This document shows, piece after piece, positions 1 through 64,000 of a stretch of 64,000 bases of DNA; position 1 is the stretch's first letter; each line of letters opens with the position of its first letter. Origin of the DNA: Amphibalanus amphitrite. Lineage: Eukaryota; Arthropoda; Thecostraca; Balanomorpha; Balanidae. A program made the translations under genes and the position numbers. The DNA lies in the NCBI RefSeq assembly GCF_019059575.1, contig NW_024881786.1, positions 124,001-188,000 of the forward strand, written 5' to 3'. The notes under the pieces were generated by a model. It was given only the letters and a program-made list of their open reading frames with translations. It was not told the origin of the DNA and ran no database searches.

Positions 1-2807
1 CGCCGCCGGTCAGGGTGGCCGGCCGGCCGCTCCGCCCCGGGTCCCTGTCGGCCGGTCCACACCAGCTGCCTTTTACGTCGCGCCGGACAGCCGCGCCCCG
101 ACCTCCCGGGCCGCTCCCTCGCACACGGCTGCAGACCGCGGCGCCTGCAGACTGACCCGGCCCGGTCCGGCGGCAGATGGACGGACGCGGAGCTCGGGAG
201 GGTTCCACCCGGTCCACCAGACGACTACACGCAGCAGGCGCAGGTAACAACGTCCCCGAGCCGTCCAGCGGGAGACATACCGCGGGCCGTACGCACCTGG
301 ACGTCAGCGACTGGCGGCGGCTGTTGTTTTCGTTTGTCGGATGGCTGAAAATGCCCGGCTGATCATATTAGCGACAGACGCGCATACGAAACAGCCCCCT
401 GCGATGCTTGTGAGCATTCTACTGTCCCTCGGAACTGGTCGTTCCGCTTTTTAGTTCACCAGCGCGGCCCAGCATCACCTGCCGCTCTTGCAGCACGGCT
501 GGACCTGCAACATCACCTGTCTTACCTGTGGCACCCCCGGTAGCTGCCGGCTCCGGCAGCTGAGGTGTCGGTATCGGTGCGGTCACTGAGGTGTCGGTGT
601 CGGCTCCCCAGTGACCGGGTGGTGTCGGTTCCGTCTCCTCAGTTCCCGGCGCGGTGCCGGGGTCGCCGGGGTCGGTCGCCGGACCGGCCCGGCCCGGCCG
701 TCCGTGTCCGGCCTTGTGTCGGCACCCACCGGCCGGCGTCCAATGGATGGGTGCCATTAGGTCGCCGCGCCGCGACGACGGCGCAGATTTGTAACCTTGT
801 GCAAGCGGGCATTGTTTTCGGGGAGGCGCGCCGGCAGCAGCGGGCGCGGCCGGTGCGCCCGGCGCGCCGAGCTCCTGTCCGGCCAGAGCGCCCCGTGTCA
901 GAGGTGCACGGCCGGTGCACACTGTCCCACGCACCGCCGCCCCTTCAAAGGCGACCGGCCGACGGACAGCACCGGCCCGCAGTCAGCCCGGCCTGTCGGC
1001 GAGTGATCAAACGCGACCGGCGGCGCCCCGCGGACCCCGCAGCGCCGCGGCTGGGCGGCTCAGAGAGGACCGTGTCAGCGGGGTGTGGGTGGAGTGCGGG
1101 TCTTCACTGTCTGCTGCCGAGCTCATGCCGAGTTCTTGACTCTCCGCGGGTCTATATCGCTATATCATGACGGTCTAAATGACGGTGTCTATGCATAATT
1201 ATTACTGGTATTTGCGGTATACCCCCAAAACAATCGCATGGTAGGTACGTATGTACATGACTTTCAAGTTATTAAAGGAAAGTTTTCCCTCATAGTCGCT
1301 CCTGTTTTCATGCTGACTGGAATTCTTATGCGGCAGGTCTGTTTACAGATGACTTTCTTCCATTTGATAGCTAGGTGAGTGCGATTCTAAGGCTGGTGAA
1401 TCACTTGGCCAGTGCCAGGCCGGCCGTCTGGAGGCGGAATAGTATCCGTTTCTCTGCAGCCCCCGCACCTCTGACACCGGGTGACTCTGGCCTCTGAGGC
1501 CGGCCGTCACTCATTCCCCGCGCGCGCTCCACGGCGTCCGCGTCACATAAAATGCGCCTCGGATTGGCCGCATGTATGCATATGAGCGCGAATGGTCGCC
1601 TCGTGCGCTTTGGCGCAGGACAGCAAAAGGCGCACTGCGCGGTGCAATAGCGACTGACTCGACCGGTACATCAGCGCCGCGACAGCCGTCAACTGGGACG
1701 ATCCTGGGAGGCCAAGCGGGAGTTACTGAGATGAGTGGGAAACGTCAACAGAGCGGCGCAGCAGAACATACCTGCTGCTTGCAAACATTTTAGTTGGCGA
1801 CTGGCGTTCTTTATAGCTAAAGGAAGACGCCATGAAGAGGTCCTAAGGTAATATCAAAAGGGTACTTTTCTGTTGATTTAGAGGCAAGGATTTAGAAAAT
1901 AAATCAGTGAGTTTACCTAATACCTACATATGGGTAAAGGTATTTCGCCGAGCTCCCACCGACGTGAAGGCGCGTCAACAAATGCTCATCCGGTATTGAG
2001 GCAAATCTATGAAGTTTCGTTACACCTGTGCTCATGACTGTTGTAACCGTTACACTTTTGTTGTGTAAGTATGCCGATGCCCGATGCTGCTTTTATGTTT
2101 TTAAGAAGACCCATCCTCGCTGCTTCATGCGCCGACTCTTGTGCAGCACCTGCGGCATCACCTCTCCAACAGGCCCTGCACTATACCGCAGAGGGGGCGG
2201 ACTACCGGCCAGGCCGAGCCCCGGCGCTCCCACGGCTCACACGTCCCTGGTGTGTCTTATCGCACCCCGACAGCACGCCGACAAATACCCGCTGCGGGCC
2301 GCTCGCAGCGCGGCAATTTGTGCCGCGCCGAGACAAATGAGCGACACCTGCGGCCGGTAGCGCCGGGCAGCGGGGACTGACCGGCCGGGCGTGACCGGTC
2401 GGGACGCAGGACTGGGGTCGCAGGCGGCACCGGGGTCGTAGGCGGGACCGGGGTCGCAGGCGGGCCACCGTCCGCCGGGCGTGACCGGTCGGGCCGCGGG
2501 ACCGGGGTCGCGTCTGGGCCACTGTCCGCCGGCCGCGTGGGTGCCGCCGCCGACACCTGCTCGGCACTGACATCAGTATGCGGCGGGCCGGCCGCCTCCC
2601 TCTGACCGGGCGTACGAGCCGTTCGCCGAAATCGGCCCCATCGGCGGCTACTCGCGTCTCAAAGCGGTGCCATTACTCGCCGGCCGGCCGATAAGGCGTG
2701 TCGAGCTCTGTCGGCCGGCGATGAGCGCCGTTTGTCTGTCGGAGGCGGTTTGTCCCGGGTCGGGATGGACTGCGGACAGGCGGCTGTGTAGTGTGTAGTG
2801 TGAACAC
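1..2807. other. GC-rich unique DNA, no gene recognised
   Basis: The first 1.15 kb and 2.15-2.75 kb are very rich in CpG and GGCCGG words. The part between (about 1.18-2.1 kb) is more AT-rich. Open frames exist in several phases but are arginine, proline and alanine rich, overlap on both strands and match no family I know. I see no RNA gene or transposon end here. Short GGGACCGGGGTCGCAGGCGG-like words recur at 2395-2510, a degenerate tandem tract. Confidence 0.5.
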
Positions 2808-3072
2808 TAGCGATGTCAATTACGGAAAATCGGAATACCGATACCAAGCCAAATACCAACCAAAACCGTGGAGAATTACCGAAACCAAACCAACTAGGGA
2901 ACATGAGGAAAATACCAACTTTTTACCGATTTCTTAGCAGCTCTTAAACGTTAGCAAGGGTTTATGATACCAAACAAAATACCAAAGACATTAGGATTGA
3001 AATACCAAATACCGAGTTGGTATCGGTTTGGTATCGGTATACCAGAAAGTTGGTATCCGATTGACATCTCTA
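2808..3072. mobile_element. hAT-type miniature element, 265 bp
   Basis: The ends are inverted repeats: TAGCGATGTCAAT on the left, and the complement of ATTGACATCTCTA on the right. The element is flanked by a perfect 8-bp duplication, GTGAACAC, at 2800-2807 and 3073-3080. An 8-bp duplication with T at position 2 and A at position 7 is typical of the hAT superfamily. The interior is AT-rich, made of repeats of the word ATACCGATACCAA and its complement, and has no coding capacity. The same ends occur on the longer copy at 55511-57569. Assignment to hAT rests on duplication length and end pattern only. Confidence 0.8.
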
Positions 3073-3123
3073 GTGAACACTACTGACGCTGTCCGGGGTC
3101 GGGGGACGGGGTGGACCCGGGCC

Positions 3124-3310
3124 GTGCTGTGGGGAGGCGCTGTAGGTCGGAGGCTCCACTGACGCTGTCAGGGGGACGGATGGACTATGTGCTGTGCTGT
3201 GGGGAGGCGCTGTAGGTCGGAGGCTCCACTGACGCTGTCAGGGGGACGGATGGACTATGTGCTGTGCTGTGGGGAGGCGCTGTAGGTCGGAGGCTCCACT
3301 GACACCAGTG
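3124..3310. repeat. 70-bp tandem repeat, about 2.7 copies
   Basis: The word GGGGAGGCGC starts at 3131, 3201 and 3271, giving an exact 70-bp period. The copies are nearly identical, which suggests recent duplication. The surrounding sequence is unique. Confidence 0.9.
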
Positions 3311-3568
3311 TGTTGCCCCAGCGGAGTTGCTCAGCTCGGTGACAGGCTCACACCTGGCGCCGACCGCCACAGCAACCAATGATCGGGCGCGGCTGATCAT
3401 CACTCACCGACAGTCGTCAGCCGCCAACACAATGGTGCAAGCCATGCACGTATGCAATTACAAACATACAAACGGGTGTGAGACTGCACTGCAAGTGACC
3501 GGGATTCTTGAATACTTTGAAGTTTTCGTTATGGATTGTAAGACATATTTCACGTTTTTTTATCTTAA

Positions 3569-4487
3569 CCCTCGCCCATGTAGGGGGGGGGGGTTGGTGC
3601 AACCTCCCCCCCCCCCTGAGGTTTTTCTTAGCTACACGCCGAACCGTTTCAGATAGCCTGCTCAAATTTTCAGTACCCTCTGGGACATCCTTTGCGCAAC
3701 TTTTGGTATTTTTTTGTCAAGGTCATGTCAGGTCACGGAGTTATGACGTCATAAAGGGAACAACCTCCGGCCAGATTTACGCTAAATTGGAGATTGCTTC
3801 ACATTGGTATAAATGCCGACTGACCTGACACACTGATGGATTGTTTTAGAATCACAACTGGCTGATTTGACATTGGCACAATGTCCGTTGACATTTTGAA
3901 GGTCACTAAAGGTCAAGGTAAGGTCAGTGACCTCGGTTGACCTGTAATGACTTCTTGTACTTGTATGCCTTTTCGGGGTATTTTGATGCCCTGAATTCGA
4001 ATTTGTTATCCATTTCAGGCATCGTTGGTTGTTTCTTGTAGTTCATTTTGGGTCAGGGTCAGGTCAGTGACGTCACACGCCTGACGTGACCCAATGCACA
4101 AATGACCTTGCAGACTTCCGATGCTCCCAACGCATCATTTGTAGAGTTATGACATCGAAATACACACCAAACGATAGAGAATTGATCAAGGATCACGATA
4201 GTGAAGGTTTCAAGTCAATATCTCTTACCGTTTTGCCGCAATCGGTGCGGAAATCTGAAAAAGTTAGATTTTTCCGAAAATTTGACCTTTGACCGGTCAT
4301 AAGTAGGTGAAATGTTGACCTAGGACCAATAAATATACCACCAATCGCGAGATCTCGTTGAGAGCAATCTGTTGGTGTTTTCCGCTAAGCTCTACGATGC
4401 TCCGTTTTCAAACGCCAGGGGGGGGGGTCGCACCAACCCCCCCCCCTGCATGGACGAAGGTGGCAAAACACCGTTTACGGGCGAGGG
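3569..4487. mobile_element. TTAA element copy 1 (CCCTCGCC family), 919 bp
   Basis: It is bounded by TTAA at 3565-3568 and 4488-4491, and both ends read CCCTCGCCC inward. TTAA duplication with termini starting CCC is the hallmark of piggyBac-type elements. There is no transposase frame, so this would be a non-autonomous member. Just inside each end lies a G-run, short palindromic core, C-run hairpin (about 3582-3616 and 4420-4446). The interior has TGACGTCA at 3744-3751 and AGGTCA half-sites. These form a DR4 at 3900-3915 and a perfect IR1 (AGGTCAGTGACCT) at 3921-3933. Copy 2 at 4963-5883 lies in the opposite orientation. Naming the superfamily is inference from ends and target. Confidence 0.8.
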
Positions 4488-4962
4488 TTAAATGTCTTAT
4501 TGATTTTCTTCATAGGTATGTTACACAATTGATTATAAAACCATTCTTGAATGCCGTGTATTCTGAATATTCAGTGAGCGTAAACAACCTACCCGGCCAA
4601 GGCACATTGGTTAAATAAAGTGCACACATTTGTAGCGAGAAGTCACGCATTGTAGCCCTCCTACCCAGTGCGGTAGCCGAACTGGGCCCGCGGTTCCCGG
4701 AAGGACTGGTCAGTGGTCACTGGTCAGTATTCAGCAGTCAGTCAGTGGTCAGTGGTCAGTGGTCAGTGGTCACTGGTCACTAGTCACTGGTCAGTGATCA
4801 CTGGCTCACTGGCTACCTCAGAGGGGAGACCGTCGCCGCGCCTGTCAGCACTCATCCGTCCCGTGTCAGTTGTCTGCCCTGCCGGGTGTCAACTGTCTGC
4901 TCTGCCGGGTGTCAGCTCTGTCCCCCGCCCGGTGTCAGTAGCGGCGGAACACCTTCAATTAA
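4488..4962. repeat. Spacer between two TTAA elements, with GGTCAGT tandem tract
   Basis: This 475-bp spacer holds a degenerate 7-bp tandem tract of GGTCAGT / GGTCACT at about 4706-4815. After it come short repeats of the word GTGTCAG and CTGCCGGGTGTC (4864-4940). No gene is visible. Confidence 0.7.
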
Positions 4963-5883
4963 CCCTCGCACGACCAGGCCATTTCTCATAACACGAACGA
5001 CCAGGGGGGGGGGGGTTGTTACGACCCCCCCTGGCGTTTCGAAACGGAAGGTCGTAGAGCTTAGCGGAAAAAACCAACGGATTGCTCTCAACGAGATCTC
5101 GCGATTGGTGGTATATTTTTTGGTCCTAGGTCAACATTTGACCTACTTATGACCGGTCAAAGGTCAAATTTTCCGAAAAAATCAAACTTTTTCAACTTTG
5201 CGCAACGATTGCGGCAAAACGGTGAGAGATATTAACTTCAAACCTTCAACAACGTATTCCCCACTCAATTCTGCATCATATACCATGTTGATGTTGTTGT
5301 TGATGGATGTTGGACCACTCATGACGTCATACCTCTCTAATCTGACATGACCCGGCCATTTTGTTTATTTCAAAAGTTAGTCAATAGATGTCCCAACATG
5401 TCTGGAAAGTTCTATTAGCATACATGCACTACTCCACATGCAATCGTAAAAAAGCTGGAGGCGCATTTATCAGACACTCACTTCTCAGAAATGGCGGCGT
5501 ACGCTGTACCTCTTATGACGTCATAACTCCGTGACCTGACCTGACCCGGTCAATTTTCTTGCACCACACGATAGCCAATGCTTGCCCCAACATGCATGGG
5601 AAGTTTCATCATGATCCATCAAACAATGTGGGTATCACCGGCAGAAAACCTAGGGATTCGGCGCACACGTTTGGTAACTGTCGGCCGGAGGCTGTACCTC
5701 TTATGACGTCATAACTCCGTGACCTGACATGACCCGATCAATTTTTTTTTCGGCAAAAGATGCGCAAAGGTTGCCCCAGAGGGTATTGAAAATTTCAGCC
5801 CGCTACGACAAGCCGTTTAGCGTGCACTTCGAAAAAACCTCAGGGGGGGGGGGGTTGATACAACCCCCCCAGGCGTTCTAGGG
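4963..5883. mobile_element. TTAA element copy 2 (CCCTCGCC family), 921 bp, inverted relative to copy 1
   Basis: TTAA at 4959-4962 and 5884-5887 flank termini CCCTCGCA and, read inward, CCCTAGAACGCC. Hairpin modules sit at about 5003-5032 and 5835-5868. The region after the left hairpin matches the complement of the right part of copy 1 (the stretch with GACCGGTCAAAGGTCAAA), so the two copies face opposite ways. Three TGACGTCA palindromes lie at 5322-5329, 5516-5523 and 5704-5711. No transposase frame is present. Confidence 0.8.
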
Positions 5884-5887
5884 TTAA

Positions 5888-6661
5888 GGGGAAGGGGGCT
5901 CTGCCGACTTTTGGTCCCATTCTTTCCATGCAACGCCCATAGGGCTAATGTTAAAATGGCAAAATCAAGGGGGGCACGGTGCCCCCCCCCCCCCTCCCCG
6001 TTCCGCCGCCTATACCCAGTGTCAGTTCTGTCACCTGTCCGGTGTCAGCTGTCAGCTGCCGTTGTCAGATGTCTGGTCTGCCGGTGTCGGGTGTCGCCTC
6101 GACCGGACCTCCCGGGCCGCGGCCGCAGAGCCCCTGTGTACAGACATGCTCGGTGCATGTGTAGCGGGCGGGGTGGGGCGGGACGGAGTGGTGTCGCCGT
6201 GCCCCTCCCCTCCCCTCCCCTCTCCTCCCCTGTCCTGTCCGGGGCCAGGGGTGCGGTCACCGCGCCCGCCCTGCCCGGCCGCTCCTTGATTTCTATGTGT
6301 TTGGACCCGCGTGCAATGTGACCCCGCCCATACTCAATTGCATTTTGCGTTAAGGGCGACTAATAACCAAAGTATCGACACCTGTATGCTCGTGAGCACA
6401 TCAAAGGCTACCACGCCGCACTCCTGGAAAATGCCCGCATGCAGTTGGCGACATTATTATTTCACTGAACCCGCGGTCTGCTCCCTTCTCCACTCGCTTC
6501 TGTTGGTTACTGGCTGCGATCAAAAAGAAAGTGAGCCAGGTTTTAGACAACACCACTTGAATTACATGTAGAAATGTAGAATTACCCCGAATGTAGAAAC
6601 CGATTCGGGGCCAATAGCAGCTGAAACCTTGGCAGTTATGACTGCCGCGGGCCACCATTCG
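5888..6661. other. Unique sequence with an isolated G/C hairpin
   Basis: A solitary hairpin GGGGGGCACGGTGCCCCCC sits at about 5969-5990. It has the same plan as the hairpins in the TTAA elements but no element ends around it that I can define. The rest is C-rich low-complexity DNA (6195-6245) and unique sequence with no gene recognised. Confidence 0.5.
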
Positions 6662-6836
6662 CCGTCCACCGTCCATGTCCACCGTCCACCGTCCACCGTC
6701 CACCGTCCACCGTCCGCCGTCCACCGTCCACCGTCCACCGTCCACCGTCCACCGTCCACCGTCCACCGTCCACCGTCCGCCGTCCACCGTCCACCGTCCA
6801 CCGTCCACCGTCCGCCGTCCACCGTCCACCGTCCAC
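6662..6836. repeat. 7-bp tandem repeat (CCGTCCA)n
   Basis: About 25 copies of a heptamer, with occasional CCGTCCG variants spaced regularly (higher-order pattern). Because 7 is not a multiple of 3, it opens frames on both strands. These frames are artefacts. Confidence 0.95.
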
Positions 6837-8035
6837 CCCCGGTCCACGGGGCCTGTCACGTGTCGGTCAAAGGGGTGGAGCGACCGGGCGTCCGGCTCCG
6901 AGCGCATGAATAACGCTGGCACGCCGTAAATTGTCCTCTGCAACAATGCTGACCTCATGCGGCCCGTGTCGGCGGCGATAGCCGAGATTCGGCCGCCCCG
7001 CCGCGGCCCGACACCGGCACTGCTGCTCTCTGCGGTCAGACGCGAGCAGACGATCTTGTTCCAGCTGTTAGTGGACATTGGCTAATTCCGGGGCGTCGAG
7101 GACGATTGGGAATGCACGATTCGGAATCCATTAACTTTCACTTGTGCACAATAGTGCAAGAACCTAAAATGATTCATTTGTTCTTAGGTTAGGTATCTAT
7201 TTGAAATTTGCTCTTACTTATGGCGGCATGTGCAATAAAACGTCTTTATTACTTGGCAGTTGGCTATGCATTAAACTGGACGTTGTGCTGATTGTGTTTT
7301 ACCGTCAATGCCCTTCCCCAAAATTTATATGGATTTTCTTGCATAGAAATGGTCGCAGCAGTGGACCGTGCGAAATATACGGCATAGATCTAACACATCA
7401 GGCATTTAACTCGTGCTTGGCTGGCGGGCTGAGCAATGTGCATACACAGCCCAATCTCATTTCTCTGCAATACGTTTTGAATCGGTCAACGTATCAACAC
7501 GAGACTTTCTTTACCTTCGGCTGCATCAATTTTACAGCTTATGGGCAAATAAACATTTCGTAACTCTGTGCTATAGGTCGGCCGGAAATGACGTCAGAAG
7601 GACGTCTTGTTCGGGAGTTATATTTTTTATTTCCTTTTTTCTTTTACTTGAAAATATTTCATAGAACAATCTACTGAAGAAGCTGTAGCCTGATAGGTAC
7701 CATCAGAAATGGCAAAGTTATGCGCATTTACATTGTTCCGTTGTCAACTCCTTGCCATTATTAATATTTCAGCTGCACTTTTCAGTGCGTTTTAGTAATT
7801 ACACACCAAAACAAACATCACCATCGTGCATGTATAGTTGAGCTCAAACTTAAACTAAAAGTACTTTTTGTTAAATAAAACAAGCTTCAAAATTCGACTT
7901 TTTTGCCTGCAAATCCGCGGTTTTGCAGGCATTTCAAAAAGGCAGCGCGGGTTTTAGCGCATTTTTCTGCACAACTTCAATTTATTTTGAAGTTCCGTCG
8001 ATTGATAAGAGTAAAAGTAGGTATGTATAAAAGTA
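6837..8035. other. AT-richer unique DNA with a fragment related to the right-hand TTAA elements
   Basis: A 120-residue open frame at 7201-7563 matches nothing I know and lacks coding character. The stretch 7572-7616 (GGTCGGCCGGAAATGACGTC and following) matches the complement of about 62665-62707 inside the TTAA element at 61689-62864 over roughly 45 bp. It is therefore probably a relic of that family. No host gene is recognised. Confidence 0.5.
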
Positions 8036-8049
8036 CAGTGTGTCCCAAA

Positions 8050-8731
8050 AATAATGTCACACCCTTCCAGCGTCAATTGCATGAAAATAACAAACATGAG
8101 AAGTGCGCTTTTCTTACATATGTATCCCACCTTCTCCCTGATACGGGCAAGCATACGGTCCGGGACATCAGACATCAACATGCCCAGCTTCTGTGGACTG
8201 ATCTTGGACCAGACAGTTCGAACGTTCCGGGTCAGCGTGCCTTCAGATTATGCTGGTGCCATTTTGTTCACCTCTTACCGGACGATCGCCCTAAAATTTT
8301 CTCTCGGCGACAGGCTAGGACTATTTCCCGGTCATTTGTCCTTCTCCCAGAATGCTGGGAAGTTCGATCTGGACCAGTCCTGCGTCGTTCTAGCTCGATG
8401 AGTCGGGGCGCCGACCCATCGAAAGATGACCCTGGACATGTTCAGCAGAAGTTCTCGGCTGGAGGGCTTCAGCTTTAGAGACAACCTCCGGTACCGATGG
8501 ATTGTCGACTTGGAGACTGCATGACTGTTGGCAACATCTTCCTTGTCAGTTTCCTTGTGGATAAACCCGTCTTTATCTCCGCACTTCGCAATGACGATCT
8601 GCGCTATACCCGGCTGGCGGAAGTATTCCTGCCGCGACCTAGCTTGTTCTCAGGCGTCTATCCGCTTCTGTCGCGTGTCAACCAGCGCCAAATCGTGCGG
8701 CAACTCACATGGGTGTAGAAACGTTTTCAAA
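8050..8731 (-). pseudogene. Broken Tc1/mariner transposase, DDE domain remnant
   Basis: Reading the minus strand from 8731 down gives a helix-turn-helix-like stretch ending SKSTIHRYRR. This is followed directly by a segment with GAPTHRARTTQDW, then SNFPAFWEKDK, a stop at 8332-8334 where a tryptophan is usual, PGNSPSLSPRENF, and a C-terminal tail RMLARIREKVGYI. In the family the QDGAPAH and WPxNSPDLxPIEN blocks carry the second and third catalytic acids. Here the second aspartate position is valine (WVGAPTH) and the glutamate of REN is kept. The gap between these two positions is 37 residues, as in DD37E-type members. The first catalytic aspartate region is missing. The gene cannot be active because of the internal deletion, the stop and the lost aspartate. 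The next element inserted at about 8732 cuts it from its 5' end. Confidence 0.75.
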
Positions 8732-9751
8732 GTTGGTGTGGAGTTTACAGCCATTCTCGAAAACTACCCCCATTTTTTGCCGACCCCAAAATCTCATCGG
8801 ATCTGCATCGATCTCAGGGGGTACTCGGTCGGAAGCTGGGGGAGGCAAACTGCCTCGCTTGCCCCCCCCCCCCGTGGCGACGCTAATGGTGTTGAAAGCC
8901 TTCGCTGGCTAGAAGAGCTTGGAGGGGGTTTGAGCAACCACTAGAACAGACCCTACCCAGTAAACATGCCGACGTCGGCCCGACGTCGGCCGACGTCGGG
9001 GTGACGTCGGCAACTCGGCATCGGCATGCCGACGTCGGCCCGACGTCGGTCCAACCTCGGCACGACGTCGGCTGGATGTCGGATATGCCCGCATGTACCG
9101 ACGTCCAGCCGAGGTCCAGCCGACGTCGGGCCGACGTCGGACCGAGATCAATTGCTGAGGTCCAGCCGACGTCGGGGCGACGTCGGACCGACATCGGCCG
9201 CTGTTTTGACCGTTAAAATAATATAAAATACATGTTTCATGTTTCATAAAGAGCTTCTGTATCCAAAATATCCTCAGGAAACTCAAATCTTCCTCCACGC
9301 CGCAACCCCGTGATCCGGACTGGACGGGAAACTTTATCCCATTTGGGATTGCCCGTAAGCCGAGCTCGCCCGTAGCCGGGTGCGGTGAGTGCTTGGGGGC
9401 TGCTCGGCCTATCCTTTGGTCAGGCTCAGCCCCGGCAACTCACCAGGGCCGGGCCCAGTTCATATAGAAAGGCCAGTCGGCAAGTGTCACTTTGCCAAAG
9501 TGCCACTAATCAAAGGGACACTTTGGGAAACGTTGGTGCAGGTGTGTAAGAGTGGCTATATGAATCCATTGTGGGGTCGCCCTTTCCAATAAGTGTCACG
9601 TAACAGCAATGGGACCAGGAACTCTATATGAACTGGACCCAGGGTGCTCGCCAAGAAGACCAATGTCTCCATCCTATCATCCTTCCGGCTCTGAAATGGT
9701 CTTGTCAGACCGAAAGGGCATAACCCAACAAAACAAACTATATTTGCTATC

Positions 9752-9850
9752 TGGATGCGTGGTGAAGTGGTTAGCGCACTAACCTCGCGTTCAAATGACC
9801 CTGGGTTCGAATCCCATCGCCGGCTGATGCTTTTGGCGTGTTGTCCCAGC
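9752..9850 (+). mobile_element. tRNA-derived short interspersed element (head and short body)
   Basis: GTGGTGAAGTGGTTAGCGCA at 9759-9778 fits a tRNA D-arm / A-box. GGTTCGAATCC at 9804-9814 fits the T-arm / B-box of an RNA polymerase III promoter, at tRNA-like spacing. The segment between does not fold as a convincing anticodon arm and no terminal CCA or clean acceptor stem is seen. It reads better as a tRNA-derived element or pseudogene than as a working tRNA. A short body follows (TTTTGGCGTGTTGTCCCA). A truncated second copy of B-box plus body is at about 9872-9925. Confidence 0.65.
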
Positions 9851-9871
9851 ACACATGCCGACGTCGGCGAC

Positions 9872-9925
9872 TGGGGGCTCGAATCCCGCCGCCGGTTGAT
9901 ATTTTTGGCGCGTTGTCCCAATAAA
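9872..9925 (+). repeat. Truncated second copy of the tRNA-like element tail
   Basis: GGGCTCGAATCCCG (a degenerate B-box) is followed by CCGGTTGATATTTTTGGCGC and GTTGTCCCA. This repeats the body at 9814-9850 with a few changes. Between the two copies is a 19-bp piece of the surrounding GACGTCGG repeat (about 9850-9868). Confidence 0.6.
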
Positions 9926-10506
9926 CATGCCGACGTCGGCCCCGTCGGTCCAACGACAAACGATCTCGTCAACCTCGGCAAACGACCTCGGCCCGACGTC
10001 GGCTCGACGTCGGCTGGACTTCGGCTGGACGTCGGAACATGCGGGCATATCCGACGTCCAGCCGATGTCGGGCCGAGGTTGAACCGACGTTGGGCCGACG
10101 TCGGGCCGAGCCTCGGCCCGACGTCGGGCCGACGTCGGCATGTTTACTGGGTATCATGCTCAAGCTCGGGTGGAAGCGCCAATCAGCTCGTTTATCGCCT
10201 TGCCAATCAGCTCAAAGACCGGGAACAGGGGGGAGTGAGGGCGATTGCCCCCAGCTTAAGAGCCGAGGGGGTGACGTCTCCCAACATTCATGCGGCGAGG
10301 AAGGATCTTTCCTCTTTTTGATGATGACTACACCGAACAGTAAGCAGACAACTGAAGTGGTCGAATTTCGACTCGAAGAGAGCGTCCGTCATTGGAACAA
10401 AGCGTAAATGCCGCTCAGTTTTCGGCCCTAAGAAGACCCTATCATCTTGCCCTCATTCATCTGTGAACTCATTCATAGTTTCGTCGCAACCGGCAAAACG
10501 CCAGAA

Positions 10507-10770
10507 AAAGTGTAATATGCGCACAGCGTAATGTGCGTACAGGGCATGCATACTTGGCTCCCCGTCCTTCGAGGTCCTGAGAACGACAGCGGAAATTCGG
10601 TGACGATAAGCCAAGAGAGGTGGCCGAGGATCCTCCAGTGGTTCTTCCGCTCGCCGCAGCGCAGCTGTGCCGACACCATCAACAAGCAGTGGTTTCAGCA
10701 GGATGGAGACCATGCTTGCACCGTCCTGAAGACCATGTCTCAGTCTCAGAGAGTGGATGTGAAAAGTTTT
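10507..10770 (+). pseudogene. Second Tc1/mariner transposase fragment, plus strand
   Basis: The frame reads GPENDSGNSVTISQERWPRI, then about 18 residues later INKQWFQQDGDHACTVLKTM. In IS630/Tc1/mariner transposases (DDE_3 type) a G-N-x-V-T-x-x-x-x-R-Y block leads to a strand ending WFQQDGA.xH, whose D is the second catalytic residue. That residue is kept here, while the following residues are altered (DGDHAC). There is a stop just upstream (10513-10515), no N-terminal half and no third catalytic block downstream. The fragment overlaps in family position with the minus-strand relic at 8050-8731, so it is from a different element. Confidence 0.5.
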
Positions 10771-12258
10771 CCTTGCATATTATATCAAAATTTGGACCGA
10801 ATTTGGAGTGAGAAGGGCTAAAATTAGTCTGGGCTTAAAACAGGCTAACTTTTATTTCATGCCAAAAGCAGCACATTCGGAAACCGTGAATGCTTATCTT
10901 GTGTCTACCAGCAGCAGTTTCGCGAATATCAATCCACTGCTAGATTGACGAACGTGCACGTTTCTGTAATGTTTAGACACCAATATCTTCTAAATAGAAA
11001 TTATTCACTTTTAAAATGTTATATACCTATAACAAAAAGGCAAGTAAATAAAGTCAAAATGAAGCCACTGCCAGCTTTTACAAAAATACAAAATACCAAA
11101 TGCATGAAAATTGTCTTTTCCTGATGAAGGAAAAACTTTCATATGGCGGGAACAACAAATTTGGTATCACTGCGCTATTGCAACGATTATGGCGCAGCCC
11201 ACTTATACACATGTGCTTCAGCTTTCAGGTCAACAATACATCATTCTTATTAAAAAAGAATTCTGGTTCATGAGTCCATAGTAGTATATCGTAGAGCCAA
11301 AGCACATGGAGAAGGTAATTGTGCCCTCCTGACTGTGAGGTTTGCTAAAAAATTGCTAAGTCATTCCCCACATCTCGTCGAATACTGCTGTTTGTCAGGC
11401 TGGGGTTGACACCAGAGCAGGTAAAAAACCAGCATCTTGAGGCATAATTCTTTTATAAATAAGAACCAGGGCAGTTGGACAATGATAAAGGCTTGAGCAA
11501 TAATAATCATTTTCATCATGCATATTGTGTAACTGTGATATCTAGTGGGTGCATGCTTCCATTAAATGCTTCATGCAGTTCTTGCTTACTGCTGATTAAA
11601 AATGAAATGCTCTTTGGATATTTTTCTGAATCTTTAAATGTGAAATATTTTTTCTGTAGACTTGCAGATTTTGGGGTGCTTCTGCCAGTGAGGGGTGCAT
11701 TTTTTGGCTCAGTGGGTGCTCGAGCACTCCCATACCTCCACCCCAATTATCCGCCTTTGTGGACTATGGAGAACCCATACTGATTTCTTCTGGCCTTTAA
11801 TCATATATTGCTTTTTTAACTTAAAGAAAAGTGCATGAGAAGTGTTATCACTTAAAGTTGGTGTGGAAAATCCACACCAACTTTCAAGTTGGTGTGGAGC
11901 TCTCCACACCAACCACATACGAAGTTACGCCCATGGCAACTCATGCCCAGTGCCTAGCGACTTGGCCGTGGGTCATGCTGCCGGCAACCCGCATGCCGAC
12001 TGCCCCGCTGTGGGACGATTTGCTCTGCAGTTTTGCCATCGGACACCTGGTCTGCGCGCGCTGGGTACTGCCCCGGAAATGACCACCGTACACCCCTTGA
12101 CCGGTCAGGGTCACACAAATTCGAAGATCACGTGACTAGAATGTAGCTAAGATGGTCTGGGAGCCAGTACCTACCGGCGAAATTATATTGATATTGCGCC
12201 GTAGAAGGCAAAATAAATGTTGTGGGAGGGCATGTGACATTAATTTTGGGACACCCTG

Positions 12259-12558
12259 TATATCTGGGAGCTTTGATATCGGTTACCTATAAGGTAAGGT
12301 CAATTTTGGGATCTTTCCGCTATAAAGAGAAAATTGAGTTGCGCTTCTTTGGGACAATGTCACAATAAACATTCTCAAACTGCATCAGGTTACAGGTAAA
12401 TATGGCCCATGGAATCAGAGTACTCACCCGTGACACCTCATGTCATTATGCTCTTGAGGTCATCTCAGGTCCTGAGATGTCTTCACCAGTTTCTTTTTTA
12501 CAGCTCTTGATAGTGACAGATAAGAGCGGTGAAAACACGTTTGGTGTGTACAGCTTAA
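12259..12558. other. Unique spacer, nothing recognised
   Basis: This stretch between the mariner end and the next TTAA element has a mixed composition. I see no coding signal or repeat ends in it. Confidence 0.5.
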
Positions 12559-13456
12559 CCCTCACCGGCACAGGCCATTCTGCGTCCTTCGACGGCACAA
12601 GGGGGGGGGGGGTGGTACGACCCCCTTCGCGTTTGGCCCCTGATCGAGCTAGAGCTTCGCGGAAAGAACGAGCTGTTGCCCGTCACGAAAGGAAGCCGAT
12701 GATACCAAATTTTAAAGTCCTAGGTCATCGGTTGACCTTCCAGGTCAGGTCAATGACCCAAAACTCGGGAAAATCGGGACCTGTTAGAAAGTCGTAAATT
12801 GTGGCTGTTATGGGTTCTTTTCGGTGTGCTGATCACGAATATCGTGTTAGTTTTGAGCACAGATGATGTATTTAAGCATTTAGACCAGGTTTGGTCAGGT
12901 CAGGTCAGGTCAACCTGTACGGGCGTGACGGGTATTCGTAGAACGTGTCAACCGCCTCTGACAGCTTTGTAAGATGTTAGGTACGAAGACACCAAAACTA
13001 CGTCGTTAATGTTCAAATGGTTGTTAAATTCGAATTCAGCTAAAAAAAAAACTAGCCTAGAAACATGTAAGACACAAACAAGTGAACCGAGGTCACCAAA
13101 GGTCATTGACCTGACCTGACCTTCAGGTGACCTTGAAATTCACCCTAATGCATGGGAGCAACATCAAATCACATGTTTGAACGCTTGAAACCACGAAAAG
13201 CTTGCAAACGCGCGGCTAATGCGAGCCGACATACGCCGAATCGCGTTTCCGGCCAAACATGGTCTCGGAAAATAGGTCACAGGTCAAAGGTCACTTAGGT
13301 CAGGGTCATGCAATTTTCAGGGTAGGTGTAGAATTAATCAACGTGAGAGTACTGAAAGTTTCGTTGCGATCGGCCGCTCTTTACGCGAGTTATTTGCGAA
13401 AAACCTTAGGGGGGGGGGGGTTGCATCAACCCCCTCCCTCCTTGTGCCGGCGAGGG
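12559..13456. mobile_element. TTAA element copy 3 (CCCTCRCCGGCACA subfamily), 898 bp
   Basis: TTAA at 12555-12558 and 13457-13460 flank ends CCCTCACCGGCACA and, inward from the right, CCCTCGCCGGCACA. Hairpin modules are at about 12600-12626 and 13409-13437. The interior carries a run of overlapping AGGTC repeats (12893-12912) and AGGTCA-CCAA-AGGTCA (DR4, 13090-13105) whose second half also forms an IR1 with TGACCT (to 13112). A double DR1 lies at 13274-13293. No transposase is encoded. Copy 4 at 15447-16336 is the same subfamily, inverted. Confidence 0.82.
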
Positions 13457-14090
13457 TTAATGATATGGATCGACTGATATGCAGCATGGCATTTTCCACC
13501 CAGGCAATGGCATTGACTGCAGATCAACGTTTCAAAATGACCTTCTGACTTGGTTAACCCTGGCGTTAATGGGTTAATGGGTTAACGTATAGTTCATTCG
13601 ACGCGGCTCAGCGAGAGGAATACGAGTCCAGTAAAACCTTTTTTTTAATTTAGTCCGAACCTTTTGCTAGGAAGGATTCACAAGGACAGAGCCACCGCTA
13701 AGCGAAGCTTGTTGCGGTGACACTGCCCTCTACCCTCCGATCGCGCAATTCCAGTTCTATGGCAGAATTTAGAGGCCAAAGCTTAACGTGCGCACATAGC
13801 CGCGCACGGCCAATATGCAAGTTTTTAAGTCAATACTTAATGCAAAAAAATACTTTTTTTTATAAAAATGTACATTCTAAGCTTGTCCTCTGGAGGCTAC
13901 ATCGTTGACCTTAGGACCAATATGAGAAAATTACCCAGAAAGAGCTTTCAAAGACTTATTGAATGCGCTTTTCTGCGTTGCTGTGGAGCTCTAATCGTTC
14001 CCCGAGTTATGTGCCTATTTGCCAAAGAAAAAAATGAAATAAGCAAAATTTGACCTTTGATGATCTCTGTTGACCTGAACTGTGACCTAA
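13457..14090. other. Unique AT-richer DNA with a short TTAACCC / GGGTTAA palindrome
   Basis: At 13553-13586 the words TTAACCCTGG and repeated TGGGTTAA lie within 34 bp. This could be a collapsed relic of a TTAA element. The rest shows no gene. Confidence 0.4.
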
Positions 14091-14642
14091 GGCCAGTTTT
14101 ACCAACAGAAAAATAGCCGCCCGCCGGAATGTTTTGCTTAAAGGTAGTGTGCCAGCTTTCTTGGACCATATGGAGTTAATGACCCGGATAAGGAGAACCG
14201 GATTTTTAGAACTTATCCATACCTTCAAAACTCATGGAAACGTCTTAAATTCTTCAAATTTTGAGTACCCCAGTGCGAAATTCGCCCCGACGGGTTGTCG
14301 GTCGTACCCCAACCACATTTCACACCACTATGAACAATAAATGCACACACTAAAATCGCTATTACCGATAGGCTCATCCAATCAAGTTTCGATAAACCCG
14401 TTCATCATCATCTCCTGCGGTTTCGAACACGCCTGTTAGGTGGCTTCTGATGCTCGTCGAGGTCGGAATTTCCAAATACCTACGCGTGATGCCTCGGGCC
14501 GCGCGCTCTGACTTCGGCCAAGAAAAATGCGTCAGCTGATCATTGTCATTTCTGCCACTTGCGTGTGGTGAAATGGGGTCATAACTTAAGAGACGGCTGT
14601 TTCATATCAATTATTTTACATAAAATCATATTTCAAACCATA

Positions 14643-16634
14643 GGGGAAGCCAGGGGAAGCCCGGCATAGTAAGCTCTTTTTCATTTTTATTACATACCAT
14701 AAGTGCTGTATAAAATGTTGATATCCTGTTAGCTAGCTAAGTTCATTGGCCGTGTTTTCCCAAAAATTCGGTTTCGTGGAATAAGTATAAGGTTGAGAAA
14801 ATCGAGTTTTAAAAAAGTGTTGATTTTTCTGGGGTAAGCCCGGCATAGGGGTAACGCCGGCCACCTCCCCAGCGCTTTACAACGAGTTGATGAAACCATT
14901 ATGTGTCTTACAAACATTAACGGAAAGTGAAATATTAAGGTACTGATTAGCTCTGGACATCTTAGAGTTTATGTCACTACTGGTATTTTAGCTGGCGTCT
15001 ACCACATATACAGTACAGGTCGATGAAAATCGTGATGCAAAATTGACAAAAAATGTGTATTTCAAAATTCCTTAAAATTTATTTTTCTTTTTACCTTAAT
15101 GCATCATATTGCATATCATACGACTCGGCTGATGAAGAAGAACACAACGACACCATTTTTGAAGCTCTAGCTTCATTGTCTGTCGCGTTATCTGCAAAAA
15201 CGTAGTTTGACCCTAGTTGACCTTAAGTGACATGACTGGCTTTGTCTATGATAACATGTTTATTTTCGAAATTTATCTTTGATCTAGGTGTAAACCAATC
15301 CTGCTCAGTACCTATTATCTCATGGAAAACAGTGGTTTAGTGGCATTGCTCTCGGTTGGGGGTAAGCTTGGCCACTCGCCCGGGGTAACCGCAATGTGCT
15401 AATTTTTATTTTAGAACAGCGATATTCGAAAAAATGTCATACTTAACCCTCGCCGGCACAGGGGGTTGATGCAACCCCCCCTCCTAAGGTTTTTCGCGAA
15501 TAACTCGCGTAAAAAGCGGCCGATCGCGACGAAACTTTCAGTACCCTCGCATTGATCAATTTTACACGTTCTCTGAAAATTTCATGACCCTGACCCCAAT
15601 GACCTTTGACCTGTGACCTCTTTTCCGTGACCATGTTTGGCCGAAATCGCGATTTGGCGTATGTCGGCTCGCATTAGCCGCGCGTTTTGCAAGCTTTTCG
15701 TGGTTTCAAACGTTCAAACATGTGATTTGATGTTGCTCCCATACATTAGGGTGGGTGTCAAGGTCACCTGAAGGTCAGGTCAGGTCATTGACCTTTGGTG
15801 ACCTCGGGTGACCTCGGTTCACTTTTTCGAGTTTTACATGTTTCTAGGCTAGTTTTTGGAGCTGAATTCGAATTTAGCAGCCATTTGAACATTTACGAAG
15901 TAGTTTTGGTGCCTTCGTAACATGTTACGAAGCTGTCAGAGGCGGTTGACACGTATTACGAATACCCGTCACAACCCCTACCGGTTGACCTGACCTGACC
16001 TGACCCGACCTGGACTAAATGCTTAAAAACATCATCTCTGATCAAAACTAACACGATATTCGTGATCAGCACCCCGGAAAACCACATAGCAGCCACACTT
16101 TACGACTTTCTAACAGGTCCCGATTTTCCCGGTTTTCGGGTCATTGACCTGACCTGGAAGGTCACCCGATGACCTGGGACCTTAAAATTGGGTATCATCG
16201 GCTTCCTCTCGTGACGGGCAACACGCTCGTTTTTTCTGCGAAGCTCTAGCTCGATCAGGGGCCAAACGCGAGGGGGGGTCGTACCCCCCCCCCCTTGTGC
16301 CGTCGAAGGACGCGAAATGGCCTGTGCCGGCGAGGGTTAAGCCAGCCTGCCTCGTCACCCCTCACTACAAACACTTAAACGGTCCTTACATAACATTCGT
16401 ATAAATATTAGTGCTGTATGGTATAACATTAACAGTGCAACATATCTCACTTTTTAGCTAAAAACCCTTAAAATATCATTTTTGCGGTATAACTTTAACA
16501 ATATGCAATTTTTGTTAGCCTTAACTTTTTGCTGGCGTTACCTTAGCTGCCACGCTGAAAGGACAAACAGTTGAGCATTTTATTGTGAATAATTTAGCCG
16601 GAAACGGGGTGGCCGGGCTTCCCCCGACTTCCTC
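14643..16634. mobile_element. TA-flanked TIR element, 1992 bp including a nested copy
   Basis: The left end is GGGGAAGCCAGGGGAAGCCC followed by GGC. The right end read inward is GAGGAAGTCGGGGGAAGCCC then GGC, 20 of 23 matching. TA lies at both borders (14641-14642, 16635-16636). Related words GGGGTAAGCCCGGC and GGGGTAACGCCGG recur inside at 14831-14866 and near 15358. TTAA element copy 4 (890 bp) is nested in it, leaving about 1.1 kb of its own AT-rich, non-coding sequence. TA flanks suggest a Tc1/mariner-like mechanism, but this is weak evidence. Confidence 0.6.
15447..16336. mobile_element. TTAA element copy 4 (CCCTCGCCGGCACA subfamily), 890 bp, inverted relative to copy 3
   Basis: TTAA at 15443-15446 and 16337-16340 flank inverted ends CCCTCGCCGGCACAGG. 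Hairpins are at about 15463-15482 and 16270-16295. Its right part is the complement of the left part of copy 3. Two DR1s in series (TGACCT spaced by one base, three times) lie at 15600-15619, matching the mirrored site of copy 3. It sits inside the 14643-16634 element, so it is younger than that insertion. Confidence 0.82.
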
Positions 16635-16993
16635 TAAATTAATGTTCGACAGCCAAATTAAAGAAACAATACCAATACAGGCTTACAGTTTAAGTTCGAC
16701 ATTGCGTTGTCTACGATTAGACAGCTGAAAACTCATTCCCGTACGTTGTAACTCTATAATGACCTTTGCTTATTGTCACATGTGCGCCGCATTCGCGATT
16801 GTTGCCGACGCCTGTTTGCAGGTCAGCCCACTACAGTTGTTATACATATCGAAAAGCCGATAAACTTTTGGGCAAAAAAGGCACTATTCCAGGCCCATTT
16901 TTGATTTTTTTGCGATATTAGGTAAAAACAGAAGCTTCTTATCCTAGGAAAAATAAAATGGGAAATCATTGGAAGGTGGCACACTACCTTTAA

Positions 16994-17091
16994 AGACCGC
17001 TTCACATACGGAGCGTAAACGCGATGGACATGTACCTAAGCGTTTACGTTTCCATGGGCTTTACCGTTTCAATCCGTATGTGAAGCGGTCT
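16994..17091. mobile_element. 98-bp miniature element with TTAA duplication and recoverable empty site
   Basis: The ends AGACCGCTTCACATACGGA and its complement are near-perfect inverted repeats, flanked by TTAA at 16990-16993 and 17092-17095. The inverted relative of the host sequence at about 14138-14153 reads straight through a single TTAA (CTACCTTTAAGCAAAA on its complement). This shows the uninterrupted site and confirms the insertion and its duplication. Confidence 0.85.
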
Positions 17092-17143
17092 TTAAGCAAA
17101 ATAATTCCAGCAGGCGGCTATTTTTCTGTTGGTAAAACTGGCC

Positions 17144-18554
17144 TTTGATCTAAAAACTGACTGGACTACTTTCTCATAATTGTTTTATGCTCTTTCGAAT
17201 GGCGCTAACTTTGTGTCCCTATCTGGGCCAAGAGCTCGAGCGCCGGACCGACGCGGTTAAAGTATACGTAGGCTTAAAATTTGAGGAATTTCTATCTTTA
17301 CTTATTAATTGCAAATTATGTTAACACTGCTATCATTGCTTCTGAATTACCTCCAACCGTGGCGTCGGTAACCTACGACAGCTACACCGACCGTCGGACG
17401 TTGTTGTTAGTTCAGCGCTCTGACGATAGATGGCTCTGGGGGTACCGCAGCGCCGCTGAAGCTCGCGTCACTCCCGGCCCGGCCTGTCGAGAGTCGGTAA
17501 TGGGGCAGTTTGGCGGTTGATGGGATACGATCGGGGCGGGAATGATCCATTTACAGACCATCACTGCTATCATTGCAATGCAGGAAGTGGCTGGATGTGC
17601 CACTACTAAAACCACAAATCGGTTTTGATAAATGCGCTGTCCTGTCACGACCAGCAGGTAGGCGGGCTATTTGCAATTACCTACTAATTAGATCGATGTG
17701 TCCTATTTTTATTTTATTGTGATCATATATTAAGGGATTTATTATAAAAGCTAACGACATTATCTATCAGCCCACCGATGGAGTGCCTACCAGCTACCCC
17801 AAAACTATGTTGTAGCAAGTGAAATGAGAGCATTCAGAACTCAGAATGCAAGAAAAGACCAGGGAAGCGAAAAAGGTGCGCAGCTAACAAGCTAAAGCTA
17901 TAGCCATACTATAGCCATACTATAGCCATAAGTCACCTATACCGAAGATACTGCCTTCTAGTTACGTCACAACACTAGTTACTATGAAATAATTTTCGTT
18001 CTTATGCCTATTTGTTAAGTTGAACGAAAATATCGAGATAAAATAAGATCAGGCATTGTGAACAGGCCTCTACTAATGGGTATTTCTAAAACGGTCGCTT
18101 TACATTGTGCATGCTTGTGTCGGCGACGTCGACGACGCTTCCCAATTTTTAAGAGTAAATAGATGACATTGTGTGTCAGCATTCCTCGGCTCACACTATT
18201 GTAGTCATGCCAGGGGAACAGGAAATGATGGTCAAACATATTTTACAACTTCCTGCTTTTTTTGTTTATCATGATAGGTAGGTATACTTCTAATGCGGAA
18301 GGAAAATTAGGCCATCTCAATGATTATCGTTGAGTAGCAAGCAAAATTATTTATTATGAGAGCAAAGTAACGGCGTCATATATTGTGGCTGAACTATGTA
18401 AGCTGTGACATCTCCATTCTTTCAGCTTGGTGTGCGTTTCCATGCTAACGATGGCCGCGATATACGCGGTCCGGACTCCGTCCCACACCTCGCTGTGTTC
18501 CGGTGGATCTAACACAAACAGCGGACTGCTCTAACCGTGTCTCGTGTGTTCCAG
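17144..18554. other. AT-richer unique DNA, no gene recognised
   Basis: The only local repeat is a 12-bp tandem, about three copies of ACTATAGCCAT, at about 17897-17932. Open frames here are short and unconvincing. Confidence 0.5.
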
Positions 18555-18683
18555 TGCCTCCCTGTGAGCCGGTGACTCGTGGCTGTGCAAGTGGCCGCCA
18601 TCGCGCGTGCACCGTGTGTCCGCCCGAGCCCCAGCGTCATCGACTGACACCAGCTCGCCCTGCTCCGTCACCCTCTGGATGAG
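18555..18683 (+). other. Candidate untranslated exon (splice signals only)
   Basis: A branch-like CTCTAAC, a short pyrimidine/GT tract and CCAG precede 18555. GAG followed by GTAAGT, a full donor consensus, follows 18683. The enclosed 129 bp are not open in any full frame. One frame runs from 18557 to a TGA at 18678-18680, and an ATG sits 5 bases before the donor. It could be a 5' leader exon of a gene outside the window. Signals this short occur by chance, so confidence is low. Confidence 0.15.
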
Positions 18684-20346
18684 GTAAGTCGGCCCGCTCC
18701 CCGCACGCCCGGCACCCTGACTGCGCGCACTGATGTATCAATCTGCAAATCAATAACGGCGTGACATTCACCGGCGAGCGGCCGCCGGCTGACTTCGGAC
18801 GCAAACACACCGCCCCCTGAAAAAACAAACGCGCCGCGCCGCTCAATGCCGCCGCCGCGCCGCATTGTGCGGTGGCGATCGCGGCGCGCGCGAGGCGCCC
18901 GAAATCTCGGCCGACCGGCCGCTCTCACACCCCTCAGTGGTGACAAAGGCGGCGCCAATGAAATCATCGGCCGGCTGTATCAATTATTCATGGCTGGCGC
19001 TCCGGCGGCGGGCGGCGCGGGCCGGGCGACGATCGTGGCGCCGTCAGTGCGCCGGCTCCGCCGCGGTGGACACCCGGCCGCACTCACGGTGCTTAGTGGC
19101 GGGCGGTGACGGGATGGAGGGCCACTGCCGGGCCCTGCGGTCCCTCCCTGCAGAGGAGATAGAGCGAAAATACTGATCGGATATTATCACAACAAACTCG
19201 CTCCGGGGAGCAAATGGATGGCTACGCAACAGCACGTGATGGGGGGGGGGGGGGAGGAGCCGAAAACGAAACATACAAATTGCACATATTTTGTGCCTAC
19301 GCATCACACATATGCGGCACTGCTGCCGCATCTCAAAAATCACTTTTCCGCGGTTTGCTATTTATGGAGTTCAAGGTCTTGTGCGGGTAAATTCAACAAC
19401 TAAAGGTGGGTACGGCGCGGAGCGAGGATGCTCTTGTTGGGACTGAAAGCATGCTTTTCTTGTCGTTACTCTTCCTCTTTCTTTTCCATTCCTCTCTCTT
19501 TCTCTTTCGTTCCCCTCTCCCTCTGATACCGTTCGTGACTGCGTATGTATGTGTGGCGGGCTACTGCCGCCTTCCCCTCAGTCAATGCGGATGACTGCCG
19601 CCTCACGCACGCCCAGCGGCCGAGCTTGGGTCTGCACGCCAGAGCCGGGGTTCACTAGGTGCCACGGCGCGTCTTCACCGTGTCTCCATAGGGACAGAGG
19701 AGTGGCCAGAAATGTGACACGATGTCAGATTTACTCTCCGTTGAGCGAATCTTGTTTTGGAACTAACGTTATCAAGACAACCAGCCAAGGCAAACATGGC
19801 AATCAGACAGAGAAATATAGCATTTAAATGTAGCACATTGGAATGGCTTCGACGTCATTTAAGGTAGCGTATGTGCAGATTGTGCACACTGCATGCCTAC
19901 TGCTCAACCGATAAATGGAGGTTTGATAGTTGAGGCAAATACTAAAGCCAATAACACTGACCTGCACAAAACAAAAGAGTAACGACACAGCATGCAGAGC
20001 TGGTTTTAGCACAGTCCCGATCAACTGCAGCATTTCTCTGAACCGTTCTGAAGTGCGCCTGTCCAATTCAGCTGTCCGGTGCCAGTTGTGTGTGACAGTG
20101 GTGGGGTGAGCTATGCGGTGGGTGGCCACGATGCCCGCTGCTCGGCAGTGTGGCGGTCCGTGTGCCGTCCGCTGGCCGCCGGGCCGGGGGCCCGCTGCTC
20201 ACCGCGTACAGTGAGACCCCGTACGTCTGCCGGTCGTCGGACGGAACAATGGCCCGACCGTCCGACATCGGGACGCTGTCGAGGCGCCCGGGGATCGATG
20301 AGGCATTGCTGCGTCCGTCAGACGCCGTCCCCGGTACACAGAGAGA
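18684..20346. other. CpG-rich then mixed unique DNA, no gene recognised
   Basis: 18.7-19.15 kb is very CpG-dense. A 14-base G-run is at about 19241-19254, and a pyrimidine-rich tract (CTTTCTCTTTC words) at 19465-19520. No coding or RNA gene is recognised. Confidence 0.5.
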
Positions 20347-20475
20347 GACGCAGATGACTCTGCTCCGTCCCACAGAGGGACGCAGATGACTCTGCTCCGT
20401 CCCACAGAGGGACGCAGGCGACCCTTCTCCGTCCCACAGAGGGACGCAGGTGACTCTGCTCTCCGTCCCCAGTCC
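20347..20475. repeat. 34-bp tandem repeat, almost four copies
   Basis: Units contain GACGCAGATGACTCTGCTCC and end CCCACAGAGG. They grade into the next array, which shares the CACAGAGGG word. Confidence 0.85.
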
Positions 20476-20526
20476 ACAGAAGGGCGTATACAACTCGACT
20501 GCGGCCCTCAGACGCCTTCCTCGGTA

Positions 20527-20760
20527 CGGAGCGGGGCACAGTCGACCAGGCCCCTCCCCATTTCACAGAGGGGCATAGTCAACCCCCCCCCCCCTACAGT
20601 CCACAGAGGGAACAGTCGACCAGACCAGACCCCTCCCCAGTCCACAGAGGGGCACAGTCGACCAGACCCCTCCCCAGTCCACAGAGGGGCACAGTCGACC
20701 AGATCCCTCCCCAGTCCATTGTCCAGGGGGACACAGGCGACTCTGCTGCGTCCCTAGTCC
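20527..20760. repeat. About 37-bp tandem repeat, four to five degenerate copies
   Basis: Units share CCACAGAGGGGCACAGTCGA and CCAGACCCCTCCCCAG. A C-run interrupts one unit at about 20583-20595. Confidence 0.8.
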
Positions 20761-20864
20761 GGAGAGGGACGCAGTCGACTCTGCTGTGCCCTCAGAGTCA
20801 GACCCCTTTTCAGTCCAGAGGGGGACATAGAAGACTGTTTCTCGTCCTTCAGCGGGCTCGGACC

Positions 20865-21205
20865 CCTCTCCAGGTCAGATAGAGATCCCATCTCCAGGCC
20901 AGATAGAGATCCCCTCTCCAAGTCAGATAGAGATCCCCTCTCCAAGTCAGATAGAGATCCCCTCTTCAAGTCAGATAGAGATCCCCTCTCCAGGTCATAT
21001 AAAGATCCCCTCTCCAGGTCAGATAAAGATCCCCTTCTCCAGGTCAGATAGAGGTCCCCTCTCCAAGTCAGATAGAGATCCCCTCACCAGGTCAGATAGA
21101 GATTCCCTCTCCAGATCAGATAGAGATCCCCTCTCCAGGTCAGATAGTTAGAGGTCCCACCTCCAGGTCAGATAGAGGTCCCTTCTCCAGGTCAGAATAG
21201 ATCTC
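20865..21205. repeat. 24-bp tandem repeat, about 14 copies
   Basis: The unit is close to GATCCCCTCTCCAGG followed by TCAGATAGA, with small length and base changes from copy to copy. The open frame on the minus strand reading SLSDLERG is a consequence of the 24-bp period. Confidence 0.9.
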
Positions 21206-22299
21206 TCCACACACGCGACTCTTCCCGTCTCTTAGTCGACTCTGCACCTCGGTTATTCGACTCAATTTTTCCACTCAGCGCGAAGTGGACACAATTGACT
21301 CTTGATCACTCGTTGACCGTTCGATCGTAAGAACCAGGGGAGGCTCGATTGTGCTTTGCGAAGCCCGGCGCTGCTCAAAAATTGGTGCCGCGGCCGTTTC
21401 CCGAAGTCCCGGGTCGATGGCTGACCCCAGCATCCTCCCTGTTGTTCCACCGCGGTACCGCGCCGCTCTACAAAATCTCTTCAGCTTTCCACTCTCAGGT
21501 TGTGTGCCTATTTAGGTTTGTTGTACGTGCGACGTTGGTGCCCTTTCCAATTTTAGAGTTGAATAGAAATAGATTGCTAGGTAGTTGGTTAGAGACCAAC
21601 TAAGACAAAAAACAAAAAACAACAGCAATAGAATGGCTGAGTCAAAGGGAGTGTCATGACGAGCTCTATGGATGAAATCATCAGTGCACGGAAACTGTTT
21701 TGCTGGTGATGTAGGATCTGTGCAATCTCAGTCTGATCATCATTGATGTCAGGCAGCTGAGCCCTGCAGTCGCACATGAATTGATGGGCCCTTGTCCTCT
21801 GGGCAAAAGTGAATCCTGAATAATAACCTGATGCACTATCTCAGTTCATTGTTAACTATTAATCAATCAATTAACAAAATCTGCACTAATATGAACCTCA
21901 TCCATGCTGGGTAAACGATTACATATGGCCGCGCACTTAAACGCTATGATCTCATGTCGTGTGAATTTTCGACCGGTGGTAAGACAGCTTGCGGGTCTGA
22001 TATGGTTCTTTTATACCATGTGGTCAGCTTTGTGGTATCGATTCAACTACATAATTACACTGAATCGAGATATTTGAGCACTCAATGCATGTTTATAATG
22101 CGTTGAGTCAAATCGACTTGTTGACATACTAGCCGTGTTGACGACGGGTTATCTGGCGAATGCACCTAATATATGACAAATCTGCATCAAATCTGTTTTA
22201 CAACAAATAACCTAGCATCATGAAGTTACTTCAGTGTTTTAGTCGTGTTTTAATCGAAAATAATGCTTAATAATTTAAAAACCAGTATAACGCCTTTTG
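21206..22299. other. Unique DNA, no gene recognised
   Basis: The composition is mixed, becoming AT-rich after 21.8 kb. Nothing was found beyond short frames without family resemblance. Confidence 0.5.
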
Positions 22300-22977
22300 C
22301 GGCGACTAACGGAGCGAGCGAGAGGGTGGGCCTTGAACGTGCGAAATTTCGAGGAGGTACCTCCAACTGAGGTGCACGGCACCTTGCTAACCGGTCTCTA
22401 GCGATGTGCCAAATTTGAGCACAATCGGCCCAGCCGTTCTCGAGATCTAGAAGCGGCACCCTGCACGTGCGCACGTGCAAAATGGGTCCCAACTGACTTG
22501 TGCACGGCACCCCACTAACTGGTCCCTAACCGTGTACCAAATTTGAGCGCCATCGGTCCAGCCGTTCTCGAGATCTGGAAACGACCCCTGCACGTGCGCA
22601 CGTGCAGCAGCACCCCAACTCTGACGCATGGATATGCAGTGCCTAGTGGGTGCCTACCTACATGCCAACTTTGAGCGCAATCGGCCATGTAGTTACCGAG
22701 ATATTGCAACAATTACAAAACTGACACCTCTTCGTTTTGCACGTGGCACGTGCATAAGGGGTCACCCACATGCATCGGGAATAGTCCAATACTTGGTAGA
22801 AGGAATGAAGCTACCCTACAAAAATTACCGCATGTAAATCGGTCAAGTGGTTGCTGAGATATAAGCCTCGCAAAAGCGTCCGCACGGCCGGCCGGCCGGC
22901 CGGTTGGCCGGCCGCTCATACTCAGAAATTTCCGTTAATCTAAGGAAAGACTCCGCTCGCTTCGCTCGCTCCGTAAT
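22300..22977. repeat. Repeat element with four degenerate ~130-bp units, three ending in GCACGTGC
   Basis: Four divergent units run 22352-22479, 22480-22605, 22606-22754 and 22755-22893. The first three each share a block like CCAAATTTGAGCGCAATCGG and close with GCACGTGC; the first two close with the doubled GCACGTGCGCACGTGC. The first two also share CAGCCGTTCTCGAGATCT. The fourth decays into GGCCGGCC repeats. The outer words TAACGGAGCGAGCGA (about 22304) and the complement of TCGCTCGCTCCGTAA (to about 22977) form an inverted pair, which suggests element ends. It is non-coding. Confidence 0.6.
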
Positions 22978-23844
22978 CAGGTTTTGATTTAATAAGCAGC
23001 TAGTGCAACCCAACTGATGACTATTAAGAAACGCGATGAACATACCTTGACAAAATCTGCACCAAATCTGCAAAAAATGTGGACCAAATGTGGACCAAAT
23101 GTGTACCAAATAGCCGTTATGAAGACGGCTATTAACATACTTTAACTTCAACTTTTCCCTTCATTTCTGTTATGTCATTCCTTTCGACCTCGAGCAAACT
23201 TCGAATTTTTCTTCTACAATATAATTTTAACAGGACTACCTATATGTTACATAACTGTTGAACACGACACCATATTTGATGTGTTTTCGTAATGATTTTC
23301 AGATGAATACTTTTATAATTGCTAAGGCATATAAGAGCCTGAAATGAAAGATAACTACTATTTCGAAGCCTCTCTGGCATCAGCACTCAGAAAACAGCTG
23401 CCGGCTGGCTGCCTGCGGGTCGCGTTTTGAATAGCATTCTCACAACAATGGCGAGTCCTTGCCGTCCTGACCTCCAGCAATGCCGGTGGCCGCGCCGGGT
23501 ATGTCCCGGGGGCGCGGCGACTCTCGCCGGCAGAGGGCCGCCCTGAGAACAGCCGCCGTCGGCCGGAGAGTTGCACAACGCTGCACAGGCTCTCGTGACG
23601 CTGGCGGCATTTTTGCCGCATTGTCTGTCTCCGCGCTGCGTGAACGATGATTCGCCGCGGCCGTTGTGAAACTGCGGGGGATCGGCGCACCCGGCTCGTC
23701 CGTCAATTCTGCCCGCCGACCATCGACGGACGGCCGTGCCGGGCATAGCCGGCGCGCCGGGGGCCGGGGCCGCGGCAGGGAGCGGCACGGGACGGGTATA
23801 CTGCAGGGACCGCTGCTGAGTACTGGGAGCGTCACGGACCGGGA
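22978..23844. other. Unique DNA, AT-rich then CpG-rich
   Basis: A small cluster of CCAAATGTGGA-type words lies at 23060-23110. From 23.4 kb the sequence is CpG-dense with open frames on both strands but no recognisable domain. Confidence 0.5.
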
Positions 23845-24225
23845 ACAAACTGCCGCTGAGAGCGTCACGGGCTGAGAGCTGACTGCTACTGGGAGCGTCA
23901 CGGGCTGAGAACTGACTGCCGCTGGGAGCGTCATGAGCTGATGTCAGCCGCCGGACAGGTCGTCCCGGGTCGACCGTCCCCGGGCGGGTCAGCGTCACAC
24001 ATCGACCGTCCCTGGACGGGTCAGCGTCACACGTCGACCGTCCCTGGACGGGTCAGCGTCACACGTCGACCGTCCTTGGACGGGTCAGCGTCACACGTCG
24101 ACCGTCCCTGGACGGGTCAGCGTTACACGTCGACCGTCCCCGGGCGGGTCAGCGTCACACGTCGACCGTCCCTGGACGGGTCAGCGTCACACGTCGACCG
24201 TCCCCGGGCGGGTCAGCGTCCCAGG
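23845..24225. repeat. Two adjoining minisatellites: ~33 bp (three copies) then 32 bp (eight copies)
   Basis: The first tract has GGGAGCGTCACGG words with a ~33-bp step. The second starts at 23970 with TCGACCGTCC, repeated every 32 bp at 24002, 24034, 24066, 24098, 24130, 24162 and 24194. Each unit holds an inverted pair, GACCGTCC / GGACGGGTC, so the array can form serial hairpins. Confidence 0.9.
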
Positions 24226-25254
24226 TCGGTCTCAGCCGCCGCGCCGGACGGCGCGGGTCGACGGGCCGCCACGGAGGCCGGCTCCGCTGGGGACATGGGT
24301 TGATCCCGCTCCGAATCTGACGGTTTGTCGCGGAGTGAGCATTCACAGAGTAAGCACAGGTATTCACAGAGTAAGAACTGGCGGACTCAGAGGTGACACT
24401 CAGTAGGAACTCGTTGAGCCAGGGCAGTGGTAGCCTGTGTGTGATGTCATGCCATGGACGGTTGCGGACGCCCCACCTGAGTAGTGAGCACCCACACATC
24501 GGTGGGTCCTGATGTCATGACACGGAGCCACGGAGGCGGCGCCGTTTGGGTGGTCCATTGTACCGCCGCTCAACACAGACGGGCAATCAGTGAGCCGCTG
24601 ATAAGGGTCGCTGCGACGCGCGTGTCGCCGCGGCCGACACGGTGACGGATCGGCGCTGTCCGCGCGGCTCCGGCCCGGCCGTCGGCAGCTCCGATTATGA
24701 CGCGGCCGGCGGCGGCCCACCGCAGCGATAAGCCCGCCCAGCGCTCTGCTATTGATCAGATCAGAGCCCACACTAGGCGAGCGCCAGCTCAGACGGCCGC
24801 GCGGCGGCTCCACACTGGGCGAGCGCGGCCAGCTCCGGCGGCCGGCGAACGAGGGACGACAGAACGGTACGGATGCTAAGTCCGAACGAGGGAGATCGAA
24901 CGGGACGGAGACTGAGGTCTGGTCGAGGAGCGGCCGTACGGGACGGAGCTAAGGTCCGCAGCGTGCGAAGGACGGCCATGGAGGGCGTACCTACTCGCTG
25001 GAATGGCCGTGGGCGCGGTCACCCAACCTTTACGGGTGATGCCGGCGTGTCCTCAGCGGCCCGCCTCCGCCGCCCTGCGGACCTCCCTCTCGGCGCGGAC
25101 CGTGGAGGCGGGCGGGGCCGCCGGCCGGCGATGTCGTCCCTCGATGGGGCCGGCGCCGACCGGCGAGTTACCGGCGTCATTGTCGCGTGCCAGCCGCCGG
25201 CCCGTCCGCCGCGCTATCTGCAAACCGCTAACGAATGGCACCGGCACGGCTCTC
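24226..25254. other. CpG-dense unique DNA
   Basis: The sequence is rich in GCC, CGG and GGCCGG words. Frames on both strands are long only because stops are rare in such DNA. No domain is recognised. Confidence 0.5.
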
Positions 25255-25525
25255 CGTCAGGCCAAGGAGTGGCGGCCGCGGGAGGCTGGGTGGAAGACCG
25301 CCACTCTTAGGAGCCGAGGAGTGGCAACCACGGGACTGGGTGGGGGACCGTCCCTCGCAGGAGCCAAGGAGTGGCGGCGCGGAACTGGATGGAAGACTGT
25401 CCCTCGCAGGAGCCAAGGAGTGGTGGCCCAGGGACTGAGTGGAAGACCGTCGCTCGCAGGAGCCAAGGAGACAGGAGTGGCGGAGGCCGCGGGACGTGGC
25501 GGGGACCGCCGCTCGCAGGAGTCGA
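25255..25525. repeat. ~55-60-bp tandem repeat, about five degenerate copies
   Basis: Units share GCAGGAGCCAAGGAGTGG and GGGTGGAAGACCG words at irregular spacing of roughly 55-60 bp. Confidence 0.8.
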
Positions 25526-26570
25526 TCAGAGGGAGCCGTCAGGAGCCAGTGGGCGAGCCGCCAATACCTCCGCTTGGGAGAGCTGAATTCCGTGTCGGTG
25601 GAAGCTGAATTCCACGTAAATAGGGAATCTTACTTACACATAAACCAGTTTGTCGGGGGGAGGGGGCTGTTTACCATTATTACAAATGCCCCGTTTTGTG
25701 ACTCTGAAAACACTCATGCATGCTGCATACTAAATATACCAATTGGGCTCAGCTATCATATATGTCTGTGGTGGCATTTATAATACATGTGCTGGCACCC
25801 TGCCGTGCTTAGCACTAATTTTATTCAGCGTTGTACACAGCACGCAACAAGCTGTAACGAGTGGAGTATATCACATCCTGCCCGGGCGAGGCTCTTATGC
25901 ATATCTCCATAGGTGATCTTAGAATGATATGCTGGCACAACGATTCTCATTTATAACGTGGCATATTTGCCGACGCCTCTTCATTTTCGGCCGGCACGGC
26001 AGTGTACGTGGCCCGGCTCACCCGCTGCCAACTGGGGTACATGGTAGCCGTCTGCAGTCATAATCGCCTCGTATATCATCGTCGACATTTCGGAATGAAG
26101 ACACGCCGAGCGCTGAAGCTGTAAACGGTATAGCGGCTTTAGATGATGGAGATTATACTAATGACTTCAGCTCGTCTCAGGAGCGGCTGGCACGTCTAAA
26201 TCACCGTCGATAGGTCCGTGGTGCCATATTGTCGGCAGCCGCCCGGACTGGCCGACTGGCAGGAGCCGTTTGTCCCGACGCCGGCGCGCGTCGCGCTGTC
26301 GTCTGTTTAGCTGTTAGCGGGTGTTTGGCACCATTTATCTGTGTATTCGCGAGGTCAGGGCTCGTGTCCCAGAAGTGGCCTTTCACCGCGCACTTGTAGT
26401 TGCATGGCTCTCACTCACGCGTCTCAGCGAAGTTGTTTGGGGTCAGCATTTTTCCAGTCAATTGGGCCTGTAATCTCGCATCGCTCGTCCCGTGTCCTGA
26501 AGTATTTATGTACTCTTCATTCTGTGCCTTTTGTCGTGCAAATCTCATATCCAGTTAGCCACGTCATATC
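25526..26570. other. Unique DNA, no gene recognised
   Basis: AT-rich 25.6-25.95 kb, mixed afterwards. Nothing was found. Confidence 0.5.
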
Positions 26571-26890
26571 CCTCGATCGTTATCCCGTGCCCCGTGTCCC
26601 TTGTACCGTGTCCCGTGTTCGTTGTCTCGTGTCCTGTGTCCCGTGTTCTGTGCCCCGTGTCCTGTGTCCCGTGCCCGTGTCCGTGCCTCGGGTCCCGTGT
26701 TCGTTGTCCCGTGCCCCGTTTCCGTGTCCCCTGTCGCCTGTCCCGTGCCATGTGTCCGTGTCCTTCGTTCCTTGTCCTGCAGTGCCCCGTGTCCCCTGTC
26801 CCCTGTCCCCTGTCCGTCCCCTGTCCCCTGTCCCCTGTCCGTCCCCTGTCTCCTGTCCCCTGTCCCCTCTCCCCTGTCCCCTGTCCCACT
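26571..26890. repeat. Low-complexity CCCGTGTC / CCCTGTC tract
   Basis: Hundreds of bases are built from CCCGTGTC and CCCTGTCC words with an irregular 6-8-bp step. Three frames on each strand stay open because the words lack stop codons. These are not genes. Confidence 0.9.
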
Positions 26891-27134
26891 CGGCTCGCGG
26901 TGCCGGGGTGTGCGAGGGCCGGACCGGGCCGGGCAGTGCAGCGGTGCCGTAGGTGATTTGTCGTGCCCGGCCGGCGGGAGGGCCGCCCGCTGCCACCACC
27001 GCCGCCGCGCAGATAACTCGGCGCGAATTTCGGACCGGCGATTTATCGGCGAATAATGTGACATCTTTACTGGCGGCCGGCTGCAGTCCTGGTGATAACT
27101 TGGCCGGGGGCGCCGCGCAATGGCACGGAGACGG

Positions 27135-27545
27135 AGGGGGGGAGACGGTGACGGTGACGGGGTGACGGGGTAACTGTGACGGTGTGACGGTGTGACGGTG
27201 GCGGTGGTGGTGGTGGTGACGGTGTGACGGTGTGGCGGTGAGATGGTGCCGTGTGACGGTGACGGTGTGACGGTGTGACGGAGACGGAGGGGGGGGGGGA
27301 GAAGGTGACGGTGACGGTGGTGGTCGTGGTGGTGGTGGTGGTGGTGTGACGGTGTGACGGTGTGACGGTGTGACGGTGTGACGGTGACGGTGACGGTGGT
27401 GGTCGTGGTGGTGGTGGTGGTGGTGGTGGTGGTGGTGGTGTCGGTGTGACGGTGTGACGGTGTGACGGTGTGACGGTGTGACGGTGACGGTGGTGGTGGT
27501 GGTGGTGGTGGTGGTGGTGACGGTGGTGACGATGGTGGTGGTACT
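27135..27545. repeat. GGTGTGACGGTGGTGG microsatellite-like tract
   Basis: Mixed GGT, GGTGAC and GGTGTGAC repeats. The complementary strand opens a 174-codon histidine/threonine/proline frame that is an artefact. Confidence 0.9.
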
Positions 27546-28599
27546 TCAGCTGTGAGTAAATGGTCGTCCGAACCGTGAACGGAACTCTCACCAGACCCCA
27601 GCCTATATACTCGTAGTTACCTATTCAAATGCTGCAGCTTCTAATGGCGCATCCACGTTCCGACCGCCACGCCTGATTGCTGCCATAGCCACGCTATTAT
27701 ACAGAAGAAAGGCGTCACTCGGCGGGGTTTCGGATGCAGTGTCTGTTCATCAGAATGGAACGTTCACTCCGCTGCTGATCACGCTGCACATTCAGCTGAG
27801 ATTGGGTGTCGTATCACGTCTCAGTTTTACGGTATGCCTTCGATGTTTGCATGTAATTGAGACGTGCTGAGTGCTGTGCCCGAATGAATAATAATCGATC
27901 CTAGATCTATTATGAGGCTCTTATTGAACGATATCGCTGTTATCTGAAACATAACCAACTGTTGGAAATTAAAGGATTATGACTCAATTAGATGAGCGAC
28001 ACGAAGATCATGAGAGCGCCAGTTTGGCACCGACTAAGTTTAATGTGAGCATTGCTGGCTGTGGATTACGGAGGGCGGTCCCTGATAGCGGCTCGTATAG
28101 TACCATGGGAATACCGCGCGGCCACGGACCGGCGCGGCGGACTCTGGGTCGGGGGCCACTCCGTGTCGCTCCCGGACCTAACCTCCTGTCCCGGCGCGGG
28201 AGGTTAGGTCTGGTCCTCCTGTCTCGAACACAGGAGCCGCGCAGCCACCGGCGCACTCGGCGCCGTACTCCAACACCGACAAATGTCTACAAGGCATTGC
28301 GCTTAGCGGCCCGAGTCGGCCCCGGCTCCTGCCCCGGCTCCGGCGGCGGCTGATTGCCGACGCGGCCGGCCGGAGCCGCCCGGCGCGGCGCGGCGCGGCG
28401 CGGCCATCCCGGCTGCGTGCCGCGCCGGACCATTGGCCGCCGCCGGAACAATTCATAAATTAGTCCGTCTCGGCCGGGGCGCGGCGCGGTGGCAACAGAT
28501 CGCCAGCCGGCCGCCTAATCCCCGCCTATCATGGGCGCACACGCTCCCTTTATGGCCGTGGTTATTGGAGCGGCGTGCTACCGACGAGCGCGGCGACGA
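27546..28599. other. Unique DNA, AT-richer then CpG-dense
   Basis: 28.3-28.58 kb is CpG-dense but holds AT-rich cores such as AATTCATAAATTAG and CCTTTATGGCC. These could be binding sites for homeodomain factors. No gene is recognised. Confidence 0.4.
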
Positions 28600-28735
28600 A
28601 CGAGGAGGAGGAGGAGGAGGAGGAGGAGGAGGAGGAGGAGGAGGAGGAGGAGGAGGAGGAGGAGGAGGAGGAGGAGGAGGAGGAGGAGGAGGAGGAGGAG
28701 GAGGAGGGGGAGGGGAGGAGGAGAGGAGGAGTCCC
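28600..28735. repeat. (GGA)n trinucleotide microsatellite
   Basis: An almost pure GGA run extends for about 105 bp and then becomes irregular. It yields spurious poly-Gly, poly-Arg and poly-Glu frames. Confidence 0.97.
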
Positions 28736-29197
28736 CTCACTGGAGAGGACTAAGTGCTTCCAAAACGCTGACCCTCCCAGAACAAGCCGCCAAAACGCCG
28801 AGGAGGAGAAGGGAGACTAGGCGGGGGATGCCCTTTTAGACCTCTCCTTCCTTAAGAAGGAGGCGAGGAAGAACTGTCGGGGCGGTATGTCGGACCGATG
28901 ATGCCGGTTTGTCGCGCTGATGTCGGGCTGATGTCGGCGCGCGGAGGCTGGTCTGTCAGCCGGCCGGATGCAGCACCCACCGGCCGGCCGTCGGTCCGCG
29001 TCGCCGCGCAGGCGCCGCCGGCGGCTCGATGCTATCAGCTGATTCACGCGCGCCGGTGTCGCGGCGATCGGCCGCGTCGCGCGCCGTTAGATAAATCGGC
29101 GGCGGCGGTTAGTGTCGACCCGACCGAGGTGGACACGCCAGCCGGCCTTTTATATGGAGATGGTCCGGAGGTCGCGGCCGCACGAGCGACGGCCGCA
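28736..29197. other. CpG-dense unique DNA
   Basis: No domain, RNA or repeat end is recognised here. Confidence 0.4.
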
Positions 29198-29790
29198 CGA
29201 GGAGCCGGTACGCCACGGCACGGCCGGACGAGGGGCCGGTACGCCACGGCCCGGCCGGACGAGGGACCGGTACGCCACAGCACGGCCGGACGAGGGGCCG
29301 GTACGCCACAGCACGGCCGGACGAGGGGCCGGTACGCCACAGCACGGCCGGACGAGGGACCGGTACGCCACAGCACGGCCGGACGAGGGGCCGGTACGCC
29401 ACAGCACGGCCGGACGAGGGGCCGGTACGCCACAGCACGGACGGACGAGGGACCGGTACGCCACGGCCCGGCCGGACGAGGGGCCGGTACGCCACAGCAC
29501 GGACGGACGAGGGGCCGGTACGGCTCGGCGGCGGACGGACGAGGGGCCGGTACGGCTCGGCGGGGGACGGACGGAGGCCGGTACGCCTCGGCGGCGGACG
29601 GACGGAGGCCGGTACGCCTCGGCGGGGGACGGACGGAGGCCGGTACGGCTCGGCGGGGGACGGACGGAGGCCGGTACGGCTCGGCGGGGGACGGACGGAG
29701 GCCGGTACGACTCGGCGGGGGACGGACGGAGGCCGGTACGCCACGGCGGCGGACGGACGAGGGGCCCGTACGCCACGGCGGCGGACGGAC
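29198..29790. repeat. 31-bp minisatellite, about 19 copies in two variants
   Basis: Each unit begins GGTACGCCACAGCACGG or, in the second half, GGTACGGCTCGGCGG, and contains GGACGGACGAGGGGCC-like words. Since 31 is not a multiple of 3, the array runs through all three frames in turn and stays open on both strands for 200-300 codons. There is a sharp switch of variant at about 29510-29570. Confidence 0.93.
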
Positions 29791-30865
29791 TGGTCCCGGG
29801 GGCTGACTTGATGCGGAGAACGGGCTGAGGACGACCTGACCCCGCTGACCTGTCGCAGAGCAGGAGCTCGGTGTGAGTCAGACTGACTCCTGGTGACCGA
29901 ATCTGCGCCAGTGGAACTCCGAAGTTCCCGAGCTTTGCTTTGCGTAACCGTTTCATGTAATACTATCCAATTTGTCCACTTTACGGTGATTCATACCTGC
30001 CTGCTACATTTGTGCAGACCTCAAAAATTCACATGGTTAGTACCGTACTTCGTTGCACACATTGCCCCCCCCCCCCCCTGTCCCCCTGATGCAGCGAAGG
30101 AGTGGTAAAACTGCGTGGTGCCAGTCGATGCCGATGTCCATACATGGTCCGGGACCGGTCGGTTCCCACGACCACGGGCGCCGGTCGGGCCGGGCCTTCC
30201 TATCGGACCCAGTCGGGCCTACCTATCGGACAGAACCAGCTCCGGAGCCGACCGGCCGGCTAGGGCCTATCGCGGAGGATCGCCAAGCACACACGGCATT
30301 GGAGCACTTCGTGTTGTGTTGTCTGTTTTTAACAAATCGCAAAGCGAGACGTTTGACTTCCTCAATCTAGAATCTAACCTACCTCGTGACATTGTTCGTG
30401 CTGTTTCTCATGCATGATTGTATGATGAAAACGGCTGAAGACGACATAGTTACGTTTCATTTTGAATAGTCATTTTTTTGTGGGGGGGGGGTCTCAAAGC
30501 AAAGCGACTACGTCTGCACGCGGAATATTTTCCCATCGGAGAAAAAGCATGACAATTGTACGGTAATTGGGCGTGGTCCATGCGACGACTGCGCGTTCCC
30601 AGGGCGCGGTGTGCGTGCGCCTGTCTGTTCGACTGTACCGCGGTGTCATCGTCTGCGCGGGTCAGCCGGCCCGCGCGGCGTTCTGAAATAGAGCGGCAGA
30701 CTGAACAGCTGTGTTCCTCTACAGCAATGTAAACAAATCAACCATAAAAAATGTTTTTTTTTTCATTCATGTGCCGAATTTTCATGCAATCTTGTGTTTC
30801 ATCTGCAGCAGAGTTTATTGAGGAACAGAGTTCCTCTGTCTGTTGACTCGGATTGGTGATGTGCC
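29791..30865. other. Unique DNA with C- and G-runs
   Basis: A 15-base C-run is at about 30064-30078 and a G-run at 30482-30490. No gene is recognised. Confidence 0.5.
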
Positions 30866-31272
30866 CCTGAGGCGGGTGACCAACTCCTTCTGTCGCTGTC
30901 ATTGCGTGTTCTCCGTCGGTCCCGGGTGACCCACTCCTTCTGTCGCTGTCATTGTGTGCTCTCCGTCGGTCCCGGGTGACCCACTCCTTCTGTCGCTGTC
31001 GTTGTGTGTTCTCCGTCGGTCCCGGGTGACCCACTCCTTCTGTCGCTGTCGTTGTGTGTTCTCCGTCGGTCCCGGGTGACCCACTCCTTCTGTCGCTGTC
31101 GTTGCGTGTTCTCCGTCGGTCCAGGGTGACCCACTCCTTCTGTCGCTGTCGTTGCGTGTTCTCCGTCGGTCCCGGGTGACCCACTCCTTCTGTCGCTGTC
31201 GTTGCGTGTTCTCCGTCGGTCCCGGGTGACCCACTCCTTCTGTCGCTGTCGTTGTGTGTTCTCCGTCGGTCC
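30866..31272. repeat. 50-bp minisatellite, eight copies
   Basis: Units contain GGTGACCCACTCCTTCTGTC and CTCCGTCGGTCC with an exact 50-bp period and very high identity. Differences are mostly C/T at two positions (GTTGCGTGTT or GTTGTGTGTT). Confidence 0.95.
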
Positions 31273-31417
31273 CCACCGTTTCCATCCCGTTCAGCCGCGC
31301 TGAGCTCAACCGAACATCTGTAGTGAGCTTCCATGCCAATCAGTGGTCTGTGGCTGGGGGGCAGAGGCTCCCAGTCAGGGAGAGACGGCAGTCTGTCCCT
31401 GACTCCCAGACTGCCGT

Positions 31418-32105
31418 CTGTGGGGGAGCAGAGGCCCTCCGTCTCTGTGAGTGCCGTCTGTGGAGTGTGGGGAGCAGAGGCCCTCCGTCTCTGTGACTGT
31501 CGTCTGTGGGGAGCAGAGACCCTCCGTCTCTGTGACTGCCGTCTGTGGGGAGCAGAGGCCCTCCGTCTCTGTGACTGCCGTCTGTGGGGAGCAGAGGCCC
31601 TCCGTCTCTGTGACTCGTCTGTGGGGAGCAGAGGCCCTCCGTCTCTGTGACTGCCGTCTGTGGGGAGCAGAGGCCCTCCGTCTCTGTGACTGCCGTCTGT
31701 GGAGTGTGGGGAGCAGAGGCCCTCCGTCTCTGTGACTGTCGTCTGTGGAGTGTGGGGAGCAGAGGCCCTCCGTCTCTGTGACTGCCGTCTGTGGGGAGCA
31801 GAGGCCCTCCGTCTCTGTGAGTGCCGTCTGTGGAGTGTGGGGAGCAGAGGCCCTCCGTCTCTGTGACTGTCGTCTGTGGGGAGCAGAGACCCTCCGTCTC
31901 TGTGACTGCCGTCTGTGGGGAGCAGAGGCCCTCCGTCTCTGTGACTGCCGTCTGTGGGGAGCAGAGGCCCTCCGTCTCTGTGACTCGTCTGTGGGGAGCA
32001 GAGGCCCTCCGTCTCTGTGACTGCCGTCTGTGGGGAGCAGAGGCCCTCCGTCTCTGTGACTGCCGTCTGTGGGGAGCAGAGGCCCTCCGTCTCTGTGACT
32101 GCCGT
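31418..32105. repeat. 39-bp minisatellite (13-codon period) with larger duplicated blocks
   Basis: Units contain CTGCCGTCTGTGGGGAGCAG and AGGCCCTCCGTCTCTGTGA. Some carry an extra GAGTGTG, which breaks the 39-bp phase. A block of several units (about 31440-31680) is repeated almost exactly at about 31815-32045, so there is a higher-order duplication. The minus strand is open through this array and, via a unique segment, through the neighbouring 50-bp array (476 codons in total). Confidence 0.93.
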
Positions 32106-32734
32106 CCGCGGCGACCGGCGCCTGCTGATCGCCGCTATCTGGCCGCCCTGGCACGGAATGCCGTGCACGTGTCCGCCGGTACCGGATGGCGGTGCTTGGA
32201 CGACTTTACGGGCCGGCGACGGCTGCGCTCATTTGCGGCCGTAACAAAGTGTCAAATAATCAGCTAGTGGGGCCGTTAATCTCCAATTCGGCCGGCTGAA
32301 CGGCAAGCGGCCGCAGCCCGCTGTCCGCTGCACGTCTTCATAGTGCGGCTGTCGTGCTCCGGCGGCCATTCCGGGCCCGTCTCCGGGCTGAGCTACGGGC
32401 CGTTACGCCTCCGGACGACTCCGTAAACAATCAGTTATCTGTGATATTCTGTCCCCGCAACACGCCTTGTGGGCGTCCGCAGCTGCAACAAAATACCAAT
32501 GGAGCCTCTTGAATTTGCCAGCCTTAACGATGACGTGTATTGTGTGTACTAATTAGTTCATACTTCTCGGGAATACAGTTGTCTGTTTCAGCAGTATTCT
32601 TTACGCATTCTTTCCCGTGCCTTTATCGTTTGTTAAGTATTCAGTCCCTTGCCGTCTACCTAACTTTGTTCCGTGCAGTCTTTTCCTATTCATTCTAGTT
32701 CAACCTCCATCCCATTACGAGAACCACCGTCGTC
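32106..32734. other. Unique DNA, no gene recognised
   Basis: CpG-rich to 32.45 kb, then AT-richer. Nothing was found. Confidence 0.5.
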
Positions 32735-32870
32735 CCGTCCCGTCCCGTCTCGTCCCGTCTCGTCCCGTCCCGTCCCGTCCTGTAGTGTCCCGCCCCGTCC
32801 CGTCCCGTCCCGCTCTGTCCCGCGCAGAGCCGTCCCATCCAGCCACCCCCCCCCCCCCTCCCTCCCCGCC
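32735..32870. repeat. CCCGTCCCGT tandem tract and C-run
   Basis: Short CCCGT / CTCGT words repeat in series, followed by a run of about 14 C at 32846. Low complexity. Confidence 0.9.
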
Positions 32871-35274
32871 TCCACCGTGCTGATCTCTCTGTTACAAAGC
32901 CGGTGCGTAAATCACAGCGCTCCATTACGGCATTGTCTATGTGTGTGCTTATGCAGATGGTGGCCGTTACTCGCCGCCGCCGTGCCGGTGACGTCACTCG
33001 CGTGCCGGTGACGTCACTGCCGGTCCCGGGCTCTATTTACGGCGGTCGGTGCGGTGGCGAGCACCACGCAGCCCGGCGTCGCGCCGCGGCTGCTTTTTCA
33101 ATTAGCGAGCGCCGCTGGCAAAGATGGGGAGGAATGGAGAGGTAGGAAGAGGTGTGCCGAGGTGGGAGGGGTGGACGCGCCCGGCCGAACCGGCAGACCG
33201 AGTGCCGCCCGCCGGACTCGCCACGCCGCCGTGGCTGCAAATTGCGCCGGCCCGGCGCGCCGTGCACCGCGCAGTAAATAATACAGGCCGGCGGCGCGCT
33301 CCACCGGCCGGTGTATCATTTTTACAGTGACCATTGTCGCCGTCACGGCCCATTCGGCCGGAGAAAACCGGCCGGCGCGCGAGCGATTTATCTCGCGCCG
33401 CCGCCACTGTCATGTAGCCGAGGACATAAAGGATTTTTATAATGCCGTATTTCGCGAGTGCGCGGCTGGCATCTTCATTGGGCGCGGTGCCGGACAAATG
33501 ATCGGTTGGCTCGTATTTCGCGTGCCGCGCGGCCCACGGCGCGGCGCTGGTGTCGCGGCGCTCGGCGGGGGGCGCGGCCGAGCCGCGGCGACCACGACCC
33601 CGCCGGCCGCGACACGCGCGCCACAGGACACCGGGCGGCCGTCCCACACGGTTTATCGGTGATATTTCAGGAAGTGCTGGGCGCGACCCGAGTCAATGGG
33701 TCCCTGATTGCTAACGGAGCGCGACCCGTGAGGTCCTGCGACCAAGTCAGCACTGCGGCTGCGCCCACTTCGGAGGATTGCTAGGCGATGCCTGCAATGA
33801 ACAAGGGAAAAGTTACGATTGCTATAAATTCAAACCTCGCTATTTCCGACCAACGTAGATGTATTTTATGCTGCATGGAAAATTATGAAATGGACTGGTA
33901 ATTCTGCTCTGGATGAACTGAGAATTTGTTATGTGTGTCAACTGCCAAGACATGCCTTGTGTAAGCATTCTTTTCATCTGATCGATTAATGCATTCCATA
34001 AGCGACTGCCCTCCATTTGATGTGCCGTAAGCAGGCTTGCTATCCATTGCTACACTGCCATTGTTACTTTAAATAAAACACTGAACGACAGAAAACTGAG
34101 GAGAAACGATCCGGCAATGAGCAAATACCAAGGTAAAACGCAACATTAGATACACTCATTTATATTACGAAGCGTAATAACTCCGTTTCTTACAAATAAA
34201 TCGCGCAGCTGAGTGGTGACTGCAACTGCGCACAGCGCACGATCGCTGCTGGGCAGCCGCCTGCCAGCTAGCGTGATGCTGTGCCGGAGGACAGCTGTGG
34301 CGTGGGAACTGCAGCGCCTCACAGGAACCTAGCACCAAGGCCGTCGGAACGTGCTGCTTGGTCGGCTCCTGTGAACAGTTCCCACCGCGCGTAAGCAAAA
34401 CTGACACAATAGCAAGTGCATTGCATTTATGCAGCATTACTCAGATCGGAAACGCCGTTGCGGAGTAGGTGAGCCACGGAGACGGTCTGCCTGCCTGTGT
34501 CCGTGGAATGTCATTGTTGCGGCCGGCTGCTGATAGCTGCTGGCCGGTCGGCAGACTGCGCAGCCGATCGGCTCGACTGCTATGCACGACCCCGGCCCCG
34601 GAGTGGGAACGGTCAGCAGAGGCGGCGTAGCGGCGCTCCGCATTCCCGCCGCGCCGCTGGGATGCGCCGTGTGCGAAACGCGCGGCCGTCGCAGAGTTTC
34701 GTGATGAGCGCGCCCTTCGCTGTGCGGCGCGGCGCCGCTTTCACAGGCGGCGTCTGCAGCGCCGGCATCTGGGAGACATTCCACGTCGGCCGGCCCCGCG
34801 GTGCACTGTGCCGCCGTCGGTCCGCGGCTCCGCGGCGCAGCGCTCCGCGGCGACCGGTGGCCGGCTAACGGGACCCGGCGCACAACAAACAACGCACCCA
34901 CCCCCCACCCACCTCCTCGAGGCAGCTGGGTAACTCAGCAACGCGGACATCCCACTGCATCGCTGCAACTCGGTAATGGATGGCTACTGATAAAGAGAGA
35001 TTGTCATCTGGTCAGAAAGGTCTCATCTGTTCATGCTTTCCCGACTGCGCTGCAATTCGGTCAGCTGACGTAAATGACATTGGTACTGGACAGTGCTCCG
35101 CGAGTGAAACGGAGTGCACTGACGATTGCGGCCGGCCGGCTCGCCTTGAACTCTTGCCGAGACGGGATGTCGCGGTGCGAGCTCCGACAGACTGTTACCG
35201 TTAGGAGCTCCGACAGGATGTCACTTGACCATCCGATAGGGAGCTACGCGCCGTACCACCGCCGTCAGGGTCCT
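32871..35274. other. CpG-dense unique DNA flanking an AT-rich centre
   Basis: 32.95-33.66 kb and 34.45-34.9 kb are CpG-dense, while 33.78-34.2 kb is AT-rich. A direct duplication, CGTGCCGGTGACGTCACT, occurs at 32983 and 33001 in tandem. AT-rich cores (GCGATTTATCTCG, GATTTTTATAATGCC) sit in the GC-rich part. No gene is recognised. Confidence 0.4.
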
Positions 35275-36264
<990 letters not shown>

Positions 36265-36620
36265 AGGTGCGTCACTGGGTGGGTCACCGCGTCTCTGTGG
36301 GTGTGTCTCTGGGCGTGTCACCGCGTCTCTGTGGATGTGTCTCTGTGGGTGTGTCTCTGTGGGTGTGTCTCTGTGGGTGCGTCACCGCGTCTCTGTGGGT
36401 GTGGCTCTGTGGGTGTGTCTCTGGGTGTGTCACCGCGTCTCTGTGGGTGTGTCTCTGGGCGTGTCACCGCGTCTCTGTGGATGTGTCTCTGTGGGTGTGT
36501 CTCTGTGGGTGTGTCTCTGTGGGTGCGTCACCGCGTCTCTGTGGGTGTGGCTCTGTGGGTGTGTCTCTGGGTGTGTCACCGCGTCTCTGTGGGTGTGTCT
36601 CTGGGCGTGTCAGTGGCATG
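36265..36620. repeat. Minisatellite of GTGTGTCTCTGTGG and GTGTCACCGCGTCTCT words
   Basis: There are short units of 14-16 bp and a higher-order block of about 165 bp repeated twice (about 36285-36450 and 36450-36610). All plus-strand frames are open with cysteine/valine-rich translation, an artefact. Confidence 0.9.
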
Positions 36621-37611
36621 TCAGTGATGTGTCAGCGGGTTTCACCGTGTCACAAGGTGTGCCATGCTGGATGGGCCTTCCTGTTTTCGCAATGTGTGTG
36701 TCCGTGTTCTGCTGAGCGACTTGGCCGGCTTGTAGCCCCACACACTAACACCCAATCACTCAAACACCCACCAATGCAACCTATACAGCAGGGTTCCACG
36801 CTGCAATTAACCCATGGTATGTGGGCAATTACACACATGTGTTCGCATGTTAGACCGTGCAGTAAGAGGCTTCAGTCACTTCTAAAAAAGTGAGAAGAAC
36901 GCTACCGCAATTTCTTTTAACTTTGCTCGATGTCGCTACTCGGTTCTGTCGTGCGGTGTGCAGGTATGTTTTGTGACCCCCTGTTCTGTGGTGCGGCGGT
37001 GCGCCAGTTTTGTTACGACGGTGAGCCGAATCTGTCACTGCGGTGCCCCAGGTTTGTCACTGCCTTGCGCCAGGTTTGTGACGGCGGTGCGCCGGGTTTG
37101 TGACGGCGGTGCGCCGGGTCCGTCACCTGGCCACCGCAGGCAGCTGAGCGCTGATGGCGGCGCTGATGGTGCGGTAACTGAGCTGTCCTACACGGCTGTC
37201 CTACACGGCTCGGCTATGTTATCGGCGCGGGGATCGCAGCCGCCACAGCTGACGTACGGAGGCAGTCGGTCTGAAGTCTGAACATTGCCAGCCCGAGTCC
37301 CGACCGACACGCACCATGAATATTCTACAGACATAACATAAACGGATATACAGTCTGCCTCAACTGACTAAATATCTTAGAAGAAAACAATGCATCTAAT
37401 GCGCTGAATCAGGATCACAGCAGTGTCAACATAACGCACGATATAGTTTGAATCCTTTGCTTTCCCGCGCTGGACCTGCTGACAGGTCAGTCTCCGAACC
37501 CGCCTCTTTTATCACTGTTCAACCCGCTCCTGTGCCGAAAGATCGGGTCGTGGCTATCCCTACAGCATCACCGACACACGGGGCCTCTACTGTCGTACTC
37601 GTGACCGCGTG
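36621..37611. other. Unique DNA with a short tandem tract
   Basis: GTTTGTGACGGCGGTGCGCC-like words repeat at about 36965-37125. The rest is unremarkable. Confidence 0.5.
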
Positions 37612-37790
37612 TGCCACGGTACGGGCTGGTCTACCCGTGGTACGGGCCGGTGTACCTCGGTACGGTGCGGTATACCACGGTACGGGCCGGTGTACCACGG
37701 TACGGGCCGGTATACCACGGTACGGGCCGGTGTACCTCGGTACGGTGCGGTATACCACGGTACGGGCCGGTGTACCACGGCACGGTACGG
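37612..37790. repeat. 20-bp minisatellite, about nine copies
   Basis: The unit is close to TACCACGGTACGGGCCGGTG. Variants TACCTCGGTACGGTGCGGTA alternate in a higher-order pattern. Confidence 0.93.
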
Positions 37791-38224
37791 CGAGCCTATA
37801 CCACCCACAAAAACCACCTGCCATCAGTCCGACAAACACCTTCATATTTAATAGCCCGCGGCAAAAAGGCGCCGCGGCGCGTCGGCGGCGTATTTGGCGC
37901 GGTCGGCAAAAACGGTCGGTCAGCGCGGCACGGCGGAGACGCTAGCGGCGCGGCTGATGGAGCTGTCAGCGCGGCCGCCGGTCGCCGGTCGGCGGTCGGC
38001 GGGGGTCGCGTTACCGACCCGGCCCCGGCGCCGTGTCCCGCTAATGGGACTCGGCGCTGAACGCTGAGGCTGCTGCCGGGATGGATGACCGAAAAGCCGG
38101 CCGTCTTCACGGTCTCGCGTGCAGAGCTATCGGCTGATTTTGCCGACTGGTCCCGGTAGCAAATGTCAGTTTTGCCGGCTGTGCTGTTGGTTGTCATCAG
38201 CGTATGACAGGCCCTCCTAACCGG
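37791..38224. other. CpG-dense unique DNA
   Basis: No gene is recognised. Confidence 0.4.
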
Positions 38225-39310
38225 CCGGCTGAGCAGATCCGTATGACAGACCCGGTCAGATCCGTATCACAGACCCGTCCAGACCTGTACGGCAGACCCG
38301 GCCAGACCTGTACGGCAGACCCGGTCAGACCTGTACGGTAGACCCGGTCAGACCTGTACGGTAGACCCGGTCAGATCCGTATGACAGACCCGGTCAGACC
38401 TGTACGGCAGACCCGGTCAGGCCCGTATGACATACCCGGTCAAATCCGTATGACAGACCCGGCCAGACCTGTCCGGCAGACCTGGTCAGACCTGTACGGT
38501 AGACCCGGTCAGATCCGTATGACAGACCCGGTCAGACCTGTACGGCAGACCCGGTCAGGCCCGTATGACAGACTCGGTCAGATCCGTATGACAGACCCGG
38601 TCAGACCTGTACGGTAGACCCGGTCAGGCCCGTATGACATACCCGGTCAGACCTGTACGGTAGACCCGGTCAGATCCGTATGACAGACCCGGTCAGACCT
38701 GTACCGATAGGCGTTATCACAAGTGTATTTGCGGCCATTGGGGCGTCGTAAGAAAAGAAGAAAACAACTGGCCCCAAGAACTTTAAATTATCAGTTAGCA
38801 TGCACCTTTTCCTTGATCTGTAGAGAATTTACCATTAATTGCTAGAGAACATTGCATTTAAAATCGTCCATCTATGTTTTTTTCATCGTTTGCACAATAT
38901 GTTCTTTTATTAAGCTAGAAACACTAATTAGAAATAGTTCCCGCATCATCAAGAACAATAGGGAAGGCTTGAAGTGAATACAATAATCTAAACGGTGTTG
39001 TAATCTATGTGAAGACACTTCTAAAATTGCCTGTAGAAATATTGAAGGCAAAAGTTCAACTTTTTCACAAGACGGATGTCTATAAACCTATTCAACGTGT
39101 GACAACTCAGCCGGTATTTCGTCGCCTACAGCCCAGCTTTCCCTAGTGACAGATAGAGGCGCTGCTATCGATGTCCGCCCGTGCCGCCTAACGCGGTAGA
39201 CCCGGTCAGATCCGTATGACAGACCCGGTCAGACCTGTACGGTAGACCCGGTCAGGCCCGTAGGACAGACCCGGTCAGACCTGTACATACGGTAGACCCG
39301 GTCAGACCCG
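38225..39310. repeat. 23-bp minisatellite split by a 490-bp insertion
   Basis: Alternating 23-bp units (CAGACCCGGTCAGATCCGTA and CAGACCCGGTCAGACCTGTA types) run 38235-38704 and resume at 39195-39310. The AT-rich unique stretch 38705-39194 sits exactly between CCTGTAC and GGTAGACC, which would be contiguous in an intact unit. I find no clear inverted ends or target duplication on the insert. Confidence 0.85.
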
Positions 39311-40425
39311 TATGACAGACCCTCTCGGTTCCCCCTCTGTAATGCAGATCCGGTCAGACCCGAGACCGGCCGTATGTACAGTGCCGTCTATGTATGTAGG
39401 GCAGGCCCGGTCTGCCGCCTTAATGAGGAAGGTCGCGGCTGGTCTGTGTAATTGCTGTAAGCCGCCGCCGCCGCCGTCGCTGTCACAGAAATCCGCCGCC
39501 ATGGCCGGGCCGGATCCGCCGCGGAATATCCGCGTATAGCCGCTTCTGTCCGCACCTGCAGTGGGTAGCGTCATTATCACAGGGGGCGAATCAATCAGCT
39601 GTGCGCCGCCGGCCGGCAGGCCTCATTACTGGCTAATGGAGTGCTCTACACAATTTACATGTTTATGGAACGGTTATTTATCAGATGTGCTGTTTATTCA
39701 TTTCATTGTATCACCAACAACAGGTGGCTAAGGTACAACGACCTTTTTGATGAGTACATTATCGTGTCGCTGCTTAGCATACGATTAACTCGAGTTAAAC
39801 CCTTGATTAAGATATTCGCGTTACTGTTAGCGTCAACAAAAGTCTTCCAAACGTTAAAAGACGAATTAATCACATATCATTTGTGGTCTTCTCTGCCATG
39901 GATTACCAGCAATACTGAGCCGGCGACCGGACTGTGCCTGACATTCAACATCGGCATTTTTGGGCAGCATTGGGCCCTTCCCGGTATTTCGCTCTGGATT
40001 ATTTCACCGGTCGGTGTATTCCAGTAATGGGTCCGACAGCGCTCGTCTCACCGTATCCTGGAGCTAAGGTTATATTACGGTGTATTCATGTGGATCGCTG
40101 CATCTGAACACGGCTTTACTCCGAACCAAAGCGGCGGCAGCATAATCTGAGAGCTAGAGGGCAGAGCGGAACTCTGCTCACCAAAGTCGGCACTCGGCTC
40201 CGGCAGGGCTTATATATTTCCTGCTTGTAATGCTATGATAGTTTGCCTTTTTCACTATGTTCATTAGCATGAACGGTATAGAAATAACCACCACTAAATG
40301 GCACCACTAGTTTTTTTCTTTAAAAGAGAGTTTGTCAGTCAACATTCCGAAGCTCAGTGCGTGAATTGGCCTGCTATGTAGATTGCCTTTTATGCAAAGA
40401 AGAAATCAGAGACCTAGAGATAGAA

Positions 40426-40427
<2 letters not shown>
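39311..40427. other. Unique DNA with an unassigned 128-codon open frame
   Basis: The frame at 39641-40027 (plus) is hydrophobic at its N-terminal half and matches no family I know. It has no neighbour evidence, so I treat it as chance. The rest is unremarkable. Confidence 0.35.
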
Positions 40428-40504
<77 letters not shown>

Positions 40505-40530
40505 AGGAGAGAGGGACGGGTGTCCCGAGC
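40428..40530. repeat. (GA)n microsatellite
   Basis: A GA dinucleotide run of about 60 bp becomes irregular at its right end (GAGAAGGAGAGAGG). Confidence 0.97.
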
Positions 40531-41794
40531 CACAGATTGTCCTCGGGGCGGAGGAGCGCCCCGTGCCACCACCTGAGCCCTCTATCGGTCCCTGGGAAAC
40601 TGGCGATGACCCATCTGCGCCAGAGTCCCGGGGCACGGATCCCCGCTCGCAATGCATCTGTTGCCTCCAGAGCGGGAGCTGGCTACGATCAAATCAGGCT
40701 GCGCTGCGCTCTACTGCAGTTTCAGAGCGGCAGGACACTGCACGCCTCCTCGCTCCCGTCCAGTGGTACCGGCACCTGTAAAATGAGACCGGTTACACCT
40801 GACGGCCGGCCCCTGCCCCGCCGTCTGCGCCGCCGCCTCGGCTGCTCCCTGTCGTTTGAATATTCATCTCTCGGCGGCGGGATTCGCAGCGGTGTCGCGG
40901 CCACACTCGGACACTTATAAATCGGCCATGAACAGCGGACCACACTTAGCTGCGGTATGTCTGACACGCCGGCTGCGGCGGCGGCGGCGGCGGTCAGGGG
41001 TGAGACCAGCGCGGCCGGCGGCGCTAAGAGCAGCCGCAAAGCACCTCTGCCCTCAGCACCTCTGCCGAGCAGCACCTCTGCCGCTCAGCAGCTCTGCCGC
41101 TCAGCACCTCTGTCCCTCACCCTCAGCAGCTCTGCTGAACAGTACCTCCGTCTGCCCGTCGCTCGAAAGGGAGTGACGACACAGACGGCGAGCGGCCGAC
41201 CCGCGGCACAGCTACCGAGTGCAGTGGGCGTCAGGGCGGTGACCGGTCACACCCGAGACGGGTCAGATCGGTGACAGGTCAGGCCGGAGGCAGGTCAAGA
41301 ACCAGCCGACAGTATCGGGTCAGAGCAGTATTGTAAGAACCTCAGATAGCAGGTTAGAACAGTAGCGGGTCAGGGCAGTGACGGGTCAGAGAATTAACGG
41401 GTCCCGCTGGTGACAGACCAGGCCGGCGTGTCGGGTCACGGTCCGCGATGACCGGGTCCTGGACGGCGCGCCGGCCAGAGAACGCCGCGGTTACTGAGCA
41501 GGGCTGACACGGGCGGCTGGGCAGACTCTATGTGTGGCTCATGTTCTGAGAACGCAGAGATATTGCGGTGTCAGGGTACGAGGCACTTCGTTTTTTTTTT
41601 TGTCCCGAAACGTACGTTCTGGAGATTGCAGAACGTACCCAAAGTGGCTCAAATAATGTCTGACTTCAGCAATCTGTTCAAGCGTAACATGCGAGCCATG
41701 CTCCACGAACCAACGAGACCGACGAAATTCATGTAATGTGACAGCAGGTCAGATGCTTGGATATTGATTTTTTAGTGTACCGAGTGCCGAGTTC
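40531..41794. other. CpG-rich unique DNA with minor tandem words
   Basis: AGCACCTCTGCC words repeat at about 41040-41120, and GGGTCAGAGCAGT words at 41300-41400. No gene is recognised. Confidence 0.45.
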
Positions 41795-42150
41795 ATTGAC
41801 CAGTGAGGTCAGTCCTGGGAGGCCAGGGACCGATGAGGTCAGTCGCTAGACTGGGATGTCAGAGACCGCTGAGGTCAGTCACCAGACTGGGGGCTCAGGG
41901 ACCGAATATGCCAATCCTGAGAGGTCACAAGCCGGTGAGATCAATCTTGGGAGGTCAGGGATCGGTGCAGTCATCCCTGGGAAGTCAGGGACCGGTGAGG
42001 TCAGATGACAGGTCACGGACCGGTGAGGTCAGTCCAAGCTGCCAGGAAACGGTGAGGTCAGGGACTGGTGAGGTCAGTCCTGGGAGGTCAGGGACCGGTG
42101 AGGTCAGTCCTGGGAGGTCAGGGACCGTTGGGGTCAGCTGTGAGGTCAGG
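41795..42150. repeat. ~30-bp minisatellite rich in AGGTCA
   Basis: Units like TGAGGTCAGTCCTGGGAGG followed by TCAGGGACCGG recur with length variation. Because of the unit sequence, AGGTCA appears many times, but here as a tandem repeat rather than at nuclear-receptor spacings. Confidence 0.88.
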
Positions 42151-43012
42151 TGACGGGATTAGTGAGGTCCCAAGACCCGGAGCTGGGTCACTCTGGGCGC
42201 TGATGGGCCGATAGGCGCCTGCTGCGCCGCCGTCTGTCCCGCCGGCGCCGACAATCCACCGTCAGCGGACGACAGAGGACACTGTCACTGTAACTGGAGA
42301 ACCAGAGCCGCCCAGCCGACCCACCCAGCCACTCTCCCGGCCTGTCCGCCCCGCCCGGCCCCGCCCGGCCCTCACACAGCACGCCATGGAGCGTCGGGCC
42401 AGCTCCGGCCGACCTGGGGCCTATTCCTAGAAACGGACGCCGCCCATCGAGAACTCGGCAAACCGAGGCCAAATGGCGTTCTCAGAACGGCCGCCGCTGC
42501 AGGTCGGTTGCGTCACCGGGTCCGAATACCGGCCACATGCCACCTGTCGCGGCGCGCGGGTCAAGTTTCGGGCGGCTATCTGATCCATAACTAGTGGCGC
42601 GTGGCGGAGGGCCGCCCGCCGCCGACGCGTCACGCTCGAAACGGTGGCCAGGACACTGCAGACTGGACGCAAGGTGCTTGATCCACCGGGCGCCCCTGCT
42701 TAGGTAATGGCCATTGGTCACCGTTTCTGTTTGCATGTGGCTGTGAGGTCTGGTTGACTTCGGTCTTCCTCTTCGTATGTGATTTGTCTCTGCTCTGCTC
42801 TGTCTGTATGTCTGCTTTATATGCTCCTATCTTTGCGGCCCTGGCAGCGGTACCCGCCCGCCCAGCCGGCAAAGGGGCGGGGGGGGGGGCAATTAGGCTG
42901 CGGTCAGTGGCGATAATTGTCGGTCTCTATTACAGCCACCTGTTCGTGTAATGAGGGGCGGGCCGGTCCCTCCCTCTGCGCCGGCCGCACGGGCCGACCC
43001 GGCGCGGCGGTT
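42151..43012. other. Unique DNA, no gene recognised
   Basis: A G-run sits at 42877-42889. The core CAATTAGGCTGCGG and GGCGATAATTGTCGG at 42890-42920 is an AT-rich island in GC-rich sequence. Confidence 0.4.
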
Positions 43013-43200
43013 CATAGTGGTAGCGGCGATATGAGCCCCGCTGGCCCGGCCCGGCGGTTCATAGTGGTAGCGGCGATATGAGGCCCGCTGGCGCGGCGCG
43101 GCGGTTCATAGTGGTAGCGGCGATATGAGGCCCGCTGGCCCGGCCCGGCGGTTCGTAGTGGTAGCGGCGATATGAGGCCCGCTGGCCCGGCCCGGCGGTC
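43013..43200. repeat. 47-bp tandem repeat, four copies
   Basis: TAGCGGCGATATGA starts at 43021, 43068, 43115 and 43162, an exact 47-bp period with few differences. Confidence 0.93.
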
Positions 43201-46200
43201 TGGGAGCCGGAGAACTTCATCAGCCAGCGACCGGCTCATCAGCGCACACCGCTGTCCCAGCACTGAATGGCGGAACCGACATGCTCTGACCTCAAAGGGG
43301 ATGAGGTCCCTCCCATCCCCTTCCGTCTGTCTAACAGCTCGGACGGCTGCCTGTAGTCCGCCCAATTTTCTGGCTTTGTCGAGTTGGGTCAGTGTGATGG
43401 GAAATCTACTGACATTACCTCAGTAGGCTTCAAGTAACGTGGGCGTATGTCACTCTTCAATCGCTCCATCTTTCCGATCGTATGGACTGTAACATCAAAC
43501 CGATCTGTCCGTGCGTCAAACTCTGTCCATATCTTCCTTGTTATTCCAGTTGGATTCATCTTTCAGATTACCCACTCCCTTGTAGGCTGAAATCTGTTGG
43601 TTGTATACAGCACTTTGTGAAGATGTGTCCATTACGTAAAGATTGTATCTGGTCGGTAGCAATTAGAAGCTTGCCGAGGCCCCTGCCATTTCGAGCCGAA
43701 AGTGGCGCAACAGACTTTTACACCTGCACCTAGCTGCGAAGCCATTGCCTCGAGTGCAGGCAGGCAGCTCAAATGGAGACAACTTTTAATGGATCATGCG
43801 AAACAGCTCCTAAAGCTTTTCGCGTTAATGGCGGCGGCCCGTGCGGTGACCCCTCTCCGCGCGGCTATCGGTGCGTCCATCTGCGGCGCGCGGGTCCGGG
43901 CGCGCGCAGAGTGGCCGCCGGCCGCCGAGGGGATGCCGAACGACGCTGCCAGACATGAGTGACCTATTGGCGGAGCCGCGAGCACCGGTGGTAAAAGCCG
44001 GCGGCCAGCGCTGCAGGGAGAGAGACGGCCGTCCCCGGCAGTCGGCGGCGGCGCGATCTAAAAGGCGGCGGCGGGTGTCAGGGCTGACACGGGATGGTCC
44101 AGACGGAGAGTTTTTCTCCGACTGGTCCGGTCGGGTGAGCCGACCTTGCTGCCCGCTCAATAGAGAGATGTGCCCGTCGCCGGGTGGTCCGATGACAGCG
44201 GCAGGCGCGCGTTTTTTATCGATTGATATCGATCGGACGGAATGAGTCAGAATCCTAGACATCAGGGCAAAGGAAAAAATCAGGCCAACCACCAGCGCGA
44301 GGAAGCTCGCATTTTTATGAATGAATGTCACCGACTGTACTACTTACTCGGTGAAGTTCCTACAATTTTTCTTATAGCGACTCAATGTGCCCAAGGACTT
44401 TAAGCGCCATTCCGTACACGTGTTTCGCTCTGATTCCGTAGGTGATATGGCGCGCCGCAGTGGTAGCCGACAGGTGCTGCCTATGTATGCAAGCTGATAA
44501 GCCGACCTCCACACACTTGCCTTTGGGAGGAGGATGCCCGAAGGCACACTTTAGCCAGTAGTTGGCGGGATGGCAGAGGCTAATAACGTGCAGTGCTGAG
44601 CCTAGTTACCAGTTCGGTTCACGCAGAAATAGCCCCAGGGACGAGAGGGCGATCTGTTAGCCACTGCAACTGATGACTTACCATGAGTCACCGGCCACCG
44701 CTCTCAGTTCATGGGCTTGGTGAGATGTTACCTGCAATCGTTCGCCGCCAGTGAGACTAGTTCAGTCTCACTACAACATTCCCTTACACCCGTCGCCGAT
44801 GTTCAGTGTCCTGTCATCCGCCGTTCCGATGCCGTGCTACAAGCAGCTGCCATCACGCGGGGTGCCCATTTGATGTCCCAGCTCGGCCCGCGCAACCGTC
44901 TGAGCACTGTCGCTGTTACGGCGCAGGTCGTCGCCTTTTTCTCGTGTTATCTCCAGTCGCATTTCTCATAGAGGCGCGGACGTCGCTGCAGCCGGCCGTA
45001 AAAACACCTCCGTCGTGATCACCTGGCTCGTCCGGGAAGGACAGCGTCCGCGCAGCCTGAGTGACGGGGCTGCATTTTTGGCCGGGCACCGGTCCGACTC
45101 CGGAGCAGCATCTGCCGACTGCGGGGGGGGGGGGGGACCGGCGGCCGCGCTGTGCCCCAAACAGCGCGGCGGCGCTCCCCGCCCGGCGGCGAGCCGATAC
45201 CATCAGCCAGTGGGCCGGCTGGGGAACACCGTCCCGTATACCTTATCGGGTGCCGACGGTGGTTACAGGTTATCTGGTTTGGAGGCGGGGTCCTCACGAT
45301 CCGTGTATAGATGGCAGTAAAGATGCCCCAGAAGCTAATGGTGCAGTGTTTCTGTCTGTCGTTAGTGGGGTGCCAGGGCAGTAAAGCCATCATCCCGACA
45401 ATGACGCTCCCGATCACATTTGGTCACATGGCAACTTACAAGTATGTAGCTGAATTTAGCGAAAATAAAACGAAGCTTTCTTCAGTTTTTGATTATACTT
45501 AGATCGATTACGTTTTAATGTTTCCTTCAGGTTGCATGCAGTTGTACAAACATTGCGTTCTTTGGTCAACAATGATGAATGCATGGCTGGCACACATGCA
45601 ATGGACTACCAGTAAACCATTGAACAAATGCGAAGTAATATGAACTGCCACAGGAAACTACCGACGTTAATAATTTCTTACAACCTTCAATTGTAACCAG
45701 AGAACATAGAGTCTGCAGTCTGCTGCAGTACAGCTAGTTTCGTGGCAGCTATTGTGTCATGCGCTGTTTTAGCTGCATCTGCAGGGCGCTGGCTGCAGCG
45801 CTGGGGGCCGGCCGACTCCCCCATCCATCCCGAGTCCCCGACAGTCAGTCGGGAGGGAGGGAGGGCGTGTCTCCGTCCGCCGCTGTCCCACCCCGCCCTG
45901 CATGCCACCCGCGTCCCGCGCCCGTCAGCCACGCGGGGCCGGACAGGACATGGCAGCCACAATCACGGCCTGCAGGCGACACAGCCCTCCAGTCACGGGT
46001 CGCGCCCGCCCCGTGAGGCTCTGTGTGGTCTGTGTGAGGCTCTGTGTCTCTGTGTGATCAGTGCGCCGCTGCCGGGAGTTTTGGGGGTGCCGGGTGGGAC
46101 GTCATGAGCCTGTGGTCCCCAGTGGCGCCCTGATCATGAGATCATGAAGACAGTTCAGACCGCAACCAACTATGCTCTATCTATGCTCTATATGTCTGCG

Positions 46201-46480
46201 ACTGCTGCAGTGACTCGGCCCCCGACTTCCCGGTCCCGCGCCGAGTCGATCCGCGCGGCGCATCCTCCCGCGCACTGTAGTGACCCGACCCGCCCGTCCC
46301 CCGGCCCCCGCTGCGAGGTGACCGCGCGGCACGGCGCGTCCTCCGCCGGCGGACAGCGGCGCTGTCGCGGCTGCACCAAACTGGTTCTGCGCAGCGGCCG
46401 CCCGCCGTGTGGCTCTTCACTTTCTTTTCTGGTGTCATACCGCGGCAGGGGATGCTGCGGCGCGGCCGGCGACCGGAGCG
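43201..46480. other. Unique DNA, alternating CpG-dense and AT-rich blocks
   Basis: CpG-dense around 43.85-44.2, 45.0-45.25 and 45.8-46.4 kb. AT-rich around 44.2-44.4 and 45.35-45.75 kb. A 14-base G-run is at 45123-45136. No gene, RNA or element end is recognised. Confidence 0.4.
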
Positions 46481-48200
46481 CTCCCCAGATCACCGAGATC
46501 CGCGCCAGATCCAGCCGCTATCTCGGCGAGATCCGCGCCGAATCGAGGAGAGATCGAGGCGAGGTGGAGACCGGGCCGGAGGTGGGACGGGATTCGTGTC
46601 GCCGCCGAGTATCGGCAGGTGCTCCGAGAGGTGCGGCACAGTCGCGGCCGAGTCGTCTGCAGACTTCACCTAAGTGCATCCGTGATCGTGTCGAGATCCG
46701 AGATCCAGCCGCCGAGACCTGCCCAGATCCAGTTGATAACGCCACAGATTTGCCCAGATCCAGGCGACGTCCGGAAGATATGTAAACAAGAGGCTTAGCT
46801 GAAGATCTCCTTGAATCTCGTTAATCCAAAGAGGGCACATGAAAGATCGTCCCGAGGCGGTAATTATTCCATACAGTTCCGGATACATCTGCTAGACTGA
46901 GTGTGAATGCACGGAACGCGCCAAACGCCGACACTTGAGGCGACTGCGGAGTAGGGGACACGAGCGCTCGTCTATCGGATACGGTCGCTCGCTGACTGGC
47001 CACTGGCCGAGGACAGAGTGACCGCCGGTCGTGAACGGAGTGCGCGCTGCTTAGAGGAGAGCTACCGTCGGTTGTGGACTGTGTGGCAGCGCTGACCGCG
47101 GACTGAGAGACCGTGCCGACTGCGGACTGAGAGACCGCGCGGACTGCGGACAGTGTGACCGCACCGGCGCCGCCCGCGCTGACCCGGCCGCCGGTTTTTG
47201 GTCGTCTCGGCGTGTTTTACCGGCACGCGGCGCCGACCGGGCGTGTAACGCGCCACGACAGCCGCCGTCGCGTCACTAATGCACCGGCCGATATAATCTG
47301 CGGCGAGCAGCGTGCCCGACTCCGGTCCATGGTGGCCGTGCGCCGTCCGTCCGACCAGGACCACTGACACACGGGCCGCCAGCGCTGAGCTGAACTCACC
47401 GTCAGAGGAGAGACGGCAGAGACCGGAGACGGCAGCGACGGAGACGGAGGGAGGCCTGCCCCGCTGTGACGAGCCGGGATCGACGTCACGGTGAGTGCTG
47501 ATCGGGGCTGGACGGTGCTCTGAATGTACCGGAATGTCGGGAACTCGAAACTGTCTTACTTCTTGCACTTGTTCACCTATCAAGGATTTGCACTAACGTA
47601 CTCTCCATGAACCTTACATTATTATATTCCATATCTCCTAGAAATGTTCGCTCAAAAACATGATGTAAGTCCTTTCTTTTATTCCAAATGATATAAATAA
47701 TGCTAAATCAAAACTAAAACGCAGTATTTTAAACGTTTATACACCTTTGTAACCTTTGTATGCACGCATAAGTACGAGGGTTAGCATAGTTACTCGGTGC
47801 AATTTAACAACATAAAATACGGTTTAAAGAAGTTAAAACTCATGAGCAACAGGGTATTCAATTTATTGCATTTCATAACTGTCTTGTTGATCATACGCAG
47901 CTACACCATCCACTTTTTTAAAGTGCAAGTGGTTCCCATAAATCTTAATTGACCAATGGTGGGTTACAGTAGGTACCTAAATGCTGAGCTTCGTTTAGAT
48001 AACTAGAATTCTAGAAAAAAATTATATTATAGCACCAGTAAAGTCTAGGCTAAAGTATTACACCAACATTTGCCTTCTTTTATGTTCAAATACACTGGAG
48101 ACAAAAATTTAAAAAATATATTAATTATTTCTTTCGTTATTTCAATGAGATGTTGCTGGTAAGTAAAATTCCGACTAATTTATTGCGATATTTGTAACCA
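46481..48200. other. Unique DNA; weak GAGATCCGCGCC tandem, possible splice donor, then AT-rich
   Basis: Words GATCCGCGCC and GAGATCCG repeat irregularly at 46495-46560. At 47490-47496 the sequence CGGTGAGT resembles a donor after GC-rich DNA, but no matching exon can be supported. 47.6-48.2 kb is AT-rich with no recognisable feature. Confidence 0.35.
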
Positions 48201-48629
48201 AATCACTTTGCGGGGCTGCAGTTCGTGGCACCGCTCGGCGAGCGTGACGCCGTCTGCGGCCAATTTATCGGCGTTCCTGCGCCTCTTATCACGTGTGCTT
48301 TACCGCGTCATGATAAATACTGTCCATTGGGCCGCGGCGGTGTCGGGCCGACAGCCGGCTATAGCTCCGACTCCTCCGAGACGGCCCTGATGCAAGCGGT
48401 TTCGTCACCGCCGCTGGTCGCCGAGACCGGCCGGACACGGTGTCGTAAATAGCGTGCATGGCCCGGCGGGATGTGTGCACTTATCCGGACATGGCCGGCG
48501 CTCTGCAGCCGCCGACACCCGCCCGGACGACCGCCTTTTTTCCAGCCGGGTCGTGCGCACGGCGACAGCGCAAATGCGCCGCCGAACCCGCGGCTTTGTG
48601 GGCCGCTTCGCGAGGATAGGGAGGGTAGC
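48201..48629. promoter_or_regulatory. Candidate regulatory block (CpG-dense with AT cores)
   Basis: GCCAATTTATCGGCG, CTCTTATCACGTGTG and GTCATGATAAATACTG lie close together in GC-rich DNA. TTATC/GATAA resembles GATA sites and CACGTG an E-box. These matches are short and there is no conservation data, so this is only a suggestion. Confidence 0.15.
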
Positions 48630-48790
48630 CGAGGGGGTGGCGGGGTGGTGCGGGGTGGTCCGCGGTGTTCGGAGGTAGTCCGAGTTAGTCTGAGGTGGTC
48701 TCAGGTGGTCTGAGGTGGCCTCAGGTGGTCTGAGGTGTTCGGAGGTAGTCCGAGGTGGTCTGTCGAAGGTCTTCCGAGGTGGCCCGAGGC
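48630..48790. repeat. 10-bp tandem tract (GGTGGTCTGA words)
   Basis: Decamer-like units GGTGGTCTGA, GGTGGCCTCA and GGTAGTCCGA follow one another for about 150 bp. Confidence 0.9.
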
Positions 48791-50394
48791 TCTCTCACTG
48801 GACGTATTAGGCGCAGTGATCAGCTGAGGCTCAGCGACATCATGGCCCGCAGCGCAGTAGTCTCCTTCATGCGCGGGGTGGAGTGGCGGGGTAGCAGTTT
48901 CAGCAGCGGCGCTCCCCAGTCCCGGCCGCACCGATCGGCCATCGAGCCGGATAAGTTGCACGGCGCCGCCACTCGAGTCCCCCGGCGGCCGGCGCGGGCT
49001 CTGAGCGCCCATCATTTGGTAACAGTCTGTGGAGTGGGGCGTCGAGCGCCCTCCAGACCGCCGAGTGCCTTTGAGCGGCGGCCCTCCGCGGCCGGCCCGA
49101 GCACCACATCAATGCCTCTCGTCGGCGGCGACGCGGCACAGGTGGCCGCCGCAGCAGCGCGCCAGATGCCGCCCCGCAGCCCGCAGCCGCTCTGGGGGCG
49201 AGCGCCGCTCTGACAGCCACTCCTTAGGGCTTAGCAAGGGTCGCCGATCCGCAGCAGATCAATCTCCACTCTGTCAAACTTTGTCCCGACGATGGAGATT
49301 TATGTCGGTGACCAGACATACATCATTATTCTCTCTCTTATAACAAACCAATTATGGCTGGAAGCTCCGCCTAATTGTGCAGTCAGAAGCGTTTAGTGCT
49401 TAATTAATGTAGCTCCTAACCGGGAGATGTTTATCATCATCATAGCGAGTGGGCGGAAAGGGCCGCGCGATTTACCGGCCCAATCTGATCGCGGCACGGT
49501 CATTCGCCGCGGCCCATTGTGGGCCGCACGTGCCCGTCTGTCTGTCTGTGTGTGTGTCGGCCGGTCCGTCCCGCCCGCCCACCTGCCGTGCGGCCGCCCC
49601 GCTAATTAATTTGCCATCGCCGCCGGCCGGGCGGCCCGGGCAGCGGCGCGCCGCCGGATTACGGCGATTGCTCTGATGATGTCGGCGGCCGGCGCTGCTG
49701 ACGGCGGCACTCGGCCGATTGTCCCGGCGCCCCGGCCCCGCCGTTTGGGTGCCCCGGGCGGGGCTCGTGCAGGGAGGGGGGAGGGACTGTAGCCCGCGGC
49801 CAGTGGCTCTGATCCGACAGCTCGGTGTAATGCCGGCTGATGGTCGTATAACGAGCGGCGGTACATCGCCTCGTGCCGCGGGCGACTGACGGACGGCTCG
49901 TGGGCGGACGGTGCAGCCTCAGCCCCAGGGTGGTGCATCCTCGGCCCCAGGGCAGGCACAGACACAGGACAGCCGCAGCCTCCAGCCTCAGGGCAGCACC
50001 AGCCCGAGGGCGCTGAGGCAGGCTGAGAGCCGTAAGGTGGTGGTCAGCTCTCAGGGGATGGGGGCGGGTCGGTGGGAAGCTCCAGGGAGATGATGTGCAC
50101 TGTGCAGTGTGCAGTGTGTGCAACACTGCTGAACGGCCCATGGCTCACACGGCCGCCGCGGCACTGAGCGTGGATGTCCGCGTCTGAAATCAGCCCGCCC
50201 CTTTATGCAGCCCGTCCGCCCACCAGTGGGAGATATGCGCCGAGTTTATGGGGTAACATATGACACATAAAGTTGGGCTGTGTGGTGACACTCGGCTTTC
50301 AGTGGGGGAGGTAACGCGCGCTGGGAGCACAGTTTGTGTGGCAGCTGGACGGAGCGGACGGCCGGCTGGGCGCCGCTCAATGGCCGGCTGACCA
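48791..50394. other. CpG-dense unique DNA
   Basis: AT-rich cores include GCTAATTAATTTGCC at 49600-49614, a palindromic homeodomain-like word. (TGTC/TG)n microsatellite words lie at 49535-49558. No gene is recognised. Confidence 0.4.
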
Positions 50395-50620
50395 GCCCGG
50401 TCCGGTCCGGTCAGCGGCGGTGGTCCGCGGTCCCAGAGCGGTGGTCCGCGGTCCCTGGGCGGTGGTCCGTGGTCAGCGGCGGTGGTCCGCGGTCCCAGAG
50501 CGGTGGTCTGCGGTCAGCGGCGGTGGTCCGCGGTCCCAGAGCGGTGGTCCGCGGTCCCAGGGCGGTAGTCCGCGGTCCCAGAGGGCTGGTCCGTGGTCCG
50601 TGGTCCTCGGTGACGGGCGG
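50395..50620. repeat. ~20-bp minisatellite (GGTGGTCCGCGGTCCCAGAG)
   Basis: About ten copies with variants GGTCAGCGGCGGTGGTCCGC. A higher-order alternation is visible. Confidence 0.92.
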
Positions 50621-52219
50621 CCGTAAAGTGTCACTGCGGGTGGACGGCGGCCGGACCGGCCAGGTTCGACTGATCCCGGACGGCAGCTCAGAGTCACGGA
50701 CTCTGAGAGTCACAGGTCTATAACAGGGACCATCCCGCCTGGCAGGCATGCAGTAATTAATCCTGATGGCCACTCAGTCACAGTCTAGCAGCCGCTATAA
50801 AAACATACCAATCCTCAAACCTAGCAGATATCCTTAATTTTACATCCTATCCCAAAACAGTTTATTTGGCAACGTTGGGCAAAGTGTTTTTGGACAATCA
50901 GCCCGTGAAACGTGCTAGAAATTAACATCCGTATCCACTTCTGCATGCTATTCGAAAACTTGCGACTGCGGGCACTGAAGTGAAGGGACAACCACTGAAG
51001 TGTAGTCATTAGTCAACCAATATCGGATGTCCATTTCTGTGCATGCACTGCGATAGACGCTAGTTATGTTCAAAAACCAGATATGAATGGGGCATGGCAT
51101 GGATATTTATTTTAAGGGGCTCATGGGCCGTGGCATTACTTTCCCTGCGGTATCTAACTATAAAAATAGTTTTCAATACACATTTAGCAAAAGTGAAGTT
51201 AAACTAAGACAATCAATTTCCATAAGGTATTAAACAATTATATTTCGATTCAGAGAATGCGGCGAGAACTCCATGGAAGACAGGTCGCTGATGCTGAATA
51301 AATACCATAAAGAGCAGAAAACTTACTAAAACGGTAAAACATTGAGCGGTTCGATCAAAATGATGTGTTGCTTCAATGTGATAATGACAACTAAGAAGGC
51401 TGTATGCATTACGAGAGCACGACAAAACGTTCCCCAGCAGCCCAAGCCTAACCTGTTCAATGAAGTGCGTCTGAAATTGGAGCTGATTTGCGGGACTGTC
51501 CCTGCGGGACTGTCCCTGCGGGTGGAGCAGCTTCTTCATGGAAGGTGGTGGGAAAAGAAGTCGCCAAATCTACAATGCCGATTGTCAAGTTGAATAAAAT
51601 GCTACACTGAATCAATTCTTATTATTGCAAAGTTTATATTTTACATAACGCAGACATTCCGAAGCTCCTCAATGCGATAAAAATACCTATTTGGAAGGCA
51701 ACAAAGTCGTAATCAGATAAAGTGGATGGGGCAAACGGTTATTGGTGGAGCAAAATGGCAGGTTGCTGGGGCAGCTGTCTCACCACCTGTATAGGAAGCT
51801 CCGCCTCTGCCTGCCGCGTGTGATGCACGCCTTGCCACATTGTCACGCTCGGCGCCACCGGTCCGCTGGGGCCGCTGGGGCCGGTGTCTGGCGAGGCGAG
51901 GTCAGCCGGCGGGTCAGATCCGACCCCGCGACCCCGGCCCGGGTCAGGGGTCGCGTCAGTGTCGCATGGCGCCACCACTGGACACCAGTCGGCGCCAAAT
52001 CGCGCGCGACGCCCCGCAGCGACCGTGCACAATAAACGACCAATATTTACGGCGCCGTAAATCTTGCATAACACGGACATAAAGATTGGGAACATAACTC
52101 AGCCATCCTGTGGCATTGTCGTGTGGGGCGGTTTGTTTTGCGGGCGCCTGTTGTCGCCCTGTTTGGCAGCCATCGACCAAGACGGCACGGCGTCTGCCAT
52201 TATTTCTTCGCGTATAAGG
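50621..52219. other. Unique DNA, mostly AT-rich
   Basis: A 15-bp tandem pair GGACTGTCCCTGCGG is at 51494-51523. CpG-rich 51.8-52.05 kb. No gene is recognised. Confidence 0.45.
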
Positions 52220-53570
52220 CACGGTTCGTCGGAAGGTCATCTCAGGCTCAAAAGAAACTATATATACCATTCGAGAGCTGACGGTGAGCTGAATCCAAAA
52301 ATGTAATTTTTATCAAAATCGATCGATGGCCTTTTTTGAAAATTGCATTTTTTTAAAACTTTATAATTTTTTATTCAACGGGCTGTCCCGGACATTCTTG
52401 AAAACATAAACATGTATTTTTTAGTTCCAGTGAAAGCTGAACGCCAAAAGAACAATATTTAGCGAAGCAATATTTCCAAACATTAATATGCGTCTCCCAC
52501 AGCCGACAATAAGGCGCAATCACACAGCTCAGTGTCACGATGGACCAAAGTCAGCCACACAGAAGCGTGAAATGACCCTTATCGACTCGCAGACCCGGCG
52601 CTCTCGGCCCGCCTGACCGGCCACGGCAAGGAGGTTTGGCTGTCGTTCTACTAAACAGACGTCATATTTGTTAGTTTAACGATTCAAGTCGGTACTTGAG
52701 TTATTCAGGATACATGAGCAGAAGATTCATTACTCTGTCATCTTCACATCATGCATTAATTTGCACTTGTTCATGTCTACTTTGCTCAATTGAGCTTGGT
52801 ATCATGCCCATATAAGGAAAATTGGCCGCGCTGAAATGTCAGAGGTTGTACCGGCCTCAGCTCGGGTGGAGTGGGGGTAGCGCCCAGTGGGGCAGGGTAA
52901 CCTTTGACCGGTCGCACGGCCGAACAGCTGTCACCAGTACAGTCTCTGACGGTGAAACCCCGCTCACTTACCCTGCGCGGGCACTGAGCGCAGCTGGATG
53001 GAACAAAACGTGTATAAGAAAAATGTAAATTAAAGCATGTTTTAAATCAAGCAGAACAATGAATTTTCTTCACAGGTATCCTCAATAACTTTAATAGCGA
53101 TGTAGACAGATAAACTGACAAATATGACATTTGTTTAGTAGAACGAGAGCCGAACGTTCTTTCCGTGGCTGGTCAGGCGGGCCGAGAGCGCCGGGTCTGC
53201 GAGTCGATAAGGGTCATTTCACGCTTCTGTGTGGCTGACTTTGGTCCATCGTGACACTGAACTGTGTGATTGCGCCTTATTGTCGGCTGTGGGAGACGCA
53301 TATTAATGTTAGGAAATATTGCTTCGCTAAATATTGTTCTTTTGGCGTTCAGCTTTCACTGGAACTCGAAAAAACATGCTTATTTTTTCAAGAATGCCCG
53401 GGACAGCCCGTTGATTAAAAAGTTATAAAGTTTTTACAAAAACGCAATTTTCAAAAAAGGCCATCGATCGATTTTGATAAAAAATACATTTATGGATTCA
53501 GCTCACCGTCAGCTTTCGAATGATATATACCGTTTCTTTTGAGCCTGAGATGACCTTCCGACGAACCGTG
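52220..53570. mobile_element. Foldback element with ~450-bp inverted arms, 1351 bp
   Basis: Arms run 52220 to about 52670 and about 53118 to 53570. The left arm begins CACGGTTCGTCGGAAGG and the right arm ends with its complement. The arms match over nearly the whole length with scattered differences. A 4-bp AAGG follows both outer borders (52216-52219 and 53571-53574), a possible target duplication. The ~445-bp centre is unique and has no open frame of note. I cannot assign a superfamily. Confidence 0.8.
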
Positions 53571-54110
53571 AAGGGTCGCCCCAAAGAACTTCCCGGGACG
53601 AGGTGACCGGCGAGGTCGCGTGACGTCGTCACATTCCCCATCCCCTGTACGAGTCGAGCTGCTGGCGGTGTCATGTTTAGGGTCAAGCGTTTCGACGGTA
53701 TTTGTATGCTAAACATGAGCTGCTCATTCTTTATGACATGTCAAGCGATCCTCGCGTTTGATCAGATAGCTTCCGAATGCATAATTCAAAGACATTAGCG
53801 GTCAAACAGATGCGGCGTTTACTGTTTGGACATTGTTGTGCCTCTGTAATTAATATCATCTCTTTGTTTAGCTGGAGGCGATAAAAAGGAGACATGACGT
53901 AGAAAAAGGTTCAATCATTCTACCGAATTATTCAGTGAGCGATTCGCTGTGTCAATGGTAAAAGGAATGTTTTCTGGAACTCTGTTCTCTTGACTTCTCT
54001 TGGGGAGATGAAGACGATTGACGAATGATACCCAGATGAAAGGCAAATAATGTCAATCAACTGTTTTTTGCTTTTAGTGCAAGTGGTTTGCATCCGTTAT
54101 TTGAATTTTA
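53571..54110. other. Unique AT-rich DNA
   Basis: Nothing was recognised. Confidence 0.5.
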
Positions 54111-54516
54111 CAGGGTGATTTTTTTACAGGGCAAAAAGTTTTTAAGCCTAGAGATACCAAAACATATAACAAACGCCAAAAAAGTATATCCATGTGAAAG
54201 GAAATTGTTTGTCATTTTGTTTTCAGGACCTTTTAAAGACTTCTTGGGACTCATTCTGTTGTGAAGTTCCGTGAAAATGGCGCACAACAAAATGTTTTCC
54301 CCAAAATCGCCAATTACTCCAGGCTTGCGTGCCTTAAAACTGTGCTCACTTCGAGCACGTTCTGTAAGCCTAAACGGAGCTCAAACTCAAAGTTTGTGTG
54401 TGCAAATGAAATGTCAGAATGTGCTTTTTACAAAGATGTACATTTGCTGTCAGTGGATCTGTTTTCTGGTACCGCCATTGCTCTTTACTTTTTGCCCTGT
54501 ATAAAAAATCACCCTG
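54111..54516. mobile_element. Tc1/mariner-type miniature element, 406 bp
   Basis: The left end is CAGGGTGATTTTTTTACAGG then GCAAAAAGT. The right end is the complement of CAGGGTGATTTTTTATACAG then GGCAAAAAGT. TA lies at both borders (54109-54110, 54517-54518). The open frame of about 93 codons on the plus strand runs into the right end and does not resemble a transposase. Confidence 0.8.
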
Positions 54517-54518
54517 TA

Positions 54519-55510
54519 GATGGTCACAGGTTACAGCATTAATTAGAAGCTAATGTGAGGTTTGGTTAGATAGTAGGTAGTTGTTTGCATTTTTGTGTTT
54601 CTCTGCATATCTTCTAACTAGTTGCAGACTTTTTGCGTCTTTAATTTCGTGGTGTCGTGTGCTTGCCTGTGTTTTCGGCTGTACATTTCACAAATTATAT
54701 TTTGTTTATCTTTTACAATGGAATCCTCAATGTTCAATGGCTTTCATATTTGTAAAACAGATGGCGCTGATAACCGCACCAGACGCACTTAAAGCACATT
54801 ACCGCCTAATGTCCATTATCGCCGAGAGCTTTGGAATTGTCAACTTCAGTTTTATTTTTGTTGTCGGTATGCTCTTTGTGCAAGAAAACACCTTTGACTG
54901 TGCATAATTATCGCCTTTACCCTTCCCGCTGAACGCCGCTGTAAAAGGGACCCCCTCCCCCCCCCCCCCGCTGAGCGCGGCGCTGTCGCCGTGACCGGGG
55001 TGTTTGCGGTCGGACCGATCCGTGACCCGTTCGCTGTCCGCCGGCCCCTCCCCCGGCTCGCCGGTGGCGCGGCGGCTTGTTCGACACGGCCTAATCACCG
55101 GCCGACTTCCGCGGCCGGCGGCGGCGCGCTGCATCCGGCGGTGGAGCCAATGGCTCGGCGTGATCGCCGGACCGGGCCTCGTGACCCGGCGCGCACGGTG
55201 ACACGGGTGCTGGTCCGCCGGCCCGGCCCCCGGCCCCCGGCCGCCACGGGTGTGTCCAGCTCAGCAGAGCGGGTCGGTACGTCCAGCTACAGCCCGCAGC
55301 GCCGCCCGGGAGCGGCCGCTGCACTGTCCAAACGGCACCGGGGACGCGCCGAAAAACAGACGGCGGCTGAGTGACATTTGTCACACATTTGCCTCTGGCT
55401 GATGTTTAATTTCCACGATCGGAGGATGTCCCGGTGGCGTCCTAAGCGAGACCAAGTCCGGTCCGAGGCGACGTCCACTACCGAGACAACTGGCCTTGCT
55501 GACTCTGAAA
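54519..55510. other. AT-rich then CpG-dense unique DNA
   Basis: A 15-base C-run is at about 54956-54970. No gene is recognised. Confidence 0.45.
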
Positions 55511-57569
55511 TAGTGATGTCAATTTCAGAAATTTTGGAAACCAATACCAAACCGATACCGACCAAAACCACTGAGAGTATACCAAAACCGAACCGATTTT
55601 CAGAAATAGGGGGAAATACCGACTAGATACCGAAATCAGGGAATTATCAAACAAATGCTTCAAACTTTCTCAAGACATATGATAACCCTTGAAAGGTACC
55701 TAATACTTTGAAATAAGGTAACAAAAACAAATCAGGCAATCTGTTAATTATTTGCATTGCAAAAAAACATTTATAACTTATTTTGTAACTATTAACAAGC
55801 ATTCAGGTCAGTTATTTTACTGGAATGTGGATTCAAGTCAACTGCATGAGGTGTTAGGAAAATAATTTGAACCCTGAATCTTGTCCATGCCTGAACCATC
55901 AAACCTTCTTTCAATTCAAGTCATTCATTTCGAGTCCGGTCAAGACAGGGTTAGGTGTGTTATCATGATCCAAAAGTGGTGACCCAATTGACTTTAACCC
56001 GGTTTACATAGCATATTTGACGAGGCTCTAGCTCGTTAATTTGGCGATAATTTCGATGCAGTGGTCTTCAAATATTTAGAGGGGAACATTTTGTAAGTTG
56101 TTAAGCACCAATGGCATCTTTTGCAACATCACGGACGGAGATATAAGCTTGCAACAAACCCTATGTAAACCGGGTTAATGATGGGCTACACTTTGGGCTG
56201 GCTACACCATTAATGTAAACAAAGCCCATGATACCTACAGTTAAACCCAAGTAGCATGGTGATTGGTGACGATACTGACGCAGCCAATTTTTCTTCATAA
56301 ACAAATGTGTAACACAACAAAACTTGATAAATAATTACTTACGAGGCACACTGATAGATAGCAGACACCACTGTAATGATATCGCGATGAATTCTAAGTA
56401 AAATGTCCATAATTTTACGGAAGCATTGACAGACGTCACGTGTCATCTCTTCCATAATGGCGGCCTTACAGGCGGCGGCCATTTGCATTAATGATTAAAC
56501 TGTATAAAATAAAGTTTTTCTTTTCTTTTTTGCTTAAGTCCACTTAAATCAAAATTCCTTGTATAAATTTTGACATCTTAAAATTAATTCAAGAAAGTTG
56601 TAGGCCGCTTTTGCTGAAACATGAAGCACCAGAAGGACATAGTTGTTCAATTATTTTCAATTAATTATTGAGCTATATCGGCTCCTCAACCTGGCGCAGC
56701 TGCGACATTGAAATGTTTTTAGATGTGTTCAGTTTTGAAACTGCTGTGTGCGAGTCAAGCCAAAAGCCAATCATATTTTATAAGTGCTTATGATAAAATT
56801 GCTAGCGATCTGCATCTGTTGAGAGAGCAGGAAAGAGAACACTAATTGAAGAAAATAAATTATCCACAGGATCATGACAGCATCGCTCACTACAAGGCTT
56901 TTTGAAGTTCAGCGAAGTTGAAGATTTGTGGGGTGATGCGGGTGACGATGAAGTGACAAATGCTGCCTTAAATATTTGATGATAATGGTGAAGCTAGTGC
57001 TGTATTAAACAGGGTTTTGGATAACGTAATTGCATTGCAGTAAAATGGAGAGGAAGACAAGGTCAAGATCAATCACAGACTCCTCAAAACAAAGTCAAAT
57101 TTGTTGCTAATAAATGCTTTGGAAATTTTGAGAAAGGTAGTTTAAGTATGTTTTCCAGCATACAGTGAGTTAAACATTAATTCATGTTTATGTCTTGCAC
57201 ATTGGCTTTCTTTGTAGGATAATTATCCTCATGGTATTGGAATTTGCTAACACTGATAAGTTGCCATTTAACATTGGTAGACTGAATGTATTTGATGTTA
57301 CAGTTGATGTGATTGCCCATTTGTTAGGACATCATGCATTTGGGAGAAATGTGTCATGATTGCCATTTTTCTTCATCCAGTGTCATTTAGCAAAATCAAA
57401 TTTGAGTTCAGAAGGTTTATCAAAAATGCTTTCAAATATTTTATGACAGTAGTTGATTTTCATGATACCGACAAAATACCAAATACTTTTGGTATATAAT
57501 ACCGAATACCGAATCGGTATTGGTTCGGTATCGGTATACCGAAATTTTGGTAACCGATTGACACCACTA
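55511..57569. mobile_element. hAT-type element, 2059 bp, probably non-autonomous
   Basis: The left end TAGTGATGTCAAT and the right end (complement) TAGTGGTGTCAAT are flanked by a perfect 8-bp duplication CTCTGAAA (55503-55510, 57570-57577). The first and last ~100 bp are built from ATACCAAACCGATACC-like words, like the 265-bp copy at 2808-3072. The ~1.8-kb interior is AT-rich, is broken by stops in every frame I checked by eye and shows no defined transposase domain. Position 55998-56174 is a nested TTAA element. It may be a decayed parent of the short copy. Confidence 0.78.
55998..56174. mobile_element. 177-bp TTAA miniature element nested in the hAT element
   Basis: TTAA at 55994-55997 and 56175-56178 flank ends CCCGGTTTACATAG and its complement, a 14-bp perfect inverted repeat. 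CCC at the ends next to TTAA fits a piggyBac-type target. It differs in sequence from the larger TTAA elements of this window. Confidence 0.78.
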
Positions 57570-57577
57570 CTCTGAAA

Positions 57578-59814
57578 CCCGCCGCCCCTCGGCGACAGGC
57601 CGCCGACTGGCCTATCAGCGCCCCGCGCGGGTCACACAGGAACAGGGGCTGCCCAGCGGCCATCACCTGGCGTGCATTAGCGCAGGGGGCGGCCCCGATT
57701 CAAAAAGTCGCTAATCCTGGCCGGGGCCGGCGCACAATGGACGGTCGTCCGGCCGTTCGCGGCGTGCTCAGTTGGGCAGAAGCGATGCGCGATATCCGGC
57801 CCTGGTCCCCGGCCGGCGCTCGATGGGGCTCTGTGATTGCCTGCGTCCGAGGGCTGGCCGTGTCCCCGCCGTGTCCCCGCCGTGTCCCCGCCGTGTCCCC
57901 GCCCCCCGGCGAGGGGTCGACAGGTAATTAGTGGACCATTTGTCGCTGTGTCGTGTCCGCGCCGCCCCCTCCCCCGCCCCCGCCCCCGCTCGCCGGCGGT
58001 CTTTGAAGCCGCTCAGACGGTGAACAGATCTATCTGTTGTCGGCCTGTTTTCCGGCAGAGCAATCGGCCCATTTTCCGGCACAGTGGGTTTGTGGGCGGC
58101 TGGCCTGATGGAAGGGTGACGGCCCGACGGACGGGGAGAGCTACCGGAGAGGAGGAGAGAGGGACGGACGGGTACCGCCGAGGGGGTGACGCGGTCCGCT
58201 GCAGAGCCGCCGGAGATACCGGACCCCGTCCCACCGGTCAGCCCGCGCCGGAGACAAACACGACCTCAGCTCAGTGGATGTGGCACTCGGCACTGTAGAA
58301 ATTAAAGGGAACATTGAACCATGCAGCGTCCCAGAAAACAGAACTCAGGCGGCACATTCCGCTCATGCAGAGTGTGGAAGAAAACGTACAAATTTGTAAA
58401 GGACCCAAGCGTCGCCTCTCAGGATGAAGATGGTGTCCAGCAAAAGCGACACCAAATGTTTCACAATTTAAATGCGTAAGATCGAAGATATTTCCTTTTA
58501 TTTGCCGATGCTATGTTGATACGTCTGACGGACAACCGGGACGTTGGCGCTGGTCGCGTGATGCTTTCTAAGAAAACTCATCCCTTAGGTGCTTCAATAG
58601 TTCTTAGGTACTTCCTTTGCATTGATTTACTACATGCTAGGTACTGAAGGTAATTGTGTGCAGGAAGATATTAAATATGGGTGTTGAAATAAAGATAGAT
58701 TTTAGCGTAGATAAGATAATGTTTCATTGTTCAAAGTGTCAGAAAAGCGAATTGGACTGTTCTAATTCAGCGCCGCACGGGGAGTTCGTCAGTACAGCCA
58801 GGCTACATGCGAACTGCGAATGCCAGCCCTCTGCCGTTGCGGGGCGAAACCGCCGCCCTGGCAGTTGCTGAGGTGACCCATCAGAGCCGGAGTGGCTCCG
58901 GGCTGTCCTCAGCTCACACTTCCACCGTCGCCCCCGAGTTACACACACGACTCCCACCGTCGCGTCGGACAGGCCGCGGGCACGGCGGTGATACCATCTG
59001 ACAAGGTCCGGCGACGGGTGTCCGCCACCGCGCCACGGCCGTAACCACGGCCGCAGCGTCTGGCTAATTACCGGCCGGCTGTTGGCGGCTGTCACGCGCG
59101 CAGCTCGCCGCCTTGGTGACACCTCCCCTCCACCGCAACACGTGTCGGAGGCGGTCACAAAGCCAGCCGTGGGCGGCGATATTGACTTGGTCGCCGGCCG
59201 CGGGCTGCAGCCAGGGCAGGCGGCGACCTCCCCGCTCCACGCGTCTGTCGGAGGGACTGACGGGTCTGCGCAGTCAACGGTCCGGGAACAGAAAGGGCTT
59301 CTGACCACTCAGCGCATTTCTGGGGTCACTAGGCGGCACAGTACCACTCCGAACTGCGATAGCCGACCTGAAAGCAGCAGTAGCCACCACGAGTTGCGGC
59401 CAGCCGGTCCCGAGCTGCGGCCAGCCCGGCCCGGCGGCGCGCTGTTTGCGCCCGGGATTATCAGCGGCCGGCTGGCTGCGTGTGCGCGCCGCCAAGGCCG
59501 TACTCTGCTCGGCAGAGTGGCGCCGGCCCCAGCCGCATAACTGCGGGGTAAATGGCGTGCACGCGCGCGGCGCGCCCGCTCCCAAATGGGACCAGTTGCA
59601 GGTAATTTGAGTGACAAGCGTGACTTAGCCAGTGTTGCAATGCCTTGCGCACTTTTTGACGAAGACGTGGTGCCTGTTAGCGCATTTTTCTTTCGCAAGG
59701 CTCATCATTAGAAAATGATTGGAACTAGATGGACGCGGTGCAGTCAATCAATTTCAGCCCGAGGTTAATGGCCTACTAAAACTTCACAGACACAGTAAAA
59801 ACGCATCAGCAATC
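57578..59814. other. CpG-dense unique DNA, no gene recognised
   Basis: A 12-bp tandem (CCGTGTCCCCGC) is at about 57858-57902. AT-richer 58.3-58.75 kb. Open frames on both strands are compositional. Confidence 0.45.
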
Positions 59815-59818
59815 TTAA

Positions 59819-60999
59819 CCCGCGCCCCGCTGGGGGGGGGGGGGCAGAATCTGCCCCCCTCCCGTTTTTCGCCAATAACTTCTAAACGCGTTACGCCAGC
59901 GACGTCAAACTTTCAGTACCTTATCATACATCAATTTGACACGTTCCCTGAAAATTTGAACGAAATCCGTCGGAAAATTTTTGAGAAATTGACGTTTTAG
60001 TGACGTCATGTTCGCCATTTTCGCCTCAAAAACGGCAAAATTTCAAACGCCGCTAACATCTTCATTTTTAAAGGAATCAAGACGTAACAAAAAGGTTATA
60101 CGTGATTCCACGTTGTCTATCAAATGGCTATCTCGGTTTTTTGAAAATTTTGGATTTTGGCCCAAAATTTTTCAAAAAATTGATTTTTTTGGGAAAATAG
60201 TTATAAAATCCAAAATTTTGAGTGTATCGAAAAAACCGGAATATATGTCAGAGAAGTGGTCAATGTGCATCTACATACCAATTTTCAGAAGAATCGGTTC
60301 AAAAATGTGGGAGTTATTCAAAATTTTATGACGTCACGACACAAAAAAATTTTGAAAAATGATTTTTTTGGAAGTTCTAGACCTCGTACGGAAACAAAAA
60401 TAGCACCATTCGATTTGCCGTGAAAAACTGCATCAGATAGACACCTTTTTGGGCCTTAACAACCAACTTCAAAATTTGACCTCACTTGACCTGACCTTGA
60501 CCTGACCTCGACCTGAAATTCATCCAGAGGTGGTCCATATCACTTATTGAGTGTGCCTATTGAATTCTATGAGTAAAATGAACCATAAAACATGTGTCGC
60601 ACATGCCCTCTTCTATATTTTGTTTTTGGTGACCTGACCTGACCTGACCTGACCTTGACCTTGACCTTTGAATGACATTGTATGCAACGAATATTGTCTT
60701 GGTAGTCTAAGAACACGTTTTGGGCAATCAGTCTCAGTCCATTCTTCGGCAACTACGGTGCAAGGCCGATACTGTAGAAACTTGCATTTTGTACCCTTGA
60801 CCTGACCTTGACCTGACCTCTGACCTACTTAAGCAAAAAATTTTGGGCTCTTAAGATCCGCCTTGTTGAGAGCTTTCGATTGCCGTTTTCCCCGTCTTTC
60901 TACGACCATCGGTTCGGAAGTTAGACAGGGGGGGCAGAATCTGCCCCCCCCCCCCCCCCAGCAGGGCGCGTATGGCTGAATAGCCCAGCGGGGCGCGGG
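59819..60999. mobile_element. TTAA element copy 5 (CCCGCGCCCC family), 1181 bp
   Basis: TTAA at 59815-59818 and 61000-61003 flank ends CCCGCGCCCCGCTGGG. The left hairpin has core CAGAATCTG between G- and C-runs (about 59831-59860). The right one has the same core at about 60927-60959, set deeper by an extra ~45 bp between end and hairpin. TGACGTCA lies at 60001-60008, with a related TGACGTCAC at 60329. Dense TGACCT half-sites lie at 60480-60530, 60632-60668 and 60797-60825. No transposase is encoded. Copy 6 next door is inverted. Confidence 0.8.
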
Positions 61000-61003
61000 T
61001 TAA

Positions 61004-61688
61004 TAGTTGTCCTTGACATAGTCTTCCCTAGTAATTGAAATCACTGGGACATGATTTATGAATCATCTCTGTTATAATAAGACTTGTCATCAGGTAAGGT
61101 GCACAGAACTAAATAGTTATCTGCAGGTACCAGAAACTTGTGATCATTTACTATGCGTATTATTGCTAAAAAGTAACGCAATTCTGCTACCATCGTAGCA
61201 TGCAACACACATGCCAGATAGAAGAACATGCGTTCGGATATTATCAAAATTTAAAGACGTATAATTGCAGTTAGACAGTCTTTGTTCGCCGAGGTGGTAA
61301 ACAATCAGCCATTTAATAAGTTAATCTCTGTCGCCATTGTTCTCTAAATATGATTGAAACGTTAGGCGATTATTACCACTCAACATTGTTCCAGGTCCCG
61401 ACCGTTTCATTAGGCATACAGGTAATATCTCATTTTGTTGCGGTATGCTCGAGTTGCAAAACGACACCCAGTGTCACTGGCTAACCATCAGCCGTGCTCG
61501 CAGCGCAGTCTACCTTCAGGCGTACTCACGGCACAGTCTATGTACGGCTCTCGCGAGATTAAGCGGTAGGTTTTGCACTTTTATATTTCCGGTTATATCT
61601 CAGAAACTAATCAATCTACGATGAAGCCATTTTACACGATCATGGCCGGCTTGTAAACCAACAAGTGGATCGCATCTTCAACACTTAA
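61004..61688. other. Spacer with two stray 34-bp repeat units and an inverted end
   Basis: CGCAGTCTACCTTCAGGCGT at 61502-61521 is the unit word of the minisatellite that resumes at 62955. At 61567-61582 CGGTAGGTTTTGCAC starts, and its complement GTGCAAAACCTACCG ends near 62932. The segment 61550-62945 therefore has inverted ends and encloses TTAA element copy 6. This suggests an element inserted in the minisatellite. Confidence 0.55.
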
Positions 61689-62864
61689 CCCGCGCCCCAC
61701 TGGGGTCTGCGTATAACACGCCCTACTGGGGGGGGGGGGGCTATTCATAGCCCCCTCCTAACTCCGAAAATACTGGGCCGATCGTCAAAATTCAAACGGT
61801 GTCTGATAGCCCCGGAAAAACTGTCGAGCGAAACCTAATTTCATTGACTTCGAGGTCACCGATGACGTCACAGGTCAGGTCAAAGTAAAAATTATTAGCA
61901 TTTTGGCTTCTTCACGTTTTGGGCTCTGGCCGCCGTCTTACAAGTCAGATCAGGCTCATTTTTGGTTCACACACTCGTGAACAGATTCTCTAGATACTCT
62001 GAGGGTACCAAACTTGTACTTTGATTTTCAGGTCAAGGTCAAGTCATCACAGGTCACGAAAATATTATATCATCCGTCGGTCACGTGACACATGTTTTAT
62101 GGTCCATTTAGGCCAAAAATTTCGAATTTGATGTCATCTGTGTCATTCGAGGTCATTTTGAGTCAAATTTAGCTTAGGTCAGGTCACTTTCAGGTCAAAA
62201 AAGGTCAAATTTTGAAGTTAAAATTTTTCAACAAAAAAGGTATCTATTGGATGCAGTTTGAGCTCAGGAACACGATGGTGCTATTTATATTGGCGTACGA
62301 TGTCAAAGTCGTGCTGAAAAATTGATTTGAAAAATTAATAATTGTTAATTTTTTGCAATAATGCGTATAACTTGGCCATTTTTGAAGATACTTAGCTAAA
62401 ACTGGCTAGAGCTAGTCATAATAATGCGTTCTATCACATATATTCCGTTTTTTTTAAGTAAAAAAAATGGAAAAAATGTAAAAAAAAATAAATTTTGAAT
62501 TTTATTATATAAAATTTTCGAAATTTTCAAAATTTCGAAAATCCGAGATAGCAGTTTGATAGCGCAGTCTATTCTGAGTCCTCTCATGCAAAGAAATTGG
62601 ATCTAGCTTAAAAACTGAGCTCTTGGGAGCGATTGCCGTGGTTCAATGTTTTGCGTCGAAATCGGCCGAACATGACGTCACTCTGACGTCATTTCCGGCC
62701 GACCTATGGTAAGTACGAAGTTGAAATTTCGACACAAGGTGTCAAATTGATGCAGCCGAAGGTACTGAAAGTTTGGCGTCGATACGTCAAGCGGTTTGGA
62801 CGTTATTGCAGAAAAACGGGAGGGGGGCTGTAAATAGCCCCCCCCCCCCCCAGTGGGGCGCGGG
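61689..62864. mobile_element. TTAA element copy 6 (CCCGCGCCCC family), 1176 bp, inverted relative to copy 5
   Basis: TTAA at 61685-61688 and 62865-62868 flank ends CCCGCGCCCCACTGGGG. Hairpin cores are CTATTCATAG on the left (about 61728-61755, set deeper) and CTGTAAATAG on the right (about 62821-62850). The compact end is on the right, opposite to copy 5. CRE palindromes are at 61863-61870, 62673-62680 and 62684-62691. AGGTCA sites cluster at 61852-61890 and 62030-62060. No transposase is encoded. Confidence 0.8.
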
Positions 62865-62954
62865 TTAAAAGCATAAGACGACGAATATATAGCCTGAAGT
62901 ACACTAAATTTTCTAGGTGCAAAACCTACCGTTATAACCCGCGAGACCTGTACC

Positions 62955-63547
62955 TTCAGGCGTACTCTGTCTCGCGGCACAGTCTACCTTCAGGCGTACT
63001 GTGTATCGTGGCACAGTCTACCTTCAGGCGTACTGTGTATCGCGGCACAGTCTACCTTCAGGCGTACTGTGTATCGCGGCACAGTCTACCTTCAGGCGTA
63101 CTGTGTATCGCGGCACAGTCTACCTTCAGGCGTACTGTGTATCGCTGCACAGTCTACCTTCAGGCGTACTGTGTATCGCGGCACAGTCTACCTTCAGGCG
63201 TACTGTGTATCGCGGCACAGTCTACCTTCAGGCGTTTTGTGTATCGTGGCACAGTCTACCTTCAGGCGTTTTGTGTATCGCGACACAGTCTACCTTCAGG
63301 CGTACTGTGTATCGCGGCACAGTCTACCTTCAGGCGTACTCTGTCTCGCGGTACAGTCTACTTTCAGGCGTAGTTACTGTGCATTGCGGCGCAGTCTACC
63401 TTCAGGCGTACTGTGTATCGCGGCACAGTCTACCTTCAGGCGTACTGTGTATCGCGGCACACTCTACCTTCAGGCGTACTGTGTATCACGGCGCAGTCTA
63501 CCTTCAGGTGTTTTGTGTATCGCGGCACAGTCTACCTCCAGGCGTTT
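62955..63547. repeat. 34-bp minisatellite, about 17 copies
   Basis: Units contain GTGTATCGCGGCACAGTCTA and CCTTCAGGCGTAC at an exact 34-bp period. Rare variants (GCGTTTTG for GCGTACTG, one inserted TAGT) are present. Since 34 is one more than a multiple of 3, all three plus frames stay open in rotation. The protein-like frames are artefacts. Confidence 0.95.
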
Positions 63548-64000
63548 CAGTGTCCTGATATGACTAATCCCTCATACTTGTTCCTTAGAATTCGGATGAT
63601 GCTAGAAAAGGGAGACCTAATATTTGGCCACCAGCTGGAATATTATCAAATTATTACCATACAATTGACAAATTGCTTATTAGGTGCATGCATTGTACTT
63701 TGTCATTGAAAATAAACGTTGAAAATAAAGCTTGTCATCTGAAACATGCCAAGCTCTTTCCAATTTCTATTATTTAATTCTATCCCATTCGTGAATGAAA
63801 GGAATCACCAATTCGGACCATTGTTAACAGCCTCGTTTAAAAATACGCCCTTACGTAGGTATCGCCGGTAAGTACGAGGCCATCCGTTTGAAATATATAA
63901 CCTACTATAATGGAGTCCGGGATTTTTTCTCCGCGGATAATGGCCGTAGAGCGGCTCGAGATCGCTGCATCCCGTCCGTCAGTGAGAGCGGCGGGTCTGT
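63548..64000. other. AT-rich unique DNA, nothing recognised
   Basis: There is no coding signal. The last 60 bp become CpG-rich again. Confidence 0.5.

Follow-up and report, generated by a model that had tools for sequence, protein, structure and literature searches.

The window considered here, a stretch of 64,000 nt from Amphibalanus amphitrite (GCF_019059575.1, NW_024881786.1, forward strand, 124,001–188,000), carries six elements, which are listed in window coordinates in Table 1. All six are bounded by TTAACCC...GGGTTAA with TTAA on both flanks, and all 12 ends have the TTAACCC tip, which provides the CC[CT] terminal motif and the terminal inverted repeats that characterize the piggyBac superfamily. 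No transposase ORF was found in them (the longest stop-to-stop frames have 65–112 aa), and comparison of the whole window to Rfam at gathering thresholds gave zero matches. The six elements are non-coding, non-autonomous cut-and-paste transposons of the piggyBac type.

Table 1. Transposable elements in the window. Element bounds include both TTAA copies. The strand is given according to the orientation of the autonomous element.
Feature	Position	Strand	Short end (side, dyad)	Long end (side, dyad)
Non-autonomous piggyBac element	3565..4491	+	left, 3583–3616	right, 4418–4446
Non-autonomous piggyBac element	4959..5887	-	right, 5843–5870	left, 5004–5031
Non-autonomous element, GGCACA family	12555..13460	-	right, 13409–13434	left, 12601–12625
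Non-autonomous element, GGCACA family	15443..16340	+	left, 15461–15481	right, 16272–16294
Non-autonomous element, CCGCTG family	59815..61003	+	left, 59832–59859	right, 60928–60959
Non-autonomous element, CCACTG family	61685..62868	-	right, 62822–62851	left, 61728–61755

The elements represent five families: 12555–13460 and 15443–16340 are 88% identical and inverted relative to each other. Sequence comparison also revealed that 61685–62868 is related to 59815–61003. Among 7,140 first-look candidates for copies of 15443–16340 and 4,688 for 59815–61003, the best 40 scored copies (the window element itself among them) are 96–100% identical in either case.

As stated in a preliminary description of this DNA, a run of G, a palindromic or near-palindromic core, and a run of C lie inside both ends of each element (12/12 ends). 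Imperfect cores occur at the long ends of 3565–4491 and 4959–5887 (TTG opposite CGA) and at the short end of 61685–62868 (CTATTTACAG), and 12555–13460 and 15443–16340 have worn cores at their long ends. An automatic dyad finder chose other palindromes at the left end of 15443–16340 and the right end of 61685–62868, where the dyads are shown separately. When folded as single strands, 11 of the 12 ends beat nearly all dinucleotide shuffles (at most 8/200 fold equally well); the exception, 12602–12632, was matched by 57/200. Genome-wide, the pattern TTAACCC[GT]CGCC-N6-GGGG has 14,785 + 14,652 occurrences (reversed control: 1 + 0), and CCCC follows 5–28 nt downstream in 11,700 of the 14,785 forward starts. 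G-runs range from 4 to 19 in length, and run lengths, which were taken from the assembly and could be affected by assembly error, differ widely among near-identical copies. The G-quadruplex that had been suggested for this module was not confirmed: a canonical motif (four G-tracts with short loops) is found in 1/14 ends, where it arises from one 16-G run, and the quadruplex reading was rejected because the ends carry single G-runs.

The preliminary description had linked the elements to piggyBac by their TTAA and CCC ends and proposed a search for an autonomous piggyBac relative that shares these ends. Both points are borne out for the family of 4959–5887. Elsewhere in the genome, an element of 3,971 bp (C527:290214–294184) has both ends of 4959–5887, dyads included, and encodes an open transposase of 646 aa. 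This protein belongs to PF13843 (E 2.2e-69); its match to Trichoplusia ni (T. ni) piggyBac extends through the zinc-binding C-terminal domain (E 2e-78), and its alignment to the structure 6x67 covers residues 89–638, spanning CxxC-CxxC-CxxH-CxxC. The cysteine-rich domain (CRD) comprises roughly the final 65 residues. The element and four more copies match at 98–100% from upstream of the ORF to within at most 1 base of the right end. Positions 1–324 of 4959–5887 are 99.7% identical to its right end and positions 353–929 are 85% identical to its left end. By its sequence, 4959–5887 is an internal-deletion derivative of an autonomous element of this type. The long end of 3565–4491 shows 85% identity to the autonomous element over 310 bp.

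The genome contains at least 116 PF13843 loci. Among fourteen transposase loci checked for matching ends (L001–L008, L069–L074), only this one (L072, completed by L075) has them. Ends of the type TTAACCCATTA were found on both sides of L001, L002, L005–L008, and L069, and were seen on one side only for L003 and L070; one end was seen for L071 (TTAACCCAGGA), and L004, L073, and L074 have no such end within the fetched stretch. A DDD transposase with a C-terminal CRD is thus available as a partner by sequence for the 4959 family only. For the other families, the shared ends point to a piggyBac affiliation. The transposase of C33, which is 37% identical to that of C527 over 572 aa and has the same CRD type, is a possible partner of another family.

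Subterminal modules, which the preliminary description had not known as a described feature of this group, are already known in kind, since subterminal palindromes have been described for T. ni piggyBac, MER85/PGBD3, piggyBat, and piggyBac-like elements generally. According to Chen et al. (2020; PMC7351741), T. ni piggyBac (IFP2; LE35/RE63) has a TTAA target, short and long ends, and an inner tip motif that is repeated at 27–28 bp in the long end, as in the barnacle elements; RE bp 34–63 are almost identical to LE bp 7–35, and a palindrome at LE bp 17–33 (center at 25) is bound by a CRD dimer. Its palindrome, TGCGT-N7-ACGCA (PMC3459987), differs from those in the barnacle in that it is described without homopolymer runs, for one element, and with one distance per tip. 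The human MER85/PGBD3 is likewise an internally deleted piggyBac element with a subterminal palindrome; this spans 16 bp, is located 3 bp inside the TIR, and its replacement cost 80% of in vitro transposase binding. Unlike in the barnacle, the MER85 palindrome (GTTCCAtTAtTGGAAC; 889 copies) is reported at one end only and without G/C runs (PMC3459987, in part). For piggyBat from Myotis, PMC11707139 reports three occurrences of the palindrome at the left end, no recognized one at the right, and a different CRD topology. Coral CMITEs are, like the barnacle elements, piggyBac-related TTAA MITEs in several families with TIRs differing by family, but no subterminal dyad or G/C run is described in the available part of PMC2872659. 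Within the literature searched, homopolymer clamps and core diversity in one genome are new; the combination of flanking G and C runs with many matched versions in one genome is unusual.

Short and long ends are distinguishable in all six window elements and in the autonomous element. The short-end layout is GGGGY-N7-RCCCC in 9/12 short-end families and has N8 in three. In the long ends, the inner-TIR motif is repeated at 27 bp in 6/7 cases, and the remaining long end has it at 26 bp; 7–11 of 13 bases match (background: 5–8 at any offset, from ten other ends tested). Dyad positions were determined for two families in the 49 fetched copies with both TTAA located (27/30 and 22/30); 11 copies in which the two TTAA were not both found inside the search margin were dropped. 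The dyad center is at bp 22.5–35 in short ends (medians 27.5 and 29.0) and at bp 52–64 in long ends (medians 57.5 and 57.0); in 4959–5887 it is at bp 25. The dyad is thus near the position of the T. ni palindrome yet not fixed, because the length of the G-run varies.

It had been claimed that the cores differ between copies and that compensating changes keep the fold rather than the sequence. Cores do differ from one family to another and, within an element, from one end to the other, and between families they covary: 28/30 arm positions are paired, compared to 12.0 in shuffles, in a test that omitted 8 of 19 tags. The omitted tags are GGGCCG (core identical to CTGCTG), CCGCTA (the CAGAATCTG core lengthened into a perfect ACAGAATCTGT), GGCACG (the GGCACA core after an interrupted run), and the single copies CCCAAC, CGTAGA, GTGCTG, CTGCTT, and GGGCCA, which have broken, composite, or shortened cores; in the parsing used, none of these pairs at every one of the three outer positions. 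In the test, CGTATA was represented by TCGAACGGA, found in 3/4 of its copies, and CCGTAG by one copy. Among the copies of one family, however, cores hardly differ, and in the two families analyzed the sequence is conserved, with the few changes affecting one side only. The 59815 family was examined in the 22 copies that best match the window copy, itself counted among them: 43/44 cores are unchanged and the 44th has a break in the G-run. For one arm pair of the GGCACA family, genome-wide counts with the tip motif fixed are 907 for TTG..CAA, 4 for TTG..CGA, 1 for TCG..CAA, and 0 for TCG..CGA, that is, 907 intact, 5 one-sided, and 0 compensated. The TCG..CGA core occurs with another tip motif, CTGGCA. 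Selection for a hairpin in resident copies thus found no support at this arm pair, but the test is weak because just five copies are changed.

We consider it likely (probability about 0.8) that these are internally deleted piggyBac elements which are mobilized in trans and that the dyad is a docking site for the transposase, specifically its CRD dimer. The elements would be moved by piggyBac transposases from other loci of the genome, with the subterminal dyad bound as a duplex palindrome. As the 5+7+5 layout matches TGCGT-N7-ACGCA of T. ni, the half-sites probably correspond to the inner G and C tracts, with the covarying core as the inner part of each. Since the dimer would bind symmetric sites only, every burst of transposition would restore complementarity; inserted copies would then decay and their runs slip. 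Some observations count against a binding site. A fixed transpososome geometry predicts a single dyad-to-tip distance, whereas this distance varies, and the long-end medians (57) exceed the 52–53 computed for T. ni. Copies with the lowest divergence show no concentration of the dyad at bp 25. At the long end of 3565–4491, the tip-motif repeat (7/13) is within the background of other ends, and the 4959 family is the only one for which an autonomous partner was found. Slippage that shifts the dyad with age is unsupported (Spearman for divergence versus dyad position: -0.38 [p 0.053], 0.21, 0.03, and 0.16).

The dyad might instead act as an extruded hairpin or cruciform, with the fold rather than the sequence recognized by the transposase or host factors. 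This idea has been published for piggyBac-like subterminal repeats, and it accords with the strong hairpins predicted at 11/12 ends and with self-complementarity that persists while cores change between families; the within-family counter-test, with 5 changed copies, weighs little against it. We regard it as improbable. The conserved core and the one-sided changes are better explained by a site bound by the transposase than by a hairpin maintained in resident copies, and TTG opposite CGA, which would be a T:G mismatch in a DNA hairpin, occurs not only in the long-end cores of 3565–4491 and 4959–5887 but also in those of the 15443 family (16/27 copies) and the autonomous element, where GGTTG and GGTCG could each serve as a half-site. 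The lengths of the G- and C-runs are uncorrelated or weakly negatively correlated, never positively, and the palindrome is bound as a duplex in piggyBac structures (PMC7351741).

The same lack of positive correlation, together with the wide length variation among near-identical copies, would be expected if the runs were mere slippage-prone microsatellites beside a short core, their G/C symmetry being functionless. This appears slightly less probable still, as both runs flank the core at 12/12 window ends, at both ends of the autonomous element, and in families with different cores, and the cores themselves covary. Kolobok elements, too, duplicate TTAA, so that another TTAA-inserting superfamily might be involved; the PF13843 and 6x67 matches of the transposase encoded by the autonomous element refute this for the 4959 family, and for the elements as a whole we consider it very improbable.

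If the dyad is a docking site for CRD dimers, the genome would represent a natural series of such sites, with ends numbering in the tens of thousands, about ten palindromes at an equivalent place, and at least one matching open-frame transposase. The rules of CRD-DNA recognition and the evolution of transposase specificity could then be deduced from the sequences, and short oligonucleotides would suffice to test them. It would also follow that a conspicuous "hairpin" signature at the ends of MITEs can represent the binding site of a dimer, a possibility worth considering where similar covariation turns up. We suggest, tentatively and with considerable doubt, that the about ten versions of the site, diverged by symmetric half-site changes, reflect many CRDs that split into non-cross-reacting specificities, and that slippage of the G/C homopolymers holding the half-sites changes the distance of the site from the tip, by which every inserted copy may put itself out of use.

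Seven further ends of autonomous elements were tested at bp 23.5–26, and their results count against the docking-site reading. Arms have just 1–3 nt at both ends of L002, the left end of L005, and the right end of L001, and there are only AT-rich 5-nt arms at both ends of L069 and the right end of L005. Two other ends favor it: at the corresponding place, L071 has 6-nt arms (57/20,000 shuffles), and L001, another piggyBac of the same genome, carries a 20-bp palindrome that is perfect, unrelated in sequence, and centered at bp 24.5 (0/5,000 shuffles).

The dyad, a G-run followed by a palindromic or near-palindromic core and a C-run, is present at 12 of 12 ends of the six TTAA elements in the window, which we name by their start positions. 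Because their longest stop-to-stop frames span 65-112 aa, the elements are taken as non-coding. They represent five families, with elements 12555 and 15443 belonging to the same one (GGCACA family) in opposite orientation and with 88% sequence identity.

TTAA elements in the window (coordinates include both TTAA)
Feature	Position	Bounds
TTAA element	3565-4491	TTAACCC...GGGTTAA
TTAA element	4959-5887	TTAACCC...GGGTTAA
TTAA element	12555-13460	TTAACCC...GGGTTAA
TTAA element	15443-16340	TTAACCC...GGGTTAA
TTAA element	59815-61003	TTAACCC...GGGTTAA
TTAA element	61685-62868	TTAACCC...GGGTTAA

The 807.6-Mb assembly containing the window (at G000:C289:124001-188000) was searched with PF13843 (piggyBac transposase family), which gave at least 116 scored matches. 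One of these, on contig C527, sits in a 3,971-bp element (C527:290214-294184). The left end of this element corresponds to the short end of element 4959 and the right end to its long end, both dyads included. Window positions 4959-5282 show 99.7% sequence identity to the right 325 bp of the C527 element; the other end of element 4959 matches at 85-92%, with internal repeats. Element 4959 is thus an internally deleted copy, and the dyad is part of the autonomous transposon. The open reading frame codes for 646 aa from the ATG assumed as start and matches PF13843 (2.2e-69), T. ni piggyBac (6x67; 2e-78 over residues 89-638, cysteine-rich domain included) and, more weakly, piggyBat (9c0f; 3.2e-30). 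Four more copies (contigs C44, C1173, C171, and C512) match at 98-100% from ahead of the ORF to within one base of the right end. The left TTAA of the C527 element (near G000:C527:290214; positions 815-818 of the completing sequence L075) is common to the end of an abutting copy of the same family.

The long end of element 3565 has 310 bp in common with the C527 element (85%), and the remaining families share the end layout of the C527 and 4959 elements. Elements 15443 and 59815 have about 110 bp in common (75%), immediately inside the short-end dyad. Autonomous partners of the remaining families were not found among the transposase loci examined. The C527 transposase retains the CxxC-CxxC-CxxH-CxxC signature of the T. 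ni cysteine-rich domain, as does that of locus L074 (G000:C33:447800-450700); in the 11 others of the 13 loci compared, the C-terminal pattern is different, as judged by eye. The L074 transposase is 37% identical to that of C527 over 572 aa, and L074 has three genome matches with identical scores; it may be the partner of a different MITE family.

Each of the six elements has a short end (the tip, about 10-14 nt, then the dyad) and a long end, where a repeat of the inner tip motif precedes the dyad. The best repeat offset is 27 bp in five of the six elements and in the C527 element, and 26 bp in element 61685. The repeat matches at 7-11 of 13 bases; ten other ends gave 5-8 matches at assorted offsets, so that the repeat of element 3565, which scores 7, is indistinguishable from background. 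Short-end dyads are centred at bp 25 (element 4959), 29 (autonomous element), 30 (3565), 31 (59815), and 32 (12555), and long-end dyads, located with the same dyad finder, at 54.5-61 bp. For two families, represented by the 27 and 22 copies best matching window elements (window copies among them; 11 of 60 fetched copies, in which the two TTAA were not both located, were left out), the median centres are 27.5 and 29.0 for short ends (range 22.5-35) and 57.5 and 57.0 for long ends (range 52-64). In T. ni piggyBac, according to the available text of PMC7351741, right-end bp 34-63 are nearly identical to left-end bp 7-35 and a palindrome occupies left-end bp 17-33; from these coordinates we compute a repeat offset of 27-28 and a palindrome centre of 25. 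The dyads are positioned near where piggyBac palindromes are known to lie.

The preliminary description held that core changes are compensated. Between families this is borne out. From 61 distinct short ends on contig C1, picked by the search pattern alone, we took a single core per tip-motif tag for 11 of the 19 tags and added the 4959 core; of the eight omitted tags, five occur in one copy each, with a parsed core that is incompletely paired. Of the 30 positions in the ten distinct arm pairs (TGT/ACA, TCG/CGA, CGG/CCG, TTG/CAA, CTA/TAG, CAG/CTG, CCA/TGG, CCG/CGG, and the imperfect CTA/TTG and TCG/GGA), 28 are paired versus a shuffle mean of 12.0, and none of 20,000 shuffles scored as high; the shuffles assume an independence that related families violate. 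Adding seven long-end cores gave 12 distinct pairs with 33 of 36 positions paired. Shifting the partner by one reduced pairing to 12/54 and 11/36. In all 12 families, the core begins with C or T at its outermost position (G is precluded by the way cores are cut, and A occurs in one omitted single copy).

Within families, no compensated change was seen. In the 59815 family (22 copies), 43 of 44 cores are unchanged, and all arm changes in the 15443 family (27 copies) are one-sided. With the tip motif of the latter family fixed, the genome holds 907 TTG..CAA, 4 TTG..CGA, 1 TCG..CAA, and 0 TCG..CGA, a weak test with only five altered copies. A positive correlation between G-run and C-run lengths is absent (rho 0.10, -0.20, -0.43, -0.40). 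We take the one-sided changes and the lack of a positive correlation to mean that resident copies are not under selection for a stem.

We consider it likely (probability about 0.8) that the elements are internally deleted piggyBac transposons and that the dyads are the dimer-binding site of the transposase. Symmetry would then be imposed at the birth of a new family, as such a site predicts, and the inner G and C tracts plus the core arms would probably form the half-sites. In T. ni piggyBac, according to the available text of PMC7351741, a cysteine-rich domain dimer contacts the palindromic internal repeat in duplex form and introduces a bend. The human element MER85, a piggyBac derivative with an internal deletion, has a 16-bp palindrome 3 bp inside its TIR, the replacement of which lowered transposase binding in vitro by 80% (PMC3459987, available text, where the T. 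ni palindrome is given as TGCGTaAAATTgACGCA); piggyBat binds a further, different palindrome (PMC11707139, available text). The 17-bp layout of T. ni (TGCGT-N7-ACGCA) is shared as GGGGY-N7-RCCCC by nine of 12 families here, whereas three have N8. That the dyad acts as a hairpin would also accord with paired arms between families but, given the resident copies, it is unlikely.

It is still more doubtful that the G/C runs are functionless, even if their lengths vary. In GGCACA-family short ends (the first 100 of 907 intact ends; pattern blind to runs below 5 and assuming pure G), the G-run length distribution looks bimodal, with one peak at 6, which puts the dyad centre at bp 25, and another at about 11-13. 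Copies with the least divergence show no clustering at bp 25. The variation is most simply attributed to slippage after insertion, sequencing error being another possible cause; the lengths are explained only in part.

Across the genome, TTAACCC[GT]CGCC-N6-GGGG has 14,785 + 14,652 matches on the two strands (reversed control, 1 + 0). CCCC follows 5-28 nt past GGGG in 11,700 forward matches to those 14,785 starts, and in the forward rows listed each start has a single match; starts lacking CCCC are not all failures because GGGG directly follows the tip motif in some long ends. The long-end pattern, in which the G-run lies about 30-38 nt deeper, gives 15,381 forward matches (control, 0); reverse-strand counts of open-gap patterns (53,705; 75,432) were discarded as they counted the same start many times. 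Twice the forward long-end count would imply, as a rough estimate, some 30,000 elements; with lengths of about 1 kb, they would make up about 4% of the genome.

A subterminal palindrome is recurrent but not universal in the piggyBac elements of this genome. Locus L001 (tips TTAACCCATTA) carries the perfect palindrome GTGTCCTCATATGAGGACAC in its left end, centred at bp 24.5 (0/5,000 shuffles). Locus L071, with one end known, has TGGACA-TTTT-TGTCCA at the same centre (57/20,000 shuffles), which the general dyad finder missed. At bp 23.5-26, arms are just 1-3 nt in both ends of L002, L005 left, and L001 right, and AT-rich 5-nt arms only are found in both ends of L069 and in L005 right. The L002 piggyBac element (595-3594) interrupts a 12555-family MITE at a TTAA; the MITE flanks (L002 481-598 and 3591-3640) share 4 bp, which correspond to the duplicated TTAA.

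According to the available text of a 2025 preprint (PMC12324416), inverted repeats of differing sequence may occur in subterminal or inner positions of piggyBac-like elements, and those of human elements could theoretically form hairpins or cruciforms. The kind of feature, even the hairpin idea, is thus already described. Our literature searches, which included homopolymer-run terms and reached few subscription papers, returned no paper that, judged by its listing, deals with G/C-run-flanked palindromes in piggyBac ends. This analysis adds the G/C-clamped variant and its scale, an autonomous element that matches it, and a series of covarying cores.

Each of the six elements is dense in GGTCA/TGACC repeats (for instance at 12700-13300 and 60440-60830), with 101 in 6,033 bp of elements versus 207 in the remaining 57,967 bp of the window, and 12-22 per element versus shuffle means of 1.6-1.9. 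The form AGGTCA, the half-site of nuclear receptors, accounts for 80 of the 101. A literature search found nothing on these repeats in such elements. A 185-bp TTAA element at 55994-56178 (TIR TTAACCCGGTTTACATAG) lacks the G/C-clamped dyad. Tandem repeats are very abundant in the window (103 entries, some of which overlap, including 62951-63545, 31409-32106, and 29181-29790), one example being a 34-bp unit repeated 17 times.
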